A DNA stretch of 64,000 bases from positions 42,534,287 through 42,598,286 of the forward strand of contig CM037590.1 of the NCBI GenBank assembly GCA_021018995.1, written 5' to 3'. Shown piece after piece: positions 1 to 64,000 of the stretch. Under the pieces are notes generated by a model. It was given only the letters and a program-made list of their open reading frames with translations, did not search any database and was not told the origin of the DNA. The position numbers were made by a program, and so were the translations under genes. Numbering within the stretch: the first letter of the stretch is position 1; every line of letters starts with the position of its first letter. The stretch is from Chloranthus sessilifolius. Lineage: Eukaryota; Streptophyta; Magnoliopsida; Chloranthales; Chloranthaceae.

Positions 1-584
1 TCCTTTATTGGTAGCCCCGCCATGTACAACTCCCACGGTTCGAAATGAACCCTACCGTCGACACCGTATTGTCCATTGGACTCTTCCCAAACCTGGCTGG
101 ATTAAATTTAACTTTGACGGATCATCTCGTGAAAGTCCTCTCCGGGCAACCTGTGGCGTGGTCTTTAGGGACCAGTATGGTATTGTAATTGAGGCTTTTG
201 ACGATCATCTGGGGGGCTACATTGTATATGGCTGAGGCAGAAGGTCTTATCCGTGGGTTGGAATTGATTATTGCGCGTGGTTGGACGAACATATGGATTG
301 AGGGCGATGACTTAGGGTTAATCCAGTCTTTGGAATGTGGGGTTAGACTCGGCCCACTTCCGGCCTCTGTGTCCAACAAAATGTTGCGTATGCTACGTAA
401 ATTAGGATCATACCTGTTTTCACACAATTATCGTGAAGGTAACCAAGTTGCCAATGAACTTTGTGCCGTTACCTATGCACTTGAGGGAAAAAACCTTTGG
501 ACTGCTCATGATCTTCCTTCCACTGCAAAAGAGAAAGTTGCAAGTGATAGAGCCAGGACTGGTTATCTTAGAAGGAGATCCTGA
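1..584 (+). pseudogene. Decayed RNase H domain, probable 3' end of a LINE ORF2
   Basis: The strand encodes a type 1 RNase H fold of the plant RVT_3 kind in two frames. The first part (about 95-210) reads GWIKFNFDGSS and CGVVFRDQYG, with the first catalytic Asp in FDGSS. The second part (about 210-584) reads AEAEGLIRGLELI, with the catalytic Glu, then NIWIEGDDLGLI. The frame changes in a run of six G near 210-215. In the last helix the usual REGNxxAD is REGNQVAN, so the final metal-binding Asp is Asn. Such domains end many plant L1-like LINE ORF2 proteins and also occur alone. The upstream part lies outside the window and no poly(A) tail or target duplication is visible, so LINE origin is inference. 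Translation ends at 582-584. Confidence 0.65.
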
Positions 585-3500
585 TAATGTGTTCCAACTG
601 TCATTTCATATGCCTAAAACTGTTATCGAATGATTGATGTGTATCGAACTTATGTACATTCGGTTGTTCCATTGTTCGAAGTTGCTCCTTAATTTCAATG
701 TCTTTTATCTTCTCTTACCTTATCTTCATCTTTGAACACATCACTCTATTTCCAAATGGACGAATGTATGGCTTATCCAATTAATGAGCAGTTGAGCACT
801 TCATGGACTTATCGTAGCCCAAAAAATTTCATCAGGTCTATGATAATACAGGTACCAATGGTTCAGGGTCCACTAGAACCTCAATTGGGAGTCGACTCCA
901 CTGGACGAAAAGAGTGGATCGATGGGGCGGATCAATTACAAAACCCAGACCTGATTGTCAATTAGACACAGACTCGTGTTTTACTTGGGCAGGTTCGGTT
1001 CTTTCAAATTGGGATCCGAATCCATAATCGACTGGGAATCAGATTCGATTTAGATTTGACTCATCTTATCTTTTAACCTTCAAATCATGAATTTATATCT
1101 TCAATGGGTCAAGACTGGAACTGACTTGACCCCAAACCCGACTCAGACCCAGACCTGAAATGAATTTCCTATTTTATGTTTGAACCTGAAATGATTCTAG
1201 ACCACTCGGACCAGATCACGCTTGACACAAACCTTTTCCTATCCATTTGCACTCCTAGATGATAGTAACCATTAGTAATCTTTTTTTTTTTTTCCATTTG
1301 TGAACCATTGCACGAATTTCTATTTATTAGTCAAAAGAAATCAATCTGTCCAAACATGTGATGTTTTGAGCTAGGCCCATCTAAGAGGTTAGTATTACAT
1401 GGACTCTTTCACCTGGCGTGTCGATTTTGAGTCTAAGGTGTGTGTGTACTTGGGTGTTTCTTTTGGAACTTTATATACATTACATACTCATAGTTTCTGT
1501 TTTGGTGACTATTGGTTGTAGGCATCCATCATTTATACAATTATAGTGAAACATTCAATTTGTAATGGAACTACTATTATATGCTAAACCCTTTTTGTTC
1601 TGAATTTCTTTTTTTTCTGCCTTAAATTCTCTCAAGCTCATGGAGGCCAAGTTTCTGAAGAACTTGGGTACATCAGAACTTATGTAGGCTTGTGGATCCA
1701 CATTCTAATGGTGAGAGACCCAGAAAACATTTTGCCTATGCAAGGCTGATATATTGCAAATCTCAGATCTGTTTTGTGGACCGGATTGGAAGGCCAGGTC
1801 CTAAGACTGAATGATCGGTCAACATTTTTTCGTTTATGCATCATTGTATAGCATTGATCATCATTGTCGTTGTCATATTCATCATTGCCACCATTGCCTT
1901 GATCGGCATTGCAAGTTTTATCTCTGCACTAGTTTTTGTTTTGAGACTTAACAGTCGTTTCCTTTCCGACTCTTTATTGGTCTTCCCTGTCTCGCACTTG
2001 TGCTTGTCCCTTAGGAATCCATCATATAGCAGCTGTTTCGCCCTTAGTAATCCATCATATAGCAGTTGTTTCAGGTCTTCCATGGACATTCCTAACCCAA
2101 CTTAAACAACACACTTTTTATAGGCATTTTAAAATCTGTATAATTCCTTGTGCTCAACACATGTACCGTAGCATACACATCTCAGGCACATGTAATCGGT
2201 CTTCTCGTCAGTTCTTTGCAGCCCCAAACTTATATAGTCATACATTAACGTGGGCCCTACTTCCAACTTAAACGACACGCTCTTTCTATTTATAGGGATC
2301 TTCCCTAAAAATTTAAATTGTCAAATTGGTATTTCTGTTGCTATATTTTGGTTAAAATTTTTAGATATGAAATCCTTAAGAAATAATATATACCACCGTG
2401 ATTGTACAAAGTTGAAATACTCATATTTTGTGACATGGGTTGTAGGATCTACTGGTTCACTGCCTTACCAGACATTCATTGATAATATCATTCAAGTTGA
2501 AAGGGATTGGGATTCATAATTTCAAGGTTCCTCGTTGTAAATCAGTTCAAAGGTGTTTGCAAGGTAGGCTTTCAGGTATATGCTATTTTTTGTCGCTCTA
2601 TATGTTATGTGAGATTTAATTTCCAGTTTATTGTACGGTCCTAAACATTTGCTATCCTATGCATGATGCACTATTTATTCTATTCCCATAGATTTCTAAT
2701 GAAGTAACATGAAGATCATTGACGAGATTTATCACTTCAACGGTGTAGATTGCCTGCAAATTGAACCTTTGGTGTTGTAAGATCATTTCAACACCATTTG
2801 GTGTTTAAATGACAGTCGCGAGAGTCGGGTCGTGCATTATATATTTTGAATGGAGCAGGTCGTCCTGATATCTTTCCCTTGTTCTAGAAATTAAATTTTC
2901 AACTACATTCTCTGATTTTTTATTATTCATGGTTGTTTGATGATGCTCTACGCTCTAGACATTCTACAAACTAGATTTTATGTCACCATATAAATTTTTA
3001 TTGTTGGTTTCATTTATCCGGAGAAAGCATCAACACATACAGAGGACTCAGCCTTGAGTCTTGTCTTACCATATTAATTTATCTATGCTCACTTACTTTA
3101 TTAAATTTTCAAAGAAAAAATAGGTCATTTACCTGAAAGACCAGTTAATAATTCAAAGGTCATTACCTTACACCATGCTTGAACACATGTTTAATTTGGC
3201 TACGTATTTCGTAGGCAGACATCATGTATGCTCTGCGAAGTTCTTAGGTGTGGCAATTGTGAGCTGGTATTAGGTAACCAACCTAAGCACCATCCGATTG
3301 GCCATTTTTTTCTCTCTCCCAATTAAATTGAGTTGGGATCAGGTCAGCAGCCTGAGAAGTTGGTGTCCTGGTTCATGAGACACGATTTTTTATTTCTAGG
3401 TCATAATATAGAGATATATGGTGTCAAACAGGAAGGTAAAACAATCTCCATCATATGAGTCAAAGTAGTGACCCTTTTAGAGCACCTGCCTAACTCTCCA

Positions 3501-3638
3501 GATATATGCAACAGTGACACATATAACAGAGTAAAAAAACACTGTCTTAGTGCTATGTGGAGCTTGGATGCGTTGTGTAGAACAATTCTATAAAGAAAAA
3601 TTCAGAAAATATTTGTTCAAGGCAACTGTCAAACATTG
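585..3638. other. Intergenic stretch without a recognisable gene
   Basis: I see no convincing coding sequence on either strand; the open frames are short and resemble no family I know. The stretch is AT-rich and holds a block of repeated GACCTG/CAGGTC-like words at about 940-1257 (listed separately). A short motif at 2765-2815 recurs in diverged form at 4505-4555 and 16893-16947, suggesting dispersed MITE ends. Confidence 0.5.
940..1257. repeat. Possible word-rich MITE remnant (GACCTG family)
   Basis: The block is dense in variants of GACCTGA, CCAGACC, GACTTGACC and CGACTC, as in the better delimited elements at 29884-30212 and 37351-37687. Its right end reads CATTTGCACTCCTA, whose reverse complement TAGGAGTGCAAATG matches the usual start of such elements. 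The left end and a target duplication could not be placed. Confidence 0.3.
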
Positions 3639-3968
3639 ACTAATTTAAATGGTCTGAGACCCCTCCAAAAATAATATTGCCGCAGTCAGTTGGAAGAAAT
3701 GCAATCTGACATTGCATCGACGAGGCTCAGTACACATATTCCAACCAACATGTACCTGAGAGGACTAATAATGCAATAATTGTACCACCTAACATTGTTA
3801 TTTGAGAGATACTAATTTAAATGGTCTGAGACCCGTCCAAAAATAATATTGCCCCAGTCAGTTGGAAGAAATGCAATCTGGCATTGCATCGACGAGGCTC
3901 AGTACACATATTCCAACTAACAACATGTACCCGAGAGGACTAATAATGCAATAATTGTACTACCTAAA
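3639..3968 (+). repeat. Tandem duplication, 172-bp period
   Basis: The stretch beginning ACTAATTTAAATGGTCTG at 3639 recurs at 3811 and stays highly similar for about 155 bp, to the words GTACCACCTAA and GTACTACCTAA. A few substitutions and a three-base insertion separate the units. It lies just upstream of the Helitron Rep remnant. No open frame is shared, and no function is suggested. Confidence 0.85.
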
Positions 3969-4000
3969 CTTCTAACAATTTCTTAATTTGTTGGGCGTCT

Positions 4001-5336
4001 TTGAAGGGGGAAGTGAATTACAAAGCAATGGTTAACAACCCAAACCTTGGAATCGCAAGAGAAAGTGAAGCAGTAGATGAAGGGAAACATAGACGTGAGA
4101 GGGATTGCCAACGGTATGCGTCAAGCACACCTGAGAGGAAGGAAGCTATGCTACAAAAAAGGCGTGAGGCATATGCAAGGAAAATGAATGCCATCAGGAG
4201 TAATATTCAGGGTGCCTCGTCCAAACAACATCAGGAACCTTCTATCAGCTTTAGTGACATTATAGAGACTGCTCTTGAGATGGTTATGGAGAACGTTAGC
4301 AATAGTGAATGTCATTCGAACAACAACAGGCATGGAGGTTTGTGTAGCTAGACATATACTCTTGTTGCAATTAATCGTATAATTATTCCTCCCTTTCGAA
4401 GTTATTGGGCCTTAAGGCCAAAATAATTGAATCGGACGTTCATGACAACTGGTTGACCCTTACTTCCGAAACTTTGACGACGTGTAAAAGTCAATTGTAG
4501 GCTCTTGGTTGACATTTAAACACCAAAAAGGTGTGCAAATGATCTTGAAACCAATAAATTAGATTTTTAAGTTTCCCCACACTACTAAAGTGTGGTCTAT
4601 TATTATGCCATGTGGCATTGAAAGGGCAGCCTACACTCCAGTGTGACTGCGTGACGTGTAAAAGCCAATTGTAGGCAAATACAATTATTATTTGAAATTG
4701 TAATATGAAATTGCATTCATACTAATTTCAGAAATGTCCAAAATTGGTCGAGTAGGTAGCTTCGTTCTACTTCGATAGAGAGAGGGTATGTACCTCCATG
4801 TTCTTCGATCAGTCGATCTGAGCGTCTTCGTCATGAAGACTATGAAGTGAAGATGGGACCAAATTGTCCTCATTGTAAAGAGATACGATTTAAGGGCAAG
4901 CCGCCTACTTTGTGTTGCTATAATGGGGCAGTGAAGTTATGCATGAATCGAATACCAAATCAGCTGTACGACCTGTACATGTCAGGCACTGAAGAGTCGG
5001 CTAATTTTGGGCAGTTTATTCGAGGATATAATAACACTTTCTCCTTTACCTCAATGGGGGCGAAATTAGATAAAGGAGTTGCAAATTGCATAACAGGTAC
5101 ATAAACATTCAAGGTCCATGGGCAATTATGTTATTTTATCAACTCATTAAGCCCTGAGAGCAATTCTGCTAAGTTTCTGCAATTGTATTTCTACGACACT
5201 GAACACGAAATTGATAATCGGTTGTGCCATCTACCAGAGTTAGATCGGGAAATAATCGAAAAACTGATTTCCATACAAGTTAACCCCTACTCAAAATTCC
5301 TCAGGAGTTTACAAGAAGTGAGTGGACTGGGTAGTT
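4001..5336 (+). mobile_element. Helitron Rep/helicase remnant, N-terminal part
   Basis: Three conserved pieces of the plant Helitron replication initiator protein occur in order. At 4001-4351 lies the basic leader with RERDCQRYASSTPERKEA. At 4847-5101 lies the N-terminal domain with CPHCKEIRFKGKPPTLCC and FSFTSMGAKLDKGV. At 5105-5320 lies the piece with FLQLYFYDTEHEIDNR and VNPYSKFLRSLQEV. The last two are in the same frame, separated only by a TAA at 5102-5104. The gap 4352-4846 has no coding match and may be intron or decayed sequence. The protein breaks off at 5336, where an LTR element begins; the next conserved piece reappears at 9928-10077. The HUH nuclease core and the helicase are absent. 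Helitrons move by rolling-circle transposition; this copy is dead. Confidence 0.85.
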
Positions 5337-6164
5337 TGTCACGGGGTGACTCGTCCAGCAGTGTGAGCTCGTGCGGCACTTAACGCTCAATGCGTTAAGT
5401 CAGCCTATCTCTGATACCAATTGTCGCGGGGGCGTCCTTCGACGCGCCATCAACTCGCGTGGTGCCTCGCTACCGTATGCAATTAGGCCAACCAATCTCT
5501 TCATCAGCTCTGATACTACCCGCCTAGAGGATGGAAACTCCCTCTCGTGGTTACCTCTGTTTTGCGGCCTACCATTCGATGAATCGTGCCCCTTACGACA
5601 CGCCCGATTGCACCACTGTTCTATACTTGGCCTGCTCAAGCTTCACCCTGTGTATTGCACTAGTACCTCGCTTCGCAATAGTATTGGCATGCAGCTCTCC
5701 ATGCTGTCATGTTTTGCTCGCATACCGAACCAAGCCCACAGTCGTGTGCCTACCTCATGCTGCCGTGCTCAACGGAGTCCCACTCAGCCCTCATGCTGTC
5801 ATGCTCTACTAAGTCCCACGCATCGCTCGTGAAGTTGCCCAGCCGTATGCATCGCGACGCGTAGTCTGGGTCATACTTCAACCTCACCTTGGGTGCCACA
5901 CGACATCGCTGCATCGACGTCCTAGGCGTCTTTCAGGCCTAGGAGACACTTGTGCCCCCTCTGGCAACGCAAGGTCCCGTGTGTAGGGAAATAGCTCCCG
6001 AGCTCCCATCCCTTCTTCTAAGGGTAAAACAATAATTCAGCCAGAATGACAGGAGAACCTCAAACCCCTTGGTTTGACATACTTTACTATTCACACTGCA
6101 ACGCCCCACATCGCTAGCCCAACTGGCTATGTCGCGTCTGTGTCGCGGCCGTGTCACTCCCACA

Positions 6165-8162
6165 CATAGATCAAAATCTTGGTTTCGGTTTCGTTCATGA
6201 CCCGAACCGTAAATTGGTCAAAATTTCGGTAAATTTCAGTCAAATTTTCGGAAAATTTCGGATTTTTTTGAAAATATGTTCCTAACTTTACCGAACTTTG
6301 CCGAACTTTATTTTATTGATTTTTTTAAACTTCTTAACATTGTTAGAATACATATTTACACTAATGAAACTAATTTTTGATCACACAATGGATCTTGAGC
6401 TCATGCAAAACATATCAGACGGTCAGATTTTGATTTCACATTGAATAAATCTCAAGTGACCCGAGAACCGTTCTCATGATACGCCCATGATCAGGGTCAT
6501 TTTGGGGATGTATGACACATGGAATCAAGATCTTACTGCATGCTAGTTGGGCTATGATCTCAAGATCTTCTATGTGAAATATTGCGTACCTTTATATATG
6601 GGTACCTCTATACCGCTCACGCAATCTCTGGAAGTGCCCATATCCAAGGCAATCGCTTGGAAGCCATTACTTGCATATGCTTTTCAAGCGATTGCCTTGG
6701 ATTACATTGAATTTAAAAGAAAGACTTGCAAGTTTGGCGACCTCTACTATGTAAAAACATCATTTAAGCAATTTGATTTGAAGGCTATGATTTAAAGATA
6801 TCGATTGCAAGAGATTAGAACAAAATATAATTTTTCACATTTGATTAAATGGAATCAAAGACTTTTATACAATTCAACAGTTGACTACAATAAATCATAT
6901 GACAAGTATCGTGCTTTGCTCCAATTTTATATACCAGAGATCTATTGATCATGAACATCAAATCAGACGGCTCATATTGCATTTTTATATTTCACACATC
7001 ACTAAGATATCATGTCTTTCTTTAAATCACATGTGCAAGTAATGGCTCCCCTTATTATTTAGGGAGCCATTACTTGCACTAGCTTTTTAAGTGATTGCAC
7101 CAAGGTTAAAAAAAGACTTTATATTTTAAGGACATGTGATACGTGAAAATGCAATATGGGCCGTCTGATCTAAAGTTCATGATCTATAGATCCATAGTGG
7201 ACAACATTGACACGAAATATAATCTTCATCATGTGATTAAATATAGTTAAAGGCTATTATATCATACGGTAATTTGAAAATGCAATCTGGGCCGTCTGAT
7301 CTAAAGTTTATGATCTATAGATCCTTAGTGGACAAGATTGGCACGAAACTTAATCTTCATCATGTGATTAAATATAATCAAAGGCTATTATATCAGACGT
7401 AAATTGTATTTTGCTCCAATCTCGTCTACAAAGGATCTATAGATAATGAACTTTGTATCAGACGGTCTAGATTGCATTTTCACATGTCACATGTCCCTAA
7501 AATAAAGTGTTTCTTTTTTACCTTGGTGCAATCACTAAAAAAACATATGCATATAAAGTATTGTATCAAACCCATCCTCTCTCTCTCCTATTAAAACTCA
7601 CAAACCCAAACCCAAACCCAAACCCGTCTCTCTCTCTCTCTCGTCTAAACCTACACGCAGACTAAAAAAAAAGAAAAAAAATCGACGAAAAGAAGGAAGA
7701 AAGGTAGGCGAGGAAGGGAAAACTAGGTACGTCCTTTTTTTTTTTTTAGGGTTACAAAGGTAAAAAAAAATGAAGAAGGGCAATATTGGGAGAAGAAAGG
7801 AAAAAAAATGGGTTTTTTATTTTTCAAATATTAGGTTTAAACCCTATTAAAAAAAGAAGGGAAAACGAATGATTTTTTTTGTTGTTGTAAAAATTGGGTT
7901 TAAATCCTCATTTGCAAAATAAAAAACCCTAAACCCTATTAAAAATAATTCAAAATTGAACAGTGTGATCTCGGCCGATAATTTGAAATTATCGGTCGGA
8001 AATTTGAAATTTCAAATTATTGGCTGATAATTTGGAAATTCGGCCGATAATATGCCATTTCCAGTGGGGGGACGGTTTTTTATGTTTTTTCGTTTCGGTC
8101 TCGACCGAAACCGAGTCGTCTCGGCCAAAAATTTGAATTATTGGCTGAGATTTTGATCCATG
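6165..8162. mobile_element. hAT-like non-autonomous element inside an LTR
   Basis: The termini are CATAGATCAAAATCT and, inverted, CATGGATCAAAATCT. The flanks are the near-identical 8-bp duplications CTCCCACA (6157-6164) and CTCCCGCA (8163-8170). The second LTR of the host element keeps the empty site, with a single CTCCCACA at 9673-9680. Subterminal sequence on both sides is dense in TTTCGGT/ACCGAAA words. The interior (about 6.6-7.6 kb) is a set of inverted and direct repeats, followed by CT-rich and A-rich sequence (7.57-7.95 kb). No transposase is encoded. Eight-base duplications and a CA start fit the hAT superfamily; this is inference. Confidence 0.75.
6630..7570. repeat. Nested fold-back repeats
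   Basis: At 7029-7078 lies a hairpin with an 18-base arm GTGCAAGTAATGGCTCCC, a 10-12 base loop and its inverse. The words GTCTGATCTAAAGTT and ATCTATAGATCC recur in direct orientation at about 7160-7200 and 7280-7325, and inverted at about 7430-7470. The motif AGTGATTGCACCAAGG at about 7090 is inverted near 7525. Together they look like two or three fold-back MITEs piled on one another inside the larger hAT-like element. Confidence 0.7.
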
Positions 8163-9927
8163 CTCCCGCATTGTCTTCCCTTATGCGACTGTGTCACGTC
8201 CTCGCAGCTCAACCACGTCGCGAGGCCCTCCTGGCCCCATATCGCGTGCCCTCTTGGCACCACATGCCGTGCCGTCCCGGCACCAAGATGTCGCATGACC
8301 TCTTGATACCGCATCGCGTGCCCCAGGCACCAAGTCGCCACTGCCTCTACACAGAGTACAAGCGGCTCAAGTGGCGCTACGGATGGCCCGGGTAGCCATG
8401 TTGCGTACCTCCGTCACATCCTCCTCTACTCCAAATCGTCAACGTCCTTGTTGACACGAAGACAGTTCTTAACTTTGAATGTGCCCTCATTCGATGCTGC
8501 AGTCCCTGAACTCCCAGTCTTCACTGCACGCCATCGACGCTCTATCATTGCATAACAAAGCAGCAAGCTACTGACCTTTTTGCGGTACTAGATAGTTCAG
8601 GGATATCGCGTGCCCTCTTGGCACCACATCGCGTGCCCCAGGCACCAATACTGTTCATGCTGTATTGTTCATCGGCGCTTCCGCCTCACCTCAAGCCCCG
8701 AGACTGTACATGTTGTATTGTTCATCGGCGCTTCAGCTCACCTCAAGCCCCAATTTGAGGATGTCGCGTGCCCTCTTGGCATCACATCGCGTGCTCTGCT
8801 AGCACAAATTAGCTCATTAGTATCATCCATTCTGGATCGAACTTGGCCCTGATACCAAATGTCACGGGGTCACTTGTCCAATAGTGTCAGCCCGTGCGGC
8901 ACCTAATGCCCGATGCACTAAGTCAGCCTATCTCTGATACCAACTATCGCCGGGGGCGTCATTCGACACGTCATCAACCCGCACAGTGCCTCCCTGCCGC
9001 ATGCAACGAGGCCAACTAATCTCTTCATCAGCTCTGATACCACCCTCCTAGAGGACAAGAACTCCCTCTCGTGGTTACCTTTGTTTCGCGGCCTACCATC
9101 CGATGAATCGTGCCCTTTAGGATACGCCCGATTACACCATTGTTCCATACTTGGTCTGCTCAAGCTTCACCCTGTGCACTGCACTAGTACCTCGCTTTGC
9201 AATAGTATTGGCATGCAACTCTCCATGCCGTTATGTCTTACTCGCATACTGAACCAAACCCACAGTCGTGTGCCTACCTCATGCTGCCGTGCTCAACGGA
9301 GTACCACGCAGCCCTCATGCTGTCGTGCTCTACTGAGTCCCACGCAGCGCTCGTGAAGTTGCCCAGCCGTATGCACCGTGACACTTAGTTCGGGTCATAC
9401 TTCAACCTCACCTTGGGTGTCACACGACATCGCTGCGTCGACGTCTTAGGCCCACCCTTTTAGGCGTAGGAGAAACTTGCACCCCCTCTGGCAACGCAAG
9501 GCCCCGTGTGTAAGGAAATAGCTCCCGAGCTCCCTTCCCCCCTTATAAGGGTAAAGTAGTAATTCAGTCAGAATGACAGGAGAACTTCAAACCCCTTGGT
9601 TTGACATACTTTACTATTCACACCGCAACGCCCCACATCGCTAGCCCAGCTGGCCATGTCGCGACTGTGTCACTCCCACATCGTCTTCCCTTTGCGACCG
9701 TGTCTTGTCCTCGCAGCGCGATCACGTCGCGAGACCCTCCTGGCCCCATGTCGCGTACCCTCCTGGCACCACATGCCGTGCCGTCCCGGCACCAAGATGT
9801 CGCATGCCCTCTTAGCACCACATCGCGTGCCTCAGGCACCAAGTCGCCACTGCCTCTACGCGGAGTACAAGCGGCTCGAGTGGTGCTACGAATGGCCTGG
9901 GTAGCCACGTTGCGTACCTCCGTCACA

Positions 9928-10077
9928 AGCTGCTCTATTGTAATTTGAGAAAATTGTGGTATGGATCAACGAATGTACAATGCCCCCACTGCATCTCAAG
10001 GTGCCGCAATTTGGGTTGAGGGAAATACCGAAATTAGTCGTCATGATAGGGATATTCTTGTTCATGGTTGCTCAGGC
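9928..10077 (+). mobile_element. Helitron Rep remnant, continuation after the LTR element
   Basis: The frame reads MDQRMYNAPTASQGAAIWVEG, then RHDRDILVHG, in pieces typical of the stretch that follows FLRSLQEV in plant Helitron Rep proteins (the usual form is DQRxYNxPTASQVAAIWVEG). It therefore continues the fragment that ends at 5336, and the LTR element between them is an insertion into the Helitron. The reading stops where the inverted duplication begins at 10078. The catalytic HUH region, expected soon after, is not seen. Confidence 0.8.
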
Positions 10078-10266
10078 GTAGTATGAGTTCTTACATGATA
10101 GTGTTTCACGGGGAACAAAGATGACAATGCGTGTATCTCTATGCACAATTATTATATATTTCATTCAATCCAAATCATCAATTAAATTGATGCACCATCA
10201 AAGGATAGACTATCTATTGGATCAGCCATGACGAACGCCAAAACACTTATTGTATGCAGTATATAT

Positions 10267-10629
10267 AGGGGTGCAAATTTAAACCGAAAATCCACTAGAA
10301 ACCGAGCCCGTTGAACTGGCCTGAACCAGACCAAAACTGAACCGAACCTATTCGGTTTTGGTGGCCGATAATCAAAAATTGCTCGGGTAGGGTGAGAAAA
10401 CTGACTAAAAACCAAAAAAACTCAAAAAATTTAAAAAATATGAAGAAGTTGAAAACCGAACCAAACTAATCGAAACCATAACCGAATTGGTTTGGTTCGT
10501 TTTTGGGGTTGAAAAGTCCAGCTAATCGAAATTGAAATGTTTCGATTAGGGTTCAGTTTTACAGAACACGAACTGAAAACCAAAATTTCGATTTCGGTTA
10601 GGTTCGGTTAACCAAATCTGCACCCGTAG
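10267..10629. mobile_element. hAT-like MITE, ACCGAAA word family (left arm)
   Basis: Termini AGGGGTGCAAATTTAAACC and, inverted, CTACGGGTGCAGATTTGG are flanked by exact 8-bp duplications GTATATAT (10259-10266 and 10630-10637). The interior is built from variants of AACCGAAC, TTTTCGGTT and TTCGGTTAGG. The copy at 12640-12924 in the other arm of the inverted duplication is the same insertion. Confidence 0.75.
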
Positions 10630-10924
10630 GTATATATAGTCAAAAAATTACCTTGAGATTACCATATGATATGCTCAAACGTGATTGAATAATTCATAAT
10701 ATTGCATATAAAAAAATCTAAGTTACATATACAAAACTAATATCATCCAACTAATAATCGCAAGGTATTAAATCTGACAACTATTTGTACCATTATTTGA
10801 TCATAGATCATATAATTATGATTATTTGATCAAGTTATCATTTTTTTTATAGTGTGCATGTATCATACATGCCTTTTTTACTAGTATAATCAATTGCTAA
10901 CATGGATTTTATTAATAATAATAA

Positions 10925-11048
10925 TGGGGGCATTGCTTGGTGCAATGGGAAAATGTTTGGGTTTCTGAGCGTGTAGACATAGGTTCGAGTTTGAAAAACA
11001 GTAACTTTGTGTGTAAAAGGCCAGAGGTTAGGTTTGTAACCCTTTCAC
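10925..11048 (+). mobile_element. SINE-like element, tRNA-type promoter boxes
   Basis: GCTTGGTGCAATGGGA resembles a degenerate A box and GGTTCGAGTTT a B box about 45 bases later. They are followed by CTTTGTGTGTAAAAGGCC and AGAGGTTAGGT. The same body recurs in the right arm (12235-12350, inverted) and, more diverged, at 41690-41830. Repetition plus internal polymerase III boxes suggests a tRNA-derived SINE; no tail or target duplication is clear. Confidence 0.45.
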
Positions 11049-11455
11049 ATATTTATTTGTTTATTTTTATGCAATAATAATAAACCCTTGTATGAGAAGG
11101 ATTTCATTATTTATCAACAACAAAGGCCACAACTATAAAGAGGAAAGGGAAAATGTTGTACACTTAAGTGCACAACAACAGCCATGCTCGAATAAATCTA
11201 CCACCATTCGAAATTATATATATTACTATTATTTATTTATTGATACAACTATTAGGCTGAGACAGCCTCAAGAACTGAGGAGCAGACACATACACATTTG
11301 ACAGCTGCGGAGCAGCATAATGGAGCACCAACTATAGTGGTGAGGGATAACAACAAAACCTCGAGCTGATTTATGAAAAAAACACTTAAAAGGCCACAAG
11401 ATCCTCACATATTTATAAACCTACTAACTTTATTATTATCATAAAAAAAGTAGGG

Positions 11456-11492
<37 letters not shown>

Positions 11493-11597
11493 AACAGGTT
11501 CCACCAAACACATGAACCTTCAACAACACAATAACACTTCACCGCATCAAACAAATCCAAAAATAAGTAAAACAACAACCTATGTGAATTGAATCTC

Positions 11598-11818
11598 TTA
11601 GTGGGGAAGCCACACAATGTGATCATGAGGAAGGAAGTGGCAAATTGGAACAGTCCCTGGTTTCACATTCCAAGTGCTTTGGGTTCCACGGCGAAGTGTC
11701 CAAGTGGCACACAACGACGGGCCTCAGCTTTCGTTCCATCTTCTCTTACCAGTGGCACCACATAAGCCCTAGTGGCACTTGTAGTGTGACAGTAGAACAC
11801 TGCATAAGCATAATTCTG
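11598..11818 (-). pseudogene. BURP-domain gene fragment (C-terminal end)
   Basis: Read on the minus strand, three successive segments in three frames match the end of the BURP domain of RD22-like cell-wall proteins. They are YAYAVFYCHTTSATRAY with LVREDGTKAEA, then CHLDTSPWNPKH, then VKPGTVPICHFLPHDH and IVWLPH before a stop at 11600-11598. Three of the four CH pairs that define the family (CH-x10-CH-x25-27-CH-x25-26-CH) are present at the right spacing. Two frameshifts separate the segments, one between the first and second and one just before VKPG. Only about 70 residues remain and no upstream exon is visible. It fills most of the spacer of the inverted duplication, so it looks captured or trapped between the arms. 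Confidence 0.85.
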
Positions 11819-12234
11819 TGATTTTCATATATATATGTGTGTGTGTGTGTGTGTGTCCCTACTTTTTTATGATGATAATAAAGTTAGTGGGTTTATAAAT
11901 ATTTGTGGACCTTGTGGCCTTTGAGTGTTTTTTTCATAAATCAGCTCGAGGTTCTCAATGAGGTCCTCACCATAGTTGGTGCTCTCCTTGGTGGTGGCTC
12001 CTCCCACAAATGTTTCTCAATCTCCTTTTCTTGAGGCTCGTGAGTAAAATAGATCAATAAATAAATAATAGTAATATATATAATTTCGAATGGTGATAGA
12101 TTTATTTGAGCATGGATGTTGTTGTGCAACATTTTGCCTCTCCTCTTTATAGTTGTGGGCTTTGTTGTTGATAAATAATGAAATCCTTCTCACACAAGGG
12201 TTTATTATTATTGCATAAAAATAAATATGTGAAA

Positions 12235-12350
12235 GGGATACAAACCTAACCTCTGGCCTTTTACACACAAAGTTACTGCTTTTCAAACTCGAACCTACGT
12301 CTACACACTTGGCAACCCAAACGTTTTACCATTGCACCTAGTAATGCCTC
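12235..12350 (-). mobile_element. SINE-like element, right-arm copy
   Basis: Reverse complement of the sequence at 10925-11048, with the same B-box-like word and the AAAGGCCAGAGGTTAGG body. It is the duplicated partner rather than an independent insertion. Confidence 0.45.
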
Positions 12351-12639
12351 CAATACTATTATTAGTAAAATCCATGTTACCAATTGATTATACTAGTAAA
12401 AAAGGCATGTGTGATACATGCACACTATAAAAAAAATGATAACTGATCAAATAATCATAATTATATGATCTATGATCAAATAATGGTACAAATATTTTTC
12501 AGATTTAATACCTTCCGATTATTAGTTGGATTATATGGATATATAACTTCGATTTTTTTATATGCAATATTATGAATTATTCAATCACGTTTGAGCATAT
12601 CATGTGGTGATCTCAAGGTAATTTTTTTGCTATATATAC

Positions 12640-12924
12640 CTACGGGTGCAGATTTGGTTAACTGAAATCGAAATTTTGGTTTTCAGTTCGTGTTCTATAA
12701 AACTGAACCCTAATCGAAACATTTCAATTTCGGTTAACTAGACTTTTCAACCCAAAACCAAACCGATTCGGTTTTCAAATTTTCTATATTTTTTTAATTT
12801 TTCGAGTTTTTAGTTGGTTTTCTCACCCTACCCGATTATCGGCCACCAAAACCGAATCAGTTCGGTTTTGGTCCAGTTCGGCAGGCTTGGTTTCTAGTGG
12901 GTTTTCGGTTTAAATTTGCACCCT
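12640..12924. mobile_element. hAT-like MITE, right-arm copy
   Basis: Inverted copy of the element at 10267-10629, shortened by internal deletions to about 285 bp. TATATATAC flanks it on the left. It is useful for dating the inverted duplication because both copies derive from one insertion. Confidence 0.7.
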
Positions 12925-13156
12925 TATATATACCGCATACAATAAGTGTTTTGGCGTTCGTCATGGCTGATCCAATAGATAGTCTATCGTTTGATGGTGG
13001 TGCGTGTCATGGCATGCATCAATTATATTGATGTTGGCATGCATCAGTTTAATTGATGATTTGGATTGAATGAAATATATAATAATTGTGCATAGAGATA
13101 CACGCATTGTCATCTTTGTTCCCCGTGAAACACCATCATGTAAGAACTCATACTAC

Positions 13157-13798
13157 TACTGATTTTTTAGCTAATAGATTTTCTTTTATATTTAGAGAAT
13201 TTTTTTTTACATAATAGTGTATTTTAGTGATGTTTAGCACCATAGTGACCAAGTGTAGGTAGTGGAATAAAATGGCTCCGGGAAAAAAGAAGGTAAATTT
13301 AAGTAATCTTAAGGTAAAAATTTATAAAAATATTTTAAATTATAAAAAAATATAAAATATATATTTTGTGACCGAACACGAAAATTAAATGCAAAAAAAA
13401 CATTTTTTCCTTTTAAAATCCATTTTTTTGGAAAAGAACATAACAGGTTTTTTCCCTTTTTTTTCATTTTTAGAAAAAAAAGTGCTTTTAGCCACTATGC
13501 ATCATTATTTTATATATATCTATATCTAATAATGTCAAATCTATCGAATCTAGCTACTGTATTCCAAAACTTTTATCTATAATCAATTTGACAGTTTATA
13601 TAGACCAATGAATTGTAAAGACAGAAGTATCTTCATCTGTGATGATGCTAACAATATCAATTATTTGCATGTAACGTTACACAATTTTATCTTATTACTG
13701 ATTTAAGGATCTATATCATTGATTGTAATAGTCCCAGAGTGCATTGAGAAAAGTCCCAAACTTTGGGCTATATGTGATTGCAGACACTACATGCCATG
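13157..13798. other. AT-rich spacer, no gene seen
   Basis: The sequence is dominated by A and T runs with no coding signal. CATAGTGACCAAG near 13238 and an inverted CATAGTGGCTAAA ending near 13500 hint at a decayed MITE related to the one at 15712-16046, but the flanks do not match. Confidence 0.35.
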
Positions 13799-14486
13799 CA
13801 AGGTAGTTAAGGCGGTGTGGCGAGGAGGCTTGCTACGCATGACAAGGCTATTTATTATTGTAATTTTTAAAAAAATTTATTTTATCTATTAATTAGTAGT
13901 ATTCTTTTTTTTTTAATATAATTTTTCTATAAGAAAAAAAAATAAGGAAGAAAAAAGTTTAACTACTAACGCATACTACTTTGATTCTAATATTGAGGAT
14001 TTCATATTCTAGAAATAAACAAATATCAATAAATACAAATAAAAAATGAAACATCAACAAATTTGTAACATGGTAAATATAAATAAATAAATATGAAATA
14101 TCAACACATATAGAATATTAAAAAATATGAAATATTAAGTGCACATATAGCAGTGTCGCCGACGTTGAGGTTTCGGCGACGTTGGTGTTGGTAGCTGTTG
14201 TGACGAGAGAGAATTGAGGATTTGTAATTTATAAGTTGAATATTTGACTTGTAAGTTAACTTTTGTAACTTATATATTATAAAAATGCAATAATTTATAA
14301 GTATTATACATTATTATCCAAAAAATAAAATAGCGTGCATAATGATGTAATAATGCTATTCCGTCATGGCGACGCTATAGCGTCGCTATTTAGCCATTAT
14401 GGCTATTTAGTTATATATGGCGTTTCCTATCGCCATTCGCCATGGCGAGACCATAGCGAGGCTATAGCGTAGCCTTGACAACCATG
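13799..14486. mobile_element. hAT-like MITE, CTATAGCG word family
   Basis: Termini CAAGGTAGTTAAGGC and, inverted, CATGGTTGTCAAGGC are flanked by ATGCCATG (13791-13798) and ATGTCATG (14487-14494), an 8-bp duplication with one change. Near both ends the sequence repeats GGCGACGC, CTATAGCG and GCCATGGCGA, words that pair with one another. The middle is AT-rich and non-coding. Confidence 0.75.
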
Positions 14487-14798
14487 ATGTCATGACACGT
14501 TTTGGGTGGGGACTTAAGCCCATACTAGAAACAAAGCCAGGGTGAGGACTTAAGCCCAGAACTGGACAATATTATGGCATGTGGGTCCGGTCGTCACATT
14601 GATCAAACAGTTTCTTGGTTATTGGGTCGCTACATTGAACGCACTGACCCATATATTAATAGTATCAACTGATATATACCAATGTTCATCCAAAATTGTT
14701 ACGTATCAGTTTTGGAGCTGGCCGATACATATCGAAAATCGAGATTTTTGTATCCCGTCAATCTTTATAAACTATTTACTTCCAGAGATAGGAGCACT

Positions 14799-15002
14799 CA
14801 TGGTATCAAAAATCGGGCAATACCAATACGTATAAGTCGATACGGGTTTGTATCGGTCGATACGTATCGGTTTGAGCCGAGACTTCGAGTTTTTTTTTTT
14901 AATTTAATAAAAGGGCCGATACGTATCGGTATCGACTGATTCATATCAATCCTCCATGGACCGATACCCGATACTAATACCGATACAGAGTTTGACACCT
15001 TG
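14799..15002. mobile_element. hAT-like MITE, CGATACGTATCG word family
   Basis: Termini CATGGTATCAAAAATCG and, inverted, CAAGGTGTCAAACTCTG are flanked by exact 8-bp duplications GGAGCACT (14791-14798 and 15003-15010). The 204-bp interior is almost entirely variants of CGATACGTATCGGT, TATCGGTCGATAC and GGGCCGATAC, so it can fold on itself in many registers. Related blocks occur at 39600-39760, 41515-41930, 44204-44505, 48882-49083 and 49162-49450. Confidence 0.85.
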
Positions 15003-15711
15003 GGAGCACTATCACCTCAAATGGGTGTTTGACAACATCACATAACAGTGTGGGAGGTGCCCTATAAGGTGTGTAATCTGTGAATTATTAGGGGCCTTAG
15101 GGTGAGGGCAGCCCTTAGAAATTTGTCCAAGCATAAGCTTGGAATGCACTAATTTTGGATTGGGGAAGGTCAAAATGGGGAAATGAGGTGATCCGAATTC
15201 ATCTCAGCTATCTACGAATTTCAATGTTTTAATCGAGGGTCCATACTGAAAGACTTATATAATCTGCTCTTATCAATTGTTAGATTTTTGAATAAATAAT
15301 AAGAATGTTTCTAGGGCAGCATTAAAGATCTCATCGAAAACTTATAGCAACATGCCAAACAAGGGCTTAGAGAAAAAAGAACACAGGTCTGACTGGCATA
15401 ACATCCACGACTGGATTGAAAAAAGCATATAAAAATAAATAAGTAAAATAGAGTGTGAATAATGATACCCTTTTAGCAGATCATTTTAATGGCATTAACT
15501 GCTTTTAACATTAACAACCACCATTTTTCTTTAAAAGATATCGATTGCTTTGAATCATATGATACGGATAGTGTTTTCGTTTCAAGCTTCAACAACATAG
15601 GTCTTTAGATGATGGTCTTCAAATCATATGATACACTTGATGAAACCACATGCCACATCTACCAAATAGTGACATGTGAACCAACTATTGGCACTCAGCT
15701 CTAGTTCCTAC
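15003..15711. other. Intergenic, no gene seen
   Basis: No open frame of interest and no repeat with clear ends was found. Base composition is like that of the surrounding intergenic DNA. Confidence 0.4.
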
Positions 15712-16046
15712 CATAGTGACCAAGTCGGGTTTGAAAATAAAACAGCTTGGAAAAAATTTGCTAAAATCCGGCAAAATTCTTGTAGTTCGGAAAAAAGAGG
15801 ATCAAAATTTGGGCAAAAAAAACTAATTATAAAAACATATTAATTATAAATTATAAATATTATGAATTTTGAAAAATAAAAGCAAAATTTTGAAATTTTT
15901 TGGTAAATTCGTGAAATTCACGAATAATTCTTACAATCTATGATTTTTTTTGAAAAAGTCGCAAATAATTATAAAATTATTCATTTTTTCAAAAAATTGT
16001 GATTTATCCGCATTTTTTTAAAAAAGTCGGAGAATTGGTCACTATG
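15712..16046. mobile_element. hAT-like MITE, CATAGTGACCAA family
   Basis: Perfect 12-bp termini CATAGTGACCAA and, inverted, the same, with flanks GTTCCTAC (15704-15711) and GTTCCTAT (16047-16054), seven of eight matching. The interior is AT-rich with repeated GTGAATTCACGAA-like and AAAATTTTTT words. A related decayed block without clear ends lies at about 16255-16500. Confidence 0.75.
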
Positions 16047-16502
16047 GTTCCTATTACCAAGTCATCTATATATTTTGACTTTCCAAGTGCACGCTAAAGA
16101 TTGCACAATGAAAATCGCTTTGAAGGGGTGATTTTCTTTGTTGCTCGTCAACTAGATAGCGAGCCACATTGGTTGTCAAGAAAGTTAGCATTAGGTAAGC
16201 AGCCCGAATGTAAAGAGACTTGGGCCCTATTTAGCAAAGTTGCTTCTCAAGAGCATAGCCACAAAAATCGTTGAATTTTTGAATAATTCGCAAATTTAAG
16301 GTTCTCCAACTTAATCCTGAAATATTCGCAATTTTTTTAAAAATTCATGTGTTCACAGAAATTCACGAATAATTTTAGAAATTTTCAAAAAAATTGTGAT
16401 TTTTAATATTTTAAAATTTTATAGTTTTAAATTTTTTATTTTTCTCTCCAATTTTTCCTCCAAATATTTTCCCGAACTTGCAAGATTTTGCCGGATCCTT
16501 CA

Positions 16503-16652
16503 AAGTGCTTTTGGGAAGCAACTTTGCTGAGCAAGGTCTTAGTACTCAATTCACTCTTTGAGGTGTGTACCACATGAAAGTGCTTTTGGGAAGCAACTTT
16601 GCTGAGCAAGGTCTTAGTACTCAATTCACTCTTTGAGATGTGTACCACATGA
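16503..16652 (+). repeat. Tandem duplication, two 75-bp units
   Basis: The unit beginning AAGTGCTTTTGGGAAGCAAC occurs at 16503 and again at 16578, with one or two changes over 75 bp. A shorter inverted echo lies at about 16230. It probably arose by replication slippage or unequal exchange; no function is suggested. Confidence 0.9.
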
Positions 16653-16951
16653 AATCATGTGTTCCAACTACTAGGGGCACTGATTTAAATATCAAAGTCA
16701 AATGCCATCTAAAACTAATGGCTACCATGTAAATCCAAAATGCCAATAGGTTACCTTATAGGCATGTTTGGTTGGGCTGAGACATGTTCTAATGATAGAT
16801 TGCCACCTAGACATTTTAGATTGATCACTGATGTTCACTACATGGTATAATGAAAAGCACACTTTAATGGTGTGAGATTAAAAGTCTTATCTTTGATGGT
16901 ACAAGATCATTTAAGCACCATTCTAGTGTTCAAATGTCCGTCAGGAGCCAT

Positions 16952-17380
16952 CACTACAAAAAAGTGGGTTTTAGCGACGCTGCTTTAACGGTGTTTGAGT
17001 AAAAGGGCCACTAAAAATACCTTTCCACGACGCTTTTGATACATGACGCTTTTGATAAAAGCACCTCTAATTGTTAATGATTTCATTTCGCGTCACATTG
17101 GTTGCCGCGTCTACTGTGGAAACGACGCGCTAATACAATATTTGCGGCGCTTTATTTTGCAAATGCCACTATGCAGAAAATTAAGTTCGACATTTTTTAT
17201 AGGACGTTGCAATTTAAAACATTATGCGGCGTTTTATTAAAAAACGTCATGATCTGGTCAATGTCAGCAGCAAATATGCCGGTGTTTTCTTTGATAATCG
17301 CCGCCTCTTACTTCGTAACCAGCACCAAACTTCAAAGCGCCTTTTTGGTTCCCTCGCGCTAATTACTTTCTCCTCTCTTA
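16952..17380 (+). mobile_element. CACTA (En/Spm) transposon, one end
   Basis: CACTACAAAAAAGTGGG is the standard terminus of plant CACTA elements. It is followed by subterminal repeats built on GCGACGC, GACGCTTTTGATAAAAGC and GGCGTTTTATTAAAAAACG, some directly palindromic. The matching inverted end with TTTTTTGTAGTG was not found downstream, so the element is either truncated (the LTR-like block at 18.75 kb is a candidate cause) or its other end is too changed. No transposase domain was recognised. Confidence 0.7.
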
Positions 17381-18749
17381 AAACTCGTGTTCCCAACCAC
17401 ATTCTGAAACAATCTCTCCATTCTCGCAAATGTCCCAAAGCTCTCTCGTTCTCGCCGATCTCTCGCAAATCTCTCTTGTTCTCACCAATCTTTCGTTCAA
17501 TCAGATTCAGCTCTGATTCTCAAATCTATCTCTTGCGCCATTTTCTCTACTTCCCTACCACAACGCAACCCTGGAATCGTCTTTGCTCGACCTCAGATCA
17601 ATTGGAGAAGAAAAAATCTCTCTTCAGGTAAGTAAATTAATGTCACATAAAACTGGTATTTAGGTTTTTCTCTGCCATCAAAACACCTGATTGTGATTTC
17701 TTTAACAGCAGCAACGAAGCAAAAACCCATTTTCTGTTAGATTCGAATTTTGGATCAGGTTATGTGCAATCTTTCTCTACCTGCCTGGATTTGCAATCAG
17801 GTATTTTCTCATTTATTATATTTTAATTAATTTTTGAATATTTGAATAAGTTTTTATATTTAATTTTTATTCTCATCATTATCGTCATCTTGCTCATAAC
17901 GCCAAATGTTTTTATGCAGTTTTTTATTTGTCTGTTTCATTGCATCCTAGTTTCTCCTTGCACATATTTGTAGAAATCCTAAGAAATTTAAGGATTTATT
18001 TTTTCTATGTCGTGAATACATCAAACTTATCTCTTTAAGTAGCAACAAACTTTTATCTGAGTATAATGTATCTTGCTATTGCATATAAATACTGAGCTAG
18101 ATATTTGGGGTGTACACATAACACACGTAATGAAATCCCCTTCTTTGAAGGTTTTCATGAGTGGGTAATCTGCCTAGCACACCATAAGGTGCAGGCATGT
18201 CACCACGGGTAAACCCTTTTGACAGCATTGTAGGCCAAGTTGAGCGTAAAAAATTCTGTTGGAGGTTGCAGTCAAACGATGGCGTCCGCCCGATGCATGG
18301 AGGGGTTAGAGTGCCGAATGACATTGTGGCGAAGCCTGATGGCGGTAGAGGTGGAGGAAACACGTGTGAGCTGTGTGCCAAGTTCTCTACTGTATGGTCA
18401 GTGCTCAGACCTTATCCAATCAAGTTTCCTAGTCCAATGATGCCGACACACTCGGCTTCAATCCATGGGTCGAACTAGAAGTTGGTTCATCAAGAAGCTC
18501 TTGATTTAATTGCACAGCCTTTTGAGGCCTATTCTCCCCTCGGATTTTTTGCGGATTTTTTTTTCGAAAAGTTTTGTGGGAACTTGCTATGTTTCCAACA
18601 GAACCTCATCGTAATCCGTTCCCATTCTTTAAGGACAGCTTTAGGGAGTTTAAAGGATGGGCAGCGAACGATTTGATGAGTTCGACACGACCTGCAAGAG
18701 AGAGAGAGAGAGAGAGTAGATGATTCTTCCGAATGCTGACCAGGCAATT
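17381..18749 (+). other. Unrecognised sequence, transcript-like, inside or next to the CACTA end
   Basis: At 17381-17635 the sequence is CT-rich like a plant 5' leader and ends in TTCAGGTAAGTAAAT, a strong donor-like site. Acceptor-like TTTAACAG follows near 17708. Open frames at 17224-17631 (+), 18197-18478 (+) and 18097-18381 (-) have no recognisable domain. It could be the leader of the CACTA element's own gene or captured host sequence. Confidence 0.25.
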
Positions 18750-18751
18750 GA

Positions 18752-19084
18752 ACTTGTAAATCCCAGCTTCCACCAATTGGTGTTAGGGAGGGCTTTAGCT
18801 TCGTACTTGAGCTTGTGTTCACGGTGGTTAGTCCACTGTCGGCGATTAGTCCTTAGAGTTTTACTAGGGTGGATTGTTTGGTCCCATACCCAAACAATCC
18901 CCCGAAGGAACCACCCTTGGTGACTTGAACAAGGGACCTAGTGCTCTGATAACACTTGTTAATCCCAGCTTTCACCAATCCGCCTAAAACCAATTGGTGT
19001 TAGGGAGGGCTTCAGCTTTGTACTTAAACTTGTGTCGTAATTGGTAGTCCGTAGAGCTTACTAGCGTGGATTGTTTGGTCCCGT
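18752..19084. repeat. LTR-like direct repeat pair, fossil
   Basis: The sequence from AATCCCAGCTTCCACCAATT at about 18752 to GGTGGATTGTTTGGTCCC recurs from about 18962 to 19083. Between the copies lies GCTCTGATAACACTTGTTAA, which on the minus strand resembles a Met-tRNA primer site next to an LTR end. It is probably the remains of a minus-strand LTR element. Both copies end where the Ty3 element begins. Confidence 0.45.
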
Positions 19085-22000
19085 ACTGATGGGGATGCCA
19101 CCAACAAGGGCCTAAGTTTCAGGCCGTACACGGTGTACCAGCGGCGGAAGAAGAGAACCAAAGGGAAATGGTTCATCGTGGAGATGACTACGACCCGAAT
19201 GAGAAACACCTCAAGAACGTTCTAGTTGAGTTTTCGACCTTCGATGGAAGAATGGATCCTAAAGTCTTCCTCGATTGGATCTCTGATATGGACCATCACT
19301 TTGAGTGGTATGGCATGGACAATGAGCGGTGTATTAGACTTGCCAAAATGAAGCTCATTGGTCAAGCTCGATTCTTTTGGGTCAACGTTGAGCGCATGAT
19401 TGCGAATGCGGGTCGTGCTCCCATTGCCCATTGGGAGGACATGAAGGAGTGACTTACGGAGAAGTACGTTTCTTTATTATACTACCAATGCCTACTTGAC
19501 CAATGGCAAAATTTACGTCAAGGTAGTATGCCCGTAACTAAGTACATTGGCAAATTTGAGGAGTTCATGATGAGAGCCAATGTGTCGAAAGATCCTCAAG
19601 TCACTCTTTCTAGGTTCCGCACTGGGCCGCGAATGGAACTACAAAAAGAGTTGATCTCCCACCCCGTTGACACTCTTGAAGGGTGTTATGCTGTTGTGCA
19701 AGACCTTGAACAGTATTTGTAAATGACCGTGGTGAGACGATTTGAGCCACATGTCAGTGGCCATCGAACCGGAGAAGGAAGGCCTAGTGCCGGAAACCCA
19801 CCTCCCAAACCTACACAACCCATTCCGACTAATGTGAAGTTTGATAAAGGAAAAGGTGTGGTGGGTGAGTCCTCAAGGGGTGACACTCAAATTAGGTGCT
19901 ATAAATGTCATGGGTTTGGCCACTTTGCCGCCCAATGCCCTACGAGAGACCCCCAAAGAACTCTCTTGGTTGAAGAGGAGGTCGGTGAGGAAGGTGTCGA
20001 AGAGGAAGTGTATGAACCGGAAATCACGCCTAGTGATGAGGAAGGTGATGACGGTAGTCGTGCACGAGCTTGCATCCAAGAGTGCTTGGTCGTGAGGAAC
20101 GTGATGAGAAGGATTGGCGTAGGGATAACATTTTCTATACTTTCGCCAAGTGTGGTGAGAAGAGTTGTAGGGTCATTGTGGATAGTGGGAGTTGCACGAA
20201 CGTTGTGTCGACACACACCCTTACCCGTTTAGGGCTCACACTCGAGACCATATAAAGTCACATGGGTCGACTCCTCTTCCATTCTCATGTCCCAAAGATG
20301 TTATATGCCTATACAATTAGCCTCGTATTTGGACACGTTATGGTGCGATGTGTTGCCGATGGATGTGGGTCACATCATTTTGGGAAGGCCTTGGCTCTAC
20401 GACATGGATGTGCCCCTCCTTGGATGGTCTAACGTGTGCACATTCATGCATGAGGGCAAAAAGAAAAAATTGAACCCCTTATCTCCCAAAACACCATCGA
20501 GCAAGAAGAGTAACAAGAAGGGCGGTCCATCTAAGACCATTAATATTGTGAGTCCTTCGGAGTTTGAGAGAGCGTCCTTAGATGAGAGCGTGGTGTATGT
20601 GGTCATCACCGTTGAAGCGTGCTCTTGAGTCTATGGGTGAGTACCCTAATGAGGTTGAGCGAATTCTACAAGAGTTTGTAGATGTCTTCCCGGAAGACTT
20701 GCCCAATGAACTTCCTCCTATGCGTGACATTCAACACGCAATAGACTTAGTTTTCGGACCTACCCTACCGAACCTACCTCACTATAGGTTGAATCCGGTT
20801 GAACACACCGAGTTAACCCGACAAGTTGATGAACTCCTTCGGAAGGGGTTCATCCAAGAGAGCTTGAGCCCATGTGCCGTACTCTCACTAATCACACCCA
20901 AGAAAGATGGCACGTGACGGATGTGTGTGGATAGTCGAGCCATCAACAAGATTACGGTCAAATATTAGTTCCTTATTCTAAGGCTCGATGATATGCTAGA
21001 TATGATGGTTGGTGCCACTATCTTCTCTAAGATAGACCTCAAGAGTGGCTACCATCAAGTTCGAATCCGCCCTGGTGATGAATGAAAAACTGCCTTTAAG
21101 ACCAAAGATGGCCTTTATGAGTGGGTGGTCATGCCTTTTGGGCTTTCAAATGCCCCGAGCACCTTCATGAGGCTCATGATCCAAGTGTTGCGACCGTTTA
21201 TCGGGAATTTCCTTGTGTATTTTGATGACATTTTGATCTATAGTCGCAGTAAGGAGCAACACTTGACCCCCTTGCAGTTGGTTTGTGGGACTTTGAGAGA
21301 AGAAAAGCTTTATGCGAATTTCAAGAAGTGCACGTTCATGCAACTATCCGTTGTCTTCTTGGCGTTCATTGTCTCGGCCGATGGGATGGTCGCGAACTCA
21401 GAAAAGGTAAAAGTTATCGTAGAATGGCCCGAGCCTAAGAATATCCACGAGGTCCATAGCTTCTATGGATTGGCTACATTTTATCGTTGCTTTATTCAAA
21501 ACTTTAGCACCATCATGGCTCCCATCACTGATTGTATGAAGGGGAGCTTCAATGGAGCAAAGCCGCAACAAATGCCTTTGTCAAGATAAAAGAGAAAATG
21601 ACCAATGCACCCATCATGCGCCTACCAGACTTTTCTAAGGTCTTTGAGGTCGCATGCGATGCTTTGGGTGTGGGCATAGGGCTTAGCCAAGAAGGCCACC
21701 TTGTGGCCTACTTTAGTGAGAAGCTCAACGAGGCGAAGTAAAAATACTCTACCTATGATAAGGAGTTCTATGCGGTTGTTCGAACTCTTTGGTATTGGGA
21801 ACATTACTTTAAAAGCATAAATTTGTGTTGTTTTCCGACTATGAAGCCTTACGCTTCCTTGCTTCTCAAAAGAAATTGAACCCAAGACACGCGACATGGG
21901 TCGAGTACCTTAAAGGGTTCACATTCGTTTTGAAGCACAAGGCCGGTGCTGAGAACAAAGCGGCGGCTGCGCTTAGTCGTCCGGTAGCGACTTTGCAAAT

Positions 22001-24590
22001 CATGAGCACCGAGGTCATTCGGTTTGATCGGTTGAGGGAGGAGTATCCCGAGTGCCCCGATTTCGAGAAAGACTACAACACCCTCCTTAATGACCCAACA
22101 AGCACCAGCCCCACCTATACCTTGCATGATGGGTATTTGTTTATGGGCAATCGCCTGTGCATCCCTCGTATTTCGTTGCGCGACTTCCTCATTTGGGAGT
22201 TGTATGGCGGAGGGATTGTCGGTCATTTCGGGCGCGACAAGACTATCGCACTCATTGAAGATAGATTCTTTTGGCCTGGTCTCATGCGAGATGTCGCTCG
22301 GATTGTCTGACAATGTCGTACTTGCCAAGTTTTCAAGCAATAAAGGCAAAATATCGGCCTGTACACTCCTTTGTCTGTACCACACACACCTTCGCAAGAT
22401 GTCTCGATGGGCTTCGTGTTGGGTCTTCCCAAGACTCTCCAAAAGCACGACTCCGTTTTTGTTGTAGTAAACCGTTTCTCCAAGATGACCCACTTCATAC
22501 CGTGCGCTAAAACTACCAACGCAACCCATGTTGCGAAATTAATTTTCAGTGAGGTGGTGCGCCTCCATGGGCTGCCCAAGACCATTGTGTCGGATAGGGA
22601 TGTCAAGTTTACAAGCTATTTTTCGAAAACCTTATGGCACATGATGGGTACTATGCTTCATTCTCATCAGCATATCACCCTCAAACCGATGGCCAAACGG
22701 AAGCCACCAATAGGAGCCTAGGCAATCTACTTCATTGTCTTGTCAATGGCCACATTAGGACTTGGGACTCCATTCTACCATTAGTTGAGTTTGCATATAA
22801 CAACTTCGTCAATAGGCCCATAGGTAAGAGTCCATTTGAGCTTGTGCATGGTCACCAGCCAAGAACACCCCTAGATTTGATTCCTATGTCCGCATCTCAC
22901 CGCACATCCGAGTCCGCGGATACATTTGCACAGCATATTCACAATTTGCATGCCGAAATTAGACGTAAAATTAATTCGAGCAATGATAATTACAAATTGT
23001 CGGCGGATTCTCACAGGCATTTCAAAGAATTCCAAATAGGTAAGCATGTAATGGTTCGGGTTAGACATGAACGATTCCTTCGGGAATCGCGAAAAAGCTC
23101 CAAGTTCGTGGTGCTGGACCTTTTAGGATTGTGGCAAGGAGTGGTTCGAATGCGAGCTTTCTCAAGATGTGGGGGTTAGTTCAACGTTCAATGTGGAAGA
23201 CCTAGTTCCTTATCTAAGCTCAACCCCACCCCCTTGCAATCCTTTCCAAACGTCCTCCACTTAAGAGCCGACCCAAACCTTGTAGCCTATACCACCTCCT
23301 TCTCCAAAAGAACCTATAAGAGATGTGATTGAGGCGATCTTAGACGATCATGTGGTCTCCACCCATGATGAGGGGTTTCAAAGAACTTGGTGAAGTGAAT
23401 CCATAAGTCGTAATCCGAAAATACGTGGGTCAATGAAGACAAAGTCTGCCGCCTAAACCCCGAAATGCTTGATCGCTACCATGACCGTTCTTCATCGGTG
23501 ATGAACCCCTTTCGTTCTAGTGGAATTGACAGGGACGCCACCAACAAGGGCAATAGTTTCAGGTCGTACAAGGTGTACCAGCGGCGGAAGGAGCGACGGA
23601 AGGGCCAAGGAACATAAAAAACCACCGAGGAAAGGCCCTAGAGATCAACCCATGTGGCACGAGATGTCATCAGGTGGCAGACGTTCGTAGGTTCAGGACG
23701 GACGTCCGGAAGTAAGAGTGCTCACTTTTTTTTTAGCACAGACATCCGTGAGCATCACGGACGTATGTGAGTAGGCTACGGACGTCCGTGGAGATCTCCG
23801 CCCCAATGACTTAAGTGACGTATTTGTCCTTTTTGTCCTTAAATTTTGTTCTTTTGTGTCTAAGTGTAAGTTACCACTTAAGGTAACATAGTATTTTTCT
23901 ATTTTAGGGTATTCTCTTTGTAAATGCTATATTTTGTAAGTCATTTTTGGCATTTGATGAATTAATGAAAATTGCATTTGCATTTTGGCTTGTGAGAAGC
24001 TTAAAGAGAGTCTTCTTCCCCATTTGGGGTTTGGTGTAAGGCCAAGGGTGAGATGCCCATTTATCTTTGATTTTCTTTCTCAACTCTTTTCTTGCTTGTT
24101 TCCCCTATTTTCCAACAACCTCTTGCATCCGATTTTTCCTTTCATTTGATTCTTTCAATCCCCAAACTCTAGATCTTGAATACCCTCAATGTTCATCCTC
24201 GTGGACATTGAATCCGACCCTAGCCGTCGATCCACGCCTGTTGTTGGGCTTGGGCGTATTCAATTCGTGCCTTTACTCACTTCCATTCAAAGCCCTAGCG
24301 AGGAGCTTCCGATTCCACGAAGAACTACAATCTAACGTCCCGACCTAGACGAAATGAGAGTTCTATCTCGCGGATCGCCTCTTCCGCCATCCTAACAGAT
24401 CTCGCACGTCGGATTGGCCCCTACGTGAACCGAGCATGGCCACCTAAGTGGAATCCCGTGAAACCCAAGGTATCGCTTTAATTTGTGATTTAATTACTCA
24501 ATTAATTAATTTAGTTTCAGCAAATTAGCATATCATGGGCATTCACGGATTTTAGGGTAGTCCCGCGTCACGTACCCTAAAAGAAATTAT
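19085..24590 (+). mobile_element. Ty3/gypsy LTR retrotransposon, broken fossil
   Basis: Parts appear in the gag-PR-RT-RNase H-integrase order of Ty3/gypsy: retrotransposon gag region (about 19.17-19.72 kb), CCHC zinc knuckle CYKCHGFGHFAAQC (about 19.9 kb), aspartic protease with VDSGSCTNVV (about 20.17 kb), reverse transcriptase with the FDDILIYS core (about 20.9-21.5 kb), RNase H (about 21.6-22.0 kb) and integrase (about 22.1-22.9 kb). Non-coding sequence to about 24.59 kb, with ACGGACGTCCGT palindromes and AT-rich polyadenylation-like signals, is probably 3' LTR. A stretch of about 75 bp at 19088-19165 recurs at 23531-23608, but a full 5' LTR is missing. The copy is broken, with roughly ten interruptions, and cannot be recent. 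The clade was not determined. Confidence 0.85.
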
Positions 24591-25184
24591 CAAAGTAAGG
24601 AGGGCAATGAGTGCACCAAAGGCGGGTGGGCAGCAAAGGAAGTCCAAGATATTTCAACAAAAGAGAGGTCTTGCCAGATCAAAAGATGTCCACAGTCTAG
24701 TTTTCCAATCTACAATTTCCCAAGATATCCAAGAATTCTGGCGGGCAGGGAATTTGTGCAAGGCTGGACTGCACTTTAGAAAGAAACTGCAGTGGGTCGA
24801 CTTTCCCCCACACCTACCTGCCACAAGAAATGTCCGATCACTCACCCCTTTAATCCAAAGTTCCAACTTCGTGGATTTTGATGGGTAAACTGGGATTGAA
24901 CCTACAACCTCAAGGCTGGCGAACATTCAATCCCAATTTTCATCTCACTCCTCGAATCCAATGCTGGCCAAAGAGGAAAAGGGTGTTGTTTCTCGCTTCG
25001 ATGAGTTATTTGCAAACTAAAAATCATGAGTCCATCGGCTACTCTATGACGACTCTTGCTTAAGTTTTTTCTATTTAGGTATCGCACCTTAGAAACCTTG
25101 CAAGAACATCACTTGTGCCAAAAGTTGGACGACACTAACACGGACAAGGCAAGAATCATTAATGCGGGATTGAACACTTCAAGA
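24591..25184. other. Unrecognised sequence with a SINE-like tail
   Basis: An open frame at 24607-24888 (+) has no domain I recognise. On the minus strand, 24930-24875 matches the 3' part of a tRNA-derived SINE-like repeat (GAGGTTGTAGGTTCAATCCC and a run like TTTACCCATCAAAA), shared with 41143-41232. The piece up to 25184 is the left half of the target into which the LINE at 25185 inserted. Confidence 0.4.
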
Positions 25185-25864
25185 ACCTGTTATATCTCAA
25201 AATATCGGAAAAGGTTACTCCTGCTATATGTCAATGACACCCGCCGCCATTGGGTGTTTTGGAACTGAATGTGGGCGGGCTAATAATATGGGGGTTGTTG
25301 GAGGAATAATTAGAGACCATGATGGGAACCTGGTTGAGGGCTTTGTTAGGAAGTTGTTTTGTAAGGACACCAAGGAGATAAAGATTGAGGCTATCAGTAA
25401 TGGGATCAAATGGGAAAGAGGGATAAGGTTATTCTTGAGACAAACAGCAAGGATGTTTACGAGGAAATAGCTAAGAAGACTCCTAGATGGAAGGGCTTTC
25501 TGGCTATTGAAGGCATTCAGGAATTTCTGAAGAGACATTCTAATGTCTCTCTTTCCCTTGTGTTTGAAGAAGCTAGTGCTGTGCGAGGTGGGCTGCAAAC
25601 CATGGAATTTCTGCAGATAGGGTGGTTCGGTGGCCTGAGAACATTGAGGTCCCTGAGGATCATGATATTCTTGTTAGGAAGGACAAGTGCCTTAATTTTG
25701 TTCATGTGTAATATCTTTTTGCTCCATTGATTTCTTTGGCCTTGGGGTGATGGCGATCCGAAGCTCTATGGTCATGGAAGTTATGGTCTTTTCTGTATTT
25801 TTGTACTCACCTTGGTTTCTGTTGAATAAATATTTCATTTACTGATCAAAAAAAAAAAAAAAAG
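25185..25864 (+). mobile_element. 5'-truncated LINE with RNase H domain and poly(A) tail
   Basis: The segment ends in about 15 A (25849-25863) and is flanked by the 11-bp duplication ACACTTCAAGA (25174-25184 and 25865-25875), the mark of target-primed reverse transcription. Inside lies a plant RNase H (RVT_3) domain: GVVGGIIRDHDGNLVEGF near 25290-25345, then IEAISNGIKWER, then in the next frame VILETNSKDVYEEIAKKTPR, VSLSLVFEEASAV and, after another change, PENIEVPEDHDILVRKD before the stop near 25709. Two or three frameshifts have accumulated. Only the last 0.7 kb of the LINE was inserted, so it was dead on arrival. Confidence 0.85.
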
Positions 25865-25875
25865 ACACTTCAAGA

Positions 25876-28800
25876 CCCTCCTCAACGCTCAGCATATGAC
25901 CAATTATCAAAAGAGCTATATCAACATGGAAGGTAGAAAACTTTGTCAAGCCGACACAACTTCTCACACCACCCTTCACCTAGGAGATCAGACCTGCAAT
26001 GTTCGCTAGGGGAACTAGAAAAGCGAGTCCTATGGTTAGGGATACCACAACAGCAAGTGAAATTACTATTATATCCTTAACTTATGGGCCCCTCTGTCCG
26101 GGCAATCATGGCTGGATCATCTGTACTTCCCAAGTGACTCAGTAGCATTTGTCTCCAAATAACTACACAAATTGTTTGGGCAGCTCAATAATACCTTCAC
26201 CGCTTTCCTGCAACCAAAGCTGCCACCAAATTTGATGAATTCAGGCCAAGCAGATAAACTCAATGCAAAATGTCTCTTTCATGGGATGAGTAAAGTCATG
26301 GGATCAATAATCAGCTCGCATAAATTGGTGTTCATCCCATCACATAGTCAATCTCTTCTTGCAAGGTTCCCGTGTCTCTCCTAAGCATCAATCTCCAAAT
26401 CCATGCCGAGGACATCATATTCTTGAATGAGGATACCGTCTTCTAACCATGGATCCTACTTAAATCATGTCGCCTTCTTCCTCCTACCTATATTTTCCAA
26501 GGCCTGGCTGCTAAAACACCTACATATCATTTGACCAATGGATCAATTTCAACACCTACAGTCTGTTACACTTGTCGACTGCATAGGAATCTCCTCTCAT
26601 GTCCAATTTTAATCTTCACATGTTTCTAAAACTCTGTTTTCCTTTCCTTCTTCTCATATTTTGCTCATTTTCCTTTCCTGGTCTTAGAAATTAATGATTC
26701 TTTTTCTATAGGTTCTACCTTATTGTTTCAAATGGATAGGGTCCGGTTCATCCCTGACCCGGTCTGAGCAGAACCATTTTCCATCCCCCCAAAACTAGGT
26801 TAAATTTGAACATTAAAAGTTCATACAAAGGGTCTCCACTTTTAATAGTCTCTTAAAAAGGATAGCAGAAATGGACTAGTCGATTTCATTCAAAGCCGCT
26901 GTCAAAAAGTTTTTGAAAGAAAAATGTCTCGGGTTAAGCATTTTTTCATATAAAGTTATAAACAAAGCCCCACCTATAAAAGGATAACCCTACTTCAAAA
27001 TTTGCATCAGTTCTTCCACTTGGAAATTTTTTATGATGCCACTACACCCAATTAAACAATTTATGTCGTTTCGAGCAGCATCCCTAGGGAGCAAATCCAA
27101 GGCCTCATACCATTGCAACCTAGTTAGCAAGTTGGAATTCGGGAAAATATCTGTAAGGCAAAAATGAAAAAAAAAAGGGTGGAAAATTCACTAAATTCGG
27201 GAAAAGGTCCGATAGCATTGGAAACTATTTTAAAATATGAAAAATAAAAATAAAAATTTACAAAAATAAGGAAAATTTTGGAAAAAAATCATAAAAAAAG
27301 TATCTAAAACGTAAAAAAATCGTGATTTTTTCATAAATGTGATTATTTTTGAAAAAAATAAATTGAGTTTTAAACGTGTTTCAGACTTTATGAAAAAAAA
27401 AAACACGTTTGCAGATTTTGGTAACCATGATTGCAAGTGGGTTGTCGGTTAGAGGTGGTTGTGGTAGTGGCAACGGTGGCGGTGCCAATAGCATTGATGG
27501 CGGTGGTGGGGTGATCGAGCGGCGTGATGTGAAGTTTAATAATAGAGACAAAATTGTCTCAAATATGCACGTCTGCATGATACCCAACGTGGTTTATACA
27601 AGAGGTAGCCAATCGAATGGTCAGTCCTGAATGATCGGCACGCGTGCCAAGAGCAGGTCAAAATAGAGGTTCATCTAGATGACATTTTTAACAGTTGCCA
27701 GACCTTATCCCTTATCAAGAACAAAGATAAACAGCATCCACATAGCTCAGAAAACTGGGTTAACAGGATCTTAATTATCTCTTTACTCATAATTAATTAA
27801 TAAAAAAAAATCTATCAGTAGAGTAAGCACTCCAGAGACATAATATATCATGAAAAAGTAAAGGTTACAGGCAATTTCAATGTCTTTGTATGAGGATGGT
27901 AGAATACAAGTGTAATGTGTTGTTTGCTCCTTACATTTACTCAACTAGTTTTCAAATTGCAAGCCACTGGTATACAGCAAAACTGCAACCTGTTACAGAG
28001 CCATACGGTCGAAGGAGCAGTAACATTTTATGCCCACCCATTACAAATGTTCGAACGCTTTCTCTTTTTAATTCCTTCAATATCATTCGAAGGGAGATAA
28101 CAAGATAATTTATAAAACAACTCTATATAGCTCGCCTGATATAGCTAACTTCAATTTATCTTCCAGGGACTCTAAATGTAACAGAAAGGGACTCTGCATA
28201 AGAAATCCTTGTGCACAAGTGTAAAATAATGCTCTGACAGATGGCTTCGGGATCCACAAAGAAGAAACTTTCCACGCTTATTATGAAGTTCTAAACAGTC
28301 CCCCCAACCGGCATAACCCGGGCAGTTGAAAACCTCCAGTCATTGACTCCGGAAATGACTTATATCCATCTGCTCTTGCACATTGTTTCAAACAAATTGC
28401 CAACAGACAATGGATAAGCACCACGCTTTTAGTTACTCCCGGACGACAGGAAATCTACCAGCCTAGGTGGCTTTAATCTGAAACTTCAAAACGATCTCTC
28501 TGTCTACCTCCTCCACACCAAATGCCCCTAGCCTGGATCTAGCAAGCCACCCATTTCAGATAAATCTGGTGTTCATTCAATGAGCTTTTTTTTATAGACC
28601 TTCACCTATTGCATCCAAGTTCCATAGCCCAAAAGTAAGGTTAGATTTTGGACTCCCTACAGCCTTTTATGTGAAGGCCGGAGACTCCTTCCACTTCTCA
28701 ATCAAACCTCCTTCCCACTTGTAGTGCCCAGAAAGTAAGTCCTTACTCCTAACAAATGGACTCGCATAAAAAATTGAGGGACAAAACCACTCCCAGCATG

Positions 28801-29481
28801 CAGTGGAGCCACATTGAAGGGGCCAATTGCATCACAAAAAAAGCCTGCAAGCAAGTTCGGTCACCTAAAACAATGTGTCTGATCCTGCGTTTCCCGCTCT
28901 GCATGACCTCTTCGGTCAACCAATCCCGTGGTACATTTACAATTTTTTTCTTCGAGAATGGCCCACAACCCAAATATTGTTCATTTACATCAAAAGTCGT
29001 CATCGTCATTATCATCAGCATAGCTATATCCTATCAAATTTGGGGGTTTGGTAAGCATCTAGCCACGTAGTGACAAATTGGGTGGTTGCATCCAATAGCT
29101 CCACCAAAAACTATTGGTTCGTTTCCACAGCTGAACAGGGCACTCTGCATCTATTAATTATTTTTACAAGTCAGAAAGTCAAAGACTCGGTCTTTAAGAT
29201 GACACAAATAAGGAAACTTCAGGAAATGCACGATTTGGAACACCATTACTGAAAAATGTGTCCACGGCACACAAACTAAACATGCATATTTAACACCATT
29301 CATATGCATGTGGATGTGCATGAGACAAGTATATGCATCAATCAAGCATCATAAAAATGACCACCTCGTGAATGTGATGATCTTACCAAGATCTGGAACC
29401 AACCGTTCATCTTAAATGGAATCAAAGTGCAAGTGAATGCAACTTGTTCCATATGCATGCAAAAAAGCCAAATTTTTTTAA
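25876..29481. other. Long stretch without a recognisable gene
   Basis: No gene was recognised on either strand. The part at 27.13-27.42 kb is AT-rich with GGAAAATT-type words like the CATAGTGAC MITEs but lacks clean ends. A GGTGGTGG-rich patch lies at 27.42-27.52 kb. On the minus strand a frame at about 29043-28990 ends in YSYADDNDDDDF and a stop. It might be a true 3' terminal exon, but nothing links it to a gene, so it is not called. Confidence 0.35.
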
Positions 29482-29764
29482 TTAAGTATGATGCTCGGGG
29501 ACTTTTTCTGCATATGATTCTGCATGGAAAAGCTCCAAAGAGCCCCACGTTCTTCCAATCTTCAATTTAGCAAGCAGGGGAACTGAAAGAAAAAAAGAGC
29601 ATCATTCATACTCAAAGATATTATGGGATAAAAATGAGTAAATAAGTTGATTTTGACTTGCACATACCACGAAGTGCGACGGCATTTTCCATACTCAATT
29701 GCAGCAATAATGCAGCCTCCCTGACCACTCAAGGATCGACTTCCAGCAATAGTTTATGATGTGC
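29482..29764 (-). pseudogene. DNA polymerase theta (TEBICHI)-like gene, last two exons, inactive
   Basis: Minus strand. Exon 29764-29668 reads HHKLLLEVDP, a TGA at 29731-29729, then VVREAALLLQLSMENAVALR. It ends at a GTATGTG donor, phase 1. Exon 29582-29482 follows a TTTCTTTCAG acceptor and reads PLLAKLKIGRTWGSLELF and so on to a TAA at 29484-29482. The junction restores a Val codon in frame. The end matches the family-A polymerase domain of theta-type enzymes (KxKIGxxWGxLxxF), which in plants is TEBICHI, a helicase-polymerase of double-strand-break end joining. The catalytic motif C, normally HDE, is HHK here, so the metal-binding Asp is lost. Together with the in-frame stop this indicates a pseudogene. 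No upstream exons were found as far as 34 kb. Confidence 0.75.
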
Positions 29765-29883
29765 CTTAAAAAATTATTGCAAATACTTGCATCAAATCTG
29801 AAACCAAACACGCCTCATCTTTCCAAGAGATCGAACCGAATTAAAAATAAGAAACCTCAGAATCATATCCTCTGTACAATTTC

Positions 29884-30212
29884 CAGGGGTTTCAATGGGC
29901 CGGATTGGCCTGCTACCTGGCTTGGCCCAGTTTAGGCTGGCTTTGGGCTCCGGTAGTAGCCCTGATTAGTAACTGGAGAGGGGAGCCTTTCAAGCCCAGC
30001 TCGACCAAACCAAGCTAAATGACAATAAATGAACAGGGTTGGCTTTGGCTAGAACCCAATTTGAGCTGGGCATGGGCTCGGGTAGTTGGGTAATCAGATC
30101 TGGACCCAGCTGAGCCAGGCCTAATTAGTACCTAGTAGGATTCGGGTTCAGTTTCTAGAGCCAGTGAAAATTTGATCATTTTAAGGCTAGATACAGTCCA
30201 TTAATACCCCTA
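29884..30212. mobile_element. hAT-like MITE, GGCTGGGC/GCCCAGC word family
   Basis: Termini CAGGGGTTTCAATGGGC and, inverted, TAGGGGTATTAATGGAC are flanked by ACAATTTC (29876-29883) and AAAGTTTC (30213-30220), six of eight matching. The interior repeats GGCTTGGCCC, GGCTGGCTTTGGGC, CAAGCCCAGCTCG and similar complementary words. Confidence 0.65.
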
Positions 30213-30402
30213 AAAGTTTCCATTTTTAACATAGGCAAGGAAGGTCATGTTATAAGCAAATGATAAGAAAAGTGTCTAGGGTGGGTGTATAAAAACCTGC
30301 AAAAGAATTCGGCAACAGCCTTTTAAGCATGGAAAATTGTGCTGCTAGCGATGTGCTTGAATTTGGTGCCTCCACATGCACGATATTATTGCTATATGTA
30401 CC

Positions 30403-30727
30403 TAGTGCTGCAACAGAGTCGAGCTAGCTCGGCTCAGTCCGAAAATGAGAGCTTTTGCTCTCTTAAGCTCGACTAGAGAGTTAGAGTAGAGCTTTTTATT
30501 TAGAGCTCGATTGAAGTAGAGCTGAGCTAGTAAAGCTCGGGTCGGTCCAGCTCGGCTTTATTAATAATATATAATACTTTTATATGATGAAATATATTTT
30601 ATATAATTTTGAAGTTTTTTTCTTTTTCTTTAATATTTTCCCCTTATAATAAGATTCATCTAGTAGTTATTTTATAATGGATAGATATGTAATCAACATA
30701 TAATATTTGTGACATCTATTGAAGTTT

Positions 30728-30770
<43 letters not shown>

Positions 30771-31204
30771 GCAACCATTAAAGTTCTTTCTCACTCGTTT
30801 CAATAAACAATCACTAGCATGACAATTGACCAATCAACCAACACCTATACTCTTAATCAATATTTAGCACATTAAATTTAAACATTTTTTTCTTTCTAAT
30901 TGATGTTAAATTTAAAAGGAGTATAAGATTAAAAGATATTAGGGCTTTCATTTATAAATTTTATTAAATCTTTCATCTATGAAAAAAAGATATTATTTAA
31001 ATAACATTAGTAAAAAAATTTATAATAAAACTTATTTAGCTAGAGGCTTGTCTCGGCCCCACTTGAGCTCGATAGAACCGAGCTAGAGCTTAGGCTTTTT
31101 AGGCTCCAAGGGCCTAGAATCAAGTTTTAGCTCGGCTCATATAAGGTAGAGCCGAGCTAGAGCTGACCCAAGCTCGAGCTCGGCCTGACTCGGTTGCAGC
31201 CATA
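30403..31204. mobile_element. hAT-like element, AGCTCGAGCTCGG word family
   Basis: Termini TAGTGCTGCAACAGAGTC and, inverted, TATGGCTGCAACCGAGTC are flanked by TATGTACC (30395-30402) and CATGCACC (31205-31212), six of eight matching. About 150 bp at each end is packed with GAGCTCGGCTC, AGCTCGAGCT and GAGCTGAGC. The AT-rich middle holds a (CT)n microsatellite at about 30730-30770. No coding sequence. Confidence 0.75.
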
Positions 31205-31229
31205 CATGCACCATAGGCGGTTCATAGGA

Positions 31230-31442
31230 CCTCAATTCTGAGAGCTCTCTAGGGCCAAAATTCTGAGGGACTGGAAGGCCTAATCCATTGGCCGCGGTGT
31301 ATTGGCTGAGGCATCATCTTGCCAGCCTTTACTCTGGTTTCCCTTGTTTTTCTCTGTTTTTTGTGCTCTTTTTATTGCTGACGTGGTAGAAGCTCTCTTT
31401 GTATTGCTTAATGGAAGTTGTTTTTGCCGATTAAAAAAAAGT
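31230..31442 (+). mobile_element. Probable LINE 3' tail
   Basis: A T-rich, non-coding stretch ends in TTTTTGCCGATTAAAAAAAA, much like the 3' end of the LINE at 25185-25864 (which ends CTGATC plus A run). No coding remnant or target duplication was identified, so this rests on resemblance only. Confidence 0.35.
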
Positions 31443-31809
31443 GTTACCATACTTGTACCAAAGATTGAGACGTAAGCATAAAAAAGTAGAAGAAAAAGCC
31501 CAATGAAGACCAGAAGGTGAATCGTGAAAAGGCGTATAAAGAATTGCCAAGTTATAGAAAGCTTAGCATTGATCAAAAAAAGAACGGAAAATTAAAACTC
31601 ACAAAGCTGACCCTACGATAGATGGAATAAGATTGTGATGATGATAATGCTACAAGAAAATCTTGGCTATGCCTCTACCACCTGCAGTGTTTGGGTGTTC
31701 GTTTTCATCAGCACGTCCATGAAAAAGACTTCAATAGCAAAGATGTTTATTCGGGAGAAATAACGATTATCGTTGTTTGTTTTTTAAGCGTTTGATGTTG
31801 GTTGAGCAG

Positions 31810-31922
31810 TTGAGCTTGTCATTAGTTAATTTTTTATTTTTTTTATTTTTTAAGAAGAGCTTGTCATCAGTTTTTTTATTTTATTTTTTATTTTTAAAAG
31901 AAGAGCTTGTCATCAGTTATTG
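31810..31922 (+). repeat. Short tandem repeat, about 45-bp units
   Basis: The unit AGAAGAGCTTGTCATCAGTT plus a T-rich spacer occurs about two and a half times, starting near 31813, 31855 and 31901. Confidence 0.7.
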
Positions 31923-32562
31923 GTGTAACGTTTGATGGAATCTCTATTATTTTTTTATTTGGCTCTCATTACTTAACACTATCACACGTATTAGGGTGTC
32001 CTTGCACTCAATTGTTTTATTTTTTAAATTCATTTTTACTTTTAAAGGTACCTCTTTTTGTGCCATTGAAACCCGTTGAATGCTTAGAATCAGAGAGATC
32101 ATTCTTCACCCCATTCTTCCACAGAAGATTTGGAGACTATGAGCTTATCTCTCTCAGTTTTTTATTTCAAGTAGCAACCGTAACCCAAAAGTGGATCATT
32201 ATGTTCTTTAAGTCTGCTCACACGTGTTGGTGTCAATTGCTTGATCTCATTTTTAATGTTTTTAAGACAAAATACTCCCAGTGTTTAGATAGATTTAAAT
32301 TTATCAAATAATAATATAAAGGCTAATTTGGTATTATTGTACCTACAATAAATATTTATCTCTCTCACATCTGCAATGCAACTGATTCATGGCACCTCTG
32401 TTTGGACGGGGGGTGGAACATAGGGAGTCCTCCGTGTGGTCAAATTATATGCCATGTCATGGATAGTAAAAAGTCTTTGATTCTTTAAACAATGTTAGTG
32501 TAATAAATGATCTATTAATAAGTATTAGGCACTAGACCAGAAAATTGTAAACAGTACGAACC
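31923..32562. other. Intergenic, no gene seen
   Basis: An open frame at 31907-32311 (+) has no recognisable domain and biased, AT-rich composition. Nothing else is visible. Confidence 0.35.
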
Positions 32563-32715
32563 ATACAGTGGACAATTTTTTAATAATAATTTTACAGGCA
32601 GCTTTTGTGGCGTGACTTAACTGGCTGCAGTGCTTGGGTGCCACTATGTGTGCTGCCAGTCACATCTTGCACGTAAGCTTCCTGCAAAATTGTCTATAAA
32701 AATTATCCACCGTAT
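32563..32715. mobile_element. Fold-back MITE, about 150 bp
   Basis: The ends ATACAGTGGACAATTTTT and, inverted, ATACGGTGGATAATTTTT pair over roughly 38 bases with few mismatches, leaving a GC-richer loop. A related hairpin lies at 35789-35967 in the intron of the neighbouring gene. Confidence 0.65.
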
Positions 32716-32922
32716 AACACTGCCCCAACCAAACCATAGTCAATCTCCCTCCGCCAACCTTGGGAAATGCATGCACCAAATCTTTGAATGATCAAACGCA
32801 TGCTTAAACTGATATGCATGCTAATAAATAGCAGCAACCTTTGAAGGGTTGATTGTTTTGGCAGAAGAAGATTGATCGGAGCACTAGTGGGTGTACTCGC
32901 GTGGGCACCCAATACTCTATAA

Positions 32923-33298
32923 CGTGGTTTGAAAACCCGAAAATTTAACTTTGACTCAATAATCAGCTGGGTCAAGTTAACTCGAAGACTAGGATAAATT
33001 CTCGACTTACTCCCACTGGCTAATTTAGTAATATTTTTAGTAGGTATATATTTTATAAAAATAAAAACTATTTTTACCAGAAAAAAGTTGGACATATAAA
33101 ATAGGTAGTTTAATATTTTTTTCAAAAGATGGGGCTTGTAAAACCTTATCCCATGAAGATATTTTCTCCATAAGGGTAGTTTACAAAACCTCATCATCCT
33201 TGCAGAATTTCAACCTGACTCGGACCAAGCTCAAAATCTCAGTGAGTTGAGTAAACATTGCAGTGTTATTCGATGACTCACCGAGTTTTAGAACTGTG
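32923..33298. mobile_element. Possible MITE, GAGTTAACTCG word family
   Basis: The ends CGTGGTTTGAAAACCCG and, inverted, CACAGTTCTAAAACTCGG are similar. Near them lie TTAACTCGAAGACT, GGTGAGTCATCG-like and GACTCGG words, as in the element at 42749-43607. The flanking octamers do not match convincingly, so the boundaries are provisional. Confidence 0.45.
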
Positions 33299-34116
33299 CT
33301 TAGAAACTAAAATGATCGGAAAAGGATATTATGAAATTTTCCCATGAAAGTGATGGCAAATCCTTCAAGATAACACACAATCGTCTGTTAGGTTAGGTGC
33401 CCAACTAACTCTTCAACATTTCACTATCCTTTCCCCCCGCGCCAAAATTCAAAAACTAAATAAAAACTAAACTTATACATCAAAGAAATCATTACCTTCC
33501 TTTTGTGATCTTTCGTTTGATCAGAAAGACAAAGTCTCCCAAATTAACAATAAGCCCTTTGCTTTTGCTTCAATCCTGTTTGCTTCTTAATTAGATTATA
33601 TCAAAATCAAGAGGAAGTTAGGCCAACAGTTAGTTCCATGATTCCCTTATACCTGAAGCAAAGCTGTTAGATTCTTGGTCACCATCTAACCCAACTCTTC
33701 ACCTGCCATCTCTTTATCTTGAACACTTCTTCTTTGCCTGCCAAAAACACAGATTCATTTTCTTCTTCCAATCAACCGATGTCTTCTGATCATGGTTTTG
33801 ATCTGAAAGTATAGTTGTTAGAAGATTTGAATTGTGGGTATTCAGGTGTCCTGAATAATTAGTCCTTTTCTCTCTATTTGGTCATTTATATCTGAAATCA
33901 GAGAAAATTTTGGCTGTTTCTAATTACGGGTTTTGGAGGATTATGATCTTCAGAAGGTCATGTACAGTTTGTTCAATGATCAGCTGCTACGGTTTATCAA
34001 CGAAAGAGTGTAGCCATACTAGCCCATGATCCTATTCGATAATATAGCTTTTTCAGTAGCTCCGATTTGCGGGATTCAAATTGGGTTTCAGGTTTAAACT
34101 TTGTTTTCGCTCCTCC
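33299..34116 (+). promoter_or_regulatory. Upstream and 5' leader region of the RING-H2 gene
   Basis: Between the MITE and the start codon the sequence has CT-rich patches (about 33660-33790) typical of plant 5' untranslated regions. A possible leader intron acceptor TTGGGTTTCAG lies at about 34081-34091, 26 bases before the ATG. No TATA box could be assigned with confidence. Leader and promoter limits are inference. Confidence 0.35.
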
Positions 34117-34619
34117 ATGAATACCCGTTACTATTTTCCGCCCGACCCATTAGATGCTATTAGCATACCATTCCCACATTCATCAAATTCTGTAGCCGAT
34201 GAAGAGGATCAGGCGGGGGGCATTCGCAGCAGGTCAGCCCGCGAGCCACCATTGTCACTAATGATGAGGACAGTGATGAGAATCTCTAGAGCAAGATGGT
34301 TTAGTTTCTTGAGAAGGGTCTTTCATTATCAGAATGGATCGAGGTCTGATCTAGGAGCAAACCCTTTCAATTCTGGGGCTTGGATAGTCTTGGAATTCCT
34401 TATTTTGGTACTTCAGATAGGTGCTATAACAGTCACTTTGGTTTTTTCTAAAGAGGAGAATCCAGTTTGGCCTTTGAGGATTTGGGTTCTAGGGTATAAT
34501 CTAGGGAGCATTCTCAGCTTGCCTCTTCTCTACTGGCGATATTGGCATCCTTACGCTACCCAAGGCAATGGCTTCAGCTTCTCTAATGTGGAACAACCCA
34601 GAAGCATCGACGAATCTAG
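34117..34619 (+). CDS. RING-H2 E3 ligase, exon 1
   Basis: Encodes MNTRYYFPPDPLDAISIPF, an acidic and Ser/Arg-rich cytosolic head, LMMRTVMRISRARWFSFLRR, and the first two membrane segments. It ends with ESR split after AG. The longer frame beginning at 34081 uses TTG, so 34117 is preferred. Confidence 0.92.
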
Positions 34620-37600
34620 GTATGTTTTTTTTTTTAAAACAAAAAATTGATTTATGTAATATCCTCTTGGTCCACATGATACCAAAAAGGGCCTTAAGTG
34701 CAACATGATACATCATTTTTCATATAATATAGAGAAAAAGAGAAAGAAGGTACTCAAGTACTGAAATGGAGTACACAAGATAGGTACACCAAGCTCATAT
34801 GGAGCTCCATGTGGTACTTCAAATCGGTAGGTTGAACAGATCATCATCACAACATTGTCTCATGTGTGTGGGGTCAAATTTGTATGTCCTATTTCCCCAC
34901 TCATTTTTTATTAGCACTAAACTCTGAGTAAATGCGCAATCGTTTTAAGTCTCTTCTCATTGCATCCCTCTAGGTCTTTATTGACCTTTCTCATCTCCTA
35001 CCTCCTTGTGCTTGTAGCATCTCAATCTTTCATACAAGGTCTATGTTTAGCCTCCAATGAACATCTTCAAATCATTTCAAATGACACTTCGTACTTTTTT
35101 CATTTATAGGTATCACTCTTACATTTTATCTTATGTACTTGTTTCAAATTTTATTGTTTTTGTCCAAATCTTCTCACTTACATGTACTCGATTCTTATCA
35201 CAAGTTGTAGAGATTGATTTTTAAAAAAAAATTCAAACTGTAATTCAATAGTCCAAATTTTAAGCTTAAAAAATATATGGTGGAAAAAAGGTAGGGTGAA
35301 CCTATGGGGGACCACCAAGGATTAAAATTTCTGGTCTCCCGCCCCGCACCTGCATGCATTGAAAGCGATAATTTGAATTTTAGTTTCAGTTTCCCAAGAA
35401 CCAAAACATTTCGACCGAAAATTTCAAAAACATAGAGACAGCTGTGACGTGAATAAGATATTAGCACTATGGACCAGCCAAGGTACTCATATATATATAT
35501 ATATAGAGAGAGAGAGAATAAAAATGAAGTCTTCGATGTAATAAATATTTATAGGAATAAAGGCTCTTTTTTTTTCTTTGTTAAATTAGGCTAATCCCAA
35601 GCTTACGCTTAGACTAATCTCTAAGGGATGCCCTCACCCCCCACGGTATAACGAGTATTTCATGATTAACGACTCTTTTACTACCCCAGATAAGATATCC
35701 TCTTTAACCTCTTGTTAGCGTAATACATGCGGCCATTCACGTGGAGATATGTCATGCGACGCCACATGGCTTAATAAGGAAAATTATAAACGGTGGATAG
35801 ATTTGATGCAGACAAAGTGAAGGCGGCTGACATGTTGTGATGTAACTGGCTGCACTAATTACTAATTGAGCACGACCTCCATTAATTGAGCTTCACCATA
35901 CTTACAGCCAATTGCATCGTGCCATATCAGCCGCCTGCACTTTGTCTGCATAAAATCTGTCCACCATGTCCGCCTAATAATTGCTTGCGAGGATTAAATC
36001 ATACAAGAGCTTGTGAGGAGAGTCGTCTAGTATTTATTAATGGTTTTACTTTTACCACCGTTTGCTGTTGGGATCATTCTAACTGTCAAGAGGTCCTATC
36101 TAGCCATATTTGTTTGGAGAGGAGGAGGTTTAGGTAACATCGGTGGGGTGCCCCATCTTATAGTGCAATTGATGCATTTTTAATTATTCATTGATCAGAA
36201 CCGTCCAAATAATGCCTTCATCTACTATAGGCTATAAGCCACAGTTCCATTGACTAACCCATACTTGTGGATGATCAATAAAATTAGGGTCAATGGTCTA
36301 TGTAAATATACATTCATCAGATGGTTGGGATCATCTAATCAGTGTGAGCTTTTGACATGGCACATTGAAGATGGGGGCATTGATCAAACTGCCCTGATCA
36401 ATAAGCACAGGAATCGTTTGATGGGTACGCTTCTGAGATAAAAGCGAGCGAGCTCTGCTGACCACTTGTACACAGATGGGGTCCTGACCAACCCAACGTT
36501 ACTCTATGTGGACCACACTTTCTTAAGCAAACCAAGTAGTCCATCTAGAGCGTATAATTGGCATATGCCTAAGAATCAACTCTATAAGAGGCTTCAAACC
36601 ATCTGATTGATGCATTGAATAAGAGGATTCAAACCATTGGATATACTCTGTGAGCCGACTTCAATTAAATATATGAGCTGCAACTTTAATGGCTTGGATT
36701 GCTTATAGTATTTGCCACATGGCCTAAAAGTAGGTCAGGCATGCCTCCTTGGTCCGAGCTAAAAAGATAGTTTTGTGCCGGATTTAGAAATGCCGAATAG
36801 AAACTTATCTCCCGAACTTTTATATTAATTCTTTCATGATTCCATTTCAAAAAATTCTTTCATAATTCGAAATCGATTTTGTCTGTAGCAGGAGTTCGCA
36901 ATTGATGAACAAAGCAAGAACCTTTCTAGAGCTGTTCTTCGCGATATGGTTCGTGATGGGCAACGTCTGGGTGTTTGATTCTCGCCAAGGATACTTTGAC
37001 CGAGCTCCAAAACTTCATATGCTCTGCATTTCTCTGCTTGCTTGGAATGCCATCAGCTACTCCTTTCCCTTCCTTCTGTTTGTGTTGCTCTGTTGCTGTG
37101 TGCCGCTGATCAACAGCATGCTCGGATACAACATGAACTTAGGCTCTATCAATCGAGGTGCGACCGATGACCAGATTTCGCAGCTACCCAGCTGGAGATT
37201 CAAAGAGGTTGATGTTAACGTAGAGTCAGGAAATGGTGCTGAATGCATTTCAGTCCTTCCCACTGAAAACTCGGTAAGTTTTCCAATTCGTTTTTTGCAA
37301 AATTCCTTTCTCCTTTATCGGTATCCACTATCCTGCCCACTTCTGCAAATAGGGCTGCATATGGGTTGGGTCAGGTTGAGTCAGGGTTAACCTGATTACT
37401 TCTAGGACGACCGACACTCGACCCGAACCAATTGTTTCAGACCTCAACCTGACACGACCTGATTAACAAAAACTCTGGTCAAGTCTGGTCAGACTGGGAA
37501 AGGTTGGATTAGGATAAATGGAATTGGTTGGTCATTGTTTGGGCCGAGCCCGAGCCCCGAACCCAGCCCGTTTAATAAATGGGTCGAGATTTCATATCGG

Positions 37601-38002
37601 ACCCAACCCAACGTGTCAGGATTTTAGACCCAAACCTGACCCATCCTTAGTCGGTTGTCTCGGATGAACCCAACCATTTGCAGCCGACTGTAAAAGCCTT
37701 GCTTGGTCATTTTACAAAACTACCGTTTTCCCCTCAATTGTATTTGTGTATTAGAATTTAGAAGAGACATGCATTCTCCTTCCATGAATACAATTTGATC
37801 AGTTATAAAAACATAAGGGGTTCTCTTTTCTTATCTTTAAGAGTTGGTTTGACAGGAATGTTGTATTTGCCTAGCCAAATACAGAGACCGGGAAGAGGTA
37901 AGGCAGTTGCCATGTTCACATCTGTTTCATCTAAAATGTGTGGATCAATGGCTGAGAATCATTTCTTGTTGTCCCCTCTGCAAACAAGAACTAGAGAAAT
38001 GA
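34117..38002 (+). CDS. RING-H2 membrane E3 ubiquitin-protein ligase, three exons, 343 aa
   Basis: Coding exons are 34117-34619, 36892-37273 and 37856-38002. The junctions are AG/GTATGT and TAGCAG/G (phase 2) and TCG/GTAAGT and GACAG/GAA (phase 0), and together they give 343 codons plus TGA. The start is the first ATG after a CT-rich leader. Residues about 90-165 and 175-235 hold four hydrophobic segments: WIVLEFLILVLQIGAITVTL, the segment around GYNLGSILSLPLLYW, the one around FFAIWFVMGNVWVF, and the long one ending LLFVLLCCCVPLI. The last exon is the RING-H2 finger: CCICLAKY, then LPCSHLFHLKC, then CCPLC, that is C-x2-C, C-x-H-x2-H-x2-C, C-x2-C. This layout matches the plant At4g11680/At1g12760-type family, which transfers ubiquitin from E2 to substrates at membranes. 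Substrate unknown. Everything needed for function looks intact. Confidence 0.93.
34620..36891 (+). other. Intron 1 of the RING-H2 gene
   Basis: 2.27 kb, GTATGT to TGTAGCAG. It contains a TA/GA microsatellite near 35490-35520, a fold-back MITE at 35789-35967, and a diffuse patch of CGACCGAAAATTTC words near 35410. No open frame of interest. Confidence 0.85.
35789..35967. mobile_element. Fold-back MITE in intron 1
   Basis: Arms 35789-35855 and 35905-35967 pair over about 63 bases (GGTGGATAGATTTGATGCAG against its diverged inverse) around a 50-base AT-rich loop. It shares the outer GGTGGAYA-ATTT word with the hairpin at 32563-32715. Confidence 0.75.
36892..37273 (+). CDS. RING-H2 E3 ligase, exon 2
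   Basis: Encodes two more membrane segments and the cytosolic linker with GATDDQISQLPSWRFKE. The DDxIxQLPxxxF pattern just before the RING is a known mark of this ligase subfamily. The exon ends exactly on a Ser codon. Confidence 0.92.
37351..37687. mobile_element. hAT-like MITE in intron 2, GGTTGGGTC word family
   Basis: Termini AGGGCTGCATATGGGTTGGG and, inverted, TCGGCTGCAAATGGTTGGG are flanked by CTGCAAAT (37343-37350) and CTGTAAAA (37688-37695), six of eight matching. The interior repeats GACCCAACC, GGGTCGAG, CAACCTGAC and their complements. It begins 77 bp after the splice donor. Confidence 0.7.
37856..38002 (+). CDS. RING-H2 E3 ligase, exon 3 (RING finger)
   Basis: 48 codons plus TGA, beginning ECCICLAKYRDREEVRQL and ending CPLCKQELEK. 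All eight zinc ligands are present. The short tail after the last cysteine pair is normal for the family. Confidence 0.95.
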   Translation, partial: ECCICLAKYRDREEVRQLPCSHLFHLKCVDQWLRIISCCPLCKQELEK

Positions 38003-39100
38003 GAGGGGGAGAAGGGAAGCAGCAGATATTTTTTCCTCTTGTTAATATGTAAGTATTTCTGAGAGAGAGAGAGAGAGAATGGCAAAAAATTTCTCCTATT
38101 GTTAATATGCATGAAAGGTTATTTGAGTGAGTTCGTCAAGTGATTCAATCATATAATACATGTTCCAACACTCCTTTCCTCCTTTTCTGCCTTTTTTTCT
38201 CTGATGAGCAATAAAATAGAATTTATCAAAAAAAAAAGATAAGCAATAAAATAGAATAAATAGAAAGTGTTACATCAGCAGCAACATATAATTATTTAAG
38301 AAATAATGGCACATGACCGCTATTAAGCAGATTATTCCATGAACGTACACTGATAGAGCCACCTGGCAGATGGCTTTGAGCAATCTAAGTCGTCAGCATA
38401 GCAGTTCATATGTTCTAACTAAATCGGGTCCAAAAATCACACTCAATAGAGGATCTTAATCATCCAATCTATGCATTCTAAAATGAACAGTTGTTCATAG
38501 ATTTTTAACGGTTAAAATTAAAGTACACCAATCGGATGGTTACAATCTAATACGAATGATTATTCAGCTGAGACGTGTCAAAAAGTGAGGTACTTGTTAA
38601 CCCACTTGGATTGATCAAACATGTGTGCCACGTGGCCTCTAAGTGGACAATCATGGGTTGATCTGTTTAAAGCCGGTCAAAGGAGTCAACCTCATTATTT
38701 AATAAAATATGCATATCTAAACATTCAATTGCTGAGTTTATACATCAATCAGAGGAGAAAGAGGTAGGATCCAAGCCTCGTCTACTGGTTTTCGTAGATT
38801 TTGTGATCAAATCAACCAAGAGAAATGTGGAATTATCCACCTATGTCGTACCTGATGATAATTTTAAAAAAGAAATGCAGATCTTTATTATAACGATACA
38901 ATGCCCTATAAAGCACAAAATTGCATGACTCAAGCAATTGATACAATTTCTCTATGATGGGAATCTGCACCAAAAGAAAAAGGAGCAAGTCACAATTAAA
39001 ATCGAAGTAGAATAAACGCCACCTGTTAGAAGGCATCCAAGCGAAACAAATGTCGAGCTGTACAGATAACAAATGAGCCTATCTGCGTTCCTTGTTGCCA
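38003..39100. other. Convergent intergenic region
   Basis: The 1.1 kb between the stop codons of two genes that point at each other must hold both 3' untranslated regions and polyadenylation sites; individual signals cannot be assigned. An A-rich patch at 38219-38250 repeats ATAAAATAGAAT. A (GA)n run lies at 38062-38078. Confidence 0.5.
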
Positions 39101-39280
39101 TCACTTTCCACGGGGCTTCCATTTCTTGACTGGAAACAGAGTCACTTTACTGCTTGAAATGTAGGATCCAGCATCTGTGGACTGTAATCTGGAAATCGCA
39201 ACTTGCTGTTGATTGTTGCTGGCCTTGTCGTCCGTAAAAGATTTGACCTCAAATGCACCTCTACCAAAACCTCTAACAAC
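39101..39280 (-). CDS. RNE: RNE last exon (C terminus)
   Basis: Follows a TTACCCAG acceptor. Begins [18 protein letters not shown] and ends [14 protein letters not shown] before TGA at 39103-39101. The basic Lys/Arg-Gly ending is typical of plant RNE proteins. Confidence 0.93.
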   Translation of the reverse strand, partial: VVRGFGRGAFEVKSFTDDKASNNQQQVAISRLQSTDAGSYISSSKVTLFPVKKWKPRGK

Positions 39281-42200
39281 CTGGGTAAGATGGTTCAAAA
39301 TATCAGTATTTACTTTATGAGAAGTCATTCACAAAATCAGCATTCAGCTAAAGATCAGAATAAAATGTGTGTTCCTCCCTAAATGCTACACGAGTTACGA
39401 CCTCACAAATTCGTGGCGTTTCCACCAAGTAAGCCAATTTTATAGGATACTCTACTTACTTCCACGTGATTAGTAACACTACAATCGAATAACTGCCTAC
39501 ATGGAAACATCAAATTAGTAGCTTCTCTTGGACAAGAAGAAGAAGAAGATGAAGATGGATTTTGAACCCAAGTCTCTTTCAACTAAGGAACATATCGGTT
39601 TCAGAAAAAAATTATACCAATAGTGCTACCAGTATTGGTATCGAGCTGGTATCGGCCCGCCTCGGCCGATACTGTGCTTCAAATTTTTTTTTTTAAAATA
39701 AAAATAAAATATCGGCCAATACGGTATTGATCAAGCCTCGCCAAAATCCCAATTTAATTCCCTGCTTCCAACTACACTCCATACTATGTTTTCTTCCTGT
39801 GGGAGGGTACCATCTACAAAGATGCCCATCAATCTGACTTGGGTTGCCTGAATCATTGTCAGTTCGTTTTACATGGTTCACATTTCATGCAATTTTGACA
39901 GATATAGCCCAAATTAGCTACTGAATTTGTTAAAGCAGTTAGAAATAAGAGTGGAGTTGAGAGAATTAGTTCATTATGATACAGATCATGCTACAGATGG
40001 GCAGTTAAGCCCAAAAAATAAACTGGTAGGTACTGGTTCTAAGTTCTGACCCTCCCATCAATGAAACTTTTCGTGGAATGCAGCCCATTGCTTAGCCATC
40101 CGAACATGAGTTAATAATGAAGAATCATGTTACGCATATATGGCATTTATTTGTATATTGTTATTTTTCCTGTATGTATTATATAAAGGATATAGGATAT
40201 GATTTAAAAAGAAAATTATATAGTGGCACCTTTATAAGAATCCAAACTTTGAGAGAACTGCTCAATATCGCTAGTCTTGTCCTCTTCCCTGATGTTAAGT
40301 AATTGCACATGTAACGGTCCACCCTTAGCACAAACTTTGGCCAAGATTTTGCATTTTCAGGGTCTGCCTTCTGGTTTGACATAGCCTGGTATAGGAAAAA
40401 AAAAATCGAATAATGATAAATGCGCAAAAAGTAACAAGAAGCAAATCAATGATCCAACCATATATCAGTTTATGATTAACAAAGGCAGCTACAGAAATGA
40501 AGATAAATTGGAGAAGTCAAGTCTCATTGTGGACAATGGTTTGGCGACATTTTCAATTATCTATAACTAAAAGTATATGAGAATAAAGAAATGTCCTTCA
40601 GGCATACTAATTAAAGGTAGAAAGTAATGCAGTGTCCTGTCAACGTTTACAAACAAGCCACTGGAGGCCAAGATGGTAATTAGCACATCAAGTGAAAATG
40701 TTGATCTAGTGTTGTCATATGTGATCACAAATCGCTTGTGCAATCGCATATGCGACACCATAAGCATGGGTCACATAAGCCATAGAAGCTTATGCGACCA
40801 GACAACTATACGAGACCTGGCTGATCGGCCATGAGACCTGACTGATAAGCCTGGAGACCTCGGCCACGAGGCCTGGTTATTAATAATACATATTTTTTTC
40901 TTTTCTTTCACAATTTTTTTCCTTTTTTAGTATTTTTGATATATATATATACCATGGCGTATGAAATTATGTGAATCACATAAGCCATGGAGCTATGCCA
41001 TCGCATAGCATGGCTAATGTCATTTAACAAATTTGGAGCTCAAATCAAAGCTGAAGGGTGACCTTGCAGGTAAGACATTAGAGTAGTCAGGCAGCCAAAA
41101 AGCTGAAATCCAACAATCGACCATCACTTTTAATAGAAGTTGGGCCTACAAGCCAACGAGAAGGTTGATTATCACAACCTTGAGGTTGCAGGTTCAATCC
41201 CATGTTACCCATAATAAAAAAATAAAATAAAAATTAGATCATCACTTCTAATTTAGCTTCCTACAGAATTCAGGTAATCACATAACAGAGGAATACCTTT
41301 TGATGCTCTTCATCTCTTGTTCATGCTTTGTTATCACACGCCATGCTCAGAGCATGAAAGATTAGTTAGGCCTAGGTAGGTCTATAATTGTTAAATTATT
41401 ACTAACGGTAACTATGTATCAATTTCTTGAATGTTTCATCCAACAATAAATGACTTTTGCATGTGAATGCAATGCCATGTAAATAGTTAAGCACACACAC
41501 ATATAATTTTTATAGCGTTTAATACATATCGGTGATTGGTCTGGCGGATCACCGGTATTGGCTGGTATGGGAAGGTACCAGCAGGCTATATGAGTCGTAG
41601 GTATCAGCGATACAGGGTAAATATTGGCTGATACGTATCGGTATTGGTAAGTGAAAGGCAATATCGTCACCTTTTTATAGCCAACCAAAGAATTTGGGAT
41701 GTCAAGCATGAAAAAACAAGCTCGAGTCCGGAGAGCAGCCACTTTGCGCGTAAAAAGCCAGAGGTTAGATCTATATCCTGTCCACCCCTCCCAGCACTCC
41801 ACCCATGCATACTGGCCTTTTTTTAGTATCAGAAAATAAATATCAGTATCAGCGATATGCAATGGCCTGGAGGTAGGATGATACCACCTCCGACTCCCGA
41901 GTTTGTAACCTTGATACACAGTATTAAATCTTTTTTTTTTCCTTGGGTAACAATATCAAATCCTCTACTAACAGGAAATATGAATTTTATTAACAAACTG
42001 AAAATTGCAAACAGTATGCAGCAGTGTGCTTCAATTTTAGATATTTAAGAATATGGCACTACATTTTTTACATAAATATGGAAATGCTTGTAGAATACTA
42101 CAATTTCACTTAATTTTATATGATAAAGCACAATATACCATACATACCATATCCTACTCTTTCTTATATCATTTGCAACATAAGGTATTAGGACTACTAA

Positions 42201-43430
42201 AACTTTTGATGCCAAAACATCATATAACCCAAGCCATCTTCTACATTAATTTTAGTACGTATATTCTTTTTGATAGGTAAGCTGGGCTCAAATCTGCGAC
42301 CCGGAGGTTGCAATATTGTCAACCTCCTATTGTACTACAGGCTCAAGCCCAAGTATTCACTCTCATCTATCGAAGAAATTTTCCATTTATTCAGATGCTT
42401 TAAATTGATCATAAATTTCACATTATAATATTCAAATCTCTAAAATGATCACAATTTTGATCTTTTTAAACCTTAATAATCAAATACTTGAAAATGTTCA
42501 TTTACCACCACATCATGTGTACCTGATGTGTCCCACGTCATCTATATGAATGCGCATCAGTAACAGAATGATTAAATTTTTTCCAATAAGCCATGTAGTT
42601 TGACATCTACAAGAAGCACTGAAGCAGGCAAGAATGGGTACTTTTGCACACAAACAACTGGGTCAATCAATCAATCCACGTATCTGGCAATAAATATATG
42701 GCTTTTATCATGCATTACAGATAAAAAGAAAACAAGTATACATAGTGCCAGTGTATTAAAACTCTACGATTCGGCTTGGAACTCAGGCGAATTGACGCGG
42801 CTCGACCAAGTTTCGAGCCAACTCGTCAAACAACCAAGGATCCAAATTTCGGCCGAAATGACTGAAATTATCGGTTTCAGTCCCCACCGAAACCGAAACA
42901 ATAATTTATATTTTTGGTTATTTTCGGCTATATTGAAGTTTTCGGCCAAAATTTCGGTTTCGGTCCCCTCCAAAACCAAAATGAAAACCGAAATTTTGAT
43001 CCTTGCAAACAACTCGATATGGGAAGAGGCGGGGGTTTTATCCATTTTAAAGGGCAAATAAGTAAAAGGCTGGTTTATATAAAACCCAGCTCTCGACAAC
43101 GCTATTCATTGACCCTAAATCCTCTCTGCTAAAGACTTGCGAAAAAATGACCCTTGCGAAAAAACCCCAAGTCTTGCGAAGAAGACGAAGATCCAGTGAG
43201 TAAATGATCTCTCTCTCTCTCTCTCTCACAGATCTGAAGAATCCAAAGCATATCAACCATTGATGTTATTTTTTAATGGCTGGTATTAAAATGATAACCC
43301 ACAAATTGGGTGCTTTGTACCAGCTAATATGTTTGATTATTTGGCTGTAACATATTACAATAATCGACTACCAGTCTACCACATGCACAATTTAGATATA
43401 TCTGAGACTTACAACAACAGTAAAGCTTAC

Positions 43431-43491
<61 letters not shown>

Positions 43492-46400
43492 CATTTTAAA
43501 TATATTTATTAAATAATTTGAGTCAGACCGAGTTGAATTAGAACGAGTTTCTGAGTTAACTCTACTCGACTGATTTCCGAGTCGAATTTTCGTGTTTTAA
43601 AACCATGTAGCGCTATTAGAAGCAACAGTGATAACTGGGCCTAATTTCACTTGTGGTTTTCAACATCTACATGGTAACTAAATGACAATGTATAATGTGT
43701 ACGAACTTTATGAATGCATAACCTCCAACAGAATTTTAGAGGACAATTTCTAGGCTCTGCTCTTACTCGCAACAGCACATATTAAATAAGAATTTCATAC
43801 AGAGACATTTCACCCTAAGGCGATATCAATTTTGATGAACTAATAAGACCAGCTCATGCCACAATTATAGAAATACTTTGTTCATAGTAGCTGAGAGCGG
43901 ATCCATCCGATTTGTTTCATGAGGAAAGATATCAATGAGCTGGAATTCAGAAATTGCAATTTTCAAATCAACTTTTCAATCCATGGATATGTTCTTATTA
44001 TTGCAATTTTCAAATCAACTTTTCAATCCATTGATATGTTTATATTTATTGACTAAGGTGGCCTAATACACATATTTTGGGTAGCACTGTGTGAAGGTTT
44101 ACGACCACATTCTGACAGGTTACAAAACATTGAAGATGTCAGTCACCAAATTCAAGAATGCTTATTTTCTGTGACCCGCCAAAATTAGTGGCTCACATAT
44201 ACCCAAGGTGTCAAACTCGGTATCGGGTATCTGTCCATCTTGGACCGATAAGTATCGGCCGATGCAGATACTGTATCCGTCGATATTTTATTTTTATTTT
44301 GAAAAAAAAAACATAAAAGATATAAAAATTTGGTAGTATCGCTCGGTATTGGCTGATACCAAGACAGTATCAGCCGAGACTGACCAGTATTGGTCCCTTA
44401 TTGATACACATACCGATAACATCCCAATACCTGTATCCGATGGTATCGGTAACTGTTCTCGACGAAACCGATACGTATCGGTATCGGCCGAGTTTTTATA
44501 CCGTGCATAATGTTTACAAAAGACAAAAGTACTTCTGTCTATATTCTTCGACATTAGTAACTTTGACGTTTGTCTTTTTTGGCAGAAGGCAAATAGCATG
44601 TAAGCCTTTCTCAAGTTTTTACTATTTAGTCTCTATCAACATAAACTAAGAGAACAATGAATCTACAAACAACAGAAGCAGGTAGCAATCCTCTAGAAAG
44701 AAGTATACATGCTAACTGAATGCTCAACCACTTGAATTAGATAAGATAAACTTTTAGAGGCCAATCAATATGATTTACTCACAAGCAAGCGGCAAATTTC
44801 ATGCTCAATTTTTGAAAAGGATGTCTCTAAAGCTTCTACTCGCCCCGTTGCATGACAGCAAATGCATGGTTCACTAATCATAAACGTAACACTTGGACGG
44901 ACCTGTGCAATTGAACAATAATTGGTAAGAGTGGAGGTATATAACCTGCAGTACCACATATCAAGTCTCAATATGAAACATATGGTTATGGAGCTATACT
45001 TTCATATACAATAAGAAGTCATTCAGAAACTGATGAAAGATTTAAACTTTATTCTTTGTTTATATGTTATCGATGTTTTACTAGTTTAGAGGTAATTTAG
45101 ACATGATTATTTTTTAGGATTTTTTTTCCTTGAGACTCTCACTCTCTCCCTTTTGTTTTTTTCTTCTCACTTTACTGTATACTTTCTCATGGTAGCAGAG
45201 CATCAAGGTTTAATTAGTTTCTTTCCTTTTCTTCTCTCCTATTTGTTTGGGGCTTAAATTTCTTCCATTTTTTTCTTATAGCTTTAAGGGTTGAACAAAC
45301 CTTGACCCCCTACATATCAAAGATATTTGTTCAGTTGCACGCTGATGTGTGCAGCCATATGTTCAGCATTATTCACACAATGGAGGGGTCATCCAAGGCG
45401 ATCTTTTTGGGTAAAGCAATGAAAATTGACCCTAGTTCTGTGATACTAGGTTCTTCATAAGAAAACCCAATGTTCCAAAAAAAGTGGGTGGGTCCAAAAT
45501 TTTGAGATATCTTACACAGCAGATTTCCTGTCACAGGCCATCACATGAGACCACAGCCATGGGAGCCAAGATTATACCCAATTTTCCAATTCCTATTGTT
45601 ATCTGCTGAGGGGTCTACGTTCAACTTTTATCAGCTTGTTGAATATTAAAATATGATGTTCCCCAAGCAGATTTATTAGCAGACTCACGAAGTAATCCCT
45701 CTGATGGTGTTGTGGTGAAGAGAATTATTCCCATTGTTGGGTTTGATATTGCAGGATTTTTGGATAATTTTGAATAGGCGATTTTAGCTAAAATACTGGA
45801 TCTAATTACTTAAGGTGATCATGTGCTACTTTTGAAGAAGACGTATTCAGCTATATGGATGAATCTGGCTTCAGCAATTCTAGTGAAGAATATTATATTC
45901 TCCCAAGATAATTTCTGTTAACCACATGGGATTGAAGAGTGTGAGTTTGAACAGTTTCTTGCAAATGACAGCGTCTCGTGTTCCCTGCCTTATTTATTTG
46001 AAGAGGAGAAGCATGTGCTATGTTGCCTCAGTCACCTCTGGATATTGCCAAAATGAACTTCTTTAGAAGCTGAAACCAGAAATGATGGTGATGATAGGGG
46101 AGAGTGAGTTTCGCCTTGCCTTTGAGGGACATTTGTACTGGCTTCGGCCTTTGCATTCGCTTTGTTTTTACTCTTTACTTCTTGGGCTTGTTTTGCTCTT
46201 TTTTGTTTTTAGTTTTTGTTCACCTGTTTTCTTTTTTGGCTAAGCTTCTCAATGAGCATGAACCCTTCTAGCTCTTTTTTCATTAATGAAATTTTAATTT
46301 TAATTTCATAAACAATAAATAAATAACCAGTGATGATGATGAGGTTCTGCCCGAAGCAGAACGGGTTAGCAATGCGGGAATCTCATGGTACTAGGACAAA

Positions 46401-48788
46401 GAATATCCTACAAGAGGGAAGTTTCCCAAACTACAAGACTCATTCGAAGGGAAATTTCTACGATTTTTAGATAGAGAAGAAGCTCAACATGCCATGTGTG
46501 AGCTCAAGACCGATAGGCAAGAATGAGGAAGGGATAAGACTATCAAACGTCAATGGTGATTAATGAGAAAGGCAGCTCATTCATGCTGGTTCTTATTCTT
46601 AAGTACCCAAGCACGGCTCTAACTAAGTGAGATCGAACTATCAATGGAGGTATGAACTAACCCACCAAGGCGGCAAGATTAGAAAGACAGTGATTGCAGA
46701 GGAAGGGAACAACAAAGCAAAGCTCTAAGTGAAGCAAGGAATACAAGCATACAAGACCGAAGGTGATGCAGGACGGAAAATGGCGCTAACCTTAAAATAG
46801 CATAAAATCTCACACGATAGGATTTAGGGTTAGCGTCGTTTTCCGTCTTGCATCAAATCAGTATCAGAGACAGTTCAAACCTCAACACGTGAGGTTGGTT
46901 CCATCATGAGTAAAACATCAGTTTTAGAAGCCCTTCACAAGTTGAAAGATCAAATGGACAAGTACGTTAAGAGTTTTAGTCGGATGGAGGAACATTGAGC
47001 AGAAAGTTTGGCGAGGTTGAAGATACCTTATACGAAAAAAGTTAGGTCGAATGAGGAACATTAAGCCGGCGATGTCAAGGGTTATTGATCGTGTTCCCAT
47101 AGACTCTATGCCATCGCCTCCTGTTATTCTTAATCTTAATCCCGCACCTGCAGTTTCCCGAACTGAACCTATATCAACCAATCTTCTGCCCACACCCATG
47201 GTTAGCCCTACCAAGCCCAAGACCGTTGAACATCCCGAGATCAATGACAAGCAAGTATCCGCAATGAAGTCTATCAGTCCCATGACCCACAGGTCTAAAG
47301 ACTGTGTTGGTTGTGTATTGGCATCGATTCCTGTCAGTGTATCAAGGATAAATCGGATCTTACCCGAGTCAAATTCGATTTATTTGTTCAAGCCACATCC
47401 GATCAAGGTTCCCTATGTATTGTTCGTGACCTCCGCAATGAAGATCCATGTCGGCCAAAAGTTCAAGGTTTAACTTCTTCAAAGTGGGGGGGAATGATGC
47501 GGAATTTGGGTATGCATGTTCGGACAGAGGCCGGGTCGAACAAAGACGAACAACCCGGAGAAAGTGGATATATAAATGGGCCTTTAAAAGACCCGTGAAG
47601 ACGAGTCCCCGACCCGACTCGACTCGCTCGAGCGACCGAAATTTGAGTTTTAGTTGTTTTAGGATATCTATTTGTGGTTTACTTTTGGATTAATTTTCTC
47701 ATTTAGATATTTAAGGTTTAGGCACACATATGTGATATTTGACCATTAATTTCGTCACTTTTACTACAGCCATTGGAAAAGCAATCATAACTCCGTCAAT
47801 ACAATGTCGGAATTGTACGATTCTTGTCTTGTTGAAAAGCTACTTCAATGAGCTTTCAAACAAGACTAATCTCGTGTTAATGTTTGACCTTTCAAAAGTG
47901 GTCGCATAATAGAAAAACGAGATTATTGGTGAAATAAATTATGACGATAGATTAAACGTTTTAATGGTTAGTTAGGACTCTTATTTAATAGGATTAGACC
48001 TAACTAGGGGTTTCAAAAGTCTATATAAAGCATTCTAATCTCTTATGAGAAAAGGTTTATAATGATGAATGAAAATTAGAGTTTCTTTTGTGCATCTTGT
48101 GAAAGAGTGAATCTTTCGTAGAAATCTTGCGAGGAGTTTTCGCTTTTGAGGAGTGATTCTTCAAAGCTATCGTTAGTGCAAAGCAGATAAGCCTCTTTGG
48201 ACCAATCCCGAAGATCTTCTACCCTTCTTTTTTTTTTTATTATTATTTGAAAATCGAGAACTTTAAATCCTATCGTGCAAGATTTTACGCTATTTTAGGG
48301 TTAGCGTCGTTTGTCCTGCATCAGAAGGGATATGTATAAAGTACCTCTGGGTATTCGTCTTGTGTGTATGAACTCCTCAAAGGCCATTCGTTACAATTCT
48401 ACAATAGGAGATTGATTGGGAACAACCTCGCAAGTAAGGGAGATCAAGAGAATTTTTAGCCAATCAAAATTGTCCAAGTGGGCAAACGTCATATTCAGAA
48501 CACCTAGACCAAAAAGCATGCTCATCAAAGGGTTCTAACTATTTGATTGGGGAAGTTTAATATGGGCCATTGTTCATATTTAACAGAGGGTTCATATTAA
48601 AGTGCTTGAATTTGATGGTACTATTTGCATGAATGCTCCAACGGGCATATTTTTAGGGCTGCACAAAGGTCATAGATGTTTTTCCACTTAACTTAGATCG
48701 GTAAAAACTGTGAACCATGTGGCACCATATGGTTTAAAAGCAAGAAGGTGAGGATTTTATTTTAGGCCTAAGGTGAAGAGAGTCAATC

Positions 48789-48838
<50 letters not shown>

Positions 48839-51800
48839 GGAGAGAGAGCATTGGGTATCTGCACCCCCCACAATGTGGAACCATGGGTCAAAATACCGGG
48901 TATCGGATACGTATCGTCCGAGCTCAAAACCGATACGTATCGGAATAGTAAAATACCAGACGATACATTGAATGTATCGTCCGGGTATATGCATACAAAA
49001 TAGCGATACGGTACAATGAATGTACCGTATCGTCCCAGTCCAAAACCGATACGTATCGGTATCGGACGAAATTTTGACCCATGTGTGGAACGCTAGGGAA
49101 GGGTGATTATGTCCACGTGGCACCCCAAACACAAGTTTGGGGTGCCACGTGGACATAGGAACATGGGTCAAAATCTCAGAAATCCGGTACATATCGGTCT
49201 GCCCTCAAACCGATACATATCGTTTGTATCGTCCGATACATTGAATGTATCGCCAATACAATGTTCAATGTATCAGATGATACATACTATATTTTTTCTA
49301 AGAAAAAAAACTCAAAAAAATTCAAATTATCGAACGATACATTGAAATTATCGTCCAATACGAATGATAGGAGTTGATACATTGCAATGTATCGTACCAG
49401 AGATCCCCTAAAACGATACGTATCAGTATCGTCCAATATTTTGACCTATGCATAGGAAGGAGTATTAATGAACATTCAAAAAAAATATGATCACCGTGAG
49501 ATCAACAGTGGTCGATGGTTAAAAAATGAACGTTGATACGAAAGACATTTCACTGTTCATTTCACACAATTGATTGCTAAATAGGGACCCTTTCCCAGCG
49601 TACTTGGCTGGGGAAGGGTACCCTTTTACCATATACACACGCAAATTTACACTATTGTATAGCAATACTAATTTCAACCAATGCATATTAAGATAACTTA
49701 CCCTTTTTCTTGTTATTTCCATCAATCCATGCCTAGATAATTCAGAAATTCTCACCATTGATCGGTCTCTCTCGACAGCCTTCTTAATTTCTTCATAGAC
49801 TAACCTTTTGTTAGCTGAAACAGATATGAACCAAAACATAACTGGTTAGCAAAGGTTTTTATACAATTTTAATATATGCAGGGAGCATGAATTTCACAAG
49901 TAGCGCCCATTTCTTTAACAATATCGTAACAGAAAAAGATACGAGATTGGAAGTATACACTCAGACAATAATTTTTATAAGAAGCTAGGTACAGATTGCT
50001 CTACACCATGGTCACTTAAATCCATGCTTCATTTTTTCCATCATGAATGCAATATAGAAGCATAACTTTCATTTATAATACCATACAGTTATTTGTTTAT
50101 GCATTCATCCTAATGTTTGACTCCCTAGAGCTTGCTGCTCCTAGTTTTTTTCAGAAGGTATCGGGGCCTGACGTGCAAGGCTATTGGGCTCTTCAGGGCC
50201 TGCCAATTAAAAAAATTCAACAGCTGCCATTAAGAGTGAAATGGGGGGACACGAGATCCATCCAAGGTCGCAGCTTTGTCCTAGAGGCTTTAAGAACGGT
50301 CCTAGTGCTTGGGGATTCTCCATGTTTGATTTTTAATGAGGACAAATGTCCCTCCAGGACCATGTTTTAACATGCATAGAAAGAGACATTTGCTGACATT
50401 TTTTGCTCAATGAGGCTTGCAAAAATCATCTTTATGTGCTTGGCTGAAGGATGGGAAATAGGCATTCAAAATCATTGTGAGGAGGAATTCAAGGCTGTTT
50501 TCCGGACACTTTTATTTTTGCTTACCAAGCCCCAGGGAGCTTGCTCAATGGGCACCATGGGTATGGTCAAATGTGCCTCTTTGCCCCTTTTTGAAGCAAT
50601 TGCAAGGGCATTTTCTAATCTATATTTAAAATAATGTCTGTGTCCTAGAAGGAAATGACATCCTTTGAAGCCAAAAACGATGCTCGGAACACCTAACATG
50701 GAAAGGAAGGGGACAAAAGTCTCCTTCCCTATAAAAACAAAAAAACAAAAAAAAAATAGTAGGGCCTAGAAAGGCCATATTTTTTATTTTCCACGAGCCC
50801 TAGGGAGCTTAGTCAGACGTAGGGGTGCCAATAAGCCCGCCCCAATTTAGGGAACTTGCTCAATGGGCACCATGGGTATGGTCAAATGTGGAAGCAATTG
50901 CAAGGAGATTTTTCTAATGTATATTTAAAATAATGTCTGTGACCTAGAAGGAAATGACATCCTCTGAAGCCAAAACCGATGATCAGAACACCTAATGGGG
51001 AAAGGAATGGGACGGAAGTCTCCTTCTCTATAAACAAAAATTAGTAAGGCCCAGAAATGCCATAATTTTTTATTTTCCACGAGCCCTAGGGAGCCTACTC
51101 AGATGTAGGGGTGTCAATAAGCCAGGCCCAATTCAGGCCGACCTGATTAACTAAACAGGGGGTCTGGACAGCCCACGTTTTGGGTTTAGGGCCCTTATAT
51201 AGGGCATAAATGTGCAGGTCTCAAACCCAACCTGAAATCAACCTGAAATAAACTGAACTCGATTTTCTGAACTCTGCCAGACCCGGTTTGGACCGAAATC
51301 GGCTCAATATTGATCAGGCCAGGTTGCCACAGCACCTATGGCCCGTTTAGTAATCAGACTGGAATTAATTGAAAACTCTACTGGTGTATGACCAAACGTG
51401 CCTCTGCAATCTCTCGTTCTAATCATTTCTGGAGGGTCTAGCACAATGGTAGGTTGACAATATTACAACCTCTCGGTTGCAGGTTCGAGCCCAGCTTACC
51501 GATCAAAAAAAATAAAAAGCATTTCTGGAGGAGTTTTCACTGATGTACCTTCAAAAACAAGTACCCTACATGCCCTAGAATGAAAGAAAACATCCATAAA
51601 AATCAAAACCAACAATCAGAGCACCCAGCAGAGGAGACAAAAATCTCCTTCCCTATAAAACAGGGCCTATGGAGCTCATTACGCGTCCTAGGGGCTTTCT
51701 GACAAAAGAGAGGGGGAGAGTCCCGGAGCCTTTGACGTGCCCAAGACACCACCAGGAAGTCCTAAAAAGTTTGCATGTAAACTTAATAGTCTTAAGGGAG

Positions 51801-54800
51801 TTGCTCCTAGGGTGGGTCTCAATTTTGATTATCATGTTCTCAAGTCATGAAGATGTCAAAAAATAATGGGGAGTCTACACACCCTCAAGTACATGAATTA
51901 AAATTTTGGTTGAAATTGAAAGAAAAAAAAGGTAATCAAATAAGTGGCGAATTTTTTAATATATTGGTCAAGTGTCAAAGCTATGTAACCTATCCACTAC
52001 TTTAACAAATACTTTATCTTCATATTTTAAAATGAACAGATATGATGAATGTATACGTTTTCATAAACTTCTTTACTTACATTCATCGACCATATCAATA
52101 AAATCTACCACAATAATGCCACCAATATCTCTGAGCCGTAACTCTCGTGCAATCTGGAAAAAAAAAAGTTGCCACAATTTCAGTTAACTTTTCGATAACC
52201 AATATTATAAATACTAAACAAATATGCAATATAGGCCAGATATTCTGATGAAATTTCTAAAGCAAAAATTGTTACATTCGACAAAATGGTCAGTCCAAAA
52301 GCATCACGAGAATGTCAAGCATGTTGAGAATGACCTGCTGATAGCAATAAAAGTGCAAAGAGAAAAAAAAAACACTAATATACTACAAATTTCAATAGCA
52401 CTAATAGGCACACACATATATAACACATTATGATTATCACTAGCAAGGAGCGAAAATCTCGACAACTATCTCCTAGTATAAAGCTTGCGGCCAGAACAAT
52501 TTGGAATACCCATAAAAACAATTTGGAATACTAATATACCATGCAAATAGAAAAAGGAAAACTAATAATCGTTACAGGGGCATGGTAACAATTATGCAGA
52601 GCTTCCAAATTTTCTAATGAGAAAACCAACCCTCGATACTTTAAATTACGGCTAAAGAGATGAAAACCCACTTTGAAACTCCTATTTCACAATGGCAAAA
52701 ACACAGAGAAATAGTCCCTGATTTAGAATATTGCAAATGCAGATTTTCTGCAACAAATCTCTGTAACACAGGTTAACCTCCTCCAAATTTACTGGGCAAG
52801 TACTAGAATTCTGCCCATTATTTCTGTAAGTATAATATATTAAAACAGCACTATCTTCTTGCACTGTCGATTATGTATAACAGTATTTACTGGTCAATCC
52901 AGCGATCTGATAGCCAAATAACAATGAACACATTTAACTGAGAATCAACTCTTCTTTTTCAGCCAACATACTATTACATCCTCCGAGTCCATTCTAATAC
53001 TAACACATTTCCACTCCCCAGCAGAACGAGCTCCACCTCCCTTAAATCTCACCTTTTACAACTAAACATCCTAACTCAAAAGATTGCCCTCCATTATCCG
53101 AACCCTGATTGGCGTTTACATTTTTAGGTACGACCAACCTAAAGATCGCCTCATACATGTCCATAAAGAGCTCTTCTCCTGCCCATCTTTCTTGCTAGAA
53201 TCAAACTTTATCCCCTGTCCCACTTGGAAGTTGATACATCTTTGGAACAAGAAGTTAATCTTGTGCACAAATTTCCACCAACCTGACCCACAGGAAGCAC
53301 ACGACACCCTAACATCCCATGATTTCCCCAACCATACTTGCATGAGAAACACTGCACCCAAAAAGCCTCCCTTTCCTCTACGAGCCTTAGTTATTTCCCC
53401 AACAAAGCAATCATATTATTACGTGACTTAATCTCCAATCCACCATTCAAAATCAAGATCTTCACCACCACAACTAACCACGTGCATCGTATTCTTCCCA
53501 CCCAAAGAAAATTCCTCTGAATGCTTTCCAAACTTTTCACAATATTTATCGGGCACTCAAAACTTGACATGAAATATATAAGCAAATTTATTTGGGTGGC
53601 CTTTATCATTGTCACTCTTCCCCTCTTTCAAACAAAGGGCCCCTTTCCACCCAGCAAGTTTTTTGTCCAAACTTCCATCATCAGCACAGACTTTATCAAC
53701 TTACCAATGCAGAGAGGCAACCCAAGACACTAAGATGGAAGTTGGTCCCAACAACAACCCAGAAACCTAGCTAACAAGACTAGCTCCTCAAACACCATCT
53801 GCATCCCAAACAATCTTGTCTACTCCATATTTAAATTGTGACCAAACACTACGTCATAAGCGTCTAATTACAGTCTTAACACTATAAAGCGCCTCTTCTG
53901 ATGCCTCACACAAGATGAGGATATCATCAACATACTAAAGGCGAGACACACTGATGCGGTACAAAATGCCAAACCTTAAATGATGCGAGCTGGGATTAAC
54001 CATAGATTAAATTGATTAATGGAAATATTTGAAATTATCCCAAACACATAAATAATTCAATGAATTTAATTAAAACAATTAAATTAATTATAGGTAGCGT
54101 TTGCATGCATTAAGTTTCCTGATCTAGAAAAACTGATCCGATGAAGGATTCGAGTTTCGATCTAGTTTAGGACATCAAACGACAATTATGGTGTCGTCTC
54201 TTAACTCCTCAAAGGTTTGGGAAAACGAAGGCTCAAGGGATTAAGTTAATCAAAAGGGATGGATAAAAAGATTTAAACTAACAATATTTTTTGGATTTTG
54301 GCATTTAATAAATCAAAGGAGAATATTACCAGATAATAAATAAAGAAAATGATAGAATAAGAGGATAGAGGTCAAAGGCTTCACACCAAGGATTCTAAGG
54401 CTTCTCACCAAGGCTGTACGTCGGCTTCACACCAAGTCGCACGAGAAATGAAGAATCACTCCTCAGGTTGTGAAAGAATCGCTCTTTTGGGTGAAAACTC
54501 TTCACAAGTCTTCTAGGGTTTGCGCAAAGCAAGCTCTCTAATTTTCATTCAATGATCAACTCTCACATTACATTGTTTAAAGACCTAATATACCTAGTGA
54601 CAAATTTCGCAAAATGGGGGTCAAGCAAAAATTTCGGGAAAATTTTGGTTTTCGGTAATTTTTTTTTAAATATTAAAAAAATAATAATATTATTTTATAT
54701 ATATATATTAATCCCCGAAACTTTCCGGAAATTTTTCCGAAAGGTATCACAATTAATCCGAAATGTACCGAAAGGACCCCCCACCGAAAAATTCCCGAAA

Positions 54801-57800
54801 TGAAATTTGTCACTATGCTTATATAGGAGGCCTCACAAAAAAGAAAACCCTAAACCAAATAAACTAAAAAAAAAAAGACAAGTTTTCCCTTAAAAACCAT
54901 TTTTCATATTTTGGTGGAGTTCACCTTTGCGAAAAATAGATCGATCGACGCCATGCTTCGATCGATCAGTATATATATATATATATAAGACTTATAGAAT
55001 TCTCGGGTCAGAATCGATCGATCGAAATTGTACTCGATCGATCGATTTACATATATATAAATCGCCTTAAGTTCTATTCACATTCGATCGATCAAAAACT
55101 ACCTTCGATCAATTGACTACGAAACATAACTTCGCCAAAATTTAAATTCCCACTGGACGCAATCGATTGATCGAGGATTGGGGTCAATCGATCAAATGAG
55201 TGAATTTTCAATCCTTCGATTTGAGTTGTTTTTCTTTCGTTTCTTCCAATTCTTTAATTCTGACTTCCCTTCTGCTTCTTCCGACGCTAGGGACCTGTTG
55301 CGGCCCAACTCAATAGCCCCTGTTACAAATCTGCTAAACGCCTCTCCATCATCTCAAACAAGAATTAAGACAATGGTTCTTGTCTCAAACCTCTCAAGCT
55401 TTTGAAAAATCCCGTGGAAGAACCATTAACTAGAACTGAGAACCACACTATGCACCTCATTAACCATTTCTTCCATCTCTCACCAAAGCCAAGTCCCCCC
55501 ATCACATAATCAAGGAAAGACTAGTCCACTCGATTATAGGCCTTTTTCTGCATTTACCATACAAGCAGCGTCGCTTCTATAGCTTTATAACACGAACCAA
55601 TACATTCTTATGCGAACACTGCCCATTCAGGATCTGTCTCCCCTCAATGAAAGCACTCTGACTTAAAGAAACAATGGTATCCATTAGTTGTTTTAGCCAA
55701 TTCGCCAACACCTTACCTACAACTTTATACAAGCTACCTAAAAGGCTTATTGACTTCTTTGGAATCAAAACAATGAAACGCCTTATCCGTTCGATTAAAC
55801 CGGCGATACTTTCCCTCCAGGAGACCAAATGGGGCTCTTGCGACAATCGGAAAGTTGCTTCAATACTACCCGGAAAAGACTGGGAATGGACTGGTGTCGA
55901 TTCGGTCGAAGCGTCTGGCAGCGTTTTGGTGGCTTGGAAACCGTCGATTTTCGTGAAGATGGATGAAGAAGTGGGGCTATTCTCCGCCCCCGTCGTACTC
56001 TGGTGCAGAAACTCTGGGAAGCAGTCGATCTTCTCTAGTATATACGGCCCCGTGAACCACTCCCTACGCGGCGATTTTTGGGAGGAATTGCACACGGTCA
56101 CTGCGAGGTGGGACTACCCGATCTGTATGGGAGGGGACTTTAATGTGGTTAGATGGGCCCATGAAAAACAGGGTAGACCCCCGGACGCCACAATGATGGT
56201 GCACTTCAACACTTGGATTTCAGACTGGGCCCTGGAAGATGTACCGCTAATCGGATCTCGCTTCACTTGGTCGAATCTTCATGAACAACCCCCCTTCAGC
56301 AAATTGGATCGCTTTTTATGCAATGCCGAATGGATGGAGATGTTCCCGGCCGCGAGGTTAGAATGTCTTGCAAGGACCACTTCCGATCATAGGCCAGCGC
56401 TGCTGACGTGCAAGGCCAGGGCTAATGGGCCAAGCCCGTTTCGGTTTGAAAATATGTGGCTGTTGGATGATCGGTTCCACACTGCCGTTTCGGTATCGTG
56501 GTGGCGCGAGCAGATCTATCGCGGAACTGCTGCTTACAGAATAATATTGAAGCTTAACTGGGTAAAAAAGAAAATTATTGAATGGAACAGAGACGTTTCC
56601 GGGAATGTGCAGCACAATATGGAAGCCAGCCTACTACGGCTGAGGGAGTTGGATGACGTGGAAGAGCACAGGGCCCTCACCCCTTCTGAACGTGAGGATC
56701 GGAGCCATGCAAAGTTGAGTTTCAACTCCCTTGCAAGAGCTGAAGGGGTCGCGTGGAACCAAAAGGCGAAAATTCGCTGGCTAAAAGAAGGTGACCGAAA
56801 CACTAAGTATTTTCACGCCATAGCGAACGCGAGAAGCAAAAGAAACTTCTTAAGCTCGGTGACTGTCGAGGGTGTGACCTCCAGCAGTCACGAGCAGATT
56901 CACGAACAGGTCGTTAACTTTTATACGAAACTATTTGCGGATGAAGGGGGTACTAGGCCTGAGTTAGATGGTGTGCCCTTCAGCTCTATTACGGCCGAGG
57001 GCAGGGCCAACATTGAGCAGCCATTCCGGGAAGAGGAGGACTGGCAAGCCATTAAGAAAGGGGGTAGGAACAAGTCCCCCGGCCCCGACGGTTTTACCTT
57101 TGAATTCTTTCGGACTTTCTGGTCGGTCATGAAGGATGAGCTGATGGAGTTTTTTCACGAGTTCCAAGATAAGGCCTTTCTTGGTCGCAGCATCAATTCT
57201 ACTTTCATCACCTTAATTCCGAAAACTGATGGGGCGCAGGACCTCACTAAATTCCGTCCGATTTGCCTGATCAATAGCTTATATAAGATCCTTGCTAAGG
57301 CGCTGGCAAATAGGCTTAGCCCATTGATGGGGAAGCTGATCTCCGACTCACAAGGGGCATTTGTGAAGGATCGACAGCTGGTGGATCAGGTAGCGGTGGC
57401 ACATGAGATTATCCATTCCGCACATTTTGACCGGCTTCCGGCTGCACTTTGGAAGGTCGACATGGAGAAGGCATATGATCGCATCAGCTGGGCCGGTCTC
57501 GACTATATGCTCCACAGATTTGGCTTTGGTACTAAATGGCGCAAATGGATGCGGGGTTGTTACGCTACACCTTGGTTTTCTGTATTGATCAACGGTACCC
57601 CGGCCGGTTACTTCAAAAGCTCGCGCGGTATACGCCAAGGGGGCCCTCTCTCCCCCTTTTTATACAACTTCATGGGTGAAGCCCTTGCGGGTTTAGTTGC
57701 GCGTGCGACCCAGCTTAACTTAACCTTGGGAATCAGGGTGGGGAGCTATAGCCGTCACATTGCCATCCTGCAATATGCAGACGATGTTATTCTGTTTGGT

Positions 57801-60800
57801 AAGGCTGAGGTGGAGGAGTTCAGAAATATGGCGGGGGTGTTTGCTGTCTTTGAAGCCGTGTCGGGACAGCATCTCAACGTTCGCAAGTCCAAGGTCATTG
57901 GCATTGGGATCGAGAACACCACCCTCCGTGATCTAGCACGAACTGTCAACTGCAGTACCTAGGATCTGCCCCCCAAATACCTTGGCCTACCCTTGGGCCT
58001 GCGTAAACCTACGACTACTGAGTGGGAATAAGTGATCCATTGGTTCCAGCAGAGGTTGTCTACCTGGCATGGGAAATTCCTCAGCAGTGGTGGTCGTCTT
58101 ACTCTACTCAAGGCGGTACTCTCGAGTCTCCCGATCTTTTACCTGTCCATGTTCAGATGCCCTGCCGCCATCTTACACCGGATTGAGTAAATTCAGCGTA
58201 ATTTCCTTTGGGAAGGTGCGGGCGGGGAGCGAAAATACCATCTCATCAACTGGGACACCTACCAATTACCAATGAACTGTGGTGGGCTGGGGATACGCAG
58301 TGTAAAGTGGACCAACATCGCGCTTCTCGGCAAGTGGCTCTGGCGGGCTGGAGAGGTTGTTGAAGCTGATAGCCTATGGCGGAAGGTGCTGATAGACAAA
58401 TATGGACGGTCAGATTTTAATTGGGGAGTCAACGTTGCAGTTAACAAAGCTACCTCTAATTGGTGGAAGAGTATTGTCGGGACTTGGAACCACTTCTGTA
58501 AGGGAATTCGATTCAGCTGGGGTTGTGGGACCCGAATACGGTTCTGGGATGATCAATGGGTGAATGAGGGACAACTCAGAGATATGTTCCACCAGGTGTA
58601 CTCCCTAACCCGGAATCCGTTGGGTACTATTGCTGATTTCCTGATGCAATCCAATGGGACCATAGTTTGGGAAGTGGTAACTCGGAGGAAACTTCACATT
58701 GACGAAGGGGAAGAGTTTGTGACACTCCTCCAACTGCTATACAGGCTGAAACCAAATCCTCGCAACCTAGATTTGCGGAGATGGGCTCCTAGTATTAATG
58801 GTCGTTTCAGCGTTAAATCTTATTACCGGAAGTTGACGCGTTGCCCACTTACCAGATTTCAAGGTGCGACGCTTTGGAAGGCCACAATTCCGCTAAAGAT
58901 TAAGTTCTTTGCTTGGTCTTTATTCAAAGATAGAGTACTCACTTTGGACACTCTCATCCGTAGAGGCAAAAATATTACAAACTGCTGTGCCATGTGTTCT
59001 AAGGCCGAGGAATCGGTTGCTCATTTGTTTCTGCACTGTGAGGTAGCAGCTGAGATTTGGGGTATAATCCTAAAGCTTTTCCGGACTGATTGGGTCGTCA
59101 GTGCTACAATTTATGAACATTACCTTTCCTGGCATAATGCGGATTTGGACACAACCTCGTTCTTCAAGGTCATCTGGAGCATATGGAAAGAGAGGAATTG
59201 GAGAATTTTTGAACATAAGAAGAAAATGGTCGGATGCACTGTAAAGGCAGTCAAAGACCTTACCAACCTTTGGTTGTTCGACGGTACTGAGATGACCTTA
59301 GAGCCTTGGGACCCAGGGTAATGCTGCTGTGACAATCGATGTTATGTGGGTGATATGTTGGTGCCCTGTTGGCTTTGTTGTTTTTTCTATGTTGGCTAGC
59401 AGCCTTTGATCCTGACGCTACTTTGTATCGATATTCCCAGCACCTTTCTGGCTTTTTCTAATACAACACAATTTACCAATCAAAAAGAAAAAACAATGAA
59501 AATGGAATTAATACACGTTCCGATTTTGCTTCGAGTGAAAAAAAACTCATCAAACAATTTCCTAACTTCACCCTTTAGCATTTCACGGAAATGATTGTAA
59601 ACAGGACCGGCCATGAGGCCCATCAGGTGGTCGCCTCGGAGCCCTGAAATTTTTGCGGCCCCTTATTCTTGTAAGTCGTTATGGGCTATTAGTTAATATA
59701 ATTTTCAATGTAAAAAATTGTAAATCAAGTCAATGGGTTAGTTGGTTAAGCTACATTTGTTATTTTACTTTTTACCCAATAGGTTATGGGTTCAACTCTT
59801 CCCAGGCCCCATATTTGCATTTCTTTTATGGGTCGGATCGGATCTCGGCCGGGTCGGTACTGGTCATGGGTCAAATCATTTGCCTCACTAGGTCAGGCCG
59901 GCCTTATGTATTGACCCAGTGGATTCTCTGACCTCATTTTGATCAGCCCGAATTTGTTTGACCAGATCCTTTATATAAAATTTTCCTTATTAAATGACTC
60001 ATCTTAAAACAACGATCTCGTGCTCGTTACAGCTCAATTTTTCGCAAATGACCTATCAATTTGGATCTACTTGATGAGAGCTATCCAATGAACCTATTTA
60101 TGGAAACTTTTGAGACTGTTAAAGTGCTAAAAAATGGTTGGAAAGATTCAATGACAGTTAAACTGCTAAAAATGCCACAGTGTTATTAGTTGGGATTGGG
60201 TTACTCGATCTGTGGGATATGTTCTACGATTTAGCTTTTCTCTTTTTGTGTTTTATTTTTCCTTAATATATATTTTCGTTAACTTATTAGTTGTATTTTC
60301 AAACTAGAGGAAGTAGAATGGAATATGCAGATATTCGTAATCTAGGAGCAATCATGGTGACAAATTTCATTTTCAACAATATTTCGGTATTTCGGGAAAA
60401 ATTTAAAAAGTTTCGAGACAATTTTGGGGAGTACAAAAAATAAAAAATTATTTATTATGCAAAAAACGACTAAAATTAAAAGAAAATTCATTAAATTTGA
60501 TAAAATTTCGTTAATTTCGCCAAAATTAATGAAATTTGACAATTTCAAAGAAATCATCAAAATTTCGCTGAAAGTTACACCCAACTTCTGTTTCGGTAAA
60601 TTTTGGAAAATTTCGAAGAAATTTGTCACTATGGGAAAAATGAGTATTATATTATTTGTTAAAAAAAAAATTGTGGCGAATTTATTTTTGGATTAATATG
60701 AAGGAGGGCCCCATTTTAGGAATTCGCCTTGGACCCCTAAAATCTCAGGTCGGCCCTGATTGTAAAAGGCCAAGGTGAAACCATCCGATCCAAGAGCCCT

Positions 60801-62290
60801 GTCACTATAGTATTGAACACCCCTCTACGCACTTCCATCTCATCAGATTTCTCTTCGAGCTTAACCCCATCCTCCCTGAAGATTGACTGAAAATAGAGGT
60901 CGTCAACCATAGGCCTCATACCCAACCCTCATCCTCAAAAAGAGATTATAAAACCTTACCATTTTGGGCCATATCTCCTCCATACCCACCACCTTCCTCC
61001 CCTCAATTAGCAAGTCTTGAATTAAAGTTTACCTTTGTACATGCCCTTGCCATCGAATGGAAGTGTTTACCTCCCTCCTTCAACCACCTGACCCTTGATT
61101 TTTGCCGCCACAAAATTTCCTCAACTATTTGTCCATATTTATTTTATCTAGGGGAGATCAACAAATTTGTGATATTTTGTCCACCAAGTATAATCTAAAT
61201 TGTTTTTGCATATTGTCAGTATGACCACCATCGCCTTGTTCCATCTATTTGGCATAAGCTTCGTAAGTCTTATATCTCCACACATTTATGTTCAAGGCCG
61301 TTTTGCATATTATCATTGGGGTTATAAATTAAGTAGTTAACAAAAATTTACACTACATAATATTATAACAAATCATGATTAGATTGCTCATTTTCCTATA
61401 CCATAAGTCATCATAACTATTATGTTATAAGTACATATACATAAGCATTAAGTGTTAACTTGAGAAATAAATAGATATTGAACAGTGTTCGTACATAGAT
61501 AGGCATAGAGTTTTTGGTGTATCGTTGTAGGTAGAACATAAATGCCAATATAGTCAAATGCTACACCATCAGTTTTTCAATGTTGACAAAACAGGTCGTA
61601 GGGTACCAATTTTCTTTTTCTTCTTGTGCTTTTTAAGTAAAAAAAGAACTTTTTAATAATTTCCATATTATTCACTTAATAGAACCATAATAAACAACGA
61701 TGTATATAAAAAAATTGTACCGGGTGCTTCTTATACCACTCCTAGCTTGAACCAAGCTAAAAAGTGACCACTCCTCTGACCCGCTCACATCCCCGCTTCC
61801 ACTATGGACTTTGAAGGCATTATAATTGTGGTGATAATAAAGGTTTTATCTCTACAAGTACCCAATATGCAGTAGGAGCAAGAATGGAGCAATTAATAAC
61901 ACAGACACCAGACTCTGGTAACATCTATCTCGATATACGTCATTAAATTAATTCATCAAAAGATCCCATTTTTTATATTCACCAATTATGTTAATTATCT
62001 TCAATAAACGCAAATGAAAGTCCAATCTATGTGAAATATCTACCTGATACATAAATACAAATAGAAACCTTAGCAAGTTCATTTCACCAACCATCTTACA
62101 TGTCCATCTGAAGTGGTGACCAAGAGTTGGCTTCTAACATACTTGTTTAGCAGCTGCAAGATTGACATCAAGAATAGCTTTCTCTTGGGAAGTTCCTTGA
62201 CCCAGCATTCCATGGCCCCCATTCACATCAATAGAAACTAGTGCCTCAGTTTGCTCAATCACTAGTGAACCTCCATTCGAAAGTGGAACC
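39101..62290 (-). CDS. RNE: Plastid ribonuclease E/G-like protein (RNE), six 3' coding exons
   Basis: Minus-strand exons in order: 62290-62143, 52153-52081, 49814-49702, 44902-44783, 40385-40230, 39280-39101. All have AG/GT borders and phases that close (1 nt, 49 codons; 24 codons plus T; CT plus 37 codons; 40; 52; 59 plus TGA), giving the last 262 residues. [10 protein letters not shown] and [12 protein letters not shown] hold the two Mg-binding Asp residues equivalent to D303 and D346 of E. coli RNase [12 protein letters not shown] is the zinc-link cysteine motif. The plant protein cleaves plastid precursor RNAs. The rest of the gene, including the transit peptide and S1 domain, lies beyond 64000. 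Introns are 0.95, 4.4, 4.8, 2.3 and 10.0 kb, filled with transposons, yet every coding residue looks intact. Confidence 0.93.
39585..39760. repeat. CGATAC-word block
   Basis: GGTATCGAGCTGGTATCGG, CTCGGCCGATACTG and TATCGGCCAATACGG belong to the word family of 14799-15002. No clean ends or target duplication, so it is probably a decayed copy. It lies in the last RNE intron. Confidence 0.5.
40230..40385 (-). CDS. RNE: RNE exon
   Basis: 52 codons, phase 0 at both ends, from a TTCCTATACCAG acceptor to an AAG/GTGCCA donor. Reads [37 protein letters not shown] and [11 protein letters not shown], the conserved C-terminal block of the plant protein. Confidence 0.93.
40690..41040. repeat. Word-rich element, GCATATGCGA family
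   Basis: CGCATATGCGAC, CACATAAGCCAT, AAGCTTATGCGACC and CCATCGCATAGCATGG are repeated and mutually complementary at both ends of a block whose centre is T-rich. GTTGTCATATG at the left and, inverted, ATGACATTAGC at the right are possible termini. It is in the 4.4-kb RNE intron. Confidence 0.5.
41143..41232 (+). mobile_element. SINE-like sequence
   Basis: AGCCAACGAGAAGGTTGATT, then ACAACCTTGAGGTTGCAGG and TTCAATCCCATGTTACCC, then an A-rich tail. GGTTCAATCCC fits a polymerase III B box. Related copies are at 24875-24930, 42270-42345 and 51430-51515. Confidence 0.5.
41515..41930. repeat. CGATAC-word element interrupted by a SINE-like insertion
   Basis: TACATATCGGTGATTGG, GATACGTATCGGTATTGG (to about 41648) and TATCAGTATCAGCGATATG (from about 41840) are two parts of one word-rich block. 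Between them, 41690-41830 carries ACTTTGCGCGTAAAAAGCC and AGAGGTTAG, the body of the SINE-like repeat at 10925-11048. Confidence 0.5.
42270..42345 (-). mobile_element. SINE-like sequence, minus strand
   Basis: Reverse complement contains AGGAGGTTGACAATATTGCA, then ACCTCCGGGTCGCAGATTTG and AGCCCAGCTTACCTATCAAA, nearly the same as 51430-51515. Two dispersed copies with an A-rich end support a SINE family. Confidence 0.55.
42749..43607. mobile_element. MITE-like element, GAGTTAACTCG/CGAGTC word family, with a nested MITE
   Basis: The ends CAGTGTATTAAAACTC and, inverted, CATGGTTTTAAAACAC enclose CGATTCGGCTTGGAACTC, CGAGCCAACTCG, GAGTTAACTCTACTCGAC and GAGTCGAATTTTCG. A second MITE (42835-43005), a (TC)n run near 43206-43230 and a 50-bp (TA)n run at 43438-43490 lie inside. 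The flanks TAGTGC and TAGCGC suggest, but do not prove, a target duplication. Confidence 0.55.
42835..43005. mobile_element. hAT-like MITE, TTTCGGT word family, 171 bp
   Basis: Termini CAAGGATCCAAATTTCGG and, inverted, CAAGGATCAAAATTTCGG are flanked by exact 8-bp duplications CAAACAAC (42827-42834 and 43006-43013). The interior is variants of CGGCCGAAATGAC, CGGTTTCAG and ACCGAAACCG. It is nested in the element at 42749-43607. Confidence 0.85.
43953..44045 (+). repeat. Tandem duplication, about 47-bp units
   Basis: ATTGCAATTTTCAAATCAAC with TTTTCAATCCATGGATATG recurs immediately with one or two changes. It lies in the 4.4-kb RNE intron. Confidence 0.8.
44204..44505. mobile_element. hAT-like MITE, CGATACGTATCG word family
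   Basis: Ends CAAGGTGTCAAACTCGG and, inverted, CACGGTATAAAAACTCGG surround a 300-bp block of TATCGGCCGATGC, GGTATTGGCTGATACC and GATACGTATCGGTATCGG. The left terminus is almost the right terminus of the 14799-15002 element. The flanking octamers CATATACC and CATAATGT agree only in part. Confidence 0.7.
44783..44902 (-). CDS. RNE: RNE exon with zinc-link cysteines
   Basis: 40 codons, phase 0, from a TTGCACAG acceptor to a CTT/GTGAGT donor. Reads [20 protein letters not shown], then [20 protein letters not shown]. The Cys-x2-Cys in EPCICC corresponds to the zinc-link of bacterial RNase E (CPRC) that holds the dimer. Confidence 0.95.
44983..46763. other. RNE intron sequence, unrecognised
   Basis: No gene seen. 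From about 46080 to 46315 a T-rich run ending in AATTTTAATTTCATAAACAA resembles a LINE 3' end, without a clear poly(A) tail, and the preceding 400 bp may be its decayed body. This is a guess. Confidence 0.3.
46764..48323 (+). mobile_element. Non-autonomous LTR retrotransposon, fossil, 1.56 kb
   Basis: The element begins TGATGCAGGAC and ends GTCCTGCATCA, flanked by the exact 5-bp duplication GAAGG (46759-46763 and 48324-48328). After the left end comes GTATCAGAGAC, a degenerate Met-tRNA primer site near 46862. A purine tract AAAGTGGGGGGGAA at about 47480-47493 precedes TGATGCGG, the start of an approximately 830-bp 3' LTR (47494-48323). The left end is only about 92 bp and is itself a near-perfect hairpin, not a full LTR. 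Internal sequence carries at most a gag-like scrap. It is broken and lies in the 4.8-kb RNE intron. Confidence 0.75.
48791..48845. repeat. (TA)n(GA)n microsatellite
   Basis: About 16 TA repeats followed by about 13 GA-type repeats. Confidence 0.9.
48882..49083. mobile_element. hAT-like MITE, CGATACGTATCG word family, 202 bp
   Basis: Perfect 13-bp termini CATGGGTCAAAAT with exact 8-bp duplications TGTGGAAC (48874-48881 and 49084-49091). The interior holds ACCGATACGTATCGG at two places plus CGGATACGTATCGTCCG and GATACATTGAATGTATCG, each a palindrome or nearly so. Confidence 0.9.
49108..49157. repeat. Perfect 23-bp hairpin with a 4-base loop
   Basis: Arm 49108-49130 (starting TATGTCCACGTGGCACC) and arm 49135-49157 are exact reverse complements around the loop ACAA. 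Each arm contains CACGTG. It lies between two hAT-like MITEs. Confidence 0.95.
49162..49450. mobile_element. hAT-like MITE, CGATACGTATCG word family, 289 bp
   Basis: Termini CATGGGTCAAAAT and, inverted, CATAGGTCAAAAT are flanked by exact 8-bp duplications CATAGGAA (49154-49161 and 49451-49458). The interior repeats CCGATACATATCG, CGATACATTGAATGTATCG and ACGATACGTATC. Confidence 0.9.
49702..49814 (-). CDS. RNE: RNE exon
   Basis: 113 bp, from a GTTTCAG acceptor to an AGG/GTAAGTTA donor. Completes a Ser codon, then reads [20 protein letters not shown] and [15 protein letters not shown], the helix-rich part after the DFIDM active-site strand. Confidence 0.95.
50534..51136 (+). repeat. Tandem duplication, about 300-bp units
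   Basis: Unit 1 (50534-50848) and unit 2 (50849-51136) both run from AGGGARCTTGCTCAATGGGC through GAAGGAAATGACATCCTYTG to TAGGGGTGYCAATAAGCC. Unit 2 lacks about 20 bp. A third, decayed partial copy of the middle lies at about 51575-51665. Lies in the 2.3-kb RNE intron. Confidence 0.85.
51107..51350. mobile_element. Possible hAT-like MITE, CAGGCCGACCTG word family
   Basis: Begins TAGGGGTGTCAATAAGCC, a typical start of this element class, and contains CAGGCCGACCTG, CAACCTGAAATCAACC and CAGGCCAGGTTGCC. The right terminus and a target duplication are not clear. Confidence 0.45.
51430..51515 (+). mobile_element. SINE-like element with A-rich tail
   Basis: TCTAGCACAATGGTAGGTTG is A-box-like and GCAGGTTCGAGCCC holds a good B box 45-50 bases later. 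It ends AGCTTACCGATCAAAAAAAA. This is the best preserved of four related copies (24875, 41143, 42270 and here). Confidence 0.6.
52081..52153 (-). CDS. RNE: RNE exon with catalytic DFIDM
   Basis: 73 bp, from a TTTTTTCCAG acceptor to a GAAT/GTAAGT donor. Reads [20 protein letters not shown] and MVDE. The first Asp of DFID matches the Mg-binding D346 of E. coli RNase E. Confidence 0.95.
52154..53079. other. RNE intron sequence, no element recognised
   Basis: AT-rich, without repeats or coding remnants that I can identify. Confidence 0.4.
54593..54817. mobile_element. hAT-like MITE, GTGACAAATTTC family, 225 bp
   Basis: Termini CCTAGTGACAAATTTC and, inverted, CATAGTGACAAATTTC are flanked by CTAATATA (54585-54592) and CTTATATA (54818-54825), seven of eight matching. 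The interior is rich in TTTCCGGAAA and TTTCGGGAAA palindromes. Same family as 60353-60633. Confidence 0.8.
54940..55200. repeat. CGATCGATCG-rich tract
   Basis: Within 260 bp the words CGATCGATCG, TCGATCGATC, TCGATCAATTGA and CAATCGATTGATCG occur at least seven times with 25-50 bp between them, each self-complementary. They lie in the solo-LTR-like block and recall the ACGGACGTCCGT repeats in the Ty3 element's 3' region. Confidence 0.8.
55779..59321 (+). pseudogene. LINE ORF2 (endonuclease, reverse transcriptase, zf-RVT) with three in-frame stops
   Basis: The reading frame is continuous over 3543 bases, with no frameshift. An upstream ATG at 55674 belongs to the flanking minus-strand LINE, so it is not the true start. 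The first 10-20 residues of ORF2 and all of ORF1 are missing through 5' truncation. The protein first opens all domains up to YADDVILFG before the first stop, so a truncated product could in principle be made from a chance promoter, but nothing suggests it is. All endonuclease and polymerase catalytic residues that I can check are present. Confidence 0.9.
55779..59489 (+). mobile_element. L1-like LINE, 5'-truncated, ORF2 nearly intact
   Basis: The insertion is bounded by the 12-bp duplication AAAACAATGAAA (55767-55778 and 59490-59501) and ends in an A-rich AATCAAAAAGAA. It is 3.7 kb and starts inside ORF2. One frame runs 55779-59321, 1181 codons, with only three stops: TAG at 57960, TAA at 58029 and TAA at 58188. 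Endonuclease motifs: [32 protein letters not shown]. Reverse transcriptase: [57 protein letters not shown] and [11 protein letters not shown] with the catalytic YADD. Then come FLWEGAG and the zf-RVT domain with [17 protein letters not shown] and CCAMC...HLFLHC near 58870-59060. No RNase H domain. The young look contrasts with the older minus-strand LINE it entered. Confidence 0.92.
59602..60758. mobile_element. hAT-like non-autonomous element, 1.16 kb
   Basis: Termini CAGGACCGGCC and, inverted, CAGGGCCGACC are of classic hAT type. The exact 8-bp duplications ATTGTAAA lie at 59594-59601 and 60759-60766. Removing the insert and one copy restores the minus-strand LINE reading FTLAFYNHFRE. Inside are a tRNA-like pair of boxes (GGGTTAGTTGGTTAAGC and GGGTTCAACTCTTCCC, 59740-59805), a GGGTCGG/GGTCAGGCC patch, and a MITE at 60353-60633. 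No transposase. Confidence 0.88.
60353..60633. mobile_element. hAT-like MITE nested in the hAT element, 281 bp
   Basis: Termini CATGGTGACAAATTTC and, inverted, CATAGTGACAAATTTC are flanked by GGAGCAAT (60345-60352) and GGAAAAAT (60634-60641), six of eight matching. The interior repeats GAAATTTC-like and AAAATTTCG words. Same family as 54593-54817. Confidence 0.75.
61151..62142. other. RNE intron sequence, no element recognised
   Basis: AT-rich. No coding remnant of the LINE is visible beyond about 61150, and no terminal repeats were found. Confidence 0.4.
62143..62290 (-). CDS. RNE: RNE exon with catalytic SIDVNGG
   Basis: 148 bp, from a TTATCTTCTAG acceptor to a CAA/GTATGT donor. One base completes the previous codon, then [40 protein letters not shown] and DVNLAAAKQ. 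The Asp of SIDVN matches Mg-binding D303 of E. coli RNase E. The preceding exon is outside the window. Confidence 0.95.
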
Positions 62291-64000
62291 CTAGAAGATA
62301 ATAAAGAAATAATGAGTATTAAACAAAAATTTGACTATTATAGGAAAAAAATGAATGCATGCTAAAAATTGCTAATTATGTTATTATGTATCCTATATCT
62401 CCATAAGGATCCAACTAGCAAAAGAACAAGAAACCGTTTAGGCTAGCTACAAGCAACATAGAAATTTTAATTAAATGCAGCATACACACTCATCACCATC
62501 ATCTTTACCGTGTCCCATCTATGTGGGATAGTTTTACGAGTCCTATTTCTCCACTTATTTCTGTTTACAGCATAAATAAATGAGCAGTATTGAGAACATG
62601 GACATGAGGTGTCTGTTAAGTTATCTTTTTGAGTAAGATACAAGGAGTTGGCCAGAGCAATATCCATTATTATTCACGCAAACAAAACAAGGGAAATAAC
62701 AGTACAGTTTCATGGAAACAAAAGAATAGACAAGCTTGGTGGCAACTTCCTGCATACAGGAAAATATATAATATGGTTGAGTATAGTGTAACAGCATATC
62801 GTACTGTACAATATAGTATATTGTCTACATTACATCATACAATATAGTAATTACATCATATAATATAACGTATTCCATGCAAAGCGAATAATATTTATGT
62901 TGCAAAGATCAACTTTAATGCTACAAAGGTAAATTGGAGAAGGCCAAGTATTGTTTTTTAGATGACAAGAATACCCATTAAAAATAAAATAAAAACTTTT
63001 CAAAAAACAAGGGCATTCAAGTATTTTGGCAAAAAAGGACATTAAAGTCTTTGAACACAAATGTCTCCCCCAACCCTCTCTTCGCCCACTCCTTCACACT
63101 CGCCCCCTCGAATATCTCCCATTGAATATAATCTCACAAAAAAAGTTTGCATTACCTACTCTACATTTGGACCAATATAGGTGCATGAATCAATCTCCCA
63201 CCACCAAATTGGCCAAACTCTTCCCTTCTTCTCTGTCGTTTCTCTCACATGCATCGCACATGTATTCCGCTAGTGATCATAAGATATTACTGTTAGAAGT
63301 GATTGGGGGATTCACTCATCTGTTTGAAGCATAATGAATTGGATTCCTCTACACTATCCTAATTCAAGTCGTGAAAACTATATAAGCCTTTAAATGGTTA
63401 ACTTATAAATTTCCAGCCTCCGTTACTGTTTCCAGAGCTGAATGATCTCTCAAGGCATGCATGACGTAATATTAGATAACGAAGACTGTAGATCTAACTC
63501 TCATGCAGCTTTAGAACAGTTAAATCATCTAGTGGACGGGTAACCAGCATTGGGACAAAGGGCATTTCCCTAACAGCCAACTAGAATGTTCCACTCTAAG
63601 TCAAGCTAAATTCCAAACTACTAACTCGACAGACAATAAGATATTAAGGACTGCTTTTCCCATACAAAGATTTGATGACTCAATGCCCATAGATTAATCT
63701 TTCGACAATGTCAAAAACCAAAACTGCATATTTAGTATAACACTGGTTATGTAATTAGTTTTGCCATTCAAAGGATTAGAGCTACCAGTGATTTCATTCA
63801 TAATAATGTATGGGCGTCATCAAAGGTTACCAATACTCTTCAATAATGGGATGGGTTCATTACAAAATCTTTCATTGGTATATCTCCAGTTCTCTGATGT
63901 CCCATTTGGACACACACACACACACGTGTGTGTGAGGCACGGGACTATGCATCCAAATGCAAGCCCTATGAGCTGCTTCCAGACCATTTGAGCACCATAT
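62291..64000. other. Upstream RNE intron, incomplete
   Basis: This is intron sequence of at least 1.7 kb. I searched the minus strand for the expected upstream RNE motifs (such as the RVELYDKRVPIF stretch) and found none. A CA microsatellite lies at 63909-63932. Open frames at 63026-63334 and 63761-63991 are not recognised. Confidence 0.5.

Follow-up and report, generated by a model that had tools for sequence, protein, structure and literature searches.

Word arrays in short hAT-type elements of Chloranthus sessilifolius read as predicted subterminal transposase sites

A 64-kb stretch of Chloranthus sessilifolius DNA (the window, analysed at its full length) contains several families of short elements with terminal inverted repeats (TIRs), whose interiors repeat a brief word together with its complement. 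What are such interiors, and what made them? The original prediction knew no name for the class, yet one exists in the literature on hAT ends, namely subterminal repeats (STRs) of hAT elements. We consider it very probable that these are hAT MITEs, that their words are predicted subterminal sites for a borrowed transposase, and that in six of eight families the words have TCGG as their core. The elements, with the class given as the most likely assignment, flanking target duplications (TSDs) and words, are the following.

10266-10628: hAT MITE; word AACCGAA/TTCGGTT; TIR TAGGGGTGCAAATTT / TACGGGTGCAGATTT; TSD AGTATATA/GGTATATA (7/8); shares its insertion event with 12641-12926
12641-12926: the 10266 insertion again, copied here through an inverted segmental duplication; exact TSD TATATACC
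13799-14486: hAT MITE, 688 bp; words GGCGA/TAGCG (CGC core); TSD ATGCCATG/ATGTCATG (7/8)
14799-15002: hAT MITE, CGATACGTATCG family; TSD GGAGCACT, exact
15712-16046: hAT MITE; CATAGTGACCAA ends; TSD GTTCCTAC/GTTCCTAT (7/8); words few (6-mer z 3.2)
29884-30212: hAT MITE; words CTGG/TGGGC; CpG observed/expected 0.25; TSD ACAATTTC/AAAGTTTC (6/8); lacks the TCGG core
30403-31204: hAT MITE, the longest word-bearing one (802 bp); word AGCTCG; TSD TATGTACC/CATGCACC (6/8)
37351-37687: hAT MITE; words GACCCA/CCTGAC and 9 TCGG sites; left end at 37350 or 37351; TSD CTGCAAAT/CTGTAAAA (6/8)
42835-43005: hAT MITE; word TTTCGG/CCGAAA; TSD CAAACAAC, exact
44204-44505: decayed CGATACGTATCG-family copy, absent from the original prediction; TIR 9/14; TSD only 4/8; 6-mer z 16.1
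48882-49083: hAT MITE, CGATACGTATCG family; TSD TGTGGAAC, exact; TIR 13/14
49162-49450: hAT MITE, same family as 48882-49083, independent insertion; TSD CATAGGAA, exact
54593-54817: hAT MITE; ends CCTAGTGACAAATTT / CATAGTGACAAATTT; word CCGAAA; TSD CTAATATA/CTTATATA (7/8)
59602-60758: larger hAT-like element; TSD ATTGTAAA, exact; without word array
60353-60633: hAT MITE nested in 59602-60758; CAT(G/A)GTGACAAATTT ends (14/15); TSD GGAGCAAT/GGAAAAAT (6/8); words few (z 3.4)

The eight elements listed originally all have, at the coordinates given for them, an 8-bp flanking match and 10-13 of 14 inverted terminal bases matched, and when all ends within 12 bp were compared the listed end pair obtained the top score in each case. 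Their flanking octamers agree at 8/8 positions in four elements (GGAGCACT, CAAACAAC, TGTGGAAC, CATAGGAA), at 7/8 in 13799-14486 and at 6/8 in 29884, 30403 and 37351. Of the five exact octamers announced, the fifth, ATTGTAAA, flanks 59602-60758 (ends CAGGACCGGCC / CAGGGCCGACC), an element missing from the listed coordinates. It has no word array (6-mer z of its two parts, 1.1 and 0.7; 7 TCGG in 876 bp), and since an element with an 8-bp duplication can thus lack the array, the architecture is not universal. The search for exact ends found no convincing TIR/TSD for the GATCGA array at 54936-55195, a possible copy ending at 41913, the CATAGTGAC terminus at 13241 or the TAGGGGTG termini at 50820 and 51106.

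Assignment to hAT, originally drawn from octamer duplications and termini, holds well. YANNG is a hAT-type TIR start, and a scan for YANNG ends, TIR and TSD that made no use of the words gave 11 matches, among them seven of the eight listed elements (37351 was missed), while ten local Markov shuffles gave 1, 1, 0, 0, 0, 3, 1, 2, 0 and 1 (mean 0.9). By design YANNG stands at both ends of those 11 matches; 37351 departs from it at its ends and 54593 at its left end. When the end rule was dropped, a looser scan returned 16 matches, some clearly spurious, versus 0-4 in eight shuffles. The duplications are consistently of 8 bp: flank identity over 13 elements averaged 0.88 at 8 bp, no other length from 2 to 12 exceeded 0.36, and the TSD was exact in 5/13, although ends had partly been chosen by their 8-bp match and 44204 (4/8) lies outside this set. 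With ends set in that way, identity was 0.22 at the 9 bp of Mutator-like elements (MULEs) and 0.15 at the 3 bp of CACTA. The hAT superfamily (DTA) is tabulated as having short TIRs beginning with CA (PMC4423477); in several families of the window the terminal start is TA.

Size and composition agree with MITEs. The word-bearing elements measure 171-802 bp, are bounded by TIRs and are non-coding as judged by size only, being too small to encode a transposase with BED finger, RNase H-like core and hAT dimerisation region. Their G+C content is lower at the centre than at the ends in 13 of 14, and equal in 29884. Within the 64 kb the CGATAC family has four copies and CATAGTGAC three. Pfam found no hAT match among 10 of the 59 window ORFs of at least 100 aa. 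An IMG/VR search for plant copies gave 0 for CCGATACGTATCGGTATCG and 0 for AGCCGAGCTCGAGCTCGGCTCG; TAGGGGTGTCAATGGG hit seven contigs, rejected as copies, six of which continue with sequence unlike these elements while one ends at the match. When four sequence strings were looked for in the literature, only the shortest was present among the matches listed, in papers that look unrelated. Prevalence of hAT MITEs is reported for nearly all of 207 plant genomes (PMC12550479).

That several families have word-rich, self-pairing sequence in common was borne out. Both-strand 6-mer repetition exceeded dinucleotide shuffles in 13/13 elements (z 3.2 to 26.2) and, scored separately, in 44204-44505 (16.1), a copy that stands outside both the 13-element set and the hand-chosen word counts. 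In 184 background windows of 300 bp the median z was 0.3 and the 95th percentile 4.5; five elements (15712, 60353, 29884, 30403 and 13799, z 3.2-4.1) fall under that percentile and are therefore not outstanding by the 6-mer measure alone. The words are indeed repeated, but "tens of times" was generous for the 7-20 occurrences of hand-chosen words per element.

The words crowd toward the ends. Pooled over 14 elements, TCGG occurs per kb 28.6 times at 1-25 bp from the end, 33.6 at 26-75, 14.1 at 76-125, 19.7 at 126-175 and 2.5 beyond 175, the last bin consisting of 803 bp contributed by three elements, almost entirely by 30403 and by 13799, which is poor in TCGG. All sites counted in 30403-31204 (802 bp), 11/11 TCGG and 13/13 AGCTCG, are found no more than 150 bp from an end, as are 10/13 GGCGA/TAGCG in 13799-14486 (688 bp); in the centre of 30403, 16% is covered by other repeated 6-mers. 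In 12/14 elements repeated words cover more of the end zones than of the centre; 29884 and 54593 show the reverse. The circular-shift test of end versus centre coverage is singly significant in only 2/14 (30403, p=0.033; 37351, p=0.002); the support for end crowding comes from the pooled profile and the two long elements. Short motifs in both orientations, crowded in the ~200 bp inside the ends, are what characterises hAT subterminal repeats, and the elements show this pattern (singly significant in those two). Interiors built of words describe the look of the short elements, but in the two long ones the words are mainly subterminal. Most of the elements are too short for a centre.

An unbiased scan of the 136 4-mers showed TCGG/CCGA to be the core common to six of eight word families, these tests leaving out 12641 as a copy of 10266. 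TCGG was the most widely enriched 4-mer (the next reached 3/8 families) and 5.0-fold enriched overall. When segments of matching length were placed at random, none of 1000 runs exceeded four families; independent random words reached six in 10 of 10000, or 13 of 10000 when CpG 4-mers were permuted separately. Five elements that were detected without reference to the words, two of them copies of one insertion, hold 33 TCGG versus 6.0 expected; minus 12641, this set has 24 TCGG in 1,204 bp. The families without the core are 13799, with CGC words, and 29884. ACGG is not enriched (10 in the 4,814 bp of elements, 160 in the remaining 59,186 bp). The TIR families had been called unrelated, which stands for 25 of 28 family pairs, whose ends match below 8/10, but not for CGATAC, TTTCGG and AACCGA, whose ends are alike at 8-9 of 10 positions past the first five (3/28 pairs), nor is it easily said of six families with TCGG.

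The TIR of maize Ac has 11 bp, and the ends of the elements described here differ from it. Ac/Ds resembles them in having short TIRs and, over ~200-250 bp of each end, numerous short sites in either orientation. The reported sites of Ac transposase are ACG, TCG and A/TCGG, repeated in both orientations within the Ac ends; unlike Ac, TCGG is enriched here and ACGG is not, and the words exceed the Ac sites in length and are often palindromes (CGATACGTATCG). Within the 200-bp Ac ends, transposase binds AAACGG hexamers cooperatively, three of those at the 5' end being required, although some hexamer-less Ds1 elements still move and many Ds-like elements with the hexamer do not (PMC3260210). CGG or CGC is usually preferred by hAT-derived CGG-binding proteins, a preference described in one group of domesticated and related hAT proteins, non-plant, some of which bind AT-rich motifs (PMC8097297). 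In Hermes two BED domains cooperatively bind a quasi-palindrome of two STRs and ~220 bp per end are needed in cells; a left end with the inner putative sites mutated retains ~70% activity, and right-end STRs are without bound BED domain (PMC10368747). At the ends of Hermes, Tol2, Tag1 and Herves, as here, multiple short transposase sites adjoin the TIRs, STR1/STR2 of Hermes forming the quasi-palindrome, but the motifs are others (AAGT/AAGC, TGACCC/AAACCC, CG/AATTCAT). Non-autonomous nDart resembles autonomous Dart in its ends and subterminal sequence, whereas no such partner was recognised here. CACTA (En/Spm) elements also carry complex subterminal repeat arrays but have a 3-bp target duplication and CACTA/CACTG ends, unmatched here. 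Their subterminal repeats are bound by a transposition protein.

Could the arrays be ordinary satellites or simple repeats flanked by octamers that match by chance? Word repetition is locally high and some weak words are AT-rich, as such a reading expects, but TCGG drops more than 10-fold at the border, from 28.6 per kb inside to 1.4 at 1-50 bp and 2.6 at 51-150 bp outside, the scan for ends, TIR and TSD gives 11 matches against a shuffle mean of 0.9, and Tandem Repeats Finder lists 31 rows, of which only 3 are inside word-bearing elements. The words stop at the element ends, with sharp borders at the TSDs; hence these are not satellites, an origin that we regard as extremely improbable. A second proposal, that one shared process makes and remakes the arrays in every copy, for instance by template switching or slippage while gaps left by excision are repaired, was compared with the copies present in the window. 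Copies 10266 and 12641 were rejected as independent insertions since their flanks are homologous too; the element is 90.2% identical (286 aligned columns, 5 gaps) and the flanks 91.2% (1006 columns), so that its interior was kept by descent. The independent insertions 48882 and 49162 match at both ends (73% over 99 bp and 70% over 128 bp), and 44204-44505 is largely collinear with the reversed 14799-15002. Having diverged like its flanks in one case and being collinear over the ends in same-family copies, the interiors are inherited and not regenerated in the copies compared, against the per-copy process originally suggested, which moreover does not predict TCGG in families with different words. 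Rebuilding would account for word-rich length differences (a ~90-bp stretch with extra words between 14799 and 44204; ~95 bp of 49162 missing from 48882) and for CGATAC-family hairpins with arms longer than the word (12-bp at 49004-49032, 11-bp at 48959-48981). On balance we find it unlikely.

Selection on structure, in which arrays are kept because they fold as single strands or transcripts (small-RNA precursors, excision), is given the same low probability. DNA folding energy was 2.8 to 9.5 s.d. below dinucleotide shuffles in 13 elements, 30403 being skipped for its length, but pairing of the TIRs explains part of this whole-element value. Once words were kept with order and orientation randomised, by permuting and flipping blocks in 9/14 elements, the surplus was small: 13/18 half-elements stayed within 2 s.d., and selection is unneeded for most of the signal. 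A modest surplus is left, with 15/18 halves folding somewhat better than their permuted versions (mean z about -1.0) and 5/18 at z -2 or beyond, four of these five from the CGATAC family, so that it lies mainly in the CGATACGTATCG family. The right-flank controls were not all flat either, 5/13 reaching z -2.3 or beyond (sixth lowest -2.1); four of the five low flanks contain, wholly or partly, a neighbouring element, hairpin or word array, and none was recognised in that of 14799 (-3.1). Neighbouring TCGG sites show every relative orientation (19 --, 17 +-, 15 ++, 13 -+), and no Rfam family reached its gathering score in the window. Self-pairing follows mostly from words and ends.

We propose that the words are binding sites in hAT MITEs. 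A related autonomous hAT element would supply the transposase that binds the MITE, cuts at the TIR tips and inserts it with an 8-bp target duplication; the words, as putative STRs, would recruit this BED-finger transposase to a ~150-bp zone inside each end, palindromic words being paired half-sites. Words would occur with their complements because sites serve in either orientation, and two-orientation sites and paired half-sites would mostly produce the self-complementarity and hairpin potential. Short elements may look word-built throughout because internal deletion joined two end zones, and words would differ by family because the transposases differ; across these transposases six of eight families would keep the TCGG core, and one uses CGC.

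A bolder version, which we offer tentatively and hold somewhat less probable than its contrary, is that within a single plant genome at least six hAT MITE families re-dressed one ancestral BED-finger core (TCGG) as family-specific words, some with near-identical termini (CAAGGATCAAAATTT / CATGGGTCAAAATTT), and that the word, not the TIR, is the address tying a MITE to its own transposase. If true, the divergence of words would keep a record of transposases and their parasites moving apart, and a word readable from any genome would yield a predicted BED-finger specificity. An apparently nameless class becomes a testable statement about a known one, that MITE words mark likely transposase-binding sites, whose core is recoverable by an unbiased k-mer scan. 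Should the TCGG core and its family-specific flanks prove general across the genome, the DNA specificity of transposases would become predictable from MITE interiors, which would also tie orphan MITEs to their partners.

The eight elements of the original prediction, named here by the window coordinate at which they begin (13799, 14799, 29884, 30403, 37351, 42835, 48882 and 49162), have terminal inverted repeats (TIRs) identical at 10-13 of 14 positions. When each was scored at its proposed ends and at all alternative ends up to 12 bp away, the proposed pair reached the top score in 8/8. Their 8-bp target duplications (TSDs) are exact in four, match at 7/8 positions in one and at 6/8 in three. 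From the five exact octamers announced originally, four do flank listed elements, while the fifth (ATTGTAAA) flanks 59602-60758, unlisted and free of word arrays, the words being short sequences repeated with their complement inside the elements. A scan that ignored the words and demanded YANNG ends, a matching TIR and a near-exact 8-bp duplication gave 11 elements, seven of them already listed, against 0-3 (mean 0.9) in ten shuffled windows. Without the end rule there were 16 matches, spurious pairs among them, against 0-4 in eight shuffles. The additional elements are:

10266-10628: main scan; YANNG ends, TIR and TSD
12641-12926: main scan; YANNG ends, TIR and TSD
15712-16046: main scan; YANNG ends, TIR and TSD
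60353-60633: main scan; YANNG ends, TIR and TSD; nested in 59602-60758
54593-54817: added by the scan without the end rule
44204-44505: decayed copy added by terminus matching
59602-60758: hAT-like element with exact TSD, no word array

Consistent 8-bp duplications, on which the original prediction had staked its reading, are present across the elements. A hAT-like terminus, TAGGGGTG(C/T)CAATAAGCC, occurs twice (50820 and 51106) in a direct duplication spaced by about 290 bp (50611-51137); a right end matching these termini was sought and none was found.

The window provides 14 word-bearing elements that represent 13 insertions. Word repetition exceeded dinucleotide shuffles in 13/13 elements (z 3.2 to 26.2), five of which stay under 4.5, the 95th percentile in 184 background windows. 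The words crowd at the ends. In the 802-bp element 30403-31204, the 11 TCGG and 13 AGCTCG sites are all placed within 150 bp of an end, the central ~500 bp containing neither, and in 13799-14486 (688 bp) 10 of 13 GGCGA/TAGCG sites are so placed, with one at 151 bp and two near the centre. When the 14 elements are pooled, TCGG density, 1.4 per kb immediately outside the ends, jumps to 28.6 per kb immediately within them, remains at 14-34 per kb up to 175 bp from the end and falls to 2.5 per kb beyond, a bin to which only three elements contribute, among them a TCGG-poor one. In 12/14 elements repeated words cover more of the ends than of the centre, significantly in only two taken singly; in short elements both end zones meet and mask the pattern. 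The arrays do not run past the ends, the other point at which the original prediction could have failed; their borders are sharp at the TSDs, and ordinary satellites are therefore excluded. At 54936-55195 the words GATCGATC/TCGATCGA form a dense array, with 20 occurrences of GATCGA and a z of about 22-23; recognisable hAT ends or an 8-bp duplication were sought there and not found.

Every 4-mer was counted in eight hand-drawn families against the remainder of the window. TCGG/CCGA ranked first, enriched in six of the eight families (the runner-up in three) and 5.0-fold overall. Random placements of equal lengths attained at most four families, in 2/1000; random draws of enriched 4-mers per family gave sharing by six in 10/10000, and in 13/10000 when CpG 4-mers were permuted apart. 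The five elements found through ends and duplications instead of words, two of them copies of one insertion, hold 33 TCGG against 6.0 expected. No enrichment of ACGG was found in the elements. There are two exceptions: in 13799-14486 the words contain CGC (17 against 6.8 expected), and in 29884-30212 they are CTGG/TGGGC, which might conceivably derive from a CGG word by CpG loss. CpG observed/expected is 1.30 over the 14 elements together against 0.66 in the remaining window, which is unusual for sequence in which methylation and CpG loss are expected; 29884-30212, at 0.25, is the opposite.

The TIR families had been considered unrelated, which does not hold for all of them: of the 28 family pairs, 25 stay below 8/10 matching positions past the first five and three reach or exceed it, a result that letter-shuffled ends gave in 2/1000 trials. 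For instance, CAAGGATCAAAATTT (42835) and CATGGGTCAAAATTT (48882) differ at 2/15 terminal positions and in their words.

A shared generating process and selection on structure had both been suggested for the interiors. Elements 10266-10628 and 12641-12926 are the same hAT MITE insertion, one in each arm of an inverted segmental duplication (10071-11484 and 11826-13161, spacer ~340 bp). Across 286 columns the two copies are 90.2% identical, with 5 gaps that take up 77 columns, and across 1006 columns their flanks are 91.2% identical, gaps aside; the array therefore drifts as other DNA does. Elements 48882 and 49162 have different duplications, hence are independent insertions, yet align collinearly across both ends, and 14799 reversed is collinear with 44204 across most of the shorter element, with one extra stretch of ~90 bp. 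Word-rich stretches of about 90 bp are gained or lost between copies; among the copies that could be compared, the interiors are not regenerated. Regarding structure, 13 elements fold with z from -2.8 to -9.5 and right-flank controls span 0.2 to -11.1, with the most negative values in flanks that contain another element or array; the right flank of 14799, with no known element or array, gives -3.1. Against versions of nine elements in which 16-bp blocks had been permuted and flipped inside each of the 18 halves, native halves folded ~1 s.d. better on average, with five at -2 or beyond, four of those in the CGATAC family, whose hairpin arms are 9 to 12 bp in three of four copies (the longest in 14799 is 7). 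Folding is mostly accounted for by the words and TIRs, and a smaller structural role may remain. A perfect hairpin (49111-49154; 20-bp arms, 4-nt loop, GTCCACGTGGCACCCCAAAC) lies between the two CGATACGTATCG elements and terminates inside the left duplication of the second.

The window appears to be plant nuclear DNA, because it holds many short TIR elements and the following retroelement sequences, from a domain scan covering 10 ORFs:

55662-59318: LINE retrotransposon; a single 766-aa frame covers Exo_endo_phos and RVT_1, and zf-RVT lies downstream in another frame
21086-21586: RVT_1 fragment
189-581: RVT_3 fragment

It also contains a direct duplication (5337-6144/8860-9671; pieces 84-91% identical, spacing ~3.5 kb), a further duplicated pair (8179/9688, 89% identity), a 75-bp tandem duplication (16502-16651, 99% identity) and 131-bp repeats (7144-7405).

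Published hAT data bear on what the words may be. PMC3260210 describes AAACGG repeats within 200 bp that are bound cooperatively, three copies being required, and also Ds1 elements that move without these repeats and Ds-like elements that stay put despite carrying them. According to PMC8097297, CGG or CGC is the usual preference of hAT-derived CGG-binding proteins, mostly animal ones, with AT-rich motifs favoured by some, and for the four hAT proteins the motifs agree with subterminal regions of their own elements; further hAT motifs are listed in PMC3143072. PMC10368747 places subterminal repeats (STRs) near the TIRs of most hAT transposons and reports for Hermes that about 220 bp of each end are needed, that a quasi-palindrome of two STRs is bound cooperatively by two BED domains, that mutation of putative inner left-end sites leaves about 70% activity, and that no BED domain was seen bound at right-end STRs. 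The exact words were not found in the literature by one sequence-string search and topic searches with partial coverage of plant transposons. Pairs of neighbouring TCGG sites separated by at most 40 bp show all four relative orientations, with counts of 19, 17, 15 and 13. The words are short and repeated, occur in either orientation, often form palindromes and cluster towards the ends, and on balance of those data they fit transposase sites; from position, motif and hAT biochemistry, we infer that they are putative transposase-binding sites of non-autonomous hAT MITEs.
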